In this document: positions 1-64,000 of the stretch, piece after piece | Layout of the letters: every line of letters begins with the position of its first letter | How positions within the stretch are numbered: the stretch's first letter is position 1 | From: Labia minor | Lineage: Eukaryota; Arthropoda; Insecta; Dermaptera; Spongiphoridae | DNA: 64,000 nucleotides | Reading direction: 5' to 3' | Assembly (NCBI GenBank): GCA_963082975.1 | Contig: OY720345.1 | Span: 17,200,491-17,264,490 of the forward strand | Notes under the pieces: model-generated | The model's input: the letters and a program-made list of their open reading frames with translations, nothing else | Told to the model about the DNA's origin: nothing | Databases searched by the model: none | Program-made: the position numbers and the translations under genes

Positions 1-45
1 ATATATATATATATACAATTTTTACTCGTATAAGAAGATAAGATT

Positions 46-208
46 TATTTATACAAGTCTAAAAAATATATTTAATGATTCTTTCTTTTTATTAATCTAT
101 CATTGTAAATAAAAGAGAAACTATAAAAATACTTAATTCTTAGAGGAGAAAAGCATTTTAAATTTAATTTAATTATATTTAAATTGTAATTTACTACTTC
201 TTACAGGT
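46..208 (+). pseudogene. Decayed zinc-finger gene tail (copy 1)
   Basis: An AT-rich stretch ends in a recognisable finger skeleton: AGGAGAAAAGCATTTT, then ATTTAAATTG and TTACTACTTCTTACAGGT, corresponding to the linker, helix and HTG of the family. The preceding bases from 46 match 9385-9540. No open frame survives. It is an old paralogue remnant. Confidence 0.5.
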
Positions 209-841
209 CAACAGATTTTGGAAAAAAAATATGTCAGTGTTTGAAAAAATAATGATTTTTATTGCCCACTTTCTAGACACATTTCAAGTTAGGACTAACA
301 ATAATTGCATTTATTTTTAAAAAAAAGCCGTCCGTTGGTAGACGAGCTGTAGAAATTTTTTATAATTTGTTTGAATTTCATTCAAGATATGTAAATATGT
401 TAAAAAATTAAATAGTGGGTAGAAAACGTCATCTGTCAACTTGGGGTAAATTTGCCCACAAAAATCTGTTTCCTACTAAAACGGCTTCTTATTTTTAAAC
501 TTGGCCACAGTTCATTCATAATTCTCCAAAAAACGCTTATGAACTATTTTTTAAAACTGGGCAAAGTCACTCCGGTTGATTATATATGTAAAAATAATGA
601 TTGGTTTTTTATTTATCATATATTATATTAATCGATTATATTAAAAAATATATCCCTAAACAAACACTACACAGGTTTCGTGAAATTTTCGAAATATCAC
701 TGAATAAAATTATTGATTTTGTAAAAGAAAAAGATTGTATTTGATTTTTCCTAATAAAGATTAGTAAATATCTGTAACACGTTATAAATATGGCGCCCGA
801 ACTTAAAAAAATTCTGAATGTGGAGCTAAAGGATGTATAGA

Positions 842-950
842 CCGGTCAAAGAGGTTTTGGATTTTGTCCAATGTGAAAAAGGCAAAATTTGGTTCCATTA
901 CGAATGTGTTGATTACAAAGGTGAAGAGATTTACATTTAGGACAAATGTA
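842..950 (+). pseudogene. PHD-finger remnant
   Basis: One frame reads DFVQCEKGKIWFHYEC, then VDYKGEE and, past an in-frame TAG, DKC. The W-F-H-x2-C and final CxxC-like spacing match the second half of a PHD finger. The first cysteines are lost and no long frame survives. It could come from a host gene or from a retroelement ORF1 with a PHD finger. Confidence 0.4.
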
Positions 951-1182
951 TGAAAATGAAGGATGGGATGATGACAGCAGTTAAAGACAATTCAGATGTA
1001 ATAAAATAAATGGCGAATTATCAAGGTGAGTCCAATGAAGGAAGGGAGAAGGAAAATTATATTTATGAAAAACTGGGAAAAACCCTGTTTCATTCAGTAA
1101 GGACACTTATAATTTATTTGTAATTTTTTTAAAATAATGAAAATAAATAGCCTATATTTTTCATGAGAATAGTTTAATATTA

Positions 1183-1222
<40 letters not shown>

Positions 1223-1288
1223 TCTCTAATTTAAATAAAAATTGATTATCCCTCTTATAGTCTGTGAATTGAGCTTTGCGACCATTTG
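951..1288 (+). promoter_or_regulatory. ZNF-1 5' region (distal half) with a TA repeat
   Basis: The stretch 1125-1283 matches 28675-28780 upstream of ZNF-2 (TTTCATGAGAATAGTT, then TTGATTATCCC). A (TA)n tract of about 34 bp at 1186-1219 is present only here. It ends at the BEL insertion site. No gene was seen in 951-1125. Confidence 0.45.
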
Positions 1289-1516
1289 TGTCGGATAAAA
1301 ATTAGGTTCAAGGGAAACAATGGGATCTGATTAGGTGTTATGTATATTTAAATGAAGAATAGCGATTAAGATAATTAAATAAGATAATAATTAAATATTA
1401 TAATAGTATATTTTGAAATGATAAAAAAAATTACACTCGAATACAAAAAAGTAGAGAAGGCTCAATGAGGTAGGTAAAATAAGATAGAACATTTTATGTC
1501 AAAAAATTATCTGACA
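1289..1516 (-). repeat. BEL/Pao LTR (element 3' LTR)
   Basis: A 228-bp LTR paired with 6816-7043. Between it and the polyprotein lies a perfect stem, GAGTATTG to CAATACTC (1529-1550). Confidence 0.92.
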
Positions 1517-1554
1517 TACTCCCACCTTGAGTATTGTATGTTCAATACTCAACA

Positions 1555-4500
1555 TCATTCATTAAATCTTGAGGGAATTTTAATCACTCTTCCAGTTCTT
1601 GTCTTCTTCACCTCTTGCTGAAAGGTTACATCTTGAACTTTCGTAAGAGATGATTCTTCTTTAGCATCTTCACAGCGCGGCGGCATCTCCAAAGGATAGA
1701 CCCGCTGAATAGGTCGGCAAAGCATACCTTCAGCAGTCTTCAAATAGACAACGCGGACCTTCTGGTCAGGTCCTTTCACCAACTCCTTGACTATTGCTAA
1801 TGGCCAGTTAATCCTTTTGCGGTCATCGCTTCCGACGAATATAAGATCACCGACTTTAAGATCAGCATCCTTCTCGGTACCATTAGCCGACATTATAAGT
1901 TGTCCAAGATATTCAATACGAAATCTTTGTCGAAGTTCTTGTTTTAATTGGTGTCTATATTTTATTCTCTTTTTCAAACTTTGAGAATCGATTTTGTCAA
2001 AGTCAGGAACTCCACCCTCATCAATTTCTTGAATAAACATTTGAGGAGTGATGGGAAGTGGATCATTATTGTCATCAGACATGAATGTTATGGGACGGGC
2101 ATTTATGTAAGACTCACAGTCACACACTATGGTATATAATTCTTCGTCTTCTAGAGAAGCTCTTCCAAGAATTTTCTTTAAAATATTTTTCAACACACCA
2201 ATTAATCTCTCCCAAAATCCGCCCCACCAAGATCCAGTAGGGGGGTTGAATCTCCATTCGATTTGTAATTGAGAACTATAGTCCGAAATTCTTGTCCAAT
2301 CAATTTTTTGCAGTAAATTATAAGTTCCTCGAAAATTGGTCCCGTTGTCACTGTAAACTATAGATGGACGTCCTCTTCGAGCTATGAATCGCCTGAACGC
2401 CATAATAAATTTTTCAGTGGATAACGAGGAGACAAGATCTAAATGAACAGCGCGGTACACTGCACATGTGAAAATACAGACCCACACTTTAGTCTGATTC
2501 TTCAGAAACAAAGGACCGGCAAAATCTATACCGATTACTTCAAAAACTCGAGCGTCTCTCACTCGGTTTTCAGGTAGTGCGGGAGACTCGACTTCTAACG
2601 CTTTTTTGGCGAATCGTTGACATAGAATACATGTGCTGACTACTCGCCTTACAGTTTGTCGGCAGCGCAGGATCCAAAACTTTTCTCGGAGCAAATTCAT
2701 AAGACTCTGTCCCATCATATGACCATTTTTCTGATGATAAAGTATTATAAGTCGATTTATCAATACATGTTTAGAAGGAAGGATAATAGGCGCACGGAAA
2801 GCTTCGGTGTCCTTCCTGTTCCATATTTTCGTTTTCAAACGAATCAAACCATGTTCGTCTACGAACACATTTAATTTCTTTAATTTAACGTCTTCTATTC
2901 CTTGGAACGACTCTTTTTGAACGAGCCTCAAAAGAGTCAATTCAGCTCTTCTTAATTCTTCAGGTATTAAAATTTTAGAATTAGATTGCTCAGTTCGGTG
3001 AAATTTATTTGCAATAAATCTGAGCATCCAAGCCACCATTCTAATTATTCTAGAATAGTTCGAGAAATAACGAATTAACGAATGGATTAAATCATCATCC
3101 GTTACCCTTAGATTATTAAATATAATTTTCTTTTTCTCACGAATTATTTCTTCTTCGTCAAAAAGAGCATCGCTTGTTGGCCACTGCTCTCGCGGTAATC
3201 TCAACCATGTAGGTCCCTCCCACCATTTGGACTGAACCAGAGCAAGTGGTGAACAACCACGGCTTCCTATATCCGCAGGATTTAAAAAACCAGGGACATG
3301 GAACCAACAATTCTTCTTTGAGAGTTTTCGTATTTCTTCAACTCTGTTCCAAACAAATACCCCCCACGGTTCTTCTCGTCTTATCCACGCTAAGACAGTG
3401 GTGGAATCAGTCCAATAAAAGGCTGGTATATCACCCAACTCTTTTAATATATTACGAGCTAAACGGGCTGCGATCGTAGCTCCCAACAGTTCCAATCTAG
3501 GAATGGTGTTCTTCTTCAAGGGAGCTACTCTCGATTTAGCTTCGATAAAATGAACATTGACCATATCTCCATAGTCAATTCGAAGATAACAAACAGTTGC
3601 ATATGCTAATTGGCTAGCGTCGCAAAATACGTGTAATGAACACGTCGAATTTTCCTCGTCGAATTCAATATATCGAGGTAAATAGATTTGCTTAAGAAAA
3701 TGAACTTCTTGAAGCCATCTTTCAAAACGTTTTCTTATTTCTTCTGCAACTTCACTATCCCAATCTTGTCCTGAGACCCAGGTCTCTTGTATAAGTAATT
3801 TTGGTATGAGTGTTGCAGGGGAAAACAGTCCCAACACGTCAAAAATTTGTTGGGTTATGGATAATAATGTTCTTCGAGTTACATTTTCTAAATTTACGTT
3901 TTCGCATGAAGGAATTTTGTTTCTTAATAAATCATTCTGCCTGTCCCAAGATAGACCAAGCAAAGGAGTATCAGTAGGAGACTGCAAAGTGGGATCAGTG
4001 TACTCCCACCCTCGCAGTTCAAATTGAGCCATCGAGAACAAGAATGTAGCTTCTTTTATAAATTTTGTCAAGTCTTCGTAATTTTTAAGACTTGCCACGC
4101 AATTGTCTACATAAAAGCTTTTCCTTAGAGTTTCAATGGTGCTTAGTGAATAAGGCTTGTCTTGGATTTTTAATGAACCTTCACATCGATCAATATGATG
4201 GCGTATAACCGCCTCTAATAGAAAAGGACTGCTAGAGACACCAAACACAACTCGTCTATGTCGAAAAATCTTCCAACTTCCATCTTTGTTGATCCATAGA
4301 AATCTTAGAAAATTTCTATCTTCTTCATGTACAAGTATTTGTAAGAAAGCCTTTTTAATATCGGCTATTACACCTATTTTCTTTTGTCTCATTCTGAGGA
4401 GAATATTGGGAATAAGCTCGATTAAATTAGTACCCTTTTCCAAACATTGATTTAATGATGGTCTACCTTTTATTGAAGCTGAAGCATCGAACACTGGTCG

Positions 4501-6804
4501 AATTCTGGTAGTACCTTCGTTTTTAATTACCGGTCTATGAGGAAGATAATGACCTTCATCCCATTGAGAAAAAGGGATTTCTTCGATGATTCCTTCATTT
4601 TGCCATTCGGAAAAAACATCTTCATAACTTTGAATCAGTTGTTCCGATCTAAGTTTTTTAAGAGTCCCCTCAAGTCTCGTTTTTGCTAACTCGAAATTTC
4701 TTGAGATGGGGGGATGATCTTTAGACCATGGGAGTCTTATTTGATAACGGCCATCTTGTTGAACGCTCACCGTTTCATTGAAATATTTTTCCGCTTCGTC
4801 TTGCTTTTCCTTTTTGGTTTGTGTGAGACCAGGATCCTCAATGCCCAAAGTTTCCAGGTTCCACAGCTCATTTGGATCGAAATCCATCGAAAACAATGAA
4901 ATATTCATGTAATTCGTTTCATCATTCTTCGTCCTTCCCATCAGGGTCCACCCGAACAACGTTTCGAGAGCAACTAATCCACAATCCAAGACTTCTTTTC
5001 GTCCGGAAAACAGTTGTCCTGCTACATCGGAGCCGATTAGTATGTCAATAGGTGAATTTGGGACATCTGATAAAATTATTCCTTTTTTCTTCAGTTCTTC
5101 TTTCCACGGACCGTCAGCACAAGGCACTGAAGGACATAATTTTTCTACATCCAAGACTTCGATTTTACAAGATTGATAATTATTAGGATTTTCTATGTGA
5201 ATGATGTATCGAGTATGAGTTTGAGGCTTTGTACAAATACCACCAAATAGCGCATGTACAATTTGTTCTTTGCCTAGAGAATCGAATTTCATAAAGGAGA
5301 CAAGTCGTTTTGTTATATACGAGCGCTGAGAACCCGTGTCGATTAATAATCTTGAATCACATTTTTTGTTTCCATTTCTAAGAACAACTTTTAAAGATTG
5401 CATATATACTTGGCCTTGATTGAAGTTTGCACTGGAAATGGTCTTTTCAGGTTCGCAATTTTCATTCTTTTTCCTTTCTGGACACATAATGGGTTGATGT
5501 CTTTTGTTGCAGATTATACAACTAACCATTGTTTTACAATTGTTATGAGTGTGTCCTCTTTTTAAACAAATAAAACAACATCCGTTGTCTCTAAGTGACT
5601 TTTTAAGAACTTCTAATTCTAACGTGCGAGCCTTGAAACAGTTTTCATTTGCATGATGTCCTCCACAAAATACACATTTCAGTTTAACAGGGTTTTTTAT
5701 ATCTACTAAAGACGCAGCTGTAGGAATTTTCTCATTGAAATTATTTGGTTTTCGTTTAATGTCTGTTCCTTCACTCTTCTGGAATGAGGATCGAGCTAAG
5801 TTGAGGCGTTCTTCGCACTCAACTTCTTTACGAAGATGTTTTAATAAGTCATCCAGATGAGATAGACTTTCTGTTTTTTCGTCATTATCACTTCCAGACG
5901 TAATCGATGCTTTCTGTCTTTCCCATAGTCGTAAAATATTATCAGGGAGTGCAGATTCGATAAGAGGAAATAGCATACATGAGTATTTGTCAGCCGTAAC
6001 CCCGAGACTCTCGAGAGCTCTAACTTGTGTCTCAATTTTATCATAAAGAGATCGTAAAGACAATTTTTTTGTATTAACGTTTTGGTCTAAAACTAATTTT
6101 AGAAGTTCACGAACATACAATTCGATTAGAAGTTCGTCTCTTCCAAAACGTTTCTTCATTTGTTTTATGACTTTTTTGTAATTATTTGCTGAGGGCGGAA
6201 AACTTTCAACTAATTCCCGGGCTGGGGATTTTTCTAATGTGGACTGAATCAAGTATTGAAACTTGTCCTCATCATCTAAAGAATTATCCTCGTGGATTTT
6301 ATTAAATTGTGCCCAAAAGCAAATCCAGTTTTTTAAATTGCCGTCGAATTTATATAATTGTAATTTTGGTAATTTATAAGTCCGATTTTTTGATTTAACT
6401 GAAGAAGATCGGGTATAACTGGATTCGTCAGATGAATTATTATTAATTTTCATTCGTTCGTAAAGAGTATTTATTTCGATCCATCTGTCTTTATATTCTA
6501 AGGCCGAATCAAGTTCATTATCTATTTCATCTTGATCTTGTATTGCAAAATATAATAATTCACTTACTTGTTGTTCGTTATGAGACAAACTGGTATACCT
6601 GTCTAGGAGTTTGTTGTATTCTATTTCGATTATATCGTCTGTAGTGTCTTTACATTTTAATATGGATTTCATCTTATTGTAACAGGTTGTGAAGAGCCGT
6701 CTCAGTCGACTTCTTTCGCTTTTGAGCCGTTTAAACTTGAGTTCTATATCCTCCATTTTCGTTTCACTCTTCTCAGACGCCATCGAAAAATTATTTCCCC
6801 ACAA
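1555..6804 (-). CDS. BEL/Pao gag-pol polyprotein
   Basis: One open frame of up to 1749 codons; the likelier start is the methionine eight codons in (MASEKSE), since the first overlaps the primer-binding site. Domains in order are: a DUF1759-type gag (about residues 145-240, LPKLQLYKFDGNLKNW); zinc knuckles (CVFCGGHHANENC, CCFICLKRGHTHNNC); an aspartic protease with DTGSQRSYI; reverse transcriptase with YVDN; an RNase H region with WTDSTTV; an HHCC integrase zinc domain; an integrase core with SDNGTNF and GGFWERLIG; and a C-terminal DUF5641-type tail. Order and length are normal for BEL/Pao. Confidence 0.93.
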   Translation of the reverse strand: MWGNNFSMASEKSETKMEDIELKFKRLKSERSRLRRLFTTCYNKMKSILKCKDTTDDIIEIEYNKLLDRYTSLSHNEQQVSELLYFAIQDQDEIDNELDSALEYKDRWIEINTLYERMKINNNSSDESSYTRSSSVKSKNRTYKLPKLQLYKFDGNLKNWICFWAQFNKIHEDNSLDDEDKFQYLIQSTLEKSPARELVESFPPSANNYKKVIKQMKKRFGRDELLIELYVRELLKLVLDQNVNTKKLSLRSLYDKIETQVRALESLGVTADKYSCMLFPLIESALPDNILRLWERQKASITSGSDNDEKTESLSHLDDLLKHLRKEVECEERLNLARSSFQKSEGTDIKRKPNNFNEKIPTAASLVDIKNPVKLKCVFCGGHHANENCFKARTLELEVLKKSLRDNGCCFICLKRGHTHNNCKTMVSCIICNKRHQPIMCPERKKNENCEPEKTISSANFNQGQVYMQSLKVVLRNGNKKCDSRLLIDTGSQRSYITKRLVSFMKFDSLGKEQIVHALFGGICTKPQTHTRYIIHIENPNNYQSCKIEVLDVEKLCPSVPCADGPWKEELKKKGIILSDVPNSPIDILIGSDVAGQLFSGRKEVLDCGLVALETLFGWTLMGRTKNDETNYMNISLFSMDFDPNELWNLETLGIEDPGLTQTKKEKQDEAEKYFNETVSVQQDGRYQIRLPWSKDHPPISRNFELAKTRLEGTLKKLRSEQLIQSYEDVFSEWQNEGIIEEIPFSQWDEGHYLPHRPVIKNEGTTRIRPVFDASASIKGRPSLNQCLEKGTNLIELIPNILLRMRQKKIGVIADIKKAFLQILVHEEDRNFLRFLWINKDGSWKIFRHRRVVFGVSSSPFLLEAVIRHHIDRCEGSLKIQDKPYSLSTIETLRKSFYVDNCVASLKNYEDLTKFIKEATFLFSMAQFELRGWEYTDPTLQSPTDTPLLGLSWDRQNDLLRNKIPSCENVNLENVTRRTLLSITQQIFDVLGLFSPATLIPKLLIQETWVSGQDWDSEVAEEIRKRFERWLQEVHFLKQIYLPRYIEFDEENSTCSLHVFCDASQLAYATVCYLRIDYGDMVNVHFIEAKSRVAPLKKNTIPRLELLGATIAARLARNILKELGDIPAFYWTDSTTVLAWIRREEPWGVFVWNRVEEIRKLSKKNCWFHVPGFLNPADIGSRGCSPLALVQSKWWEGPTWLRLPREQWPTSDALFDEEEIIREKKKIIFNNLRVTDDDLIHSLIRYFSNYSRIIRMVAWMLRFIANKFHRTEQSNSKILIPEELRRAELTLLRLVQKESFQGIEDVKLKKLNVFVDEHGLIRLKTKIWNRKDTEAFRAPIILPSKHVLINRLIILYHQKNGHMMGQSLMNLLREKFWILRCRQTVRRVVSTCILCQRFAKKALEVESPALPENRVRDARVFEVIGIDFAGPLFLKNQTKVWVCIFTCAVYRAVHLDLVSSLSTEKFIMAFRRFIARRGRPSIVYSDNGTNFRGTYNLLQKIDWTRISDYSSQLQIEWRFNPPTGSWWGGFWERLIGVLKNILKKILGRASLEDEELYTIVCDCESYINARPITFMSDDNNDPLPITPQMFIQEIDEGGVPDFDKIDSQSLKKRIKYRHQLKQELRQRFRIEYLGQLIMSANGTEKDADLKVGDLIFVGSDDRKRINWPLAIVKELVKGPDQKVRVVYLKTAEGMLCRPIQRVYPLEMPPRCEDAKEESSLTKVQDVTFQQEVKKTRTGRVIKIPSRFNE

Positions 6805-6815
6805 GGGATGCCAAA

Positions 6816-7043
6816 TGTCGGATAAAAATTAGGTTCAAGGGAAACAATGGGATCTGATTAGGTGTTATGTATATTTAAATGAAGAATAGAGATTAAGATA
6901 ATTAAATAAGATAATAATTAAATATTATAATAGTATATTTTGAAATGATAAAAAAAATTACACTCGAATACAAAAAAGTAGAGAAGGCTCAATGAGGTAG
7001 GTAAAATAAGATAGAACATTTTATGTCAAAAAATTATCTGACA
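6816..7043 (-). repeat. BEL/Pao LTR (element 5' LTR)
   Basis: A 228-bp copy of 1289-1516, with about one difference. It is followed by the target duplication ATTTG and then ZNF-1 5' sequence. Confidence 0.92.
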
Positions 7044-7048
7044 ATTTG

Positions 7049-7344
7049 CGACAACTACTTGATATCACACAATATCACAGAAGCACAGCGGCGAAGGTGA
7101 AGGTGCCCTCTACTGCCGAAATCAATAGTGAAGGTCTATGAATAAAACATTAAAAAATGTCTGTCAATTTGATCCAATTTGATCTATATGTAATGTCAAT
7201 GTTCAAAAAATAATCATTTTTATCTCGAAAACTAGATATTTGCCCCTATATTGCCTAAGGAAAAAGTTTCTTCGAATTAATCAAGGAATTCACGGGTAAA
7301 GTTTCATCAACACCCATGAACCTTCCCGTTTTGAATAATTAAAA
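7049..7344 (+). promoter_or_regulatory. ZNF-1 5' region (proximal half)
   Basis: It matches 28750-29086 upstream of ZNF-2 over most of its length, including a GC-richer core GTGCCCTCTACTGCCGAAAT near 7105-7124, then CCTATATTGCCTAAGG and CCATGAA just before the start codon. Conservation between paralogues in otherwise fast-changing DNA suggests promoter or 5' UTR. The distal half (about 1125-1283) is now 5.8 kb away, beyond the BEL insertion. Confidence 0.55.
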
Positions 7345-8644
7345 ATGGATCTTTATTCAGAAGACAGAAAATATCCAATATATATAGGTAATTTTTATTT
7401 CTATGTTTTTTCATCTAAAGTAATGTTAAATGTCACTAAAATTATTTTGTAATATTATTTATAATGATAAAATAGATAGATATATAAAAATATAATGATT
7501 TGAAATAACGAAAACAATTCTTTTTTTAGGTCCTCTATATTCTTGTATATATTGTCAAACCAATTTTATAAGTGAGGGGTTTTTATCTAAACATGTAAAA
7601 AAATGTTTTCATAAAAAAATATTTTCAATTTTAAAAAATGATGTAAAATTCAAAAAGGATACAGAGAAATATTTAGACGAAAAATTTGAACAAGATACTG
7701 ATTCAAACTTTAAAGAAGTCAGGCATTTTCAATGTAGTAATTTTAATAAGAAGATTAATCATATATCTCATTTAACTCCCCATTTATTAAATTTTACAGG
7801 TGAAAAGCATTTAGAATGTAATTATTGTAAAAAGAAATTTACTCGAAAATCATTTTTAGATAAACATTTATTAATTCATACAGGAGAAAAACCTTTTGAA
7901 TGTAATTATTGTAAAAAGAAATTTAATCAAAAATCAACTTTAAATACTCATTTAAAAATTCATACAGGAGAAAAACCTTTTGAATGTAATTATTGTAAAA
8001 AGAAATTTAGTCGGAAATCTCATTTAAGTGCACATTTAAAAATTCATACAGGTGAAAAGCCTTTTGAATGTATTTATTGTAAAAAAAAATTTAATCTAAA
8101 ATCACATTTAAATAGTCATTTACTAATTCATACAGGTGAAAAGCCTTTTGAATGTAATTATTGTAAAAAGAAATTTAATCAAAATTCTTCTTTAAAAACA
8201 CACATATTAATTCATACAGGTGAAACGCCTTTTGAATGTAATTATTGTGAAAAGAAATTTAAACAAAAATCACATTTAAATGATCATTTACTAAATCATA
8301 CAGGTGAAAAACCTTTTGAATGTAATTATTGTAAAAAGAAATTTAATCTGAAATCACATTTAAATTCTCATTTATTAATTCATACAGGTGAAAAGCCTTT
8401 TGAATGTAATTATTGTAAAAAGAAATTTAAACAAAAATCACATTTAAATAAACATTTACTAATTCATACAGGTGAAAAACCTTTTGAATGTAATTATTGT
8501 AAAAAGAAATTCAATCAAATATCACATTTAAATAAACATTTATTAATTCATACTGTTGAAAATCCATTTGAATGTAATTATTGTAAAAAGAAATTTAAAC
8601 AAAAATCACATTTCAATGATCATTTATTAATACATACTGTTTGA
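7345..8644 (+). CDS. C2H2 zinc-finger protein ZNF-1, two exons, 385 aa
   Basis: This is a probable nuclear DNA-binding protein with ten canonical C2H2 fingers. Exon 1 is 7345-7387 and encodes MDLYSEDRKYPIYI. The intron 7388-7529 starts GT, ends in a T-tract plus AG, and is phase 1. Exon 2 is 7530-8644. The joined length is 1158 nt, an exact multiple of three, and the frame is open to a TGA. Exon 2 has no usable in-frame ATG, so the start must come from exon 1, whose ATG has the same context and leader as four paralogues. After the leader comes an atypical C2H2 finger (CIYCQTNF, then H and C-F-H), a lysine-rich linker and a degenerate finger (FQCSNFNKK). The ten fingers have TGEKPFEC linkers. 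Unlike its paralogues it ends in a private HTV-stop. No KRAB, ZAD, BTB or SCAN domain is visible. The function is inferred from the family; the target is unknown. Confidence 0.85.
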
Positions 8645-8720
8645 GAAATATGCTAATAATGAAAACAAAAGATTTTCTTTCAATATAGATTATATACTTT
8701 ATAGCTAATAAAAATAAAAC

Positions 8721-9330
8721 CTCTGACTTTGTACGTCCTACGCAAGTCGGTTTTATCAATTTGGTGTCCTATGATCAGTAGAACAGTAGAACGGCTTCTA
8801 TCAACCTTTACCTTGATTTTCTTGATCGGAGGCGCTAATTATCAAGTAGCTTTCCCAATTTTGGTTCCGGAGGCTGAGTTGACTCCTTCCTATAGACCCC
8901 AGCTAGAGAAATTCTCTTGCCTGGCCCGGGACTTTGAACACGGGACCACGAGAATGTGACGCATTACTTTATGTCTCATATCATATTATCCATTTTATTT
9001 GGTCCATTAATAAATACATTATTACTAATTATTTATTACATTTAATTAAAAGACGCCTTTGGGTGAGAGGCTAGCCTCGCTGCTTCACATTTACATAGTC
9101 CCGGGTCTGGCAAGGGAATATCTCTAGCTGGGGTCTATGGGACGGAGTCAACCTAGCCTCCGGGATCAACATTGTGGAATAGCTACTTGATAAAAAGTAG
9201 CGCCTCCGATCAAGAAAATCAAGGTAAAGGTTGAGAGGACCCCTTCTAGTGATCATAGGACACCTTATTGATATAACCGACTTGATAGGCGATGTCCTTG
9301 CGTAGGACGTACAAAAGTCAGTTTTTTTTT
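8721..9330. repeat. Fold-back pair of SINE-like repeats
   Basis: The two ends are inverted copies: CTGACTTTGTACGTCCTACG on the left and GCGTAGGACGTACAAAAGTC on the right. Homology continues for about 250 bp in each arm (GATCGGAGGCGC, CAAGGTAAAGGTTGA, GCCTCCGG, CCCAGCTAGAGAAAT). The arms contain a B-box-like CGTGTTCAAAGTCCCGGG (complement) and a GAGGCTAGCCTCGC A-box-like stretch. This suggests two SINEs inserted head to head, or a fold-back element. Confidence 0.55.
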
Positions 9331-9384
9331 CTATTACATTTAAGAATCTTATAATTTATTATTAATGTTAGTTTGTTGATTATT

Positions 9385-9600
9385 TATTTATACAAGTCTA
9401 AAATATGTTTAATGATTCTTTCGTTTTACTAATCTATAATTGTAAATAAATTAGAAACTATAAAAATCCTTGTTTTAATTTTTAAGAAATTTTCTAAAAA
9501 TTCTTATTTAAATTCCTACAGAGGAGAAAAGCATTTTGAATTTAATTTAATCACATTTAAATTGTCATTTACTAATTCAAACAGGTAAAAAGCTTTAGAA
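9385..9600 (+). pseudogene. Decayed zinc-finger gene tail (copy 2)
   Basis: The same arrangement as at 46-208: TTTATTTATACAAGTCTAAA and a following AT-rich block, then GAGGAGAAAAGCATTTTGAA, CACATTTAAATTGTCATTTA and CAAACAGGTAAAAAGC. These are the linker, helix and next linker of a finger with many substitutions. It is a second, separate fossil of the cluster. Confidence 0.5.
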
Positions 9601-10014
9601 ATGAAATTATTTTAAAAAGAAAATTATTAAACATTTATAATGTTTGAAAAAAGGGGATTCATTTTTTGGCATTACTATCTGTGTGAATTCCTTTCAAACG
9701 GTGCTATAGATATATGGAGCGTATAGAGAAATTTTTTAATCTGGTGAATAATATCTATATATTTGAGATTCTATTGATTAGCCTGGAACAACTGCACAAA
9801 TTCACAGCTCAAATTGATAAAATTCATAAGTTTATATTTAAATAAATTTATTCACTTTCTTTAAATAATTTTTAATATAAACAAGAATTATTATTAGAAT
9901 AAAAAAGAAATGTACATATATTTATAATACCATATTTTATTGAATATAATGAAATGATTTTTTTGTAAAATATATTTTTTTTAAATATACATAGTAACTA
10001 TTAATTTATCCATT

Positions 10015-10545
10015 CAGTACCGACCGACGATAGTAAGAGAGGTATTGTTTTCACACCAAATTTCACATGAGGAGATTTTTACATATCTCCGCGAATCATG
10101 CATTTTCTTAATAGAAAAAAGTATTTTTAGCATGATGTCTGTTCGTCCGTCCGTCCGTCCGTATAGCTGTGTACAGCTTGATCGGCTCAACGGGTTTTGA
10201 TAAAATTTGGTATATTTACTTAATGCATCTGTATGATGATGAATTCAACTTTTGGTGGATATCCGGAAACCGGAAGTGGTAGTATTACCGACCGACGATA
10301 GGAAGGTAATGATTGTTTTCACACCAAATTTCACATGAGATTTTTTTTACTTATCTTCACGAATCATGCATTTTATTAAGAGGAAAAAATATTTTTAGCA
10401 TGATGCCTGTCCGTCCGTCCGTCTATCAATAGATGGTATGTGGTGTGTCCGTATAGACGTCTATTGCTTGAACGGCTTAACGGATTTTAAAATTCATCAA
10501 CTTTTGGTGTATATCAGGAAACTGGAAGTGGTAGTTTACAAAGTA
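10015..10545 (+). repeat. Tandem pair of a Helitron-like dispersed repeat
   Basis: Two direct copies (about 10018-10285 and 10288-10530) share ACCGACCGACGATAG, CACACCAAATTTCACATGAG, a CCGTCCGTCCGT run, and a CGGCT(C/T)AACGG block of the type often found at Helitron 5' ends. A related copy lies at 56690-57062 on the minus strand, and its end sequence recurs at 52927. Confidence 0.5.
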
Positions 10546-10676
10546 TTAATTTTATATTCATAGTCGGAAAATACTTCACTTAAAATATAATAGTAATTAA
10601 ACTAAAAATAAAAACCAAGATGATATAATTTAGTAATTTTAATTTGAGTTTTAAAAATATTTTTTTTTATACTTTA

Positions 10677-10880
10677 CTAGCTGATCAGAGCGCCTTCCAG
10701 GCGCTCTTCACACCTAGACGGGGGCTCCGCCCCCTGTACCCCCGAGTGATACATAGTATTTGGTTGAAAGTCTGTATGTAAAAGGTTTTCATCCATTTTG
10801 TTTCAATCAGTATAAGTAGATAAGACATATATTTGTTTTCTTGGAAAATATATTTTAATTTAATCAACAACAAATTTTCC
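10677..10880 (-). mobile_element. Helitron 3' terminus
   Basis: Read on the minus strand the sequence ends in two GC-rich hairpins (GGGGGCGGAGCCCCC and a GAGCGCC to GGCGCTC stem with a 3-base insertion) and CAGCTAG followed by T. Helitrons end in a hairpin plus CTRR and insert between A and T. The upstream block ATTGAAACAAAATGG is shared with the other copies. The 5' end was not located. Confidence 0.65.
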
Positions 10881-11890
10881 TAGTATAAATATAAAAATGC
10901 TTGTTTTTTATGCTTATATATTGGATGTATTATAATACTGAGCACATGGCAAAGACTTTCTAAAAATAATTGTTTTAAAAAAAAAACGCTGGGAAAAACC
11001 CAGAGATATGCCTCTTCGTTTACCCAAAAGAGAGAGAGGGGTGGACAATTTTGCCAAGTGGCAGAGGAGGGGATGATTGGCTTCGACATATTTTGAATTC
11101 TCAATTCCTTAACTACACAATATACCAACTGTGGTCGACAATTGGTAATTAATAATTAATTATAAATTGCATTTGCTAAAATATAAATTAAAGTTCTTTT
11201 AATTTATATTTCTATTTTTACGGTACCTTTCAATTATTCTATTTCATCTTAATTTCTTGAGTTATCTATTTTAATTTAAATTCTTACAGTTTTATTAAAT
11301 AAATCATTTTTAGTTATAATTTTATATAAGCATTTTTTAATTGAACCTATTCAATCTTGTCATTCCCTAATCAACCTACGCGGTTTCAATAACCCTTTTA
11401 ATTATTCTAAATTCAATCCAGAGTGCTACCAATTAATTAAACTTATTTTTAACCCAATTTTTCTTATAAAATACCTCATCCCTAATATCTTATACACGAC
11501 AATCTATATATAAGATGGTAGGTTTAATCAAATGGACTATAGACAGATTTGTTTGCTAAAAAAAATTTTTAAATAATTACAATAAATAGAATAATATATT
11601 CTTACCTAAAAACAAATTGGTTTTTATAGTCAACAATTCTTTAACACACAACAATTCCGTCTCATTATTGTAATACAAAGTTAGAAATATTAAGTTAATA
11701 TAATTAATATTATTTATTTATTAATACCAATTAATAATATTAATTACTTATAAATAATTCATAATAATAATAAATTGTGATACCAACTTATAGGAATATT
11801 AAAATAATATAATTATTATTTTACATATATATGAATATAATATAAATATTTTTAATTTTATTTTAAGAATAGATATATATCTAAAAGGAG
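10881..11890. other. AT-rich gene-free stretch
   Basis: Nothing is supportable as a gene. A short minus-strand frame (10880-11128) carries no recognisable domain. Confidence 0.5.
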
Positions 11891-11892
11891 GT

Positions 11893-12060
11893 AACTGTGA
11901 CGTCACATATATACATTTAAATTAAAAACAACTAATGAAGATGATTTTTTCCAGATATGTGATCAATAAAACTAAATAACTTAAGAGTATAACTAATGGT
12001 TTTCAATTTATAAAATCTAATTTAACACACAACAATTCCGTCTCATTATTGTATTGTAAT
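11893..12060 (+). repeat. Dispersed repeat B (TGACGTCACATATATAC family)
   Basis: The block TGACGTCACATATATAC plus ACTAATGAAGATG and GATGTGATCAATAAAACT recurs near 26700-26900, 33230-33410, 44640-44940 and 56540-56690. Several copies end in CAATTTTTACTCGTATAAGA, which also opens this window (16-50). It is probably a non-autonomous Helitron or similar. Confidence 0.55.
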
Positions 12061-12114
12061 ACAAAGTTAGAAATATTAAGTTTAAAAATAATTTAAAATA
12101 TTTGAATTTTGAAA

Positions 12115-12356
12115 ATTATATGTAGCGCCATCTGTCGATAGTTTTGTGACACTACAGACTTTTAGCAATATATTACTAATTAAATTAATTTTGGATAAAT
12201 TAATTTTGGATTTAACTACACTAAAACCTTCCTTGGTATGCCCACAACAATCCCTGAAAGTTTCACCGTAATCGGACGGGTAGTTTTTGAGTCTATAAGA
12301 GACAGACAAACCAACAGACAGACATTGCCTTTTATATATATAGATATATATATATA
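12115..12356 (-). mobile_element. Helitron 5' terminus
   Basis: On the minus strand it starts near a TATA run, then GTCTGTCTGTTGG and CTCAAAAACTACCCGTCCGA, then GAAACTTTCAGGGATTGTTG. The same leader is at 55560-55890. This design (TC, short A/T run, GTnTGTnTGT, then a conserved block) is typical of Helitron 5' ends. Confidence 0.5.
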
Positions 12357-12358
12357 TA

Positions 12359-13807
12359 CTAGCTGCCCCGAGCGCCTTCGGCGCTCTCCGCACCTAGACG
12401 GGGGCTCTGCCCCCTGTACCCCCCCGAGTAAAAGGTTTTCATCCATTTTGTTTCAATCAGTATATTACATAAAACATTCATTTCTTTTTGTGTTCTTATT
12501 TAAAATATATTTTAATTTAATCACTAAATTAATTATATATATTATTATTGTATATGTTATATCTATCTATCTATGTGACTCTAAGGAACTCGAAAGTTCT
12601 AGGCCGCAGCAACCACATTTCTCCAAGTGTCCCTATCCTGAGCCCTTGTCCCATCTCTCTTACGTCCCTTCCTACACGTCCTTGGTCTTCTAAGCGGACG
12701 TTTTCCAATCCAAAATCTTTTTCCTCTCCCATTCTAGCCGCGTCCCCTGTCTATCGCAGCTTTTTCGCTTTTATAACCCTAACTATTTCTGAAGATGCAT
12801 AGAGGTCATGCAATTCCTCGATGTGCAGTCTCCGCCATTCCCCGATGACCTCATCTTTCTTTGGCCAATAAATGCTGGATCTACTCTCATCTCCCAGGGT
12901 CATAGACCTTGCGTCCCACCCATATAATACAACAGGCAAAATAATTGGTTTATATATTTTAATTTTGATTCCTTTTGATAATAATTTTGATGAGATAAGC
13001 CTCTTTACTGCATTTAAATTTAAAATAAAAGGAGATAAATAGTTTTAAATTATATTCGAATGGTCTATTATATTCTATATATCAGTATTTTTTTCTGAAT
13101 TTAATACCAACTTGATTTTCAAAATGTTCCATTCGTTATCCATATGATTGATTACATGTGTTAAAATTTAAAAAAATTCAAATATTCTAATTTTTAAATT
13201 TAAATACAATTGAATATTATTTTTTATTAATATCATATCAAAAAAGAGAATTTATTAAAAATTAAAAATAAAAAAAGAAGCCTATTAATAAAAAAATATA
13301 ATAGAATACAATAATTTTGATTTAAAACAAATTTTAATTTTAAAAAAAAATACTCAATATAAAAAAGACATAAATTTAAAACATCTCGTAATATCATTTG
13401 TCTAAAAAACATATTTTAATTAACCAAGAAATCATTTTTGCACTTAAAATATATTTGTAATTAATAATTGAAACAAAAACAAAAATAATATAATTTAGTC
13501 ATTTTAATTGAAGTTTTGAAAATATTTTTGTATTCATAAAAGTTTAAAAATAATATATTCAGTTTTTTTAAGCTTTCACTTTCAAATAGAAAAGAAGAAA
13601 TATTCAATTATATAGAAAGAATAAATAAAAATTAAGTTAAATATGATCTAAATATTTTATTAAATAAATTTAAATGAGAACTTTTAGAATAAATTATTTA
13701 ATTTAATTGATATTTAAATATTAGAATTTAAAATAAAAAGTGAAATATTATAATAATTTTTAAATTCTGAGCAATATGCAGACAAAAACCTTTTTTTTAT
13801 ATATAGA
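12359..13807 (-). mobile_element. Non-autonomous Helitron carrying a LINE ORF2 tail (copy A)
   Basis: The 3' end at 12359 (minus) has CAGCTAG, the GAGCGCCGAAGGCGCTC hairpin and GGGGGCAGAGCCCCC. The proposed 5' end at 13807 begins TCTATATATAAAA and is preceded by A, while T follows CTAG, as expected for Helitron insertion. Inside, 12560-13020 (minus) encodes the C-terminal tail of a LINE ORF2: WPKKDEVIGEWRRLHIEELH, RVIKAKKLR and AQDRDTW, with stops. The 3' end is secure; the 5' end is tentative. Confidence 0.6.
12575..13020 (-). pseudogene. LINE ORF2 C-terminal fragment inside a Helitron
   Basis: Minus-strand frames give PVVLYGWDARSM, GDESR, WPKKDEVIGEWRRLHIEELH, DLYASSEIVRVIK and then a GRPR-type tail with AQDRDTW. 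This is the well-known C-terminus of RTE/Jockey-like ORF2 proteins. The reading is broken into several frames. Confidence 0.65.
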
Positions 13808-13857
13808 TAGTCGAGCTGGGGATGGCAATATGGGTTTTTCCAAAGAGAGAAAGTTAC

Positions 13858-14140
13858 CTCCCCCCCCCCCCCCCGAGGCCCTAGTAGGGATTAATTTAAT
13901 TATTTATTATATTTCAAAGGAATATTTTAATATCATTTTAAATGAATGAATGAAAATTCAAATTTTATATAGTTTACATAATTATTAATTTAATAAAATA
14001 AAATTTAATATTATAATTTAATAAAATAAAATTTAATTTAATAAAATAAAATTTAATAATAAAATTTAATTTAATAAAATATTAAAATAATAAAAATTAA
14101 TAAATTTTAAAAAAAAATATATAATAATTAAAGAAAAAAA
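13858..14140. repeat. C15 tract and AT-rich SINE tail
   Basis: A run of 15 C at 13860-13874 is followed by an AT-only region built of AATAAAATAAAATTTAA repeats, which continues into the SINE at 14141. A second C run is at 39011-39022 before the other SINE copy. Confidence 0.6.
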
Positions 14141-14240
14141 TGTGCCTTTGCAAGTTTCGAACTCAGGGTGCAAAGTCATAAGAAGACGCGCTAGCTCGCT
14201 CGGCCAGGAACCGCTTTTGTTTGCAAGTCTCCTATTAGAA
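14141..14240 (-). repeat. tRNA-derived SINE (copy 1)
   Basis: The minus strand reads TGGCCGAGCGAGCTAGCGCG (A box) and GAGTTCGAAAC (B box) in tRNA spacing, followed by an AT-rich tail to the left. It is nearly the same as 39211-39302. It is not a functional tRNA: the acceptor and T stems are not paired. Confidence 0.6.
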
Positions 14241-14244
14241 TTTA

Positions 14245-14775
14245 GTACCGGGACCCCGAGCCTCGGCTCGGTACTTAAGTTAAAAAAAATGATTCATTAT
14301 TATTGGGTTTGGCTGGTAATATTAATACCTGGGATACGGAGCTGTCGCTCGAAAAAATATTTAGACATTATTATAGACATTTTCATTCTGTAAATTAAAT
14401 AATTTTATTTCATTTAAATAAATATCTATTTTTAAATAATTTTTCTCTCTACATTATTTATCTAATTCTGACAATATATTAAGATCACACCGGGACCCCG
14501 AGCCTCGGCTAGGTAATTAAGTTAAAAAAAAATAATTCATTATTATATTGGGTTTGGCTGGTAATATTAATACTTGGGACACCGAGCTGATATACAATTC
14601 TTTAATTATTTATTACAATTATTAAATGTTGCATCATTGCATGGAACTTGGGGTCCTCAATAATACATAAATATGTATACCGGGACCCCGAGCCTCGGCT
14701 CGGTACTTAAGTTAAAAAAAATGATTCATTATTATTGGATTTGGCTGGTAATATTAATACCTGGGACACCGAGCT
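14245..14775 (+). repeat. Three direct copies of a 100-bp hairpin module
   Basis: Copies at 14245-14345, 14489-14588 and 14679-14775 share ACCGGGACCCCGAGCCTCGG, GGTACTTAAGTTAAAAAAAA, GGCTGGTAATATTAATAC and ACACCGAGCT. CCGAGCC and GGCTCGG form a hairpin in the first and third copies. An inverted relative lies at about 44300-44335. Confidence 0.65.
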
Positions 14776-14949
14776 CGCTCTACCCTTTAAAAAATATTGA
14801 TATACAATTCTTTAATTATTTATTACAATTATTAAATGTATTAAATAATATTTTATTGAAAAAATATTAAAAATTATAAAACTATCTAAAACTTAATTAA
14901 TAAAAGAACAATGAATAAATAAATCACGAAAATAGATAAAAAAAAAAAT

Positions 14950-15035
14950 GCACGCGGCGAGTTTCGATCCTTCGAACTCGGGGAGTAAAAACAATTGTTC
15001 TTACCGCTGGTCTATGATATTTTGATAATTAAAAA
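14950..15035 (-). repeat. Possible tRNA-derived remnant
   Basis: The minus strand has GACCAGCGGTAAGAAC and CGAGTTCGAAGGATCGAAAC. It resembles a tRNA-derived head with a B-box-like element, but the A box is poor. Confidence 0.3.
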
Positions 15036-15109
15036 GATATTTTTACCATCTTTCAAAGACATTTATTTGTTTTGTTGTTTTTTTTTGAGAGAGATTAATA
15101 AATATATAT

Positions 15110-15841
15110 TGTAGTGAAATTTTAGTGATAGCAATTCTGGAGAAGTTTATTTTTAGAAATTTTCCTGTGAAATGAAATAAAAATGGAATATTCTCTAGAA
15201 TTGGCTTAAATTAATATGAAACCCCAAAAAAATCAAAATTCCAACGAAGTCCTATTAAGCCGGGGTCAAGAATCAAATCCTCCCCGACTCGGAGCCGAAC
15301 TAGAACACTCGATTGGCTGAGAGCCTGGAGAACCATAAAAGTTATGTGGAGGGAGAAGAGCAGCCGGTCGAGGAGGAAAGGTTGAGCGAAGGACTTAGAA
15401 AGAGGAATGAAAAGTGTGCGGATGAGAAAAATTTGGAGAAGAAAGAGAAACAGCGTGTTCGTCCGCCATATTAAAAGAAAAACAACATCCAGCGAGAGAA
15501 ACCATTCCTCCAGGGAGAAACAAATCGACAACATTGCCGACCATCAGCTGGGATTTGTTGGAACCCCGCATCTCCCGTGCAAGAATCCACCTGTTCGAGT
15601 TACGGGATCTTCGTTGGTTTCTCTAACCTCCTCAATATCTAAAGAACTTCAGCCTGAAGCTGGTTTTACTATTCCAAAGTGCTACCATTACACCCTTATT
15701 GCGACCATTTTTTACACCCTTCTTTAATCCTTCAAACCTTTTTTTTTATATATCTTAAATTTAAATAAAATGTTCAACATTTTGATTTTATAAAATTTTA
15801 TTATTTTCTCTTTTACCTTACTGCCCCAAAATAACACTTCA
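15110..15841 (+). repeat. Outer Gypsy 5' LTR
   Basis: A 732-bp LTR nearly identical to 25671-26402. Frames in either direction inside it are shadows. Confidence 0.92.
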
Positions 15842-16627
15842 TGGAAGTCCCCACCGAGATATTGTAAAAAGGGCAGTAAGTGTAATTAATTAAAGAAGAA
15901 AAAACCGGAGTTGGCTGAAGTTTTTTTTATTGAGGAGAGGTAAAATGTTTGGTACTATTTTTAAAGTTTCAATTGATAACTGGAATTAGTGAAATTGTGT
16001 TTACTGTGTTAAGAGATTATTTTTTTATAAAAAAAAAAAAAATTATCTCAATTGTGTTAAAAAAAAAAAATAAATATATTTTTCAAGTTTTATTATTAAC
16101 TAGAATAATTTAATCTTGTTTACTGTTTTATATATAGAAAGAAAATATTAATAATATTTACTAATTTTTTATTAATTTTTTGATAACTTTATAAAAAGAA
16201 AAAATATTATTATTAAATTTTGTCAAAGTTTTTTTTTTGATATTAATTTAAGTTGGTGAAAGTGTTAAAAGATAATTTTTTATTGATTGAAATAATCTCA
16301 TTGATTTAAAAAAAAAAAAAAAATAATATATTTAATATCTTTTCAAATTTTTTTTAAGTAATTTAATTTGTTTTCTGTGTTGAGAATAATTTTTTTATTA
16401 ATTAATTTGAATCATAAATACTTGTTGGAAAATATTTATTAATTTTTTATATTCTAATTTGGTTAGTGTACTAAAGAAAATAGTTTTTATTTTTTATTCG
16501 TCTCAATTGCTATTGTGGTGAGAAAATATTTTTTAATTTATTTATTCATGTGTTTAGTGTGATCGAGAAAGATAATTTTTTTTGAAATTTTTTTCTAATT
16601 TTTGTCATCTCATTTGTTTAGTGTACA

Positions 16628-18604
16628 ATGTCAACTAATGAAATGAACCATTCCTTAAGCAGTGATGAGGCAGAACGAAAGGAGACTTGTCATAATGAAC
16701 TTCTTATTGACGATACGGGTTTTTTTTCCAATCAACCACAGGGAACTGAAACGGATGTGCATGCGGACAGTGTTGGTACTGCAGCTCATAGATCCATGGG
16801 TGATGAGGCGCACGAGAAGGACATTTTAACAGATAACTATAAAACATTCTTTATAACTCATACTAATGATCTCTTGGAAAGGTTCGTTGCTAAAATAAAT
16901 AATCGATTAACTGAAAATCAAGTTCAAATAAATGAACATGAGGTTGGATTGCAAAGCTTAAATATTAAAATTCAAAATTGTAATGAGGATCATAATTTAA
17001 AATTTAATGAAATAAATAAAAATTTGAACGATCAAGCTGTTCGGCTGGAAAATGTCAGGTCTGAAGTTCAGAATGAAATAAAGGATAAGGTGGATGATAT
17101 TAATCATAAATTACAACTTTTAGAAATCAAACAGTCCCATACGTCCCCCTTTATGCCTGTCTCGTCTGTCCTCTCTCCTAACGTAAATTTAAATAATAAA
17201 ACCTTTGATCCCGTCACAGAAATTAATAATAATCCGAGTCCTTGTCCGTCTAATGTCTTCATGTCAGTGTATGAAATGCAATCAGTAGCGGAAACGTTAC
17301 CAAAAATTTACCGACGCTATGATCTTTCAAATAAGCATCCAAATGAATTAATTCGAAGGTTTCTTAAAGCCAGAGAATTTTATAAGTGGAGTGAAACAGC
17401 CTCTGTTCAAATTTTTTCCTTTTGCCTTAAAGATCAAGCTAAGGAGTGGTTAATTGATCGAGGAAATTTTTCTTTAGAATTAAATAGTTTATTGAGAGAA
17501 TTTCAGGAATATTTCTGGTCACAGGCAATTCAATCGAAATTTTACTTAGAACATTTTCGTACACCTTTTGATGAGAGAAAACCACTTCATGTTCAGTTTA
17601 TGGTGAGATTCACATGGGCAAAAGAATTAGATGAAGGTTTTACGGACGAGAGAATTTTGTCTATTTTAATTGAACTGCTTCCCATTCCCATTCAACATAA
17701 TTTATTAAATCACCAATTGAATAAAGATATAATAGTTAATTTAATTAAGAAATATGAAGAGACTTTTGAATCACCTGGTGCTTGCAATCCATCTTTTACA
17801 TATAATCCTACAGTTAACCCGTCCTTTTCTTCATTCCATTACAACCCTACATCACCCCATCAGCAGTATAATAATTTAATAAATAATAAAAATGATATTC
17901 GCGATAGAGAATATCATGAACATTACCCCTCCTTCCCTCGAGTATCCAACCAGTCACATTCGCATAACTTTCGTGATAACAATTTTCAAAATTCCACCCC
18001 TTTTCGATCCAATAATAATTTTCAAAATTATAATCGCTATTCACAGAAGCAGCAAGGATATCGAAGTCGACCCCCAAATCAATCCTTTCGCCCACCTAGT
18101 AATCCTTTACATTCCTTTGACAGTAGTAAATTTAACAATAATAACACTCAGCTATCTTCAACCCCTATTAACAATACTAACCCTTATCATCGCAATCCTA
18201 ATAATTATACTAATTCTCCCCTCCCGCAGTCTTCCTTTTATCCAAATGGTAATCCAGGTAAAACATCCCTTCCTCCTAACCCCTCCCAAGTAAATTCCCC
18301 TCTCAATACCCAGAAGCATTCCCCTCCTACGACTTCGAATCAATATGCCAATGTTCAATCGAATATTATCACTGGATCTACTTTTTCATCCCATCCTCAT
18401 TTAATACAACCCCAACAGAATCTTTCTTGTCCTAATCCCGCTTGTAGTTCACATCTTATAGAATCCACTGTCCCTCCTATTGTAAGCACTGACACCATGA
18501 TAGAAAAGTCTATTCCACCCCCAAAGATCACAGATGTAGATGAATTTGTCCCAGATCCTCCTTTAAACTTCCAATCTCTATGCCCTTGGGAGACCCGGAC
18601 ATAG
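16628..18604 (+). CDS. Gag-like protein of the outer Gypsy element
   Basis: 658 codons. Residues about 1-200 are a charged, helical, coiled-coil-like region. Residues about 215-385 hold a retrotransposon gag (capsid) domain (LPKIYRRYDLSNKHPNELIR, KEWLIDRGNFSLELNSLLRE). The remainder is low-complexity sequence rich in N, P, S, Q and F. No zinc knuckle is seen. The protease region begins near its end in another frame, as Gypsy elements commonly arrange it. It is part of a broken element. Confidence 0.8.
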   Translation: MSTNEMNHSLSSDEAERKETCHNELLIDDTGFFSNQPQGTETDVHADSVGTAAHRSMGDEAHEKDILTDNYKTFFITHTNDLLERFVAKINNRLTENQVQINEHEVGLQSLNIKIQNCNEDHNLKFNEINKNLNDQAVRLENVRSEVQNEIKDKVDDINHKLQLLEIKQSHTSPFMPVSSVLSPNVNLNNKTFDPVTEINNNPSPCPSNVFMSVYEMQSVAETLPKIYRRYDLSNKHPNELIRRFLKAREFYKWSETASVQIFSFCLKDQAKEWLIDRGNFSLELNSLLREFQEYFWSQAIQSKFYLEHFRTPFDERKPLHVQFMVRFTWAKELDEGFTDERILSILIELLPIPIQHNLLNHQLNKDIIVNLIKKYEETFESPGACNPSFTYNPTVNPSFSSFHYNPTSPHQQYNNLINNKNDIRDREYHEHYPSFPRVSNQSHSHNFRDNNFQNSTPFRSNNNFQNYNRYSQKQQGYRSRPPNQSFRPPSNPLHSFDSSKFNNNNTQLSSTPINNTNPYHRNPNNYTNSPLPQSSFYPNGNPGKTSLPPNPSQVNSPLNTQKHSPPTTSNQYANVQSNIITGSTFSSHPHLIQPQQNLSCPNPACSSHLIESTVPPIVSTDTMIEKSIPPPKITDVDEFVPDPPLNFQSLCPWETRT

Positions 18605-19059
18605 AGAAAGGGAAAGAGGTCTCAAACAGTAATAAAATTGATCAAAATAAATTCTCACCCCCTTTTAAATTTAATTTTTCTGATAACACTTTTGAGTGGT
18701 TGCTTTCGGATTTTTTTGACTTTCATGAGCATGCCCTTTTAGATACTGGATCGGAAATGTCACTTATTAAGGAACAGTTTTTTAAATCTCATAACTTTAG
18801 ATTCAATAACCCTCGAAGTCCGCGTCTCAGTTCAACTTATCTAAATGGAATGGATGGAAAGAAAAGTAAAAAAATTAATAAGTCTGTCCTCTTGAACTTT
18901 AAAATAAATGAAATAAATTTTTTGTCAACCCCGTCTCTTAAACTCAGTCTTTTATTTGGTATAGATTTTTTTCGATTAAATGAAATTCATTTTGTAACGG
19001 ATGTATATTTATTATATATATATATGACAAAGTCACCCCAGGCGCTGTTGCATGACTGA
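18580..19059 (+). pseudogene. Protease region of the outer Gypsy element
   Basis: Contains HALLDTGSEMSLI, the DTG catalytic motif of a retropepsin, and LLFGIDFF downstream. From 18993 the sequence belongs to the LTR of the nested element. It is part of a broken element. Confidence 0.7.
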
Positions 19060-19783
19060 ATGGCAACGTCTAGGGAATTCCGACGACGGTTGGTGACTTG
19101 GACTTATATAGACAGTCGGTTACCAGCGTTCTTTGTGTAAAGACGTGTTATCTTGTCTCCACGTTCTTTGCATAAAGACGTGTTTTGATGATCCTCCATG
19201 CTGGATGGATCTTTTGTGACTCCCATGGTGGAGAAATTATATTATAGTATGATCTCCACGTTCTTTGTGTAAAGACGTGTTTTGATGATCCTCCATGTTG
19301 GATGGATCCTTTGTGACTCCCATGGTGGAGAAGTAATATAATATTTCTTATAATTATACATTTTCTTTGACTCCCATGGTGGAGAAGTAATATAATATTT
19401 CTTATAATTATACATTTTCTTTTAAACAACCGTTTTTCAATTTAACTTAAACTACATCCTTATTGACCAGTCTCATTAAAATCTGCTTTACCTCTGAGTA
19501 TAGCATGGCGCCCATTTAACCTTCATCTCCGCTGGACCACTGGAGGAAAGGCAGGTTGTTCTCTGCAGCTGCGGGTAATATTTTCCCCCTTTAAGAAGAT
19601 ATCCACCTGTTTACCTGTGGAGACCTTAAACTCCTTTTTTCCCTCTCCACATAAGATCCATTTTTCCCTCTCCCATTTCCCCTCTTCTCTCTTCTATCAC
19701 ATATTTCCCTCCCTTCTCTCCCCCTTCTTCCATCCTCCTTGTAAGGGGCCTGTTGGCATCCACTGTGGGCCTCCCCCCTTACA
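18993..19783 (+). repeat. Inner Gypsy 5' LTR
   Basis: 791 bp. Contains internal direct repeats (ACTCCCATGGTGGAGAA three times; CACGTTCTTTG with AAAGACGTGTT). Confidence 0.92.
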
Positions 19784-19900
19784 AATTGGCACCCAACGTG
19801 GCCCTCCCCTTACAAATTGGCACCCAACGTGGCCCTCCACTTACAAATTGGCACCCAACGTGGCCCTCCCCTTACAAATTGACGCCCAACGTCGAGGCCT
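19784..19900 (+). repeat. Fourfold tandem primer-binding-site repeat
   Basis: Four successive units of about 30 bp carry ATTGGCACCCAACGTGG (the last reads ATTGACGCCCAACGTCG), joined by CCCTCC-CTTACAA. TGG-C-CCCAACGTGG resembles a lysine-tRNA primer-binding site. Only the first touches the LTR end. Confidence 0.8.
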
Positions 19901-20325
19901 GTTTTCCCCACCCCTGTGAAGGCAATAAGTGATATTAGTGCAAATAATTTGTGAATATTAATCAACCATATGGTGACACTCGCCCTAAGGAACAACCACA
20001 CTTAAGTACATTTATATATATTTTTTTTTCTTTTGGTTTTAAAACCTATGATTTTTTTTTTATTTTTCTTTCTATTATTTATACTTTGTTTGAGAATTGA
20101 ATTTTTTTTTTCTCTCTTTCTCAGTTACATTGACATTGTATTATTATTATTATTATTTTTTATTTTTACTTTCATTGTATTTATTTATTATTTAGTTATT
20201 AGGATTTATATTTAATTTAATATTCAATTTATATATTTTTATTTTTATATTATAGTTTTTTTACATACAATTAATTAATTATTATAATTAGTAGTATATT
20301 GTGGTATATAATTTATTGTTAAGAA

Positions 20326-22086
20326 ATGGCTTTCCTCACTAGAGCACGTAAGGAGGATTTAATAGTTTTGGCTGATGAATTGGGCATTGAAATTAATAAT
20401 TCAATGAAAATTATTCAAATTAAAGATGCTATATTAGCACATGATGATTTTGATGATGAGATAGCTCAGGGTATCCTCAATTCTATTGTAGAACAGAGAG
20501 TTGAAAGGCTAGAGTTAGAAAAAATTAGACTTAACTCACCTCATCACAACCCTCCACCTGTAGGAGCCCCCTTTCCCCAAATAGATTTAGCCAATCGCCT
20601 CCCAAAACTTAATAAAAATGATGATATTAATTCATACTTAATGGTCTTTGAAAGACAGATGAATTTTTTTAAAATACCTCAAGAAAATTGGGTATCTTAT
20701 TTATCTACAACCCTCCCTTTAGACCTAGTAAGGTTGTTATATAGAGAATCGGATAAAAATTTAATGGATTTTAATTATATTAAAACCCTTTTGATGCAAA
20801 GATTTAAAATCACTAAAGAAAAGATGCGTCAATTATTTTACAACAGTAAAAAATGTCCCACTCACACGTGGACTGATTTCTATCATAGCTTATTGGTTCA
20901 TTTTGAATCATGGATAAAGGAATTGAATATCAATAACTTCGAGGCATTAAAGGATTTAATTATTACAAATCAATTAAAAACTCACGTGTCATCACAATGT
21001 CGTGAGCACTTTTTAGATGAATGGGAAACATTAAATAAGCCTCTTGAATTAATAAAAAAACTTGAAAATTATGACAACCTCCGAAATACGGATGGCAAAA
21101 TTGTAAATAAAGTAGCCCCCCGTGGTACTGATACCGTTTCTATGGAGAAACCTGTTAAAAATGTAAAAAAATGTTATGGATGTGGGAAAATAGGTACTAT
21201 TAAGCCCAAATGCACTGATTGCAATCCCCAATTAAAAACTAATAAAGTAGATCCTACTTTTAATTTTAGTAATACTATCAAAATATCTTCAAATGAACAA
21301 AAAGGATTTCTCCCTCTCCTCCCCATTCAAATAGGCGATGCCACGGGTACGGCATGTGCTGACTCTGGTGCCTCTCATTCCATAGGGAGTGAAAAATTAT
21401 ATAATATTTTAAAAAATAAAAATGTTACATTTTATAATAAATCAGTAACTATTAGTTTAGCTGATGGCTCTAGCCAAGAGCATCAAGTAGATTTAATTGA
21501 ATTACCTATAAATATTAAAAATAAAATAGTGCCCACCAGGCTGATGTTTTTTCAAAATCAAAAAATCCCGAGAACTTTATTGGGAAATGATTTTTTAAAA
21601 CAGGCAAGATTAATTATTGATCTTTGCTCTAACCAGTGGTATTTTAATAATGGAATGAAATTAAAATACCCCTTTGAGAAAGAGGAACCACTTATCGCCT
21701 CTGAACCTCACAAAATTAATTATTTATCGGATATTTTAAGTAATAACAAGATTTTAAACGTCTCTCAAAGGCAAAAATTGAATTCTCTATTGAACGAATG
21801 CAATAATATCTTTACTGCAGGGGGAGAGCCTACACCTTTTGGTGAGCACATAAATGGACAGGTGATTTACAATGACAACTTCGTCCCAGAAATCACCCCT
21901 TATCTAAAGAGATTCGGAAATAATTTGAAATTTATAAATGAAAGAATCGAATCTAAGCAATTAAAAAATAAGAATTGCAATGATAAAAATCTTCAACAAT
22001 TGTCATTTCCTATACAAACTTGCTCTTGGTATAGGAGATATATTCCTAAAAAGAGAGGTCGACCTCGAAAGGGTGACTCTAATTAA
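20326..22086 (+). CDS. Gag-protease protein of the inner Gypsy element
   Basis: 586 codons starting MAFLTRARKEDLIVLADELG, a helical opening like SCAN-related gags of arthropod Gypsy elements. The capsid-like region is about residues 85-265 (FERQMNFFKIPQENW). A single knuckle-like CYGCGKIG motif follows near residue 285. The protease has ADSGASHSI near residue 346. A short C-terminal tail is basic (KKRGRPRKG). No polymerase domains were found. It is part of a non-autonomous element. Confidence 0.8.
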   Translation: MAFLTRARKEDLIVLADELGIEINNSMKIIQIKDAILAHDDFDDEIAQGILNSIVEQRVERLELEKIRLNSPHHNPPPVGAPFPQIDLANRLPKLNKNDDINSYLMVFERQMNFFKIPQENWVSYLSTTLPLDLVRLLYRESDKNLMDFNYIKTLLMQRFKITKEKMRQLFYNSKKCPTHTWTDFYHSLLVHFESWIKELNINNFEALKDLIITNQLKTHVSSQCREHFLDEWETLNKPLELIKKLENYDNLRNTDGKIVNKVAPRGTDTVSMEKPVKNVKKCYGCGKIGTIKPKCTDCNPQLKTNKVDPTFNFSNTIKISSNEQKGFLPLLPIQIGDATGTACADSGASHSIGSEKLYNILKNKNVTFYNKSVTISLADGSSQEHQVDLIELPINIKNKIVPTRLMFFQNQKIPRTLLGNDFLKQARLIIDLCSNQWYFNNGMKLKYPFEKEEPLIASEPHKINYLSDILSNNKILNVSQRQKLNSLLNECNNIFTAGGEPTPFGEHINGQVIYNDNFVPEITPYLKRFGNNLKFINERIESKQLKNKNCNDKNLQQLSFPIQTCSWYRRYIPKKRGRPRKGDSN

Positions 22087-22363
22087 TTATTAAAAACTAT
22101 TGTATATTTTTCTTTGATTTTTGTGAATTTTTTATATTATTAATTGTTTAATTAAGTATTAAGATTATTATGTGTTTTTCTTAAATTTTTGTGAACTTAT
22201 GTATTATCCATTTTTTTTTAGTTAAGTATTATATTAAGAATTATTATATCTTTGTCTTTAATCTTTATGAATTTTTTTTTTGTTGTATTATAAATATTGT
22301 TTTTCGCTTTTCTCTTTTTCTGACTCCTTCGTTGGGACTTCTTCAGGAGTCAGAGGGGGAGGA

Positions 22364-23154
22364 TGTAACGGATGTATATTTATTATATATATATATGACA
22401 AAGTCACCCCAGGCGCTGTTGCATGACTGAATGGCAACGTCTAGGGAATTCCGACGACGGTTGGTGACTTGGACTTATATAGACAGTCGGTTACCAGCGT
22501 TCTTTGTGTAAAGACGTGTTATCTTGTCTCCACGTTCTTTGCATAAAGACGTGTTTTGATGATCCTCCATGCTGGATGGATCTTTTGTGACTCCCATGGT
22601 GGAGAAATTATATTATAGTATGATCTCCACGTTCTTTGTGTAAAGACGTGTTTTGATGATCCTCCATGTTGGATGGATCCTTTGTGACTCCCATGGTGGA
22701 GAAGTAATATAATATTTCTTATAATTATACATTTTCTTTGACTCCCATGGTGGAGAAGTAATATAATATTTCTTATAATTATACATTTTCTTTTAAACAA
22801 CCGTTTTTCAATTTAACTTAAACTACATCCTTATTGACCAGTCTCATTAAAATCTGCTTTACCTCTGAGTATAGCATGGCGCCCATTTAACCTTCATCTC
22901 CGCTGGACCACTGGAGGAAAGGCAGGTTGTTCTCTGCAGCTGCGGGTAATATTTTCCCCCTTTAAGAAGATATCCACCTGTTTACCTGTGGAGACCTTAA
23001 ACTCCTTTTTTCCCTCTCCACATAAGATCCATTTTTCCCTCTCCCATTTCCCCTCTTCTCTCTTCTATCACATATTTCCCTCCCTTCTCTCCCCCTTCTT
23101 CCATCCTCCTTGTAAGGGGCCTGTTGGCATCCACTGTGGGCCTCCCCCCTTACA
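22364..23154 (+). repeat. Inner Gypsy 3' LTR
   Basis: 791 bp, apparently identical to 18993-19783. The outer element resumes at 23155. Confidence 0.92.
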
Positions 23155-24212
23155 ATTTTAAATTTTCAAATCAAATTACTAAAATTCCTTGTCAAAATCA
23201 AACAGTCTCAGTTCCATCTCAAGTCTTGTCTAATGTCCAGTATGTCTCCTTTGCCATCCTTAAATTTTCTTATAGTAAGCCATTTGATAAGTTAAATCAG
23301 TCCATTCTAACTTGTGAATATAATGATGAATTGAATTTATTATTATCTGAATTTAATGATATTTTTTCAAATCGACCTGGACTCACAAAGGGTTATGTTC
23401 GTGAGATTAAATTAAGGGATAATACTCCTCACCAACTTTATCAGAATCCCATTGACCTTTGTAATAGGGAAGCATTAAATACTCTTACTAATAAATATCT
23501 TGAATGGGGAGTAATTGAGAGATCTCAGTCTCAGGATGTGAATCCGATTCGTGTAGTGGCAAAGCAGAACGGTCCAATTAGAATATGTTTAGAGGCGGAA
23601 AAAATAAAGAAAAAATCCCTATCCGATTATGAAATTACACCTCCACCAGACGAATTATTATTTATGAAGGAACAACCATATGTCTTATCCACTTTAGACC
23701 TAACCAAATCCTATTGGCAAATTAGTTTATTATTCTCTTCAAAGTTTAGTCTTGTACTTAATATTTTTATGTGGTTATTTTTAAATTTGTTATTGTTTAA
23801 TAATGTACTGTGCATGAGAGATGGAATCACTGAATTACCCCGTTTTGTCATTCCTCCATCAGTTCAAAATTTTATTGTTAATTGCTTTCACTTTAATTAT
23901 GATCATTATGGCATAGTTAAAACAAAATGGATAATCGGTAAAGAATTCTTTTGGAAAAATTTAATTAAAACTGTTAAATCTGTATCAAGTCTGTCTACTG
24001 TTAGTTTTAAAAAAGGTGTTATGTCACAATGTTTAAAGGCAACCGTCAAAGAAAAAAATATAGATAAGTATGTCCCGTCTCATATAGGAAATTGTGAATT
24101 AAATAAAAGTCTGTCTTATAAAAAATTTTTCTTGTTTAATAATGTCCTGTTCATGAGATATAAAATAACTAAATCATACCGTCTTGTCGTTTCAGCCCAT
24201 ATCAAAATTTAA
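23155..24212 (+). pseudogene. Pol remnants of the outer Gypsy element
   Basis: The frame includes the region before reverse transcriptase (LLSEFNDIFSNRPGLTKGYV), early reverse transcriptase (YVLSTLDLTKSYWQISL) and an integrase zinc-domain-like part (FHFNYDHYGIVKTKW). The set of domains is incomplete. It is part of a broken element. Confidence 0.7.
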
Positions 24213-25670
24213 TAGACAATTTCTTTCCTTTTAGTTATGTTCACTATGTAAAAAAGTAAAAAAGTAAAACAAAATGATGAAAATTATATTATAAAAATTT
24301 AATAAAAGCTGATAAGTCTGGCTTAAGTAACTGTTTTGTCTGTCCACGAAATAAGAATCCACAGAAGTATAAATATCAGGGTCTTTTCCATGTGTCAAAG
24401 GAATTTTTAAACCAAATTTCCCACCACTAACAGAATATTAGGGAAATTTAACCGTAGACTTTTAAAATTGATTCACGAATAGATTTTATGTTTTTTTCTC
24501 TCTAAATAAAAAAAAATGAAACATTGAAGTATGAAGATAGAAGGGTGTGCGAAAATGTTTAGTGAAGAGTAATTAATGATTATTGATTCTTTATGTGTTA
24601 GGGATATTGTTAGGGAAAATAGGAAATAATTGTAAGAAGAATAAATATGAAAAAATGGTAAAGAAATGGAATTATAAGTAAATTGTTAAGAGAGATTAGT
24701 AAATTTTTAGATATATTTTATTTTTTATTTTTTTATATATAAAGAAAAAATGTTAAAAAATTATAATTGAACTGAATAAAAGTCAAATGTCCTTTAATCG
24801 TAATATTTCTCAGTGGATCATGAGTTGCGGGTGTTGATGTTGTTGGCATGAATATCTATAGAGAGAAAAGATTTGAGTTTGTTTTAAAAATTGATTTTTT
24901 GAATTTTAAATGAAATTGGAGTCTCTAGCTGTTTTGGTCATTGTCTGTGGGAGAATGGTGAAGTTCATTGGAGAAGGGCCTGTCCGTTTAGAAAAAGGGT
25001 AAAAGAAAGAAATAATTGTTGAGTTTAAAAAAAAAAAATTTTAAAATAATTATTATAATAATCATTTTTATAAAAATGTAAAAAATGATGTAAGAGTAAT
25101 GTTATTGAGATGAATCTTTTTAAATCTGAATTTTGTTTTCTTGTTTTCAATTCATATTATAATACGAAGGAATATTTTGTTAACTTTTAAAAGAAAAGTC
25201 TTACTAAGTAGGGTTCATTAATAAATCAAATAATTTATTATAAAATTTAATATGGGAATGTCAATTGTTTAAAATCACTAATAGAAATTTATATTATTAT
25301 AATAAGATTAAATAAATTGTTTTATTGTTAATTTCTGGATAATTCAAAAAAACGAATTATAAAATTGTAAAATTTCTGTTTTTTTAAATAACATTCAAAT
25401 AAGTGTTATCTATAAATATTGTAAATAAAAAAAATTGTAAATATTTAGTTTTAAGTATAAATCCAAAAATTAGAATAAGAATAGTGTTTAAGGGTTATGT
25501 TGAACATTTTAAAACTTTAGACTAATAAATTTAAAAAAAAAAAACCCTAGTGAAAAGTGAACAAGTGTGAGTGTGAGGTGTGTTTTGTTTTTAAAAAAAA
25601 AATATTTTTTTTGTAGACTAAAATTTTTTTTAAAAAAAAAAAAATATTTTTTTTAAGCCAACAAGGGGGA
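24213..25670 (+). other. 3' part of the outer Gypsy element, no coding domain seen
   Basis: AT-rich sequence with A and T runs; no supportable frame. It ends at the purine tract. Confidence 0.5.
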
Positions 25671-26402
25671 TGTAGTGAAATTTTAGTGATAGCAATTCTG
25701 GAGAAGTTTATTTTTAGAAATTTTCCTGTGAAATGAAATAAAAATGGAATATTCTCTAGAATTGGCTTAAATTAATATGAAACCCCAAAAAAATCAAAAT
25801 TCCAACGAAGTCCTATTAAGCCGGGGTCAAGAATCAAATCCTCCCCGACTCGGAGCCGAACTAGAACACTCGATTGGCTGAGAGCCTGGAGAACCATAAA
25901 AGTTATGTGGAGGGAGAAGAGCAGCCGGTCGAGGAGGAAAGGTTGAGCGAAGGACTTAGAAAGAGGAATGAAAAGTGTGCGGATGAGAAAAATTTGGAGA
26001 AGAAAGAGAAACAGCGTGTTCGTCCGCCATATTAAAAGAAAAACAACATCCAGCGAGAGAAACCATTCCTCCAGGGAGAAACAAATCGACAACATTGCCG
26101 ACCATCAGCTGGGATTTGTTGGAACCCCGCATCTCCCGTGCAAGAATCCACCTGTTCGAGTTACGGGATCTTCGTTGGTTTCTCTAACCTCCTCAATATC
26201 TAAAGAACTTCAGCCTGAAGCTGGTTTTACTATTCCAAAGTGCTACCATTACACCCTTATTGCGACCATTTTTTACACCCTTCTTTAATCCTTCAAACCT
26301 TTTTTTTTATATATATTAAATTTAAATAAAATGTTCAACATTTTGATTTTATAAAATTTTATTATTTTCTCTTTTACCTTACTGCCCCAAAATAACACTT
26401 CA
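25671..26402 (+). repeat. Outer Gypsy 3' LTR
   Basis: A 732-bp copy of 15110-15841, directly after the purine tract ACAAGGGGGA. Confidence 0.92.
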
Positions 26403-26935
26403 ATATATATTTTAATAAAAATAAATATTTTTAATTTTATTTCGAAATTAAATAATGAATTTTAAAATATTTTAAATATAAAATTTCGAAATTAAATAAT
26501 GAATTTTAAAATATTTTAAATATAAAAAAATGTTAATACAATATCATTTAAAAAAAGCGGGATTAATAAATATATATATATATTTTATTAAAAATAAATA
26601 TTTTTAATTTTATTTCGAAATTAAATAATGAATTTTAAAATATTTTAAATATAAAAAAAATATTAATACAAAATTAAAAAAAGGCGGGATTAAAATTTCA
26701 AAATGGATGCCATTTACGTCACCCATATATAATTTTCAATTAAGAAATTAATAATGAAGCTGTAAGTTTCAAGAGATGTGATCAATAAAACTCAATTTTT
26801 CTTTATAAATACTATATCTAGTGTGAATTTGAAAAAAATCGTTAGAGCGGTTTTTGAGAACCAATGGTTATAGATAAATATATAGATATATAGATACAAT
26901 TTTAGCTAGCATAATAAGATAAGATAAGATATACA
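26403..26935 (+). repeat. Direct repeats and dispersed repeat B
   Basis: TTTCGAAATTAAATAATGAA with the following ATTTTAAAATATTTTAAAT appears three times (26430-26660). A repeat B copy follows from about 26700 (GATGTGATCAATAAAACTCA, AAAATCGTTAGAGCGGTTTT). Confidence 0.5.
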
Positions 26936-26939
26936 TGTC

Positions 26940-27165
26940 AAATTATCGCCACCAGCGCCTCTATGAGCTAGTATGGTAACTAAACTATTTTTAATTAATT
27001 AGCATTTCCTGGACACACCTTACCAATTAGCGGTTTTCTAAAGGAAGTCTGACATGCCCTGAGACCTACTGAATATACATAAAAAATTTCATAAGAATCG
27101 GTCAAGTCGTTTCGGAGGAGTATGATTTCAAAGTTTTGTGACACGAGAATTTTATATATAAGATA
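26940..27165 (-). mobile_element. Helitron-like 5' terminal block
   Basis: The minus strand reads TCTTATATATAAAATTCTCG, then CATACTCCTCCGAAACGACT and CCGATTCTTATGAAATTTTT. This block is common at arthropod Helitron-type 5' ends. The related sequence at 46660-46780 is in the same orientation (minus). Confidence 0.45.
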
Positions 27166-27489
27166 ATATAATTGGAAATTAATTTGTTTGTCGGTTCTAT
27201 GCCTGGCCATAGCTCATTTTTTTTGTTGTGTTTAGAATCTTTTAAATAGATACTGGGAGATTTTGAGGGATAGTACAACTCCGATGATCCAATCACACAC
27301 ATGAAAGTTAAATAATTAATTTGAGTGTTGATAAGTACTCCAAATAAATTTATTATAACAAAAATTCTAAAAGATATATTTGGTAAAATAATGATTTATT
27401 TACAATAAAATATTATTATTATTTATAACCAATGCTAAAATATATTTCTAAACAAACACCAAAAAAGTGTTTCCCAACCAAGGTTTTTG

Positions 27490-28255
27490 GAAATTTTCCA
27501 ATTATCACTAACTAAAAAAAATTGTGTACACCTTCATCACTGTGATTGCTTTTTCCAACCAGTAGATGGCGAAAACCTGAATTAAAGGTATAATCAATTT
27601 TAATTTAAATAAATAAACTGTATTATATATACATATATTTAATATTACACAATTTTTTTTAGTTAGTGATAATTGCAGGGCCGTCTTAAGGAATTCGGCG
27701 CCCATGGGGTACTAAAAATAATGCTCCCTTCTTCCTAAGAAAATACAAAGAATGGCAAATGGGAGTCGGAAAAGTTATACAAAACAAAAGTGTCAGAACT
27801 AGAAAAAAACTATTTGTTACTTATATAATAAACTGTTATCTTTATTGTAACTTTTCTTTAAAGTCACTTATTTAAAAGATGGGTATAAATGTTTACCCAG
27901 ATTTGAGGGGATTATCTCAATAATGACAGTCCGATCAGTTTTTAGTCTAATCCTTAGAACTTGATCGGAACTATTATATGATTAACTCCAGTGCGACTGA
28001 AACAAAAGTACGATCGGTAGGGTGGGGTTTCGCGTTGCCCTTCTCTATCTATCGTTTTTCAGCACATTTGAAAGAAATAAAAATCAGTTTAATATTTTAA
28101 ATAGTGTTTTAATTTAAAAATAAGTAAAAACTAATAAAATGAAAAATAAATTTTTAGTAAATAAAAAATTGCCGCCTCAAAAGGCTTGCGCCCTGGGGCT
28201 ATAGCCCATTTAGCCCTGTGGTTAGGGCGGCACTGGATAATTGGAAAATTTGAAG
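27490..28255. mobile_element. MITE with about 37-bp terminal inverted repeats, split by a hAT element
   Basis: Left arm: AAATTTTCCAATTATCACTA and onward through ACTAAAAAAAATTGTGT. The right arm is its complement (ACACAATTTTTTTTAGTTAG, TGATAATTGGAAAATTT). A hAT element at 27676-28235 interrupts the right arm. The core is only about 140 bp. The family is not recognised. Confidence 0.6.
27676..28235. mobile_element. Non-autonomous hAT element, 560 bp
   Basis: Ends are CAGGGCCGTCTTAAG on the left and GGTTAGGGCGGCACTG on the right, whose complement is CAGTGCCGCCCTAACC. They are flanked by a perfect 8-bp duplication GATAATTG (27668-27675 and 28236-28243). TIR style and 8-bp duplications define hAT. 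No transposase frame is left. Confidence 0.85.
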
Positions 28256-28670
28256 CATGACTAAAAAACTAAACAAGGATCCAGCTGGGTGGGTTAATTG
28301 ACTGTGAGATGGGCTTGCCGAATGTTAATGTGTAATCAAACAAGAAATCACAGACTAAATGGAGCAAACGTTTTTCGTTGTATATGAACCAATTCATCCA
28401 TGAACTTTGTCAGGCTTATAGAAAAATAATTTTATTCTATTTAGTCTATGAGAAAAACGTTATTATATATTATATAAAATATTTTTTATATTTATATTAT
28501 TTAAAAAAAATTACAGACCTTAGGTGCCTAGGTTGCTATTAGGCCTTAGTCTGACCCTGATATCATGTTATTTCGAATAATTTATTAACAACAAATCTCT
28601 CATTTGCTATTATAAAAACATAAAATTCTTAACTATTTGAAATTTTTTATTTAATATTTTAATGATGAAT
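28256..28670. other. Gene-free stretch
   Basis: Nothing recognisable apart from a short repeat-like CCTTAGGTGCCTAGG near 28519. Confidence 0.4.
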
Positions 28671-29086
28671 GAATAATTATCCTATGGTTTTGATGAGAAT
28701 AGTTAGATATTAAATAATAAAAGTTTCTTTTATTTAAATAAAACTTGATTATCCCACCAATTGAGGTTTGTGAAATCTACTTGATGAGACAGACTGAGAC
28801 CACTGAGACCATGAGACGGACTGTTTTCGATGAATAAACGAAGCACAGCGGCAAAGGAGAAGGTGCCCTCTACTGCCGAAATAAATAGTCATGGTCTGTG
28901 AATAAAACATTAAAAAATGTGTCAATTTGATGAAAATCTAATGAAAATATTCAAACAATAATAATTTTTATCTCGAAAAATTCGAAAAATATCCTATATT
29001 GCCTAAGGAAAAAGTTTATTTAAATTAATCAAGGAATCTACTGGTAAAGTTTCATCCATATCCATGAAGCTTTTGAATAATTGAAA
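28671..29086 (+). promoter_or_regulatory. ZNF-2 promoter and 5' UTR region (uninterrupted paralogue)
   Basis: This is a continuous version of the sequence that BEL splits at ZNF-1. It contains the shared core GTGCCCTCTACTGCCGAAAT (about 28866-28885). It has its own small expansion of GAGAC repeats near 28790-28815. No TATA box is obvious. Confidence 0.5.
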
Positions 29087-30854
29087 ATGGATCTTTATTC
29101 AGAAGTAGGCAGAAAATATCCAATACATATAGGTAATTTTTATTATGTTATTTCATCTAAAGTAATGTTAATTGTCACTAAAATTATTTATAATGATAAT
29201 ATTCCTTAAATTGAATTATAAAATAGATAGATATATAAAAATATAATGATTTGAAATAACGAAAACAATTCTTTTTTTAGGTCCTCTATATTCTTGTATA
29301 TATTGTCTAACCAATTTTATAAGTGAGGAGTTTTTATCTAAACATCTAAAAAAATGTTTTCATAAAAAAATATTTTCAATTTTAAAAAATGATGTAAAAT
29401 TCAAAAAGGATACAGAGAAATATTTAGACGAAAAATTTGAACAAGATACTGATTCAAACTTTAAAGAAGACAGGCATTTTCAATGTAGTAATTTTAAAAA
29501 GAAGATTAATCATATATCTCATTTAACTCCGCATTTATTAAATTTTAAAGGTGAAAAGCATTTAGAATGTAATTATTGTAAAAAGAAATTTACTCGAAAA
29601 TCACATTTAGATACACATTTATTAATTCACACAGGTGAAAAACCTTTTGAATGTAATTATTGCAAAAAGAAATTTAATCAGAAAGCAACTTTAAAAACAC
29701 ATTTATTAATTCATAAAGGAGAAAAACCTTTTGAATGTAATTATTGTAAAAAGAAATTTAATCAGAAGTCAATTTTAGATAAACATTTATTAATTCATAC
29801 AGATGAAAAACCTTTTGAATGTAATTATTGTAAAAAGAAATTTATTTCGAAATCAATTTTAGATAAACATTTATTAATCCATACAGGAGAAAAACCTTTT
29901 GAACATTTATTAATTCACACAGGTGAAAAACCTTTTGAATGTAATTATTGCAAAAAGAAATTTAATCATAAATCAACTTTAAAAACACATTTATTAATTC
30001 ATACAGGAGAAAAACCTTTTGAATGTAATTATTGTAAAAAGAAATTTAATCGAAAGTCAATTTTAGATAAACATTTATTAATCCATACAGGAGAAAAAGC
30101 TTTTGAATGTAATTATTGTGAAATGAAATTTAATCGGAAATCTACTTTAAATAGTCATTTATTAATCCATACAGGAGAAAAAGCTTTTGAATGTAATTAT
30201 TGTGAAATGAAATTTAATCGGAAATCTACTTTAAATAGTCATTTACTAAATCATACAGGTGAAAAGACTTTTCAATGTAATTATTGTGAAAAAAAATTTA
30301 CTCGTAAATCACATTTAAATAGACATTTATTAATTCATACAGGAGAAAAACCTTTTGAATGTAATTATTGTGAAAAAAAATTTACTCGTAAATCACATTT
30401 AAATACACATTTATTAATTCATACAGGAGAAAAACCTTTTGAATGTAATTATTGTAAAAAGAAATTTAATCTGAAATCAATTTTAAAAACACATATATTA
30501 ATTCATACAGGTGAAAAGAATTTTCAATGTAATTATTGTGAAAAAAAATTTACTCGTAAATCACATTTAAATACACATTTAATAAATCATACAGGTGAAA
30601 AGCCTTTTGAATGTAATTATTGTGAAAAGAAATTTAATCTGAAATCTCATTTAAATTCTCATTTATTAATTCATACAGGTGAAAAGCCTTTTGAATGTAA
30701 TTATTGTAAAAAGAAATTTAATCAAACATCACATTTAAAGAAACATTTATTAATTCATACAGGAGAAAAACCTTTTGAATGTAATTATTGTGAAAAGAAA
30801 TTTAATCGGAAATCAACTTTAAATACACATATATTAATTCATACAGATAAATAG
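29087..30854 (+). CDS. C2H2 zinc-finger protein ZNF-2, two exons, 539 aa
   Basis: This is a paralogue of ZNF-1. Exon 1 is 29087-29132, encoding MDLYSEVGRKYPIHI with one extra codon. The intron is 29133-29280 (phase 1, GT to TTTTTTTAG). Exon 2 is 29281-30854. The spliced length of 1620 nt is 540 codons including the TAG stop. The N-terminus carries the atypical CIYC finger, the DVKFKKDTEKYLDEKFEQD linker region and a degenerate FQCSNFKKK finger, as in ZNF-1. Fifteen full fingers follow. Between full fingers four and five there is a half-finger (around 29901-29938) that has the HLLIH end but no CxxC start, a scar of an in-frame exchange between repeats. An ATG at 30123 lies inside a finger and is not the start. 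The promoter matches ZNF-1, while the last finger and 3' tail match ZNF-3 and ZNF-4. It is probably nuclear; its DNA target is unknown. Confidence 0.85.
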
Positions 30855-31880
30855 CCTTTTGAATGTAATTATTGTATAAAGAAAATCTCCTTTAAGTAAA
30901 CATTTATTAATTCATAATTTTTGAAAAAAAGGCTTAATAGTACTGACTAAAAATTATTTTTGTTTCTTTCTTTGATTAATGTTATTTACTTTATATGTTA
31001 AATTCAATAAAAATCTTATTTTTTAACTGAATATTAATAATAATTATTGTATTTCGACCATTGATTAAACCTTATTATCTTAATCCCTTTATATTTCTCA
31101 CTCCTGTGATAAACAAATAATAATAAATTAAAAAAATTTATAATAATAATAAATAAATAAATTGTATATATGTATGCGTCTGTGTATGTGTAAAATATAA
31201 GGTAAACCTACCAGTGGTGGACCACCCGGCCAGTAATGGATCATTTGATTGATTTTTGATAAACTACAATAATTTCAAATTAAACTCGAGATATTGATAA
31301 ATATCAAGAACAACCTCTTCCGGATTGTTTAACAATGAAACAGAGACCAGTTGCTGCATTTATATTATAATGATTTTTTTTTGTAATTGGGAGTTTTGGC
31401 AGGGTGAAAAGGGATGAAAAAGAAATAATGGTCTAATATGGTAGACTTTGAATCGGCGTGCACTGACCTGGAGATTTGGACTACAAAAAAAGAAAAAGAT
31501 TAAATTTATCATTAAAAAAAATAAACAGATTTATTATATTTGATATTTAAATATAAATTTTTAAATCCTTTAGAGATTTAGATTTTAAGATTTTAAATTA
31601 CATAATGACATACAGTATTTTTTTGATATTTTAAATTAAAAAAAATATAGACAGATCATTTATAAAAATTATAAAAAACTAATATTTGTTGGAAAACTAT
31701 TTTTTTTATTAAAACTATAGCCGGTCCTTTCTCTCTTCCAAAATCTCCTCCTGAAAAGTCCGTCTTCACTCGACGCTAACCCACGAACGAATGTCCTTGT
31801 CTGACTTTTTTTCACAACTAGTCCCTTCAGGGGAAACCTCTTAGAATAATCCTTTCCTTTGAAAAGACATTTATATTTAA
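30855..31880 (+). repeat. ZNF-2 downstream segment, duplicated after ZNF-4
   Basis: Positions 30855-31880 and 50357-51380 are near-identical over about 1 kb. Shared marks are a former finger just after the stop (TTTTGAATGTAATTATTG), the poly(A) signal, GGTGGACCACCCGGCCAGTA and CCGGTCCTTTCTCTCTTCC. Shorter versions follow ZNF-6 (to 55366) and ZNF-7 (to 59345). No gene lies within it. Confidence 0.75.
31006..31011 (+). terminator. ZNF-2 poly(A) signal AATAAA
   Basis: AATAAA lies about 150 bp after the stop codon in the shared tail AATTCAATAAAAATC. The same signal follows ZNF-3 (37320), ZNF-4 (50508), ZNF-6 (55238) and the ZNF-7 fragment (59098). The position is conserved in all copies. Confidence 0.55.
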
Positions 31881-32219
31881 AAAATAAATTTTATTTTTAA
31901 AGGATTAATGATATTTTTAGAATATCATTACATCCCCTGTTTACGATTTAAAAAAATTATTTTGGGGGATGAAAGGACCCAAAGAATTTTTTATTTTGTT
32001 GATAAACTGGGTAGTTACCACACATTCACGTGCACTCTAGTTTGTGGATTGTATATACAAAAATATTTACACTTATGTATTTACAAAAAGGTTTACAGTT
32101 TTTTATTTTAAAATATTTACACTTACAAACTAATTATAAAAATACTTTTTAAAAGTGTTGTTATTATTATATATTATTATATTATATTATTATTTGTTAT
32201 CACAGGTCAACCTATTTAA
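31881..32219. other. AT-rich gene-free stretch
   Basis: Contains short TTATTATATTATTA repeats (32160-32195), also found after ZNF-3 (37385-37430). No gene seen. Confidence 0.4.
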
Positions 32220-32465
32220 TTATAAAACCTTTTTTACTATGTTACGTATTACATAGTTAATATTTATTTTTAATTTATGATTTTTAAACGTCCCAATCAC
32301 AGTAGTAGAATCAGAGCTAATTAAAAAATAACTTCCTCTTCTAAAATCAATAAATTGTATTGCCTTCAAAACTGATATTGATTCTGCTGTAAAAATCGAG
32401 GCATATTTGTTAATTTCAAATTTAAATTTATACTTAATGTAAAATATATTTGTATAAAAAAACAT
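32220..32465 (-). pseudogene. LINE RNase H domain fragment
   Basis: The minus-strand frame reads YASIFTAESISVLKAIQFI, then FLISSDSTTVIGTF. IFTAE followed about 20 residues later by SDS is the E and second D region of RNase H in Jockey and I-clade LINEs. The first aspartate region is missing. It is a short isolated fragment. Confidence 0.55.
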
Positions 32466-33053
32466 CTTATAGAATTATCATTTTTAAATATATTAAAAAA
32501 TTAAATAATGGGTGGACAAAGTCATTCCTCAACTTAGGGTCATTTTGCCCACGTATTTTTATAACGTTTTTCTTAACTTCACTGGCGTCCGTCTCTCTGT
32601 CTGTCTGTTCGCTCTTTTGACAAATTGAAATCGATTTTTCATCATCTTAAGATTGAGATAGACTTTTGAAAATTTTTATAGATATTTCAATCGATCTCTA
32701 GAAGGTATAGAAGAAATATAATTGAATTATAATTAATTAGCGATTAATTACTTTTAGTAACTAACTCCTTTTGTATTGCTCCGATTAATTTTTTTTCAAC
32801 GGATTCTGAAGCATAAATATTGATTTCAGGATAGATTTTCATTTTGAAAGTAATTGAGAATACTTTATAGTATTGAAATTAATGATGAATTCTTATTAAT
32901 CAGTTGTGTCGCCAATAAGGCGGGATTTCTTCCCCTCAGATGGTATAGAGAAAATATCTTTTTTTTTATACATTGTATATGTCCCCGATAGAAAGGAAAC
33001 AAAACAATAGAATAACCTTTTTTTTATGAAGACTATATATATATATATATATA
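32466..33053. other. Gene-free stretch with an old duplication
   Basis: 32480-32555 resembles 395-470 (AAAAAATTAAATAATGGGTG, TTTTGCCCACG). A GTCTGTCTGTTCG block near 32600 looks like a Helitron 5' leader. Confidence 0.35.
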
Positions 33054-33400
33054 CTAGCTGATCAGAGCGCCTTCGGCGCTCTTCACACCTTGACGGGAGC
33101 TTCGCCCCCTATACCCCCGAAGTAATACATAGTATTTCGTTGGAAAAGGTAAAAGGTTTTAATCCATTTTGTTTTAATCAGTATATTACATTATATTATC
33201 ATTAAGACATTTTAATTTAATCAGTATATACATTTATACATTTAAATTAAGACAAAACTAATGAAGATGTATTTTTCCAGAGATGTGATCAATAAAACTC
33301 AATTTTTCTTTATAAATACTATCTCTGGTTTGAATTTCAAAAAAATCGTTAGAGTGGTTTTTGAGAACCCATGGTACAAACAAACAATTTTTACTCGTAT
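33054..33400 (-). mobile_element. Helitron 3' terminus next to repeat B
   Basis: The minus strand ends GAGCGCCGAAGGCGCTCTGA, then TCAGCTAG with T following. The second hairpin is imperfect (GGGGGCGAAGCTCCC). Beyond about 33230 it runs into repeat B, ending CAATTTTTACTCGTATAAGA. Confidence 0.6.
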
Positions 33401-33419
33401 AAGAAGATAAGATAAAGGA

Positions 33420-34691
33420 GAGTGTTTGTTTGTATGTATGTAATTTGTTTACTTTTTTCTGTCATAGAAACAAATATATATATAATTAGAACCTCTCTGT
33501 CTCCCACTATTTAAAATTTTGAAAAATGGAGTGTTCTAGCCAAATTAAGAAATTTAAATGCCTTATGCAACATTGATAGGTAAATGAATTGGACTGGAAG
33601 AGGAGACATGTGATTAGAGGAATTGGGGAAAAATCAACCGAAATGTAATTAAACAAAAAAAAATTCAAGAATTATGCTACGGATACGTCTTACATACAAT
33701 TAACATACAAAATGTAGAATTTGAAAAAGTATAAATATTTAAATACTTAAGATCTCTAATCACGAAGGATAATAATATTCGAGAAGAATTTAAATCGACG
33801 TTGTAATTGAGTAACGCCTGTTATTATGCATTAAAGGGGCTTATCCCATCAAAGAGGATCAAAATTAATATATATAAAACAATTATTTTTCATGTTGATA
33901 GATGACTAGGGTGACCATATTTCGAAAACACCAAACCGGTACAAACGGTATACCTCTTTTTTAGAACTAAATTGAAAAAATTTTGAAAAAAAATTACGAA
34001 ATGTAATAAATATTGATAAAACAGGACAATAGGCTGTCCCGAAGACATTTTTGAGACAGCACCTAACGACGGGACATTTGGTCACCCTATCGATGACTCT
34101 GGGAGACCTGAGTAGATTTAGAGTATTTGTGAGATTAATATTGTTCGCAGCATTTATACGCCAAAGGAAGATGAGGTCACAGGGGGATGGCGGAGATGGC
34201 ATAACGAGAAATAATGTCCAGATATAGTTAAGGTTATAAAATCGAGAAGGCTGGGATGGGAAGGGGACGTGGTTGGAATTGGAGAAACTAGAAATTGGGA
34301 GACATCCGGTGGAAGGCCAAGGACCAAGGTGGGTGGACAATGAAGGAAGGGACATGGGAGAGATTGGACAGGGTAGGATTTGGTTGTAGCTCAGGATAGG
34401 GACACTTAGAGAAATGTGGATGCTGCGGCTAAGAACTTACGAAAACTGTAGAGACACAGAGTTAGATAAATATAACATATACAATAATAATATATAATTA
34501 ATTTACTGATTAAATTAAAATATATTTTACAAGAAAACAAATAAATGTCTTATCTACTTATACAGATTGAAACAAAATGGATGAAAACCTTTTACATACA
34601 GACTTTCAACCAAATACTATGTATCACATGGTACAGGGGGCGGAATCCCCGTCTAGGTGAGAAGAGCGCCGAAGGCTCTCGGAGCAGCTAG
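33420..34691 (+). mobile_element. Helitron with a LINE ORF2 tail (copy B)
   Basis: The 3' end at 34691 has GAGCGCCGAAGGCTCTC, GGAGCAGCTAG and T. Between about 33590 and 34470, + strand frames show a LINE ORF2 segment (KDNNI-like thumb region, GRPRT-like tail, AQDRDT). It is followed by the shared block ACATATACAATAATAATATA. A 179-bp MITE splits the LINE part at 33909. The 5' end is uncertain (GTTTGTTTGTATGTATGT near 33424). Confidence 0.55.
33909..34087. mobile_element. MITE with GGGTGACCA inverted ends, TA target
   Basis: Starts GGGTGACCATATTTC and ends GACATTTGGTCACCC, with TA on both sides (33907-33908 and 34088-34089). 179 bp, no coding. The inserted piece is absent from the other LINE tails. 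A TA duplication suggests a Tc1/mariner-type or other TA-targeting family. Confidence 0.6.
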
Positions 34692-34929
34692 TATATTTAT
34701 AAAATATACATTTATATATATATATATATAAATAATGTATATATTTATATATATATACATTTATAAAATCTCATATTAATTAAAATTATTTATTTATAAA
34801 TATAATATAATAATTATTATTCAATAATAACATTTACTTAACATAAATTCATAAAATCAATTTAGAAGATTAATATATTTTTTTGTTTTATTCATTTTGT
34901 AAATTTTCGTATAACTTCATCTTTTATAT
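34692..34929. other. AT-rich stretch with TATA repeats
   Basis: No gene; TATATA repeats around 34710-34760. Confidence 0.4.
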
Positions 34930-35351
34930 TTTTTAAAAATGCACATAAGTCAACTTTTTTGGAATAGCCTATCTCCTGCTCATGTTTTATCATTAAGTTT
35001 TGGGACAGCATGTATATACAAGATCTGTTCAAAAGAAAAAGTGGATTTGAATTATTTTGAAAAGTATGTATTTATTCATCAATATCAATGGATTGGGTAG
35101 CATCAACTTCAATTCAACAATGGAAACAAAACAGCTATTTTAAATAATACGGTAAAATGTTGAGCATCTGCAGCGCTGTCTAGAGGTGCCGTTTTGCAAA
35201 AGTGTGTTAAAAGAGTTTATCTCGATCACTCCATGCAACTCCATGTCCTGGGCCTGCAGTGCTGTTGTGGTAAATACAAATCGAAATTACAAACATTTAT
35301 ATTACTTATTACCTTATATTTTATAATTGATAATACATTAATCAATTAAAG
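34930..35351 (+). promoter_or_regulatory. ZNF-3 promoter region (second promoter type)
   Basis: It is a close match to 48080-48540 upstream of ZNF-4. Shared marks are GCCTATCTCCTGCTCA, GTTTTGGGACAGCATG, GAGCATCTGCAGCGCTGTCT and GGTAAATACAAATCGAAATT. It is unrelated to the ZNF-1 and ZNF-2 type. It probably holds promoter and 5' UTR; the transcription start is not known. Confidence 0.5.
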
Positions 35352-37168
35352 ATGGATCTTTATTCACAAGAAGACAGAAAATATCCAATATATATAGGTA
35401 ATTTTTATTTCTATGTTATTCATCTATAGCAATATTAATTGTCACTAGAATTATTTTGTTTTATATTATTTTTAATGATAATATACCTTAATTTTAAAAT
35501 AGTTAGATATATAAAAATAATTCAATTCTAAATAAAACAATTCTTTTTGTAGGTCCTCTATATTCTTGTATATATTGTCGAACCAGTTTTATAAGTGAGA
35601 AATTTTTATCTAAACATTTAAAAAAATGTTTTCATAAAAAAATATTTTCAATTTTAAAAAATTATGTAAAATACAAAAAGAATACAAAGAAATATTTAGA
35701 CGAAAAATTAGAAGACGATACTGATCCTAATTATGAAAAGCCTTTAAAATGTAAATATTGTAAAAAGAAATTTAGTCGGAAATCTCATTTAAGTGCACAT
35801 TTAAAAATTCATACAGGTGAAAAGCCTTTTGAATGTATTTATTGTAAAAAGAAATTTAATAGGAAATCATATTTCAATTCTCATTTATTAATTCATACAG
35901 ATGAAAAACCTTTTGAATGTAATTATTGTAAAAAGAAATTTAATCAGAAATCAACTTTAAATACTCATTTAAAAATTCATACAGGAGAAAAACCTTTTGA
36001 ATGTAATTATTGTAAAAAGAAATTTAGTCGGAAATCTCATTTAAGTGCTCATTTAAAAATTCATACAGGTGAAAAGCCTTTTGAATGTATTTATTGTAAA
36101 AAGAAATTTAATAGGAAATCATATTTCAATTCTCATTTATTAATTCATGGAGATGAAAAACCTTTTGAATGTAGTTATTGTAAAAAGAAATTTATTTTGA
36201 AATCAATTTTAGAAAATCATTTATTAATTCATACTGGTGAAAAACCTTTTGAATGTAATTATTGTAAAAAGAAATTTAATCTGAAAGGTAATTTAAATAA
36301 TCATTTACTAATTCATACAGGTGAAAAACCTTTTGAATGTAATTATTGTAAAAAGAAATTTAATTATAAATCACATTTAAATACACATTTACTAATTCAT
36401 ACTGGTGAAAAACCTTTTGAATGTAAATATTGTCAAAAGAAATTTAATGTGAAATCTGCTTTAAATGCACATTTATTAATTCATACTGGAGAAAAACCTT
36501 TTGAATGTAAATATTGTCAAAAGAAATTTAATAATAAATCAATTTTAAATAAACATTTATTAATTCATACAGGTGAGAAACCTTTTGAATGTAAATATTG
36601 TCAAAAGAAATTTAATAGGAAAACAAATTTAAATACTCATTTAAAAATTCATGCTGGTGAAAAACCTTTTGAATGTAATTATTGTCAAAAGAAATTTCTT
36701 CTGAAATCACATTTAAATTCTCATTTATTAATTCATTCAGGTGAAAAACCTTTTGAATGTAAATATTGTCAAAAGAAATTTAATAGGAAAACAAATTTAA
36801 ATACTCATTTAAAAATTCATGCTGGTGAAAAACCTTTTGAATGTAATTATTGTCAAAAGAAATTTCTTCTGAAATCACATTTAAATTCTCATTTATTAAT
36901 TCATTCAGGTGAAAAACCTTTTCAATGTAAATATTGTAAAAATAAATATAATCATAAATCAACTTTAAATACACATTTACTAATTCATACTGGTGAAAAA
37001 CCTTTTGAATGTAAATATTATAAAAAGAAATTTTATCGGAAATCACATTTAAATTCTCATTTATTAATTCATACAGCTGAAAAGCCTTTTGAATGTAATT
37101 ATTGTGAAAAGAAATTTAATCGGAAATCAACTTTAAATACACATATATTAATTCATACAGATAAATAG
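35352..37168 (+). CDS. C2H2 zinc-finger protein ZNF-3, two exons, 553 aa
   Basis: Exon 1 is 35352-35397 (MDLYSQEDRKYPIYI), the intron is 35398-35552 (phase 1), and exon 2 is 35553-37168. The spliced 1662 nt give 553 codons plus TAG. After the atypical finger (CIYCRTSF) and an acidic and lysine-rich spacer there are 17 fingers. Finger 16 reads CKYY: its second zinc cysteine is replaced by tyrosine (codon 37019-37021), so that finger probably does not fold. Fingers 11-12 and 13-14 are an identical 168-bp tandem duplication, and fingers 1-2 recur as 4-5 with minor changes. The upstream region resembles ZNF-4, not ZNF-1 and ZNF-2. An ATG at 36197 lies inside the array and is not the start. It is likely a sequence-specific nuclear DNA-binding protein; no effector domain was recognised. 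Confidence 0.85.
36593..36928 (+). repeat. 168-bp identical tandem duplication inside ZNF-3
   Basis: Two adjacent 168-bp units (offset 36611 to 36779) encode the finger pair with helices NRKTNLNTH and LLKSHLNSH twice, with no base difference visible. The units end at small differences (GAG versus GAA on the left, TTTTC versus TTTTG on the right). Confidence 0.8.
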
Positions 37169-37660
37169 CCTTTTGAATGTAATTATTGTATAAAGAAAAT
37201 CTCCTTTAAGTAAACATTTATTAATTCATAATTTTTGAAAAAAAGGCTTAATAGTACTGACTAAAAATTATTTTTGTTTCTTTCTTTGATTAATGTTATT
37301 TACTTTATATGTTAAATTCAATAAAAATCTTATTTTTTAACTTAATATTAATAATAATTATTGTATTTCGACCATTGATTAAAGTGTTGTTATTATTATA
37401 TATTATTATATTATATTATTATTTGTTATCTATTTATTTATTCATGTCTAAGATACTTCAAAAAATTCTTTAAATTTTTACTAACATTAAGAATAAATTT
37501 TATACAAATTCTAATTTTAATTATGATCTTCTAAATTTTACACGAGAATGTAATTTGAATAGAGTTATTGTAATTAATTGATTGTATATAATGAAAAATT
37601 TGATTTATATTTTCAATTCTGTAAACTTACTAGGAACAATGTTATTTATAATATCTATCT
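37169..37660 (+). other. ZNF-3 3' flank
   Basis: The family tail with AATAAA at 37320 runs to about 37385, then AT-rich sequence with no gene. Confidence 0.5.
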
Positions 37661-37675
37661 ATCTATCTATATTCT

Positions 37676-38997
37676 TCTTCTATATATATAAAAATGAAAT
37701 GTATGTTTGTATGTGGCGTTGTACACAGCTGGATCCAAGAGGCGGAGGTAAAGTTTCTAAGGAAACTAACAAACTATCAACAAAGCTCAGGGCCAGTCAC
37801 TCAAGTGCTGCGGAATTCATTTGCAATTCCCATGTTTTTCTCACGGCCAATTATATGTTGCATGTTCGCGAGTAGGTACAAAACATTTGTTTATTTACGC
37901 TCCATGTGGAAAAACTGAGAACGATTAGTAAAGCATAGCGATAAAACAAAATATTTAGTAAGAGAGAAAAACATTGTTAACACACAAGGTCAACATACAA
38001 AATGTAGAATTTGAAAATGTAGAAAAATTTAAATGCTTAGATTCTGTAATTACAAAGGATAATAATATTGCATAAGAATTTAAATCGATGTCGCAATCGT
38101 GTAACATACAGTAAAGAGGCTTATCACATCAAAACTTTTATCAAAATTGATGAAAATTGAAATATTACCCTGGAAAAAGATATTGGTCGGAAGATCGATT
38201 GGAAAACGTGCGTTTGGAAGACCAAGGACCGCTGTGGGTGGACAATGTAGGAAGAGACGTGAGAGAGATGGGACAGGGTAGGAGTTAGATGGTTATAGCT
38301 CATGATAGGGATACTTGGAGAAATGTGGTTGTTGGGGCCAAAAACTTTCGAGTATCGTAGAGCCAGAGCTCAGAGGTAGATAGATAGATATAACATTTAC
38401 AAGAACACAAAAAAATGATTGTTTTATGTAATATACTGATTGAAACAAAAAGGAAGAAAATCTTTTACATACAGATTTTCAACCAAATATTATGTTTCAC
38501 TCGGGAGTACAGGGGACGAATCTAGATGTGAAGAGGGCAGCTAGATATAAGGTTATAAAATAGAAAAGGTTGGGTTGGGAAGGGGTCATGGCTAGAATGG
38601 TAGATTACAGATCGGCGAAAAATATTGGAAAAACCGATTGGGAAACGTCCGGTGGGATTGGGAAGCCCAAGGTCGCGGTGAGTGGACAATGTAGGAAGGG
38701 ACGTGGGACAGATGGGACAGGGTAGGAATTTTATGGTTATAGCTCAGGATTGGGGTTGGTTTCAAAATCCGTAGGGGCACAGAGATAGATAGATAGATAT
38801 AACAAATACAATAGTAATATATAATTAATTTACTGATTAAATTGAAATATATTTTAAATAAGAAGACAAAAAGAAATGATAATATAATGTAATATACTGA
38901 TTGAAACAAAATGGATGAAAACCTTTTACATACAGACTTTCAACGAAATACTATGTATTACTTCCGGGGAGCCCTCGTCAAGGTGAGAATCAGCTAG
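37676..38997 (+). mobile_element. Helitron with helicase end and LINE tail (copies C and D)
   Basis: 5' leader TCTATATATATAAAAATG near 37679. At 37770-37925 a frame encodes GQSLKCCGIHLQFPCFSHGQ, then LYVACSRVGTKH and APCGKTEN: the C-terminal end of a Helitron Pif1-type helicase. A LINE ORF2 segment follows (38000-38370; CLDSVITKDNNIA). A first 3' end (GGGCAGCTAG, 38544) is followed by a second partial LINE tail and a second 3' end (ATCAGCTAG then T, 38997). The tail is duplicated in tandem. Confidence 0.65.
37770..37925 (+). pseudogene. Helitron helicase C-terminal fragment
   Basis: The conserved motif of Pif1-like Helitron helicases (QG-L, CFSHGQLYVACSRVG, IYAP-GKT) is clear and continuous for about 45 codons. 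The rest of Rep and helicase is missing. Confidence 0.75.
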
Positions 38998-39210
38998 TAC
39001 CCACCAAGCACCCCCCCCCCCCATACGCTTTTCTATCAAGAAGTTACTAGAAGGGTTAATAGATGGAGCCAAATTTTAAATAAAAATAAAATATAACTAT
39101 ATAAAATTTAATATTAAAATTTAATAAAATAAAATTTAATTTAATAAAATATTAAGATAATAAAAATTAATAAATTTGTAAAAAAATATATAATACTTAA
39201 AAAAAAAATT

Positions 39211-39302
39211 GTGCCTTTGCGAGTTTAGAACTGAGGGTGCAAAGTCATAAGATGACGCGCTAGCTCGTTTAGCCAGGAACCACTCTTGTTTGCAAGTCTC
39301 CT
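39211..39302 (-). repeat. tRNA-derived SINE (copy 2)
   Basis: Nearly the same as 14141-14232, with the same AT-rich tail (AATAAAATTTAATTTAATAA) to its left from about 39075. The boxes are slightly decayed. Confidence 0.6.
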
Positions 39303-39687
39303 ACAAGGGTATACCAGCTGGTCAGAGCGCCTTCGGCGCTCTTCACACCTGGACGGGTGCTCCGCCCCCTGTACCCCCGAGTGGTACATAGTATTTGGTT
39401 AAAAGTAGTAAAAGGTTTTCATCCATTTTGTTTCAATCAGTATATTACATAAAACATTCATTTCTTTTTGTGTTCTTATTTAAAATATATTTTAATTTAA
39501 TCAGTAAATTAATTATAGTTGGCACCACTAGTCCAGTGACGTCAAGGAGTGGGGAGACGAGATAGAGGTGCAAGTGGGGATGTATGAATGGAGAGAGTAT
39601 TAATAAAGTAACCAGTGACCTAAACACTTGTCTTATTATTTCATATAATTCCCATACCTTCCCGAAACATAACTGGTGTCAGAAAAT

Positions 39688-40626
39688 ATGGATTCAGAAC
39701 TCAAGCTGAGAATAAAGAAAATGAAATCAGTGATTTCAAAACTACATAACATAGTTGAAACCGAAGAAAATTCTTTAAGTGAAACGGTTGAGAAAAGAAT
39801 CACTGATATTAAAAAGGAATTTCATGAAATCAACATGAAATTAATGGATATAGATGATGAGGAAGAAATTGACTTAAGTGAATATACGGAAAAACTATTG
39901 AAAATGATAAACAAATGCCGGAAGAGAGACATCCCGAAAGCGATTGAACAATTGTTGAAGCCAAAAATCTTCGAGGGGAATCTCTTAGACTTCGAGAACT
40001 GGACGTCATCTACCTTATTAATGATTGAAGAGGCCAATATAACTGATAACTTGAAGTTGGCAGCCCTTAAAAATGCGGTTAGTAACAAACCATTTAATTT
40101 AATTAAACACCTGAACTCTTTTGAAACGGCCAAGCATCGCCTTTCTGAATATTATGGAGATCCAATTCTGATAACGGATCAATGCTTTATCAATATTAAA
40201 AATATTGAAATTGATTTTAACAATTTTCAACGATGGTTAGAAGCCATTGGCTGTCTTGAAAATATTATAGAGGTATTCTCTAAAGCCAAACCTGACGAAA
40301 CAAAAATCAAATCATTTAAAAGAGTTTTGATAAAAAAAATACCTGCCAATATAGCAGAGGAATATATTAGCAAATATGAGATGGGTTCCACTTTGAAAGA
40401 ATTGTTGGAATTCATAAAGCTAAAGGGGAATATGATTAAACAAAAAATCGAATTGGGAATCATAACTAAAGCGATGCAAAAAGCTGAATCACCTAAGACC
40501 AATCGTCTGGACTCATGTTTATTTTGCAAAGAAAAGCATAAAACAATATTTTGTACGACAGGCTCAACAAAGTCAAGATTTGATAAGGCAAAAAAATTAA
40601 AAATTTGTAAAGAAAAAGGTCAATGA
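39688..40626 (+). CDS. Gag-like frame of the AGTT-type Gypsy element
   Basis: 316 codons. N-terminal coiled-coil-like region, then a DUF1759-like gag core (KPKIFEGNLLDFENW) and a zinc-knuckle-like CLFCKEKHKTIFC near the end. Part of a broken element. Confidence 0.7.
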   Translation: MDSELKLRIKKMKSVISKLHNIVETEENSLSETVEKRITDIKKEFHEINMKLMDIDDEEEIDLSEYTEKLLKMINKCRKRDIPKAIEQLLKPKIFEGNLLDFENWTSSTLLMIEEANITDNLKLAALKNAVSNKPFNLIKHLNSFETAKHRLSEYYGDPILITDQCFINIKNIEIDFNNFQRWLEAIGCLENIIEVFSKAKPDETKIKSFKRVLIKKIPANIAEEYISKYEMGSTLKELLEFIKLKGNMIKQKIELGIITKAMQKAESPKTNRLDSCLFCKEKHKTIFCTTGSTKSRFDKAKKLKICKEKGQ

Positions 40627-40948
40627 CGAGCATTTAAATCAAAATGACATAATACCGCCTAGCGATTTCGATAAAGAAGAAGAATTTTTCTGTCATCAAT
40701 CGTTAGAACACATTATTAAAAAATATTCAAATGTTTTTCTAGGCATTGGACGAAATAATAAAATAAAACATAAGATCGAATTAATATCGAATAAACCAAT
40801 AAAAATTTATAGACGTATAAACTATAATATACGGAAAAAAGTTGAAGAACATATCCAAGATTTATTAGATAAAAAAATTATAGAAGAATCTGTAAGTGAG
40901 TATTGTTCACCGATTTTACCAATAAAGAAAAACGATGGCTCTATACGC

Positions 40949-41506
40949 TTGACGGTAGATTTTAGGCAGTTAAACTCCTTATCGAAAAAGGACGTTTACC
41001 CAATGCCTAGACTGGATGAATTAATGGATAACTTAGGCGAGGCCAAGGTATTCAGTAAAATAGATATGACGAAAGGCTATTATCAAATAGAATTAGAAAA
41101 GGAAAGTAAACATTTAACAGCTTTTTCATGGAACAAAAAACTATATCACTTTAACAGACTCCCTTTTGGTCTCGCTTCAGCCCCCCAAACGTTTCAGAGG
41201 TTAATGAATAGAATTTTTTGCGACCTGGAATTTGTCCAATGCTACCTAGACGACGTGATTGTATATTCAAAAAATTATCAAGAACATTTAGAAATAGTTT
41301 TAAAAAGATTCGAGAAAGAAAACTTAAAAATAAACAAGACTAAATGTCAATTCGGGAAGGGTGAAATCAGATTCCTAGGCTTTCAAATAAAAAATGGAGC
41401 TAAATTCATACCTGAAGACAAAATCAAAGCACTGGTGGATTACCCAAGACCGCAAATAGCAGATATACTTAGAGGGAAAACCATTCTCTATAGAGTCAGA
41501 TCATAG
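40949..41506 (+). pseudogene. Reverse transcriptase region of the AGTT-type Gypsy element
   Basis: Contains LTVDFRQLNSLSKKDVYPMP, FSKIDMTKGYYQIEL, LPFGLASAPQTFQRLM and the catalytic YLDDVIVYSK. The domain is typical of Ty3/Gypsy. Part of a broken element. Confidence 0.85.
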
Positions 41507-41519
41507 ACCGCTCGTCTGG

Positions 41520-42449
41520 ATGATAAGTAAAAAAGACTGCGCAGGTAAACTAGCCCGGTGGGCACTACTACTGCAAGAATACGACATAGAAGAAATAAAA
41601 CATATAAAAGGGAGCGAAAACGTAGTGGCAGATGCCTTAAGCCGGATTGAAATTAATATAATAACAAATGAAACGGAAAAGCAACCTAACGAAAATATTG
41701 AAAATATTAATGGACGAGATTATTTAATTGAAAACAACAGAAAAAGATTGATTATAACAAAGGAGGATGACAAGAAAATGATTAAGACAACAGTCCATGA
41801 AGAATATGGCCATATGGGACTTTTTAAAGGATCCGAACTGATCCGAAATCGTTTCTTTTGGAAAGGCTGGAAGAAAGATTTGAAGAGACACATCAAGAAA
41901 TGTGTCAAATGCCAAACAAAAGGTGATGATAACGAATCTAGAGAACAAATGACGTTAAGAAACGCACATTTGCTCAAACCCTGGCAAAAACTGTCTGTTG
42001 ATATATGCGGCCCATTTACAAAATCAACTAAAAATAACAAATATATTATTCTGGGTCAAGATTTGTTCTCTAAATTTGTAGTGGGAATTGCTGTTAAAGA
42101 AGTGAAAGCAATTCAAATATGTAGATGGTTGGTGAAAGTCGCAAAGGAATTTGGATTCCCACAAGAAATCATTGTGGACTAGGGGTCGCAATTCAATTCA
42201 GTGGAATTCAAGAAATTTTGTCAAGAAAATAAAGTGAACATACACTATATTTCAGCATACCACCATCAATCAAATGGGCAGATTGAACGATTCAATAGAT
42301 CTTTGGAGAGGATGATAAGAACCTCAATCGAAAATCAAAAAGAATGGTGTTCGATCCTGGACAAGATGCTCTTTGCTTACAACACGACCACTCAATGCAG
42401 TACGCGAGTGTCTCCAGTGGCCAACAATAAAAGAAGAAAAGTCACCTGA
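41520..42449 (+). pseudogene. RNase H end and integrase region of the AGTT-type Gypsy element
   Basis: RNase H end (NVVADALSRI), integrase zinc domain (HEEYGHMGLFKGSELIRNRF, CVKCQTKGD), core start (SVDICGPF) and the late core region (HHQSNGQIERFNRSLERMI). Part of a broken element. Confidence 0.8.
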
Positions 42450-43570
42450 AGAAATTGCTCAACTAGCCCGAGAAAACATTTCGAAAGCAGAAAAATATCA
42501 AAATTTTACTACGACAGAGCCACAAAGCCATCTATCTGCAAGGTACAAGATAAGGTTTGGTGGCATTGTCCGGAGCAAGGAATAGAAAAATCGAAAAAAC
42601 TGAACATAAAATGGCAAGGTCCATTTAGGGTGGTAAAAGTAAATTACCCAATAGCAACTTTGGAAGATAAGATTAAAAATCAAAAGAAAATTCACCTTAA
42701 CCATATTAAAAGGTGTGAAGATGAAAATTTAAATCTGGGCCTATTTCGTTTTAGAGGGAGGCCGAAGATTAGAGAGGGAGGAGTTGGCACCACTAGTCCA
42801 GTGACGTCAAGGAGTGGGGAGACGAGATAGAGGTGCGAGTGTTGATGTATGAATGGAGAGAGTATTAATAAAGTAACCAGTGACCTAAACACTTGTCTTA
42901 TTATTTCATATAATTCCCATACCTTCCCGAAACATAACTTTATATATATTATTATTGTATATGTTATATCTATCTATTTATATGGCTCAAAGATACTCGA
43001 AAGTTCTTGGCCACATTTCTCCAAATGTCCCTATCCTGAGCCCTTGTCCCATCTCTCTTACGTCCCTTCCTATGCGTCCATGGTCTTGATTCCATTTGAT
43101 AATAATTTTGATGCATGATAACAGGCGTTTCCCGATTGATACCTCGATTTAAATTCTTCTCAAATATTATTATCCTTCGTGATTACATTCAATTTTTCTA
43201 CATATTCAAATTTTACATTTTGTATATTAAGATTTTTTAGTTTATACTGTTCCTCTTTAACACTAAATATTTTTTCTTATCACTATTAATTTCAAACCTC
43301 CATTAATTTTTCCTCGCTATCTGTAATTGCAATTGCCGAATCTCTTATAATATTTAAGACGTCTGCTTAGCCTAACTTTTCAATTTTTTTGTTTAATTGC
43401 ATTTCGAGTGATTTTTTCCCAATTTGTGTAATCTCATACTCACAACATGCAACATATAATTGGCCGTGGGAAAAACAGGGATTGCAAATGAATTCCGCAG
43501 CACTTGAGTGTATGGCCCTGAGCTTGGAACATGGTCAAATCGGCGGTCAAAGTTGAAAATTCCCCATATA

Positions 43571-44640
43571 TTATATAACTAGTGTAATTAGTATTATTAT
43601 AATGTAAAATTAAAAAGAAAAAATGTTTAGATATTATTGTAGACATTTTCATTCTGTAAATTAAATAATTTTATTTCATTTAAATAAATATCTATTTTTA
43701 TTTTCATTCAAAGAATATGTATATTTGTTTATGTTAGGAAAACATATCAAAAAAGAGAATTTACAGATTAATTAAAATATATTAAAAATAAGAACACAAA
43801 ATTCAAGATTATATGAATAAATAATTTTAAATAATTGATCTCATAATTGGATTTTCATTTTCAAGTATGTATAAGATATTATTGGGTGGATTCAAAATGT
43901 ATGAAGGGATACACATAATAATAATAATATATAATTAATTTACTGATTAAATTAAAAAATATTTAAAATAAGAACACAATAACACAAATAAATGTTTTAT
44001 CTAATATACTGATTGAATATTTAGTATATAATATTACAATTACAATTTTTTTACTCTCTACTGACTGTTCATTTCATAACTGAAAATAGTGTCGAATAGA
44101 AATAGACGATATTACTTGGATTAATCTTATAATGCTAGCTAAAATTGTTTGTTTGATTATTGAGGATCCCAGATCCATTCATTTTAATCAGATTGATGCA
44201 ATGATGCAACATTTAATAATTGTAATAAATAATTAAAGAAATGTATATCAATATTTTTTAATTCAAACTCAATAATAATCAATTATTTTTATTTAACTTA
44301 TATACCGAGCCGAGCCTCGGGATCCCGGTACTAAAATATTATTATGGGTGGAATTACAATATATGAAGGGACACATAACATTTACAATATAAATATATAT
44401 TTAATTTACTGATTAAATTAAAATGTATTAAAAGTAAGAACACAAAAACAAATAAATGTTTTATCTAATATACTGAACAGCTTATTAGTATAGTATAATA
44501 TATAATATTTTTTATATTTACGCAGTATAATAAATTAATGATGTCATTTAATTCTCCTACTATAATCGAATCGAATATAAAGATAAATCTTCTTTTAAAC
44601 GTTGTGTGAAACAATTTCAAATAATTTAAATGTATATCTA
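43571..44640. repeat. AT-rich repeats related to Helitron 3' subterminal sequence
   Basis: About 130 bp (TATGAAGGGA-ACACATAA, ATTTACTGATTAAATTAAAA, AAATGTTTTATCTAATATAC) occurs twice (43900-44030 and 44350-44480). An inverted hairpin module (ACCGAGCCGAGCCTCGG) lies at 44304. No gene. Confidence 0.5.
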
Positions 44641-44940
44641 TTAATGAAATAAAAAAAATCAAATATATGAATATAATATAAATATTTTTAATTTTATTTT
44701 AAGAATAGATATGTATATATCTCACAGGCGGTGGTTGTGACGTCACATATATACATTTAAATTTAAAAGAAAAAAACTAATAAAGATGTAGTTTTCCTGA
44801 GATGTGATCAATAAAACTCAATTTTTCTTTATAAATACTATCTCTGGTGTGAATTTCAAAAAAATCGTTAGAGCGGTTTTTGAGAATAAAGAAACAAACA
44901 AACAATTTTTACTCGTATAAGAAGATAAGATAAATATAGA
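44640..44940 (+). repeat. Dispersed repeat B, long copy
   Basis: TGACGTCACATATATAC (44738-44754), GATGTGATCAATAAAACTCA, CGTTAGAGCGGTTTTTGAGA and the end CAATTTTTACTCGTATAAGA (44903-44922). Confidence 0.6.
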
Positions 44941-45299
44941 ACTCAAATTATCGCCACCAGCGCCTCTATGATCTAGCACGGTAACTAAACTATTTTTGAA
45001 GTGAAACTTCTTTAGCGGCGTCCTGACATTTGGTTGAGAATGGAGAGTGAATTGAAAAATTGAAATTTCGTAACGCAAGAGAGAAAGAAGATATAGGTAT
45101 AACGAGTGAGAATGAGATAGCCTCTATCTGCGTTTCCCTTTTGTGCTGTCTTTCGTTCTAATCCCCACTCTAGGTCCAAAGTCCATGACGCGCATGCGCG
45201 CTAGTTAAGTCATATATAATTAGCTGGAGTGTCTCCACTCGACTATCTCGCAATTTGAATTGGATTAAATAACATAATATATTATATTTAAATTAAATT

Positions 45300-45505
45300 T
45301 AATTAATTATAAATTATAAATGTTTGTTGATGGCACCACGTTACGTGTTGGCGCGTGAGATTTGCAGTGTTAAAAAATTAATTCTGGTAATTTTAGCGAA
45401 TCAATCAAGCTGAAATTCTATATATAGCAGTTTTATACAATTATTAATCATGTGAAAAATTATCAAACATATATCTTTATTTTTACGGTCACTTTAGAGG
45501 AAAAA
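45300..45505 (+). repeat. Dispersed repeat C
   Basis: GATGGCACCACGTTACGTGT, TGGCGCGTGAGATTT, AATTAATTCTGGTA, AGCTGAAATTCTATATATAG and CAAACATATATCTTTATTTT recur at 57945-58115, partly at 56380-56430, and inverted at 63760-63990. Confidence 0.6.
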
Positions 45506-45659
45506 AAATCAAAACGTTGTAGGTAATGACCCTCTTCCGGTTGACCTACATTTCTCAAAAGTTGATAGAAAACTATGAATTTTGAATAATGTCCATGTAC
45601 CAAATTTCATCATTCTAGCTCAAACCGTTTTTGCGTAATCTTGCCTACATACATACACA

Positions 45660-45699
<40 letters not shown>

Positions 45700-45823
45700 G
45701 ACATTTTTCTCAACCTTAGTGAAAATGATTCAGGAACCTTCAAAACGTATAAAAACATCAAAATCTCAACATCGAAAATTTTCGTGATCGCAATACTATC
45801 TCTGGCGAGATAGTAAAAATTGA

Positions 45824-45854
<31 letters not shown>

Positions 45855-45919
45855 CGTGAAATAATTAAAATTCTCAAGTCAAATATACAGCGTGCACGCA
45901 TACCGACGCATGTAATTGT

Positions 45920-46489
45920 GTGTGTGAACATGGTCGGCGATTCACACGCCAACACATACAGTTATGTGCGTCGATGACCATTCACGTTATTTATCCGAAT
46001 CTCAACATTACTTTAACACTACTAAATCAATTTAAAATTATTATTGCATTTAAAACTGCTTTTCTCTACTCCACAGATTTCACTATGCCGAAAAAAAATA
46101 ACGACCAAAATTTAGACGATATTATTTATTTCATACACCGTTCACTACTGGTTTATAGCCACACAGGTGCTAATGCACTTGAACGAGGCGAAGATAAAAT
46201 CCCTCTAATTCTCGGGGGAGATTTTAATGTAAATTTTGGATCTGATGATTCGTTGCCGTTGATCAACTTTCTTCGAGAAACATTTGGTCTGCTTATAAAT
46301 AACGATCCCAAGGAATCAACAACAAAATCTGGAACTACAATAGATGCTGTTTTTACACGTTATATAGAAAATATCGAATCACGAACATATATATCTTATT
46401 TTAGTTATCACAAGCCATTAATATCAGTATTACCAATTGAAGCACCAACCGACAATAGTACAGGCAATGTAGATATGATGATAGAGTGA
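45920..46489 (+). pseudogene. Helentron-type endonuclease domain fragment
   Basis: From about residue 65 the frame reads LDDIIYFIHRSLLVYS, IPLILGGDFNVNFGSDDS, TTKSGTTIDAVFTRYIENIE and YFSYHKPLISVLP. GDFN and the late SYHKP (SDH-like) motif mark an endonuclease/exonuclease/phosphatase fold. From memory this closely resembles endonucleases attached to Helentron helicases. The first 55 residues look non-homologous, so the protein is truncated at its N-terminus. Confidence 0.65.
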
Positions 46490-46639
46490 TAAAATTTTAT
46501 ACTGTTATATGTCTTTCGAAATGATCCCTTTATTTTTCTCTATTTCTCTCTCACTCACACTCTCAACTAAAATTTATCTTATTCTCTAGATTGTAAGAAG
46601 TTTCACTTCCGCCACGTGTACGATGCTGCACATTTTGCT

Positions 46640-46781
46640 TTTTTTATTTAAAAACCACCCCCTGTACACACCTTAGCAATTAGCGGTTTAATAAAAGAAG
46701 TCTGACATGCCCTGAGACCTACTGAATATGCATAAACATTTCATAAGAATCGGTCTAGCCGTTTTGGAGGAGTATCATTTC
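46640..46781 (-). mobile_element. Helitron-like 5' block (second copy)
   Basis: The same order as 26990-27130: CACACCTTAGCAATTAGCGG, GAAGTCTGACATGCCCTGAG, TTCATAAGAATCGGTC, GTTTTGGAGGAGTAT. Confidence 0.45.
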
Positions 46782-46782
46782 A

Positions 46783-46920
46783 GGGGGCAGCATGGCTGAG
46801 TGGGTAGAGTACGAGATTTCTACACAGGAAGCCTGAGTTCGAATCCCAGCATAGAACTCAAGATTATATATTTATTTAATTTAATTTAATTTAATAAAAA
46901 TAAAAATTTAATTCAATTTA
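46783..46920 (+). repeat. tRNA-derived SINE head
   Basis: A box TGGCTGAGTGGG (46793-46804) and B box GTTCGAATCCC (46837-46847) in correct tRNA spacing, followed by a TTTAATTTAA tail (46870-46905). The acceptor stem does not close, so it is not a working tRNA. Confidence 0.65.
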
Positions 46921-47286
46921 ACATCGGCTGCCCCAGCTCCAGGAACTGACAAGCCCTGGTTCTACAAAGCCTGCTCCGGCAGGATAACCTCAAAACAAGC
47001 AACCATGAATCGTGATAGAATATCCAGATAATTGCTCTTCAAGAGACAAGATTCACGGATGAAAAATACAATGGACTATAAGAACTATCGCATATACAAG
47101 AGCAAGACGGCCAAGCGAATTGGAAGAGGTTTACCACTTCTGGGCGTGGCGTTCATTGTGAACAAGAAGATCATCGATTCAATATTAGAAGTCAATGCCA
47201 TCAGCAATCGCATCATGGCCATGAGGATGCGATGCGCTTCTAAAAATTTATGGGAGCTTTGCGTGATCCAAGACGGTCCATACGCA

Positions 47287-47329
<43 letters not shown>
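46921..47329 (+). mobile_element. LINE endonuclease fragment ending in a 41-base A tract
   Basis: Frames read IIALQETRFTDEKY-like and then YRIYKSKTAKRIGRGLPLLG, VAFIVNKKIIDSILEVNAIS, NRIMAMRMRCASKN. This is the N-terminal half of a LINE apurinic endonuclease. It stops in mid-domain and is followed by A41 (47289-47329) and AAT repeats. No reverse transcriptase follows. Confidence 0.6.
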
Positions 47330-47331
<2 letters not shown>

Positions 47332-48079
47332 ATAATAATATATTTTATAAATTATGATGACGGATTTAGTTTTGTTGTGCGGTATTGGCATTGTGTCTAC
47401 TTTACATCCTCCATAAATAAGATCCATGTTAGGATAATCTTGAGCTGTTTTCCGAGACGGCATTGGGATATTAAATTATTACATGCATTTTTATTAAATG
47501 TATGATTTCATTTAATTTAAATAATATCTAATAATCAAGGATTCATTTTATTTCTCCTATTTTATTGTGTTCCTCTCACACATATCAAATGATTTTAATT
47601 TTAATTTATCAATTTAAATATTATTAAATATTGAATAGAAAAGGGATCTTATTTTAAATATATATTTTAATTGAACAAAAAAATACTTCAATAAATTAAA
47701 TTAGATTTGTTGTTACAAATTATGATTTGAAACTAATAATACAAAGGTAGGTTCTTTTCCATAAATATCAAACAAATATTTTAAAAATAATCAATAAGTT
47801 TAATACCATTTTGGAATTCATCAATTATTTTATATAATTTTCCATTATAGCTCATTATATATTTTTTTAGTAAGATATCAACAGTTAGAAAATTAAAAGT
47901 CTTTAAAACATGAATCCAGAAAAATTTTCATTTTTCAAACAGAATGATATTTCTGATTATTTTTTCATTTGAGTTTGATAACAAACTAATTCAAGATTTT
48001 GTAACAAAAATTAGAATGTTAAAATATCATATTTTCTAGAGATTCTATAGTTATAGTAAGATAGCAATTTTCACGATTT
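47330..48079. other. AT-rich gene-free stretch
   Basis: I see nothing supportable in it. Confidence 0.5.
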
Positions 48080-48540
48080 TTTTAAAAATGCATATAAGTC
48101 AACTAAAAGACTATTTAATTTTTTATTTTTTTTTGGAATAGCCTATCTCCTGCTCACGTTTTATCATTAAGTTTTGGGACAGCATGCATATACAAGATCT
48201 GTTCAAAAGAAAAGGTGAATTTAAATTATTTAGAAAAGTATTTATTTATTCATCAATATCAATGGATTGGGTAGCAATACCAAACCATCAACTTCAATTC
48301 ATCAATGGAAACAAAACAGCTATTTTAAATAATACGGCAAAATGTTGAGCATCTGCAGCGCTGTCTAGAGGTGCCGTTTTGCAAAAGTGTGTTAAAAGAG
48401 TTTATATCAGTTTATATTGGTTTATATCAGTTTATCTCCATGCCCTGGGCCTGCTGTGGTAAATGCAAATCGAAATTACAAACATTTATATTACTTATTA
48501 CCTTATATTTTATAATTGATAATACATTAATCAATTAAAG
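48080..48540 (+). promoter_or_regulatory. ZNF-4 promoter region (second promoter type)
   Basis: It is a copy of the ZNF-3 upstream region with small differences, including a short local duplication of GTTTATATC near 48400-48430. Only its last 80 bp or so (GGTAAATACAAATCG onward) is found before ZNF-6 (53050-53132). Confidence 0.5.
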
Positions 48541-50356
48541 ATGGATCTTTATTCACAAGAAGACAGAAAATATCCAATATATATAGGTAATTTTTATTTC
48601 TGTTATTTCATCTATAGCAATATTAATTGTCAGTAGAATTATTTTGTTTTATATTATTTTTAATGATAATATACCTTAATTTTAAAATAGTTAGATATAT
48701 AAAAATAATTCAATTCTAAATAAAACAATTCTTTTTGTAGGTCCTCTATATTCTTGTATATATTGTCGAACCAGTTTTATAAGTGAGAAATTTTTATCTA
48801 AACATTTAAAAAAATGTTTTCATAAAAAAATATTTTCAATTTTAAAAAATGATGTAAAATACAAAAAGAATACAAAGAAATATTTAGACGAAAAATTAGA
48901 AGACGATACTGATTCAAACCATGAAAAGCCTTTTGAATGTAATTATTGTAAAAAGAAATTTAATCGGAACTCAACTTTAAATACTCATTTACTAATTCAT
49001 ACTGGTGAAAGACCTTTTGAATGTAAATATTGTCAAAAGAAATTTAATCGGAACTCAACTTTAAATACTCATTTACTAATTCATACTGGTGAAAGACCTT
49101 TTGAATGTAAATATTGTCAAAAGAAATTTCATCTTAAAAGACTCTTAAATACACATTTATTAAATCATACAGGTGAAAAGCCTTTTGAATGTAATTATTG
49201 TAAAAAGAAATTTAATCTGAAATGTAATTTAAATAATCATTTACTAATTCATACAGGTGAAAAGCCTTTTGAATGTAAATCTTGTAAAAAGAAATTTAAT
49301 CATAAATCACATTTAAATACACATTTACTAATTCATACTGGTGAAAAACCTTTTGAATGTAAATATTGTAAAAAGAAATTTAATCAGAACTCACATTTAA
49401 ATACACATTTACTAATTCATACACTTGAAAAACCTTTTGAATGTAATTATTGTAAAAAGAAATTTAATCTGAAATGTAATTTAAATACTCATTTAAAAAT
49501 TCATACAAGTGAAAAACCTTTTGAATGTAATTATTGTAAAAAGAAATTTAATCGGAACTCAACTTTAAATACTCATTTACTAATTCATACTTGTGAAAGA
49601 CCTTTTGAATGTAAATATTGTAAAAAGAAATTTAATCGGAACTCAACTTTAAATACTCATTTACTAATTCATACTGGTGAAAAACCTTTTGAATGTAAAT
49701 ATTGTAAAAAGAAATTTAATCTGAAAAGTAATTTAAATACTCATTTACTAATTCATACAGGTGAAAAACCTTTTGAATGTAATTATTGTAAAAAGAAATT
49801 TAGTCTGAAATCTCATTTAAGTGCACATTTAAAAATTCATACAGGTGAAAAACCTTTTGAATGTAATTATTGTAAAAAGAAATTTAATCGGAACTCAACT
49901 TTAAATACTCATTTACTAATTCATACTGGTGAAAGACCTTTTGAATGTAAATCTTGTAAAAAGAAATTTCATCATAAATCACATTTAAATACACATTTAC
50001 TAATTCATACTGGTGAAAAACCTTTTGAATGTAAATATTGTCAAAAGAAATTTAATCGGAACTCAACTTTAAATACTCATTTACTAATTCATACAGGTGA
50101 AAAACCTTTTGAATGTAATTATTGTAAAAAGAAATTTAGTCTGAAATCTCATTTAAGTGCACATTTATTAATTCATACAGGAGAAAAACCTTTTGAATGT
50201 AATTATTGTGAAAAGAAATTTAATCGGAAATCACATTTAAATTCTCATTTATTAATTCATACAGCTGAAAAGCCTTTTGAATGTAATTATTGTGAAAAGA
50301 AATTTAATCGGAAATCAACTTTAAATACACATATATTAATTCATACAGATAAATAG
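48541..50356 (+). CDS. C2H2 zinc-finger protein ZNF-4, two exons, 553 aa
   Basis: Exon 1 is 48541-48586 (MDLYSQEDRKYPIYI), the intron 48587-48740 is phase 1, and exon 2 is 48741-50356. I read exon 2 codon by codon: it is open throughout, has no in-frame ATG, and ends in TAG. The spliced 1662 nt give 553 aa. It has an N-terminal atypical CIYCRTSF finger, the linker DVKYKKNTKKYLDEKLEDD, then 17 fingers. Many share the helix NRNSTLNTH (fingers 1, 2, 8, 9, 12 and 14); others vary ([36 protein letters not shown]). The last two fingers match those of ZNF-3, including an unusual HTAEKP linker. Its promoter (48080-48540) is a close copy of the ZNF-3 promoter, and its downstream kilobase is a copy of that of ZNF-2. 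It is therefore a mosaic product of duplication. Its biological role is not known. Confidence 0.85.
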
Positions 50357-51380
50357 CCTTTTGAATGTAATTATTGTATAAAGAAAATCTCCTTTAAGTA
50401 AACATTTATTAATTCATAATTTTTGAAAAAAAGGCTTAATAGTACTGACTAAAAATTATTTTTGTTTCTTTCTTTGATTAATGTTATTTACTTTATATGT
50501 TAAATTCAATAAAAATCTTATTTTTTAACTGAATATTAATAATAACTATTGTATTTCGACCATTGATTAAACCTTATTATCTTAATCCCTTTATATTTCT
50601 CACTCCTGTGATAAACAAATAATAATAAATTAAAAAAATTTATAATAATAATAAATAAATAAATTGTATATATGTATGCGTCTGTGTATGTGTAAAATAT
50701 AAGGTAAACCTACCAGTGGTGGACCACCCGGCCAGTAATGGATCATTTGATTGATTTTTGATAAACTACAATAATTTCAAATTAAACTCGAGATATTGGT
50801 AAATATCAAGAACAACCTCTTCCGGATTGTTTAACAATGAAACAGAGACCAGTTGCTGCATTTATATTATAATGATTTTTTTTTGTAATTGGGAGTTTTG
50901 GCAGGGTGAAAAGGGATGAAAAAGAAATAATGGTCTAATATGGTAGACTTTGAATCGGCGTGCACTGACCTGGAGATTTGGACTACAAAAAAAGAAAAAG
51001 ATTAAATTTATCATTAAAAAAAAATAAACAGATTTATTATATTTGATATTTAAATATATATTTTTAAATCCTTTAGAGATTTAGATTTTCAGATTTTAAA
51101 TTACATAATTACATACAGTATTTTTTTGATATTTTAAATTAAAAAAATATAGACAGATCATTTATAAAAATTATAAAAAACCAATATTTGTTGGAAAACT
51201 ATTTTTTTTATTAAAACTATAGCCGGTCCTTTCTCTCTTCCAAAATCTCCTCCTGAAAAGTCCGTCTTCACTCGACGCTAACCCACGAACGAATGTCCTT
51301 GTCTGACTTTTTCACAACTAGTCCCTTCAGGGGAAACCTCTTAGAATAATCCTTTCCTTTGAAAAGACATTTATATTTAT
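50357..51380 (+). repeat. ZNF-4 downstream segment, copy of the ZNF-2 downstream segment
   Basis: It holds the same blocks in the same order as 30855-31880, with a few single-base and indel differences. Its right end (GACATTTATATTTA) joins directly to the truncated ZNF-5 exon, marking a rearrangement breakpoint at about 51380. Confidence 0.75.
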
Positions 51381-51747
51381 GATGTAAAATACAAAAAGAA
51401 TACAAAGAAATATTTAGACGAAAAATTAGAAGACGATACTGATTCAAACCATGAAAAGCCTTTTGAATGTAATTATTGTAAAAAGAAATTTAATCGGAAC
51501 TCAACTTTAAATACTCATTTACTAATTCATACTGGTGAAAGACCTTTTGAATGTAAATATTGTAAAAAGAAATTTAATCGGACCTCAACTTTAAATACTC
51601 ATTTACTAATTCATACTGGTGAAAGACCTTTTGAATGTAAATATTGTCAAAATAAATTTAATCTGAAAAGTAATTTAAATACTCATTTACTAATTCATAC
51701 AGGTGAAAAACCTTTTGAATGTAATTATTGTAAAAAGAAATTTAGTC

Positions 51748-51947
51748 TGTGGCGGACATGTGTATAGGGTAAGGTGGAAGTCGGATGTTAGGAAAGGGCT
51801 AGAAATAAAAGCCGATGAGTCGGAGTCATAACTCATTTTATTGAATTCACCGTTTACACCATATACAAATGCCCCCATCATGTTGTTGCCGTCATGGGCT
51901 GGTGCACGTTGGCGCGGCGCCATCTTCTTGTGGTGTGCGGCACCACA
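51748..51947 (-). repeat. TRIM LTR (left)
   Basis: 200 bp; contains AATAAA and the CGATGAGTCGGAGTCATAAC block. Confidence 0.9.
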
Positions 51948-52254
51948 GTACTCCCCCTCCAGCGTTCTAGCGATACAACCCCCGTGGTAGCGGTCATGAC
52001 CGCGATGGCGTCCGGACGGTGGCGCCGACCGAGGCACGTTGTCGATGCGATGACACCGGGCGCTCGTGGTCGTGGCGATGATGACATCTCGGACAGTGGC
52101 GGCGACCGCAGCACGTGTTGCCGCTCGGGAGACGATGGCGCTGATGGAAGTGACGGCAGTGATGGCCAACATGTACGGTCTAGGTGTTGACGACCGGTAT
52201 GATGGCGATAATGTCCGAGGCGACTGCGATGACGGCGACGACCTCAGCGGCAGC

Positions 52255-52480
52255 CGTGGCGGTGCAGAACCGGAGGCAGCCGTGGCGATGCAGAACCGGA
52301 GGCAGCCCTGGCGATGTGGGTCCGGAGGCAGCCGTGGCGATGTAGATCCGGAGGCAGCCGTGGCGATGTAGGTCCGGAGGCAGCCGTGGCGATGTAGATC
52401 CGGAGGCAGCCGTGGCGATGTAGGTCCGGAGGCAGCCGTGGCGATGTAGGTCCGGAGGCAGCCGTGGCGATGTAGTTGGA
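52255..52480. repeat. Minisatellite inside the TRIM element
   Basis: About eight units of near 27 bp: CCGGAGGCAGCCGTGGCGAT followed by GTAGGT or GTAGAT (CAGAAC in the first units). Long frames seen through it on both strands are repeat artefacts, not genes. Confidence 0.85.
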
Positions 52481-52603
52481 GGCGGCGCCGTCGTGCCATG
52501 GATGGAAACGGCTAGGAAGCCGGGACAGGATTGCGATATTTGCTGGAGACACCCCCAGGGTTTATTAAACCGGTTCCAGCAAATATCACGTCGGGGTCAC
52601 CAG

Positions 52604-52803
52604 TGTGGCGGACATGTGTATAGGGTAAGGTGGAAGCCGGATGTTAGGAAAGGGCTAGAAATAAAAGCCGATGAGTCGGAGTCATAACTCATTTTATTGA
52701 ATTCACCGTTTACACCATATACAAATGCCCCCATCATGTTGTTGCCGTCATGGGCTGGTGCACGTTGGCGCGGCGCCATCTTCTTGTGGTGTGCGGCACC
52801 ACA
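52604..52803 (-). repeat. TRIM LTR (right)
   Basis: 200 bp, about one difference from the left LTR. Confidence 0.9.
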
Positions 52804-53132
52804 AGTCTAAAATCTCATTTAAGTGCACATTTAAAAATTCATACAGGTGAAAAACCTTTTGAATGTAATTATTGTAAAAAGAAATTTAATAGGAAATCAA
52901 CTTTAAAAACACATATATTTAAAAATGCCTCCCTCTTCGGTCGGTAAAAACGCTCACACATGTCCAACCTGTTTGCCATCGTTGACATCACTAGTGGTGA
53001 AAAAAAATAGCATTGAATGATTGAGTGATTTACTCTGTGTATGCTCTGTGGTAAATACAAATCGAAATTACAAACATTTATATTACTTATTACCTTATAT
53101 TTTATAATTGATAATACATTATTCAATTAAAG

Positions 53133-55087
53133 ATGGATCTTTATTCACAAGAAGACAGAAAATATCCAATATATATAGGTAATTTTTATTTCTATGTTAT
53201 TTCATCTATAGCAGAGGTTCTTAAACTGTGGTCCGCGGACCCCTGGGGGTCCGCGAAGCTTTTACTGGGGGTCCGCAAAGCCATCGTACAGGTGTACGAG
53301 AAAATGATGAGTCAGTTAAAACTTTAATTAATATAAAAGAAGCGATGGCATGGCTTTGTGAGGAAACAGAGATCAAATACGCAAATTCAACGAAATGTGC
53401 AAGAAAACTATTGCTACCGTTTCCATCTTCATATTTAGCTGAATTTTCTTTCTTCCATATTATAATTTCTAATAAAATGTGTTCTACTATATGCAAAAAA
53501 ATCGTTATTCACTAATCACTGTTAGAAATATCCATCATATATCCTTGTTCATATGAGATCGTAAGCCAGAAATTAACTAATAAAATGACGTAAAGTACCT
53601 AAAGTTGGGATGGGGTCCGTCAAAAATTTTTTTTTTAAGTGGGGGTCCGCGGAGTACAAAGGTTTAAGAACCTCTGATCTATAGCAATATTAATTGTCAC
53701 TAGAATTATTTTGTTTTATATTATTTTTAATGATAATATACCTTAATTTTAAAATAGTTAGATATATAAAAATAATTCAATTCTAAATAAAACAATTCTT
53801 TTTGTAGGTCCTCTATATTCTTGTATATATTGTCGAACCAGTTTTATAAGTGAGAAATTTTTATCTAAACATTTAAAAAAATGTTTTCATAAAAAAATAT
53901 TTTCAATTTTAAAAAATGATGTAAAATACAAAAAGAATACAAAGAAATATTTAGACGAAAAATTAGAAGACGATACTGATCCTAACCATGAAAATACTTT
54001 TGAATGTAAATATTGTAAAAAGAAATTTAATCTGAAATGTAATTTAAATACTCATTTACTAATTCATACAGGAGAAAAACCTTTTGAATGTAATTATTGT
54101 AAAAAGAAATTTAGTCGGAAATGTAATTTAAATAATCATTTACTAATTCATACAGGTGAAAAGCCTTTTGAATGTATTTATTGTAAAAAAAAATTTAATC
54201 TGAAATGTAATTTAAATACTCATTTAAAAATTCATACAGGTGAAAAACCTTTTGAATGTAATTATTGTAAAAAGAAATTTAATTGGAACTCAACTTTAAA
54301 TACACATTTACTAATTCATACTGGTGAAAAACCTTTTGAATGTAAATATTGTAAAAAGAAATTTAATCAGAACTCACATTTAAATACACATTTACTAATT
54401 CATACACTTGAAAAACCTTTTGAATGTAATTATTGTAAAAAGAAATTTAATCTAAAATGTAATTTAAATACTCATTTAAAAATTCATACAGGTGAAAAAC
54501 CTTTTGAATGTAATTATTGTAAAAAGAAATTTAATTGGAACTCAACTTTAAATACTCATTTACTAATTCATACTGGTGAAAAACGTTTTGAATGTAAATA
54601 TTGTAAAAAGAAATTTAATCATAAATCACATTTAAATACACATTTACTAATTCATACTGGTGAAAAACCTTTTGAATGTAATTATTGTAAAAAGAAATTT
54701 AATAGGAAATCATATTTCAATTCTCATTTATTAATTCATACAGATGAAAAACCTTTTGAATGTAATTATTGTAAAAAGAAATTTAATTGGAACTCAACTT
54801 TAAATACACATTTACTAATTCATACTGGTGAAAGACCTTTTGAATGTAAATATTGTCAAAAGAAATTTAATCGGAACTCAACTTTAAATACTCATTTACT
54901 AATTCATACTGGTGAAAGACCTTTTGAATGTAAATATTGTCAAAAGAAATTTAATCAGAACTCAACTTTAAATACACATTTACTAATTCATACAGGTGAA
55001 AAACCTTTTGAATGTAATTATTGTAAAAAGAAATTTAATAGGAAATCACCTTTAAAAACACATATATTAATCCATAGAGATAAATAG
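53133..55087 (+). CDS. C2H2 zinc-finger protein ZNF-6, two exons, 441 aa
   Basis: Exon 1 is 53133-53178, the intron is 53179-53807, and exon 2 is 53808-55087. The spliced 1326 nt give 441 aa and a TAG. Splice sites and phase match the paralogues. The intron is about 470 bp longer because a hAT MITE sits in it at 53212-53676; removing it restores the usual length of about 156 bp. Thirteen fingers follow the atypical CIYCRTSF finger. Helices include NLKCNLNTH, SRKCNLNNH, NWNSTLNTH (three times) and NRKSYFNSH. One linker is altered to TLEKP, one to TDEKP and one finger start to KRFEC. It ends HILIHRDK, as does the ZNF-7 fragment, so these two are closest at the 3' end. The promoter is short: only about 80 bp matches ZNF-3 and ZNF-4. 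It looks intact, but its expression is uncertain given that truncated upstream match. Confidence 0.8.
53212..53676 (+). mobile_element. hAT MITE in the ZNF-6 intron
   Basis: Ends are CAGAGGTTCTTAAAC and GTTTAAGAACCTCTG; a perfect 8-bp duplication ATCTATAG flanks it (53204-53211 and 53677-53684). The ends are followed by GGTCCGCGGACCCC, typical of a widespread hAT group. Inside, RKLLLPFPSSYLAEFSF resembles the C-terminal transposase motif, so it is an internally deleted copy of a real transposon. The empty site exists in ZNF-3 and ZNF-4. Confidence 0.9.
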
Positions 55088-55366
55088 CCTTTTGAATGAA
55101 ATTATTGTATATGGAAAATCTCCTTTAAGTAAACATTTATTAATTCATAATTTTTGAAAAAAAGGCTTAATAATACTGACTAAAAATTATTTTTGTTTCT
55201 TTCTTTGATTAATGTTATTTACTTAATATGTTAATTCAATAAAAATCTTATTTTTTAACTGAATATTAATAATAATTATTGTATTTCGACCATTGATTAA
55301 ACCTTATTATCTTAATCCCTTTATATTTCTCACTCCTGTGATAAACAAATAATAATAAATTAAAAA

Positions 55367-55554
55367 AGTCGAATTGGCAGTCGTGGGACTGGCCGACAGA
55401 AGTGAAAACTTGTGCGTAAGAAATTTGAAAGCAGACGGAATGCGCACCAGCTTCACGAGAAAAATGAAATTTATATACGTATATATATATATATAAAATT
55501 CATAATTATTTTTTTCAGCAAACTGATTATTATTACAAAAATATTAAAAATACG
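55367..55554. other. Unassigned sequence after the ZNF-6 tail
   Basis: GTCGAATTGGCAGTCGTGGG and the following bases are GC-richer than their surroundings; no match is recognised. Confidence 0.3.
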
Positions 55555-55920
55555 ATGTGTATGAATATATCTATATATATGTCTGTCTGTCTGTCTGTGT
55601 GTGTGTCTGTCAAATACTCAAAAACTACCCGTCCGATTGCGATGAAACTTTTAGGGATTGTTGTGGGCGTCCCAGGGAAGGTTTTAGTGTAGTTAAATCC
55701 AAAATTAATTTATCCAAAATTAATTTAAATAGTAATGTCTGTCTGTGTGTGTGTCTGTCAAATACTCAAAAACTACCCGTCCGATTGCGATGAAACTTTC
55801 AGGGATTGTTGTGGGCGTCCCAGGGAAGGTTTTAGTGTAGTTAAATCCAAAATTAATTTATCCAAAATTAATTTAAATAGTAATATTTTGGAAAAAGTCT
55901 ATTTATGGTTACTATGGTTA
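55555..55920 (+). mobile_element. Helitron 5' terminus with an internal direct duplication
   Basis: Leader TCTATATATATGTCTGTCTG, then CTCAAAAACTACCCGTCCGA, GGGATTGTTGTGGGCGTCCC and TTATCCAAAATTAATTTAAA. The block 55587-55735 is repeated at 55739-55885 with few differences. It is homologous to 12115-12356. Confidence 0.5.
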
Positions 55921-56335
55921 CATTGAAAAATTTACAATAAATAAATAAAAATAATTGGAAATCTTTTCAACTTATTATTTTGATAAATTTTATTAATATT
56001 TTTAATTTTTTTTAAACTGCCAAAAATAACATACCCATAATAATAGTTGTAATAAAAATAAAAATATAAATCACAATGTAAGTAAAATATTGAATCGTTT
56101 TATTTATATTGTTTCAATTATTGTTTGAATATTTATTAAATTTATATATAGATTAATTTACATGTTTAAATGTATATTTAATAAATTTATTTATTGATTC
56201 TTAGTATTAATAATTCCAATTATTTTCTTGAAATTTTTTTTTATTTAAAAGCATATTCAGCATATCTCGCAAATTTGAATTGGATTAAATAACATATATT
56301 AATTTAAATTAAATTAATTCAATTATAAATTAAAA
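55921..56335. other. AT-rich gene-free stretch
   Basis: Nothing recognisable. Confidence 0.4.
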
Positions 56336-56539
56336 TTAATAAATAATATTTATTAAACCAGCGAAAGTTTGGCTCTTTTTTGATGGCACCACGTCACGTG
56401 TTGGCGCGTGAGATTTCCAGTGTTAATAAGCGGGAGTGTCCTCCCCTAGACTTTCCCGCATATAAATAGGTATAAAGAGTTGTGAATGAATATTTAGAAT
56501 GTAATAAAGTGCTACTTCCGGTTAACTGATATTTTAAAT

Positions 56540-57062
56540 GTAAAAAAAACAGATATGGATATAATATAAATATTTTTAATTTTATTTTATTTATAATATA
56601 TAAGGGCTGGATGTGACGTCATGAAGTGCTGGGTACGTCATATAATTTTAAATTAAGAAATAACTAATGAAGATGATTTTTCTCGAGGATAAAACCAATA
56701 CAAAGTGCATAACACGTGGAGATATGCCTTCACGTGAAATTTGATATGAAAATAACCCTTCACTTCCTCTCCTCAATCGGCAATACTAGCACTTCCGGTT
56801 TCCGGATTTGCACCAAAAGTTGATCCATTCATCATACTGATGAATTAAGTAAATATACCAAATTTCATCAAAATCCGTTGAGCCGTTCAAGCTGTACACA
56901 TCTCTACGGACACACAGCGGACGGACGGACAGACATCATGCTAAAAATACTTTTTTCTTGTTAAGAAAATGCATGATTCGTGGAGATATGTACCTAAAAA
57001 TATCCACAGGTGAAATTTGGTGTGAAAACAATACCTCCCTTACTATCGTCGGTCGGTAAAAA
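56540..57062 (-). repeat. Repeat B copy joined to the ACCGACCGACGATAG repeat
   Basis: Repeat B (TGTGACGTCATGAAG) runs to about 56690. The Helitron-like repeat seen at 10015-10545 then follows in the opposite direction, ending ACTATCGTCGGTCGGTAAAA. Confidence 0.5.
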
Positions 57063-57490
57063 GGAAACGCTACTTGTATAGGTAAAATGTCACTTCCGGT
57101 AGTCAGATCATGATGAAAATTGGTATCTGAATTTTTTTCATATTTGTAAATCTATATACAAAATATGAAGCAAATATCTCGAAGCAAACTGGTACTTTAC
57201 TTGAAATGTAAACGCAACCATTGTAGGTAAAGTACCATTTCCGGTTAACCGATTTTGACGAAATTTTGATAGAAATCTACAAACTGTGAATAATATCGGT
57301 GTACCAAATTTCGAAGTCCTAGCTTGATTAGTTTTTGAGTAAATTTGCTTACAGACATTACATACATACATACACACACACAGACATAATTCCAAAAATG
57401 GTATTTTCCGACTCAGGGAGGTCTAAAACGTCAAGATCTATCAAAATCTCGAAGTCGAAATTTTTGACGATTCCAATACTTCCCTTATAC

Positions 57491-57745
57491 CAGGTACGGC
57501 CAACACGTCGATCGCGATCGACCGGTCGATCCCGAAGCGTCTTTCGGTCGATCGCCAACCGCTTTGTGATTGATCAAGAAGCGTTTTTTGGTCGATCATA
57601 GCCCTTAAATTTTTTCAATTTCAATAAAAGCTCAACCGTTTTCTATACTAAGGTTTTGAACACTTCGTACTTTTTTCTTTGGTGATCTCGAAACATATTC
57701 AAGAAAAATAGTCGATCCTATATATAAAGAAGTTGGCCACCCCTG
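57491..57745. mobile_element. hAT MITE, 255 bp
   Basis: Ends are CAGGTACGGCCAAC and GTTGGCCACCCCTG; the 8-bp duplication CCTTATAC is perfect (57483-57490 and 57746-57753). The interior has GGTCGATCG repeats typical of short hAT elements. No coding. Confidence 0.85.
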
Positions 57746-57869
57746 CCTTATACGAAGTATGCGGGAAAGTAAAAAATTAATTCTGGTACTTTCAGCAATT
57801 CAATTTTCGATGTTGAGATTTTGATGTTTTTGATGTTATAAATAATATTTATCAAATTATAATTTAATT

Positions 57870-58191
57870 TAAATTAATAAATATTATTTAATCAAATTCA
57901 AATTTGCGAGATAGTCGAGTGGATAGTGGAGTGTTTGGCTCTTTGTTGATGGCACCACGTCACGTGTTGGCGCGTGAGATTTCCAGTGTTAAAAAATTAA
58001 TTCTGGTACTTTCAGCGATTGTATCAAGCTGAAATTCTATATATAGCAGTTTTATACAATTATTAATCATGTGAAAAATTATCAAACATATATCTTTATT
58101 TTTACGGTCACACACACACACACACACACACATATTTAAAAATTAATTTATTAAAATATATATTATATAATATATTATATATAGTATATAA

Positions 58192-58223
<32 letters not shown>

Positions 58224-58330
58224 TCTGAAATTAATTTTAAATTATATAAATATATTAGAAATTAATTTAATATAATTTAACACATAATAATATATTAAAA
58301 TATTTTATTTTATATATACATAATTTAGTA
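57870..58330 (+). repeat. Repeat C copy and simple repeats
   Basis: The repeat C block (GATGGCACCACGTCACGTGT, 57945-58115), then (CA)n at about 58108-58130, then TA-rich simple sequence to 58330. Confidence 0.55.
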
Positions 58331-58436
58331 ATACTGATTATTAATGTAAATATAAATAATAATATTTAATATGGCAAATATGTAAAATTTTGTAAAGAAT
58401 GTATCAGAAGTTTAGTGTCTAACATTCTGGCGTATT

Positions 58437-58553
58437 GCGCATGCGTATATCGGTCGGTCGGTCGGTCGGTCGTTTTGGAATCCCACGCGAAATCTATATT
58501 TTTTCCCCATCCCGCAAAAGTGCTCAACGCCGCTAAAGAAGTTTTCACTTCAA
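58437..58553 (-). mobile_element. Helentron-like end at the ZNF-7 breakpoint
   Basis: GAAGTGAAAACTTCTTTAGC on the minus strand (58532-58551) matches the Helentron end at 44998. A CGGTCGGTCGGTCGGTCGG run lies at 58450-58470. Confidence 0.4.
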
Positions 58554-58946
58554 AAATTTAAACACAAATCAGTTTTAAATACACATTTACTAATTCATAC
58601 TGGTGAAAAACCTTTTGAATGTAATTATTGTAAAAAGAAATTTAATCAGAAATCATATTTAAAGAAACATTTATTAATTCATACTGGAGAAAGATCTTTT
58701 GAATGTAATTATTGTCAAAAGAAATTTAAATGGAACTCAACTTTAAATACTCATTTACTACTTCATACTGGTGAAAAACCTTTTGAATGTAAATATTGTC
58801 AAAAGAAATTTAAACTCAAATCAGTTTTAAATACACATTTACTAATTCATACAGGTGAAAATTTTTTTGAATGTAATTATTGTAAAAAGAAATTTAATCG
58901 GAAATCAACTTTAAAAACACATATATTAATCCATAGAGATAAATAG
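58554..58946 (+). pseudogene. ZNF-7, 3' fragment of a zinc-finger gene
   Basis: Only the last four and a half fingers remain. The fragment starts in mid-finger (helix HKSVLNTH), immediately after a Helentron-like end at 58533-58551, and continues open through helices NQKSYLKKH, KWNSTLNTH, KLKSVLNTH and NRKSTLKTH to HILIHRDK and a TAG. The 3' flank (58947-59300), with its AATAAA at 59098, is the standard family tail. Nothing upstream resembles the leader exon or promoter. It is a 5'-truncated pseudogene, closest to ZNF-6 at its end, probably cut off by the insertion or a rearrangement at that repeat. Confidence 0.8.
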
Positions 58947-59329
58947 CTTTTTGAATGAAATTATTGTATATAGAAAATCTCCTTTAAGTAAACATTTATT
59001 AATTCATAATTTTTGAAAAAAAGGCTTAATAATACTGACTAAAAATTATTTTTGTTTCTTTCTTTAATTAATGTTATTTACTTAATATGTTAAATTCAAT
59101 AAAAATCTTATTTTTTAACTGAATATGAATAATAATTATTGTATTTCGACCATTGATTAAACCTTATTATCTTAATCCCTTTATATTTCTCACTCCTGTG
59201 ATAAACAAATAATAATAAATTAAAAAAATTTATAATAATAATAAATAAATAAATTGTATATATGTATGCGTCTGTGTATGTGTAAAATATAAGGTAAACC
59301 TACTAGTAGTGGACCACTGGGCCAGTAAT

Positions 59330-59570
59330 GGATCATTTGATAGATATTTGACAAAAATAAGCATTTCACTACCTGACACTATCCTTAAGAGAACAATAGG
59401 CATGTCTCTCCATGACCTTACCTCTGTGGGCTCATTAGAATTTATTTTGACTGGGTCATCAATAGGCATTTTTTTCCTTTTTGTTTCTATTTTACTTTCA
59501 AAATTTGCAAATTGAATATTGCTAATAGACATTGCCTCCGGGGCCTAGTCAATTCTTTCTTTTAAATTCT
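59330..59570 (-). other. Possible exon remnant, unassigned
   Basis: The minus strand reads MSISNIQFANFESK, KKMPIDDPVKINSNEPTE, and then a donor-like GAGGTAAGG near 59422. An in-frame TAG lies 15 bases before the methionine. Composition is less AT-biased and more protein-like than its surroundings. I do not recognise the protein. Confidence 0.25.
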
Positions 59571-59599
59571 CTATTTCTGGTCCCACCCCTATTGTACGA

Positions 59600-60545
59600 T
59601 TTCTCTAACTTTAAGCCCTTTATTTATTTTTGAAATTTCGTTCAGATTAAAAATGCATTTTTATGCTTATATATTACTATATATATAAATAAATATCGTT
59701 GAAACATATTAATTTATTTTCATTTAATTGCTTTTTTTTTAATTTCCTCTTTTAATTATACAATAAAGGACCCATTAATGCGTAAATATTTAAATTTAAT
59801 GTTAATTATTTATAAAGAAACACCAAAAGAATGCTGAATGTTATTTACAATTTTTTAAAAGACATCCTTAACCCATTAAATACCAACTTATTTTTTTTTT
59901 TTAAATTAAATTTTTTTTATTAAAATGTATTTATTAGAGCTTAAATGTTCAGATAATTTTTTTTTCCAAATTATAATTACTGAGAAATTAAGTGATATCA
60001 TATGAGATCACTGTGACAATATGATTTAAAAATCTTTCTTATTCTCATCTCATCTCCCCATTATATTTCTAAAAATCCTTCAGGATATTATTATTTATAT
60101 AAGGTTATATAATTTATCCGCTTGATACATCGACTATAGAGGCTTGTAAGACCTAAAAAATAATAGAAAGCTATTGTTCCTGAAAATTGAAAGTGGGAGG
60201 AAATGGAAGGGGATGAATCCTTAATATATATTAATTTTGCTCGAAGGCTAAAAAGAGGAATTAATATAATATTGCGATAGTTACCTCTTCACTTCTATCG
60301 CACCTTGAAAATTAAGTGGACTGTATTAGAGGTCTATGTTTAATATATTAAGAATTTGGAATTGAAAAAAGCTCGCTAAATAAACACTGTAATTAACTTT
60401 TATAATCTTTAATTAAATTAAAATTAGGTTCAATGTAAATGGATAATTATATTTAGGGTCACCTAAATATTTTTCATATATCAACTTAAATCTAAATTTT
60501 AAGTCTAAAATTAATATAGTTCTAAGTGTTCATAAGTGCACTTAT
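59600..60545. other. AT-rich gene-free stretch
   Basis: Nothing supportable. Confidence 0.4.
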
Positions 60546-60549
60546 CTGA

Positions 60550-60995
60550 CCACCGGGAATTGAAATAAATGGGGGTTTACGCGGCCGTTCGCTGCCTGGA
60601 TGTCTTCTCTGCTAGTTTCGCAATTGATCCAACGATCAATTGGCTTTGGACCCTCCTCGAGTTTCCAACGGGATGAATGGACCACCACGGAACCAAAAGT
60701 AGAGATGATCCCCTTCAGGAATCACTGGGTTTGCCCCCTCGGAACAAACGCTGGAGCACAGGACCGGCGGCTGCAATCTGTAGTCGCGTCGACGATCCCA
60801 AAAGCACCGCGTTCGAGTCGTAAATTCGAACGGGTCGAATAAGGCGTCGGTGGGTCAAGGAGCCCCAGTAAGCAGTGGACAAGCAGATAAAAACAACAGG
60901 CAGCAGCGACAAACAAAGGCAATAGCACTTGTGCGACAGGACAACAGCAGGGCTTCAGAGAGCTCGGCCTGTCTTTTTATATGTAGATAGTAAGG
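60550..60995. other. GC-rich island of unknown nature
   Basis: Markedly GC-richer than its neighbours, with sharp edges. On the minus strand it opens with TATAAAAAGACAGGCCGAGC, which looks like a TATA box and initiator. Short frames occur on both strands with no recognised domain. It may be a promoter or first exon, or part of an unlisted mobile element. Confidence 0.35.
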
Positions 60996-61179
60996 GAGGG
61001 GGGTGGTCAACCTCATGAATTTATGACAATAACAATTAAATATTTAAAACTATAAATGAAATTAACTTAAAAATATTAAACTACATTATATAATTAATTA
61101 ACACTAATATTTATAAATATTAACTTAATTACTATTTAAACATAGTCAGAGGGCGGGAATTCAAATTTATTTGAATTCA

Positions 61180-62230
61180 GGTTCCATGCGGAAACACAGT
61201 ACAAAGATTTTGTAATGTTTATTTATATAAGTTTAAATAATTAATACTATATAATATATGAGTTGTTTATTATCAAGAATGCAAGCGGGATACAACTTTA
61301 TATATAACTAACTTGTTGCTTAATAGAACCTTCTAGAACATCTAACATGTGTCAAGGTATGCCCCCATTAATAAATCAATTTACAATTTTAGTTAATTAG
61401 GTAAGTATCACTTTAATGTTTTTTATATTCATAGTCTTTAAGTTTAATAGGGGTCTTCACTCGTCTCTCTGATCTTCTTTTTTGAGTGCAGTTTGTTGGT
61501 CGGCTTCCTTCGTGATTTCAGAAAAGATTGTGGGTTCCTGCTCCATTTCAGGATTTTGATCTGATGGTTTTATCAGTTGCTCTACTGGTTGTTTTAGCAT
61601 AGATTCAGGTTCTTCTTGATCCTGTAATATTCTACGTGGTCTTAGAAAGCTTCTGTTTCTTCCGTATTCTTTGCCAGTTTCAGTTTTTACCCAATATGAG
61701 TTTGGCGTATCATCTTCTTTTGTAATTTGTGCCGGTATCCAGTCTCGTTTTCCTCTTTGCATCATTATTTCATGCCCTATTTCCAATGGTGTCAGAGAGA
61801 TGGCTGTTCGATCATAATATTTCTTCTGTCTTCTTTGGTTTTCTTGCAGCTTCTCTTTAATTGTGCTTAAGTCGTATTTGGGCTTGAGTATTTCTTCTAT
61901 AACAGTGAGATTGGTTCTCAACATTCTTCCCATAAGTATTTCAGATGGAGCTGGTAAGTTGTTTTTAGGCGTTGTTTTGTATAGAAGAGCAGCTAGGAAA
62001 GGATCCTCAGGTGCTTTCTTAAGAATATTTTTAATTGTCTGTATATGTCTTTCTACCAGTCCATTAGATTGTGGATAGTGTGGACTGGACGTAACATGTT
62101 TTATGTCCCAGGATTTTATAAATTTTGCGAATTCAATTGAATCAAATGGAGGTCCATTATTTGAATGGAATATAAGTGGAATTCCATGTGAGCTCAACTT
62201 ACTTTTCAAAATTGGTATAATAGTTTGAGC
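61180..62230 (-). mobile_element. 3' part of a Gypsy element, broken
   Basis: The frame 61457-62209 is the integrase core and tail. Left of it a purine tract AATGGGGGCAT (61358-61368, minus) marks the start of a probable 3' LTR running to about 61190, which contains AATAAACAAC. The upstream part of the element is not present: a different repeat starts at 62231. It is broken and truncated. Confidence 0.75.
61457..62209 (-). pseudogene. Gypsy integrase C-terminal part
   Basis: Contains SHGIPLIFHSNNGPPFDS (the middle Asp motif region), HYPQSNGLVERHIQTIKNIL (the catalytic Glu region), RMLRTNLTV and an SH3-like tail with RGKRDWIPAQI. Typical Ty3/Gypsy order. Part of a broken element. Confidence 0.8.
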
Positions 62231-62300
62231 CAGTGGCGCAACCAGGGGGGGGGGTTTGGGGGTTAACCCCCCCTCCAGGATTGAAAAAAATATAAATTGC
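62231..62300 (+). mobile_element. hAT-like terminus
   Basis: CAGTGGCGCAACCAGGGGGG resembles hAT terminal repeats and interrupts Gypsy coding sequence. No matching right end or repeat of the preceding GTTTGAGC was found before 64000. Confidence 0.35.
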
Positions 62301-63014
62301 TGTATATTATGTACTATATTACAAATAGAAAAGAAAAAAAAATAATTCTTAAAGTATAACTTAGTGTATAATAAGTAAGTTTATTTTATTTTAAACAAAT
62401 TTCAACACAAAAAATTGCTTATTTTTTCGTACAGAATTAAATATAAGAAATACAATTTTTTTTTATTATTTCTCCTAAATCATAAAAAACAAAAGACTTA
62501 ATATAAGATTACTAGATGATTGTGAAATTTTCCAATTTGACTATTATTTAAATATAAAATAAATAAAAATATTACTCAAATTCTAAATATTTTTTTATTA
62601 ATAATGCATTAATTGCTAATTTCATAAAAATTATGAAGCGAAGACAAATATTTTCAAAATGGAAACGGGTAAAAATCCCTGAAGGAAGAAATCCATAAAA
62701 GTCAAAAATCCCCAAAAGCGAAAACCTCTAAATAAAAATATCGCTGACTGAAAAAATCCCTAAAAACAATTTTTTTCATTTTTGTATTAATTTTAATTGT
62801 GACTCAGAAAATTAAATCACAAGGTGACCATGACACCCAGTTGCCTGAGACACGACCTCCCAAGGAGGTAATCGGGCCTGGACCGAAAGTAGGGAAAAAT
62901 AGGTAAAAAAATACATACATAGGGCCCACACACGTGATTTTTCCAAAAAAATTCGTATGTAAAATAAAGGGAATTTACTCAAATTCCGTTTATTATCATA
63001 CGTTTTAATAGCTT
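62301..63014. other. Gene-free stretch
   Basis: AT-rich to 62640, then a series of AAAATCCC-like repeats (62660-62760) and a GC-richer block CCTCCCAAGGAGGTAATCGG near 62857. No gene. Confidence 0.4.
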
Positions 63015-63089
63015 AATGATTCCAAATACAAAATACACCATTTGCACCGTATATTTCACCAGGGAATATATAACGCAATTTGTGAAATT

Positions 63090-63294
63090 TATTATCATCA
63101 GAGGTTGTATTTTTCATTTTGCTCAATGCATTTATAGAAACATCAAATCAATGCCAGAAGTTTTGAAGCTCTATAATGATATAGATAATCCTGACAACTC
63201 CACTCATTTACGAACTCTTGCAGCTTTGGTTTTGGTACCACCATCAAAAGTCATTGTAGCCTACCAAGCATTATCTGGACGACCAACAGGGTAA
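63090..63294 (+). pseudogene. MULE transposase fragment
   Basis: RGCIFHFAQCIYRNIKSMPE, then LRTLAALVLVPPSKVIVAYQ, matches the pattern of the MULE transposase region after the catalytic core (GC-FHF-Q, then LAF-PP-V--AF). Upstream D and E motifs are absent. It could be a remnant transposon or a captured piece. Confidence 0.5.
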
Positions 63295-63759
63295 AACTCA
63301 GTATCATCTCAATGGGACCGGTGTAACTCGAACACCAGATAGCGTTACAGGAAAAAGGTTGACTCTTCAGGCGCCCAATAGACGGCACCGAAAAAAAATG
63401 ACCGAAGATCACCCCCTCCCACAGGCCTTCCGAATTCCCTGCAATTATTTGAATATCAAACTCGACATAACATCCGTGCACAGAGTATCCGTACACATAA
63501 TATTCGAAACAAACCCAGGAGTTCTTGACTAATTTTTATTTTTCACTTAACCCTATTTAACTTATGAAGTTATATTATTTATTATTTGATAAATATAAAT
63601 ATAAATTTTATTTAACATTTAAAACAAATAAAATGGAAAAATTTATTATAAATTGTTTGATAAATAATTTAAATTACATAGTAACAAATCAAATATCAAA
63701 GTTAAATTATTTAATATTTGATAAATAAATACAAATTTCACAGCAATATAGAAATTCAC

Positions 63760-63990
63760 AATAAGCACTATTAAATCAATATTCACGTACTCCTCTCAGT
63801 ATATCTTTTATAGTTTTTCACATGTTTAAAAATTGCATAAAACTGCTATATATAGAATTTCAGCTTGGTTGAATCGCTAAAAGTACCGGAATTAATTTTT
63901 TAGCACGTTGACTAACAATCACGCGCCAGCATGTGAGCAGATGCCCACAAAGAGCCAAACTCGCACTGGTTTAATAAATACTATTTATTA
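63760..63990 (-). repeat. Dispersed repeat C, inverted copy
   Basis: ATAAAACTGCTATATATAGA, TTTCAGCTTGG and GCGCCAGCATGTGAG are the complement of the repeat C blocks at 45300-45505 and 57945-58115. Confidence 0.55.
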
Positions 63991-64000
63991 ATTTTAATTT

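Follow-up and report, generated by a model that had tools for sequence, protein, structure and literature searches.

What kind of zinc-finger family do the tandem genes of this locus represent, and does their constant N-terminal part form a module of its own? The window, that is the whole stretch of 64,000 nucleotides analysed, contains five intact two-exon C2H2 genes, all on the + strand (to which the gene coordinates below refer) and with phase-1 GT-AG introns. This agrees with a preliminary description of the DNA: all of its exon-1/exon-2 pairs were found, and its splice sites (7387/7530, 29132/29281, 35397/35553, 48586/48741 and 53178/53808) match the sequence, the joined frames being open for 385, 539, 553, 553 and 441 amino acids in ZNF-1, -2, -3, -4 and -6, respectively. 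Tandem C-x2-C-x12-H-x3-H fingers with TGEKP-like linkers place the genes in the C2H2 (Kruppel-type) class (Pfam zf-H2C2_2, E down to 8e-130); the second exons carry no further convincing Pfam domain beyond the fingers. An Rfam search of the window returned no match.

ZNF-1 begins with an ATG at 7345. Its exon 1 (7345..7387) encodes the leader MDLYSEDRKYPIYI up to a phase-1 donor, and its exon 2 (7530..8644) encodes a C2HC finger (CIYCQTNF...HVKKC), a degenerate finger and 10 ordinary fingers; its terminal ...HTV stop resembles the ...HNV of the family. ZNF-2 (exon 1, 29087..29132, ATG at 29087, leader MDLYSEVGRKYPIHI; exon 2, 29281..30854) has a C2HC finger, a degenerate finger and 15 ordinary fingers, includes one in-frame partial finger of 36 nt and terminates at an early stop, HTDK. 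The leader MDLYSQEDRKYPIYI is common to ZNF-3 (exon 1, 35352..35397, ATG at 35352; exon 2, 35553..37168), ZNF-4 (exon 1, 48541..48586, ATG at 48541; exon 2, 48741..50356) and ZNF-6 (exon 1, 53133..53178, ATG at 53133; exon 2, 53808..55087). In these genes the C2HC finger is followed by 17 fingers (counted with a loose pattern; one has a ligand Cys changed to Tyr), 17 fingers, and 13 fingers with a stop at HRDK, respectively. There are therefore two subtypes in the window, ZNF-1 and ZNF-2 additionally bearing the degenerate finger. The leader is shared as described, but the 15 codons attributed to it are 14 in ZNF-1; likewise the first finger CIYCRTSF, thought to be common to all, is that of ZNF-3, -4 and -6, while ZNF-2 has CIYCLTNF and ZNF-1 the variant given above. 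Simple ORF calling would miss four of the five genes, because exon 1 measures 43–46 nt and exon 2 lacks a start. In-frame methionines occur in exon 2 of ZNF-2 only, at positions 297 and 325 of the joined product; ZNF-3, which had been expected to be truncated like ZNF-2, has none and would be missed by ATG-based calling.

The window also holds incomplete copies. Two pieces previously listed separately, one reaching 51747 and a tail from 52804, belong to a single interrupted gene, ZNF-5 (51363..51747 and 52804..52925), in which exon 1 and the C2HC finger are missing and whose left part continues in frame into an insert. ZNF-7 (58467..58946) consists of the final fingers of an array, with neither leader nor C2HC finger. 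Decayed tails were rejected as separate genes; they resemble 3' remnants of family genes. Where such a tail follows a stop codon, it is apparently what is left of the last finger and ...HNV end usual in the family, cut off by an earlier ...HTDK or ...HRDK stop. The insert in ZNF-5 (51748..52803, +) is a 1.06-kb LTR-flanked element, which we take to be TRIM-like, with TG...CA ends, a 4-bp target duplication (AGTC) and 200-bp direct terminal repeats (51748-51947 and 52604-52803) differing by 1 mismatch in 200. Within the intron of ZNF-6 lies a MITE, presumably hAT-like (53212..53676, no strand assigned), with inverted ends CAGAGGTTCTTA...TAAGAACCTCTG and an 8-bp duplication, ATCTATAG.

The tandem array is real, but it is not simply a local family: the window lies in a cluster that spans 0.37 Mb and contains at least 36 scored copies, every one on the + strand, and the family forms many clusters across the genome. 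The genome, which appears to be that of an invertebrate, measures 604 Mb, with a GC content near 30% and six contigs of 71–126 Mb. Exon 1 has the consensus MDLYSQEDxKYPIYI, about 15 residues, spliced in phase 1 to exon 2, and the exon-1/donor motif has 783 exact matches on both strands of the genome (0 for the reversed control). All of the 20 C1 sites drawn from this list continue into the same second exon, across introns of 68–981 bp; conversely, the leader exon lies upstream in 45 of 50 module-bearing places. Module matches were found on C1, C2, C4, C5, C6 and C10. Judged from these sequences, the family is young and genome-wide with several hundred members, of which the window shows a small part. 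Divergence is about as low in the introns (0.10) as in the module (0.09), so youth accounts for part of the similarity. Three gene pairs share an identical spacing of 23,297 bp, and LTR pairs inside the cluster are 98–100% identical, both of which suggest recent turnover. A retrocopy origin was rejected because the intron is kept.

Conservation of the N-terminal module is uneven. The ligands C, C, H, C, spaced C-x2-C-x12-H-x3-C, are kept in all 67 readable modules and the later His (H27) in 60; the first finger is therefore a C2HC finger, and of the 'H and CFH' noted earlier the Cys is invariant while the His of CFH varies. Ten columns are invariant among 41 modules, in which the finger has a dN/dS of 0.28 (0.27 among 20 C1 loci). 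The loosely conserved, charged linker of roughly 25 residues that follows is near neutral (0.88 in the 41 modules), so that the 90 residues suggested for a profile search are too long for the conserved part. In the leader, the terminal KYPIYI codons are constrained (0.19, 17 loci) and codons 2-9 hardly so (0.88 in 17 loci; 0.35 in 14 C1 loci). Within the C2 cluster the module is unconstrained (1.02), and the leader value of 2.29 derives from very few changes. The idea of a new N-terminal module thus holds for a conserved leader-plus-finger matching no named N-terminal domain, but what is conserved is limited to the KYPIYI end and a single finger.

The predicted fold of that finger is the ordinary beta-beta-alpha one (block pLDDT 90–94 over residues 1–30, 22 residues at 90 or above), consistent with a C2HC finger of classical fold and indicating a variant finger rather than a new fold. 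A first model, from less diverse rows, had a second short helix and a second model one long helix; only the finger itself is trusted. In a Foldseek search the MOZ CCHC finger came third (0.5 Å over 24 residues, 42% identity, E only 0.78). The 41 modules matched 24 Pfam families at E <= 1, among them weak zf-MYST (9 of 41) but neither ZAD (zf-AD), KRAB nor BCL11; Pfam presumably includes a BCL11 CCHC model. KRAB was also absent from the matches of two leader-plus-module proteins (E <= 10) and from those listed for second exons (E <= 0.01; 25 of 26 families for protein 1). The absence of KRAB and ZAD noted at the outset is accordingly borne out for second exons, leader-plus-module proteins and modules at their respective cut-offs. 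Two alignments were also run against viral contigs and bacterial/archaeal contigs, and no relative was confirmed; animal genomes being outside the scope of these collections, this says little on novelty.

The ordinary fingers behave quite differently at different sites. The median array has 12 ordinary linked fingers (range 0–22, 45 loci), often with a similar 3' end bearing an AATAAA signal. In all, 490 units of 28 aa were recognised in 42 genes. In ordinary fingers the base-contact positions -1, 3 and 6 change 2.3–2.7 times faster than synonymous sites, with a pN/pS of 2.74 (95% interval 2.06–3.74) against 0.05 in the structural core; shuffling of fingers and gene conversion may have exaggerated this excess. 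Where Leu, Trp or Thr occupies a contact position, the zinc-finger recognition code is not a reliable guide. Some copies are incomplete: 6 of the 30 cluster loci, and 2 of the other 20, have no exon 1 or retain fewer than five in-frame fingers. A TDK or RDK ending is present in only 10 of the 30 cluster loci, and an HNV ending in 11 of the other 20; many of the remainder break off within the array.

A constant N-terminal part, a diversifying array and clustered genes also characterise the KRAB-ZNFs. The likeness to these tetrapod genes extends to all three features (PMC6444547), but with no KRAB match in the second exons and modules searched the family is not assigned to the KRAB-ZNFs. It shares with the FiNZ-ZNFs of cyprinid fish, about 700 positively selected genes in zebrafish whose knockdown is reported to derepress LTR elements, a gene layout in which one exon carries a short, conserved N-terminal stretch and a single further exon the finger array (PMC10547256). 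This architecture is a likeness rather than membership: the FiNZ domain is described as 28 residues long and glutamate-rich, whereas here a C2HC finger follows a leader of some 15 residues; the fish genes have been tested for function. The zf-AD domain of ZAD-ZNFs has a four-Cys ligand set; here there is no zf-AD match (41 modules, E <= 1) but a single predicted beta-beta-alpha finger with ligands C, C, H, C, and the family is not of that class. An N-terminal zinc-binding module, predicted in our case, is nevertheless common to it and to the ZAD-ZNFs, a large and dynamic class in insects (PMC7655104). The APEZ or ZF271-like genes of pea aphid and Oncopeltus are likewise lineage expansions of linked tandem fingers with tandem clusters and pseudogenes, but are described as having no domain beyond the arrays (PMC6444547). 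The predicted fold and CCHC ligands are also those of the MYST (MOZ/KAT6A) finger (PDB 1m36), which is, however, part of an acetyltransferase, a domain absent here. BCL11 is a few-gene family with a different ligand spacing, and without a BCL11 match the finger is not assigned to it. BCL11A/B also have an atypical N-terminal CCHC finger, which mediates multimerisation, BCL11B being the precedent (PMC12127727).

The N-terminal finger might be merely a worn first finger, with exon 1 just supplying a start codon and no separate module, as weak zf-C2H2 matches in 27 of the 41 modules, the ordinary predicted fold and the hardly constrained leader codons 2-9 (17 loci) would allow. This seems unlikely given the specific C2HC set retained in every readable module while H27 varies, the constrained KYPIYI and the ten invariant columns. 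Segmental or tandem duplication might instead passively spread mostly decaying copies, constraint coming from a few source genes only; the fragments and premature stops seen in the window, the many arrays that stop early, a module dN/dS of about 1 within the cluster and the identical copies spaced at 23,297 bp would fit. We consider this improbable, since 18 of the 20 C1 loci retain at least five in-frame fingers (C2HC finger counted), the finger is constrained among these loci and contact sites show an excess of change.

The dispersal of 783 leaders on both strands, with module matches on C1, C2, C4, C5, C6 and C10, could also be explained if the gene unit were carried by a mobile element. 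This is very improbable: the intron is retained, and homology has no common end either upstream (about 25 bp to the 1300-bp comparison limit) or downstream (about 70 to 600 bp) in the at most 24 and 26 loci compared. It is rather more credible, though still doubtful, that the family acts in the regulation of host loci, meiosis or heterochromatin, as do PRDM9 and the ZAD-ZNFs Oddjob and Nicknack, and that transposons are not the main target. Contact-site diversification is common to families of this kind. Nicknack is located at heterochromatin (PMC7655104); the large copy number, however, more closely resembles that of KRAB- and FiNZ-ZNFs.

The family, large and young, most probably consists of sequence-specific repressors that may be directed against mobile DNA, with a constant N-terminal module and a diversifying array. 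By analogy, the family resembles vertebrate ZNF families that silence jumping genes. The ordinary array would bind DNA and be selected for new targets, while the constant module would do a common job, either recruitment of a partner or joining of copies; the usual result would be that mobile elements, or other repeats that change fast, are repressed, a mode of action like that of KRAB-, ZAD- or FiNZ-ZNFs but through another N-terminal module. KAP-1, the KRAB partner, is stated to have no direct orthologue in insects, and the same account leaves open the partner of such insect expansions (PMC6444547). It also reports that in Hemiptera repeat content is uncorrelated with ZF271-like expansion (PMC6444547), a null correlation that counts against a mobile-DNA-targeting explanation.

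A more specific reading of these repressors is put forward tentatively: they may have evolved separately, in an invertebrate, as a counterpart to the KRAB- and FiNZ-ZNFs. On this view several hundred repressors of two exons each would use the leader and C2HC finger to multimerise or to recruit a silencing cofactor, and would be engaged in a continuing arms race with the LTR elements found among the genes, which are young. A short constant module in several hundred genes would provide a single bait for a candidate cofactor, and the one leader sequence a handle for knocking down many genes together, as has been done for FiNZ.

The window holds five intact genes of the family (ZNF-1, -2, -3, -4 and -6), all on the plus strand. 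Each begins with a first coding exon of 43 or 46 nt, which encodes the leader peptide, and a phase-1 GT–AG intron (142, 148, 155, 154 and 629 bp) separates this from a single exon carrying the finger array. The ten splice coordinates put forward in the preliminary description are all correct on checking the sequence. Among the five genes only ZNF-2 has an in-frame methionine within exon 2; ATG-based ORF calling therefore misses ZNF-1, -3, -4 and -6 and truncates ZNF-2, as had been expected except that ZNF-3 was thought to be truncated rather than missed. The second exons show very strong C2H2-type matches in Pfam. Other models are also matched (PyrI_C, BED, AN1, BolA and similar), as is typical of repeated fingers; several pass the whole-protein cut-off, nearly all without an individually passing stretch, and these are read as cross-matches. 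By eye, the ZNF-1/ZNF-2 subtype and L045, a gene on contig C6, have a similar degenerate second finger.

A leader exon and its phase-1 donor lie upstream in 45 of 50 family loci, comprising the 30 best-scoring places (L001–L030) and 20 hand-picked from the remaining list for spread (L031–L050); none was found at L017, L020, L022, L025 and L039. The end of exon 1 with its donor, AARTAYCCNATHTAYATAGGTWA, has 403 + 380 = 783 matches in the genome, and the reversed control has 0. From the 44 C1 places among the listed matches, 20 were chosen by hand along that chromosome, the only one sampled. All 20 leaders are followed by the same second exon, 68–981 bp on, with at least five in-frame fingers (C2HC finger included) at 18 loci and one and three at the other two; one locus, L052, is also in the scored module list. 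Among 17 leaders outside the cluster around the window, 15-residue leaders only, dN/dS is 0.19 for codons 10–15 and 0.88 for codons 2–9. Codons 2–9 give 0.35 in 14 C1 leaders, themselves selected through codons 10–15, six of differing length being excluded. On C2, three and then two leader/donor matches spaced 381–393 bp apart occur at 16288519–16289315 (minus strand) and 16293341–16293744 (plus strand); these are read as repeated first exons, which possibly serve one gene as alternative starts.

The module that opens exon 2, a C2HC finger and linker, is readable at 67 of 70 loci (55 distinct) and broken at L020, L022 and L025. All 67 readable modules have C, C, H, C at the ligand positions, while H27, the histidine of ‘CFH’, is present in 60 (48 of the 55 distinct); the ligand set is therefore C-x2-C-x12-H-x3-C. 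Of the atypical finger first described as having ‘H and CFH’, the cysteine stands as a ligand and the histidine of CFH does not. An alignment of 41 modules was made from ZNF-6 and 40 of the 55 distinct modules, chosen by hand; the 15 outside it include L037, L038, L043 and L049, which are not near-copies. L2, C5, C8, I13, F17, L18, H21, C25, I30 and K35 are invariant in this alignment. Over all aligned pairs, the finger has an NG86 dN/dS of 0.28 and the linker one of 0.88; the 20 C1 loci give 0.27 and 0.94, respectively. Among L001–L050, leader and module give 0.49 and 0.26 for loci outside the C2 cluster, 0.75 and 0.50 for cluster versus elsewhere, and 2.29 and 1.02 within the cluster; copies in the window itself are too recent for constraint to be visible.

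AlphaFold, given this alignment, models a beta-beta-alpha finger (block pLDDT 90–94 across residues 1–30), beyond which the helix extends with dropping confidence (mean pLDDT 77.3, pTM 0.49). Foldseek returns no match to the model at E ≤ 0.001; the best matches are single C2H2-type fingers, the CCHC finger of MOZ (1m36) being third (24 residues, 0.5 Å, 42% identity, E 0.78). Sequence-profile matches in the PDB are weak (INSM1 0.001, KMT2D 0.065, MOZ 0.074). In Pfam at E ≤ 1, zf-C2H2 is touched by 27 of the 41 modules and zf-MYST by 9; none matches KRAB or ZAD, neither of which had been visible on first reading.

The ordinary fingers were compared as a set of 490, each of 28 residues, from 42 genes with an exon 1 and a long frame. 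They comprise 365 distinct DNA sequences and 161 distinct contact quartets, and entropy peaks at the base-contact positions -1, 3 and 6 (2.79, 2.80 and 2.53 bits). Nearest-neighbour pairs differing by at most 4 nt number 198 or 196, depending on tie-breaking. In these, pN at -1, 3 and 6 is 2.34 or 2.74 times overall pS, the 95% interval of 2.06–3.74 for the latter being too narrow because pairs have fingers in common and gene conversion is likely; pS is raised at contact codons too (0.041 versus 0.030 overall), giving a local ratio of 1.7. The corresponding pN/pS is 0.04–0.05 for the finger core and 0.95 for the remaining positions. The observed contact-site value is matched or exceeded by 4 of 1540 position triples. 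All finger pairs of the window genes alone give 1.34 at -1, 3 and 6.

A search of the genome (604,477,936 bases, 71 contigs; window at C2:17200491–17264490) with the 79-residue N-terminus gave 150 scored matches among 2281 first-look candidates, all at E ≤ 3.5e-27. Of these 150, 36 lie at C2:16.999–17.363 Mb, all on the plus strand, and 114 on C10 (89), elsewhere on C2 (8), C6 (8), C1 (4), C4 (3) and C5 (2). Three pairs of cluster places recur at a spacing of 23,297 bp, read as recent tandem segmental duplication. In a tree of 47 module sequences, 27 cluster rows fall on one side of one branch (support 92/79, just under the tool's mark), and the 10 rows from C10 require 6 changes. The family's history appears to be one of local tandem growth superimposed on older dispersal. 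A comparison of 22 short-intron loci gives, for the ones lying outside the cluster, a divergence of 0.10 per site for the intron, versus 0.09 for the module and 0.13 for its third positions; by these figures the family is young. Within the window, stretches of about 880 bp lying 3' of ZNF-2 and ZNF-4 (30961–31840 and 50463–51340) are 98.9% identical, which points to a recent segmental duplication.

The family's usual ending, ...HNV, occurs in 11 of 20 loci outside the cluster; AATAAA follows within 160 nt of the stop in 10 of the 11 (one offering only 88 nt) and stands in the same extended context in 8. ZNF-1 ends in the near-identical HTV. An earlier stop, TDK or RDK, is found in 10 of 30 cluster loci. 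The decayed tails of the preliminary description are present, not as features of their own; by appearance they are the old last finger left past this earlier stop. The 50–120 bp 5' of the ATG are alike in most of 24 loci compared, ZNF-1 and ZNF-2 being exceptions; farther upstream, likeness is confined to subgroups of the 24, and homology boundaries lie at variable distances on both sides. In the loci compared, such flanks do not look like those of one mobile unit. Positions -920 to -711 of L031 match -664 to -451 of L033, a stretch that also matches L031 closer to the ATG; promoter-side sequence seems to be duplicated in some members.

Just upstream of ZNF-1, at 1289–7043, lies an LTR element, presumably of the BEL/Pao type, with 228-bp repeats (1289–1516 and 6816–7043, 1 mismatch) and a 1757-aa ORF on the minus strand between them. 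At 15110–26402, a 792-bp repeat pair (18993–19784 and 22364–23155, 100%) lies between direct repeats of 732 bp (10.6 kb apart, 99.9% identical); the arrangement resembles one very young LTR element nested in another. A further LTR-type repeat pair in the window is 158 bp long and 98% identical. The remnant gene ZNF-5 is split by one small LTR-flanked element, and the insert contains short tandem repeats at 52249–52475 (offsets 52, 78 and 104 bp). A MITE at 53212–53676, which we take to be hAT-like, interrupts the ZNF-6 intron. By alignment, an element with its end sequence lies directly upstream of the L043 leader and would account for that locus's shifted flank. The young LTR elements, the split ZNF-5 and the intron MITE are consistent with, and no test of, an arms race.

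The leader/C2HC module is undescribed in the literature searched on zinc-finger expansions and N-terminal domains, covering titles and abstract openings, with subscription journals mostly outside; a description elsewhere is possible. The nearest tested precedent is FiNZ-ZNF, reported to comprise about 700 genes built from a short N-terminal exon and a single exon of fingers, with LTR derepression upon knockdown (PMC10547256). The CCHC finger of BCL11B is described as multimerising (PMC12127727), so that a finger of CCHC type is able to do so. The anatomy, numbers, constraint and diversification of the Labia minor family are established. Its arrays would bind DNA, selection may favour new targets, and the N-terminal module would make an interaction common to the members, with repression as the presumed outcome; that transposons are the targets has about an even chance.
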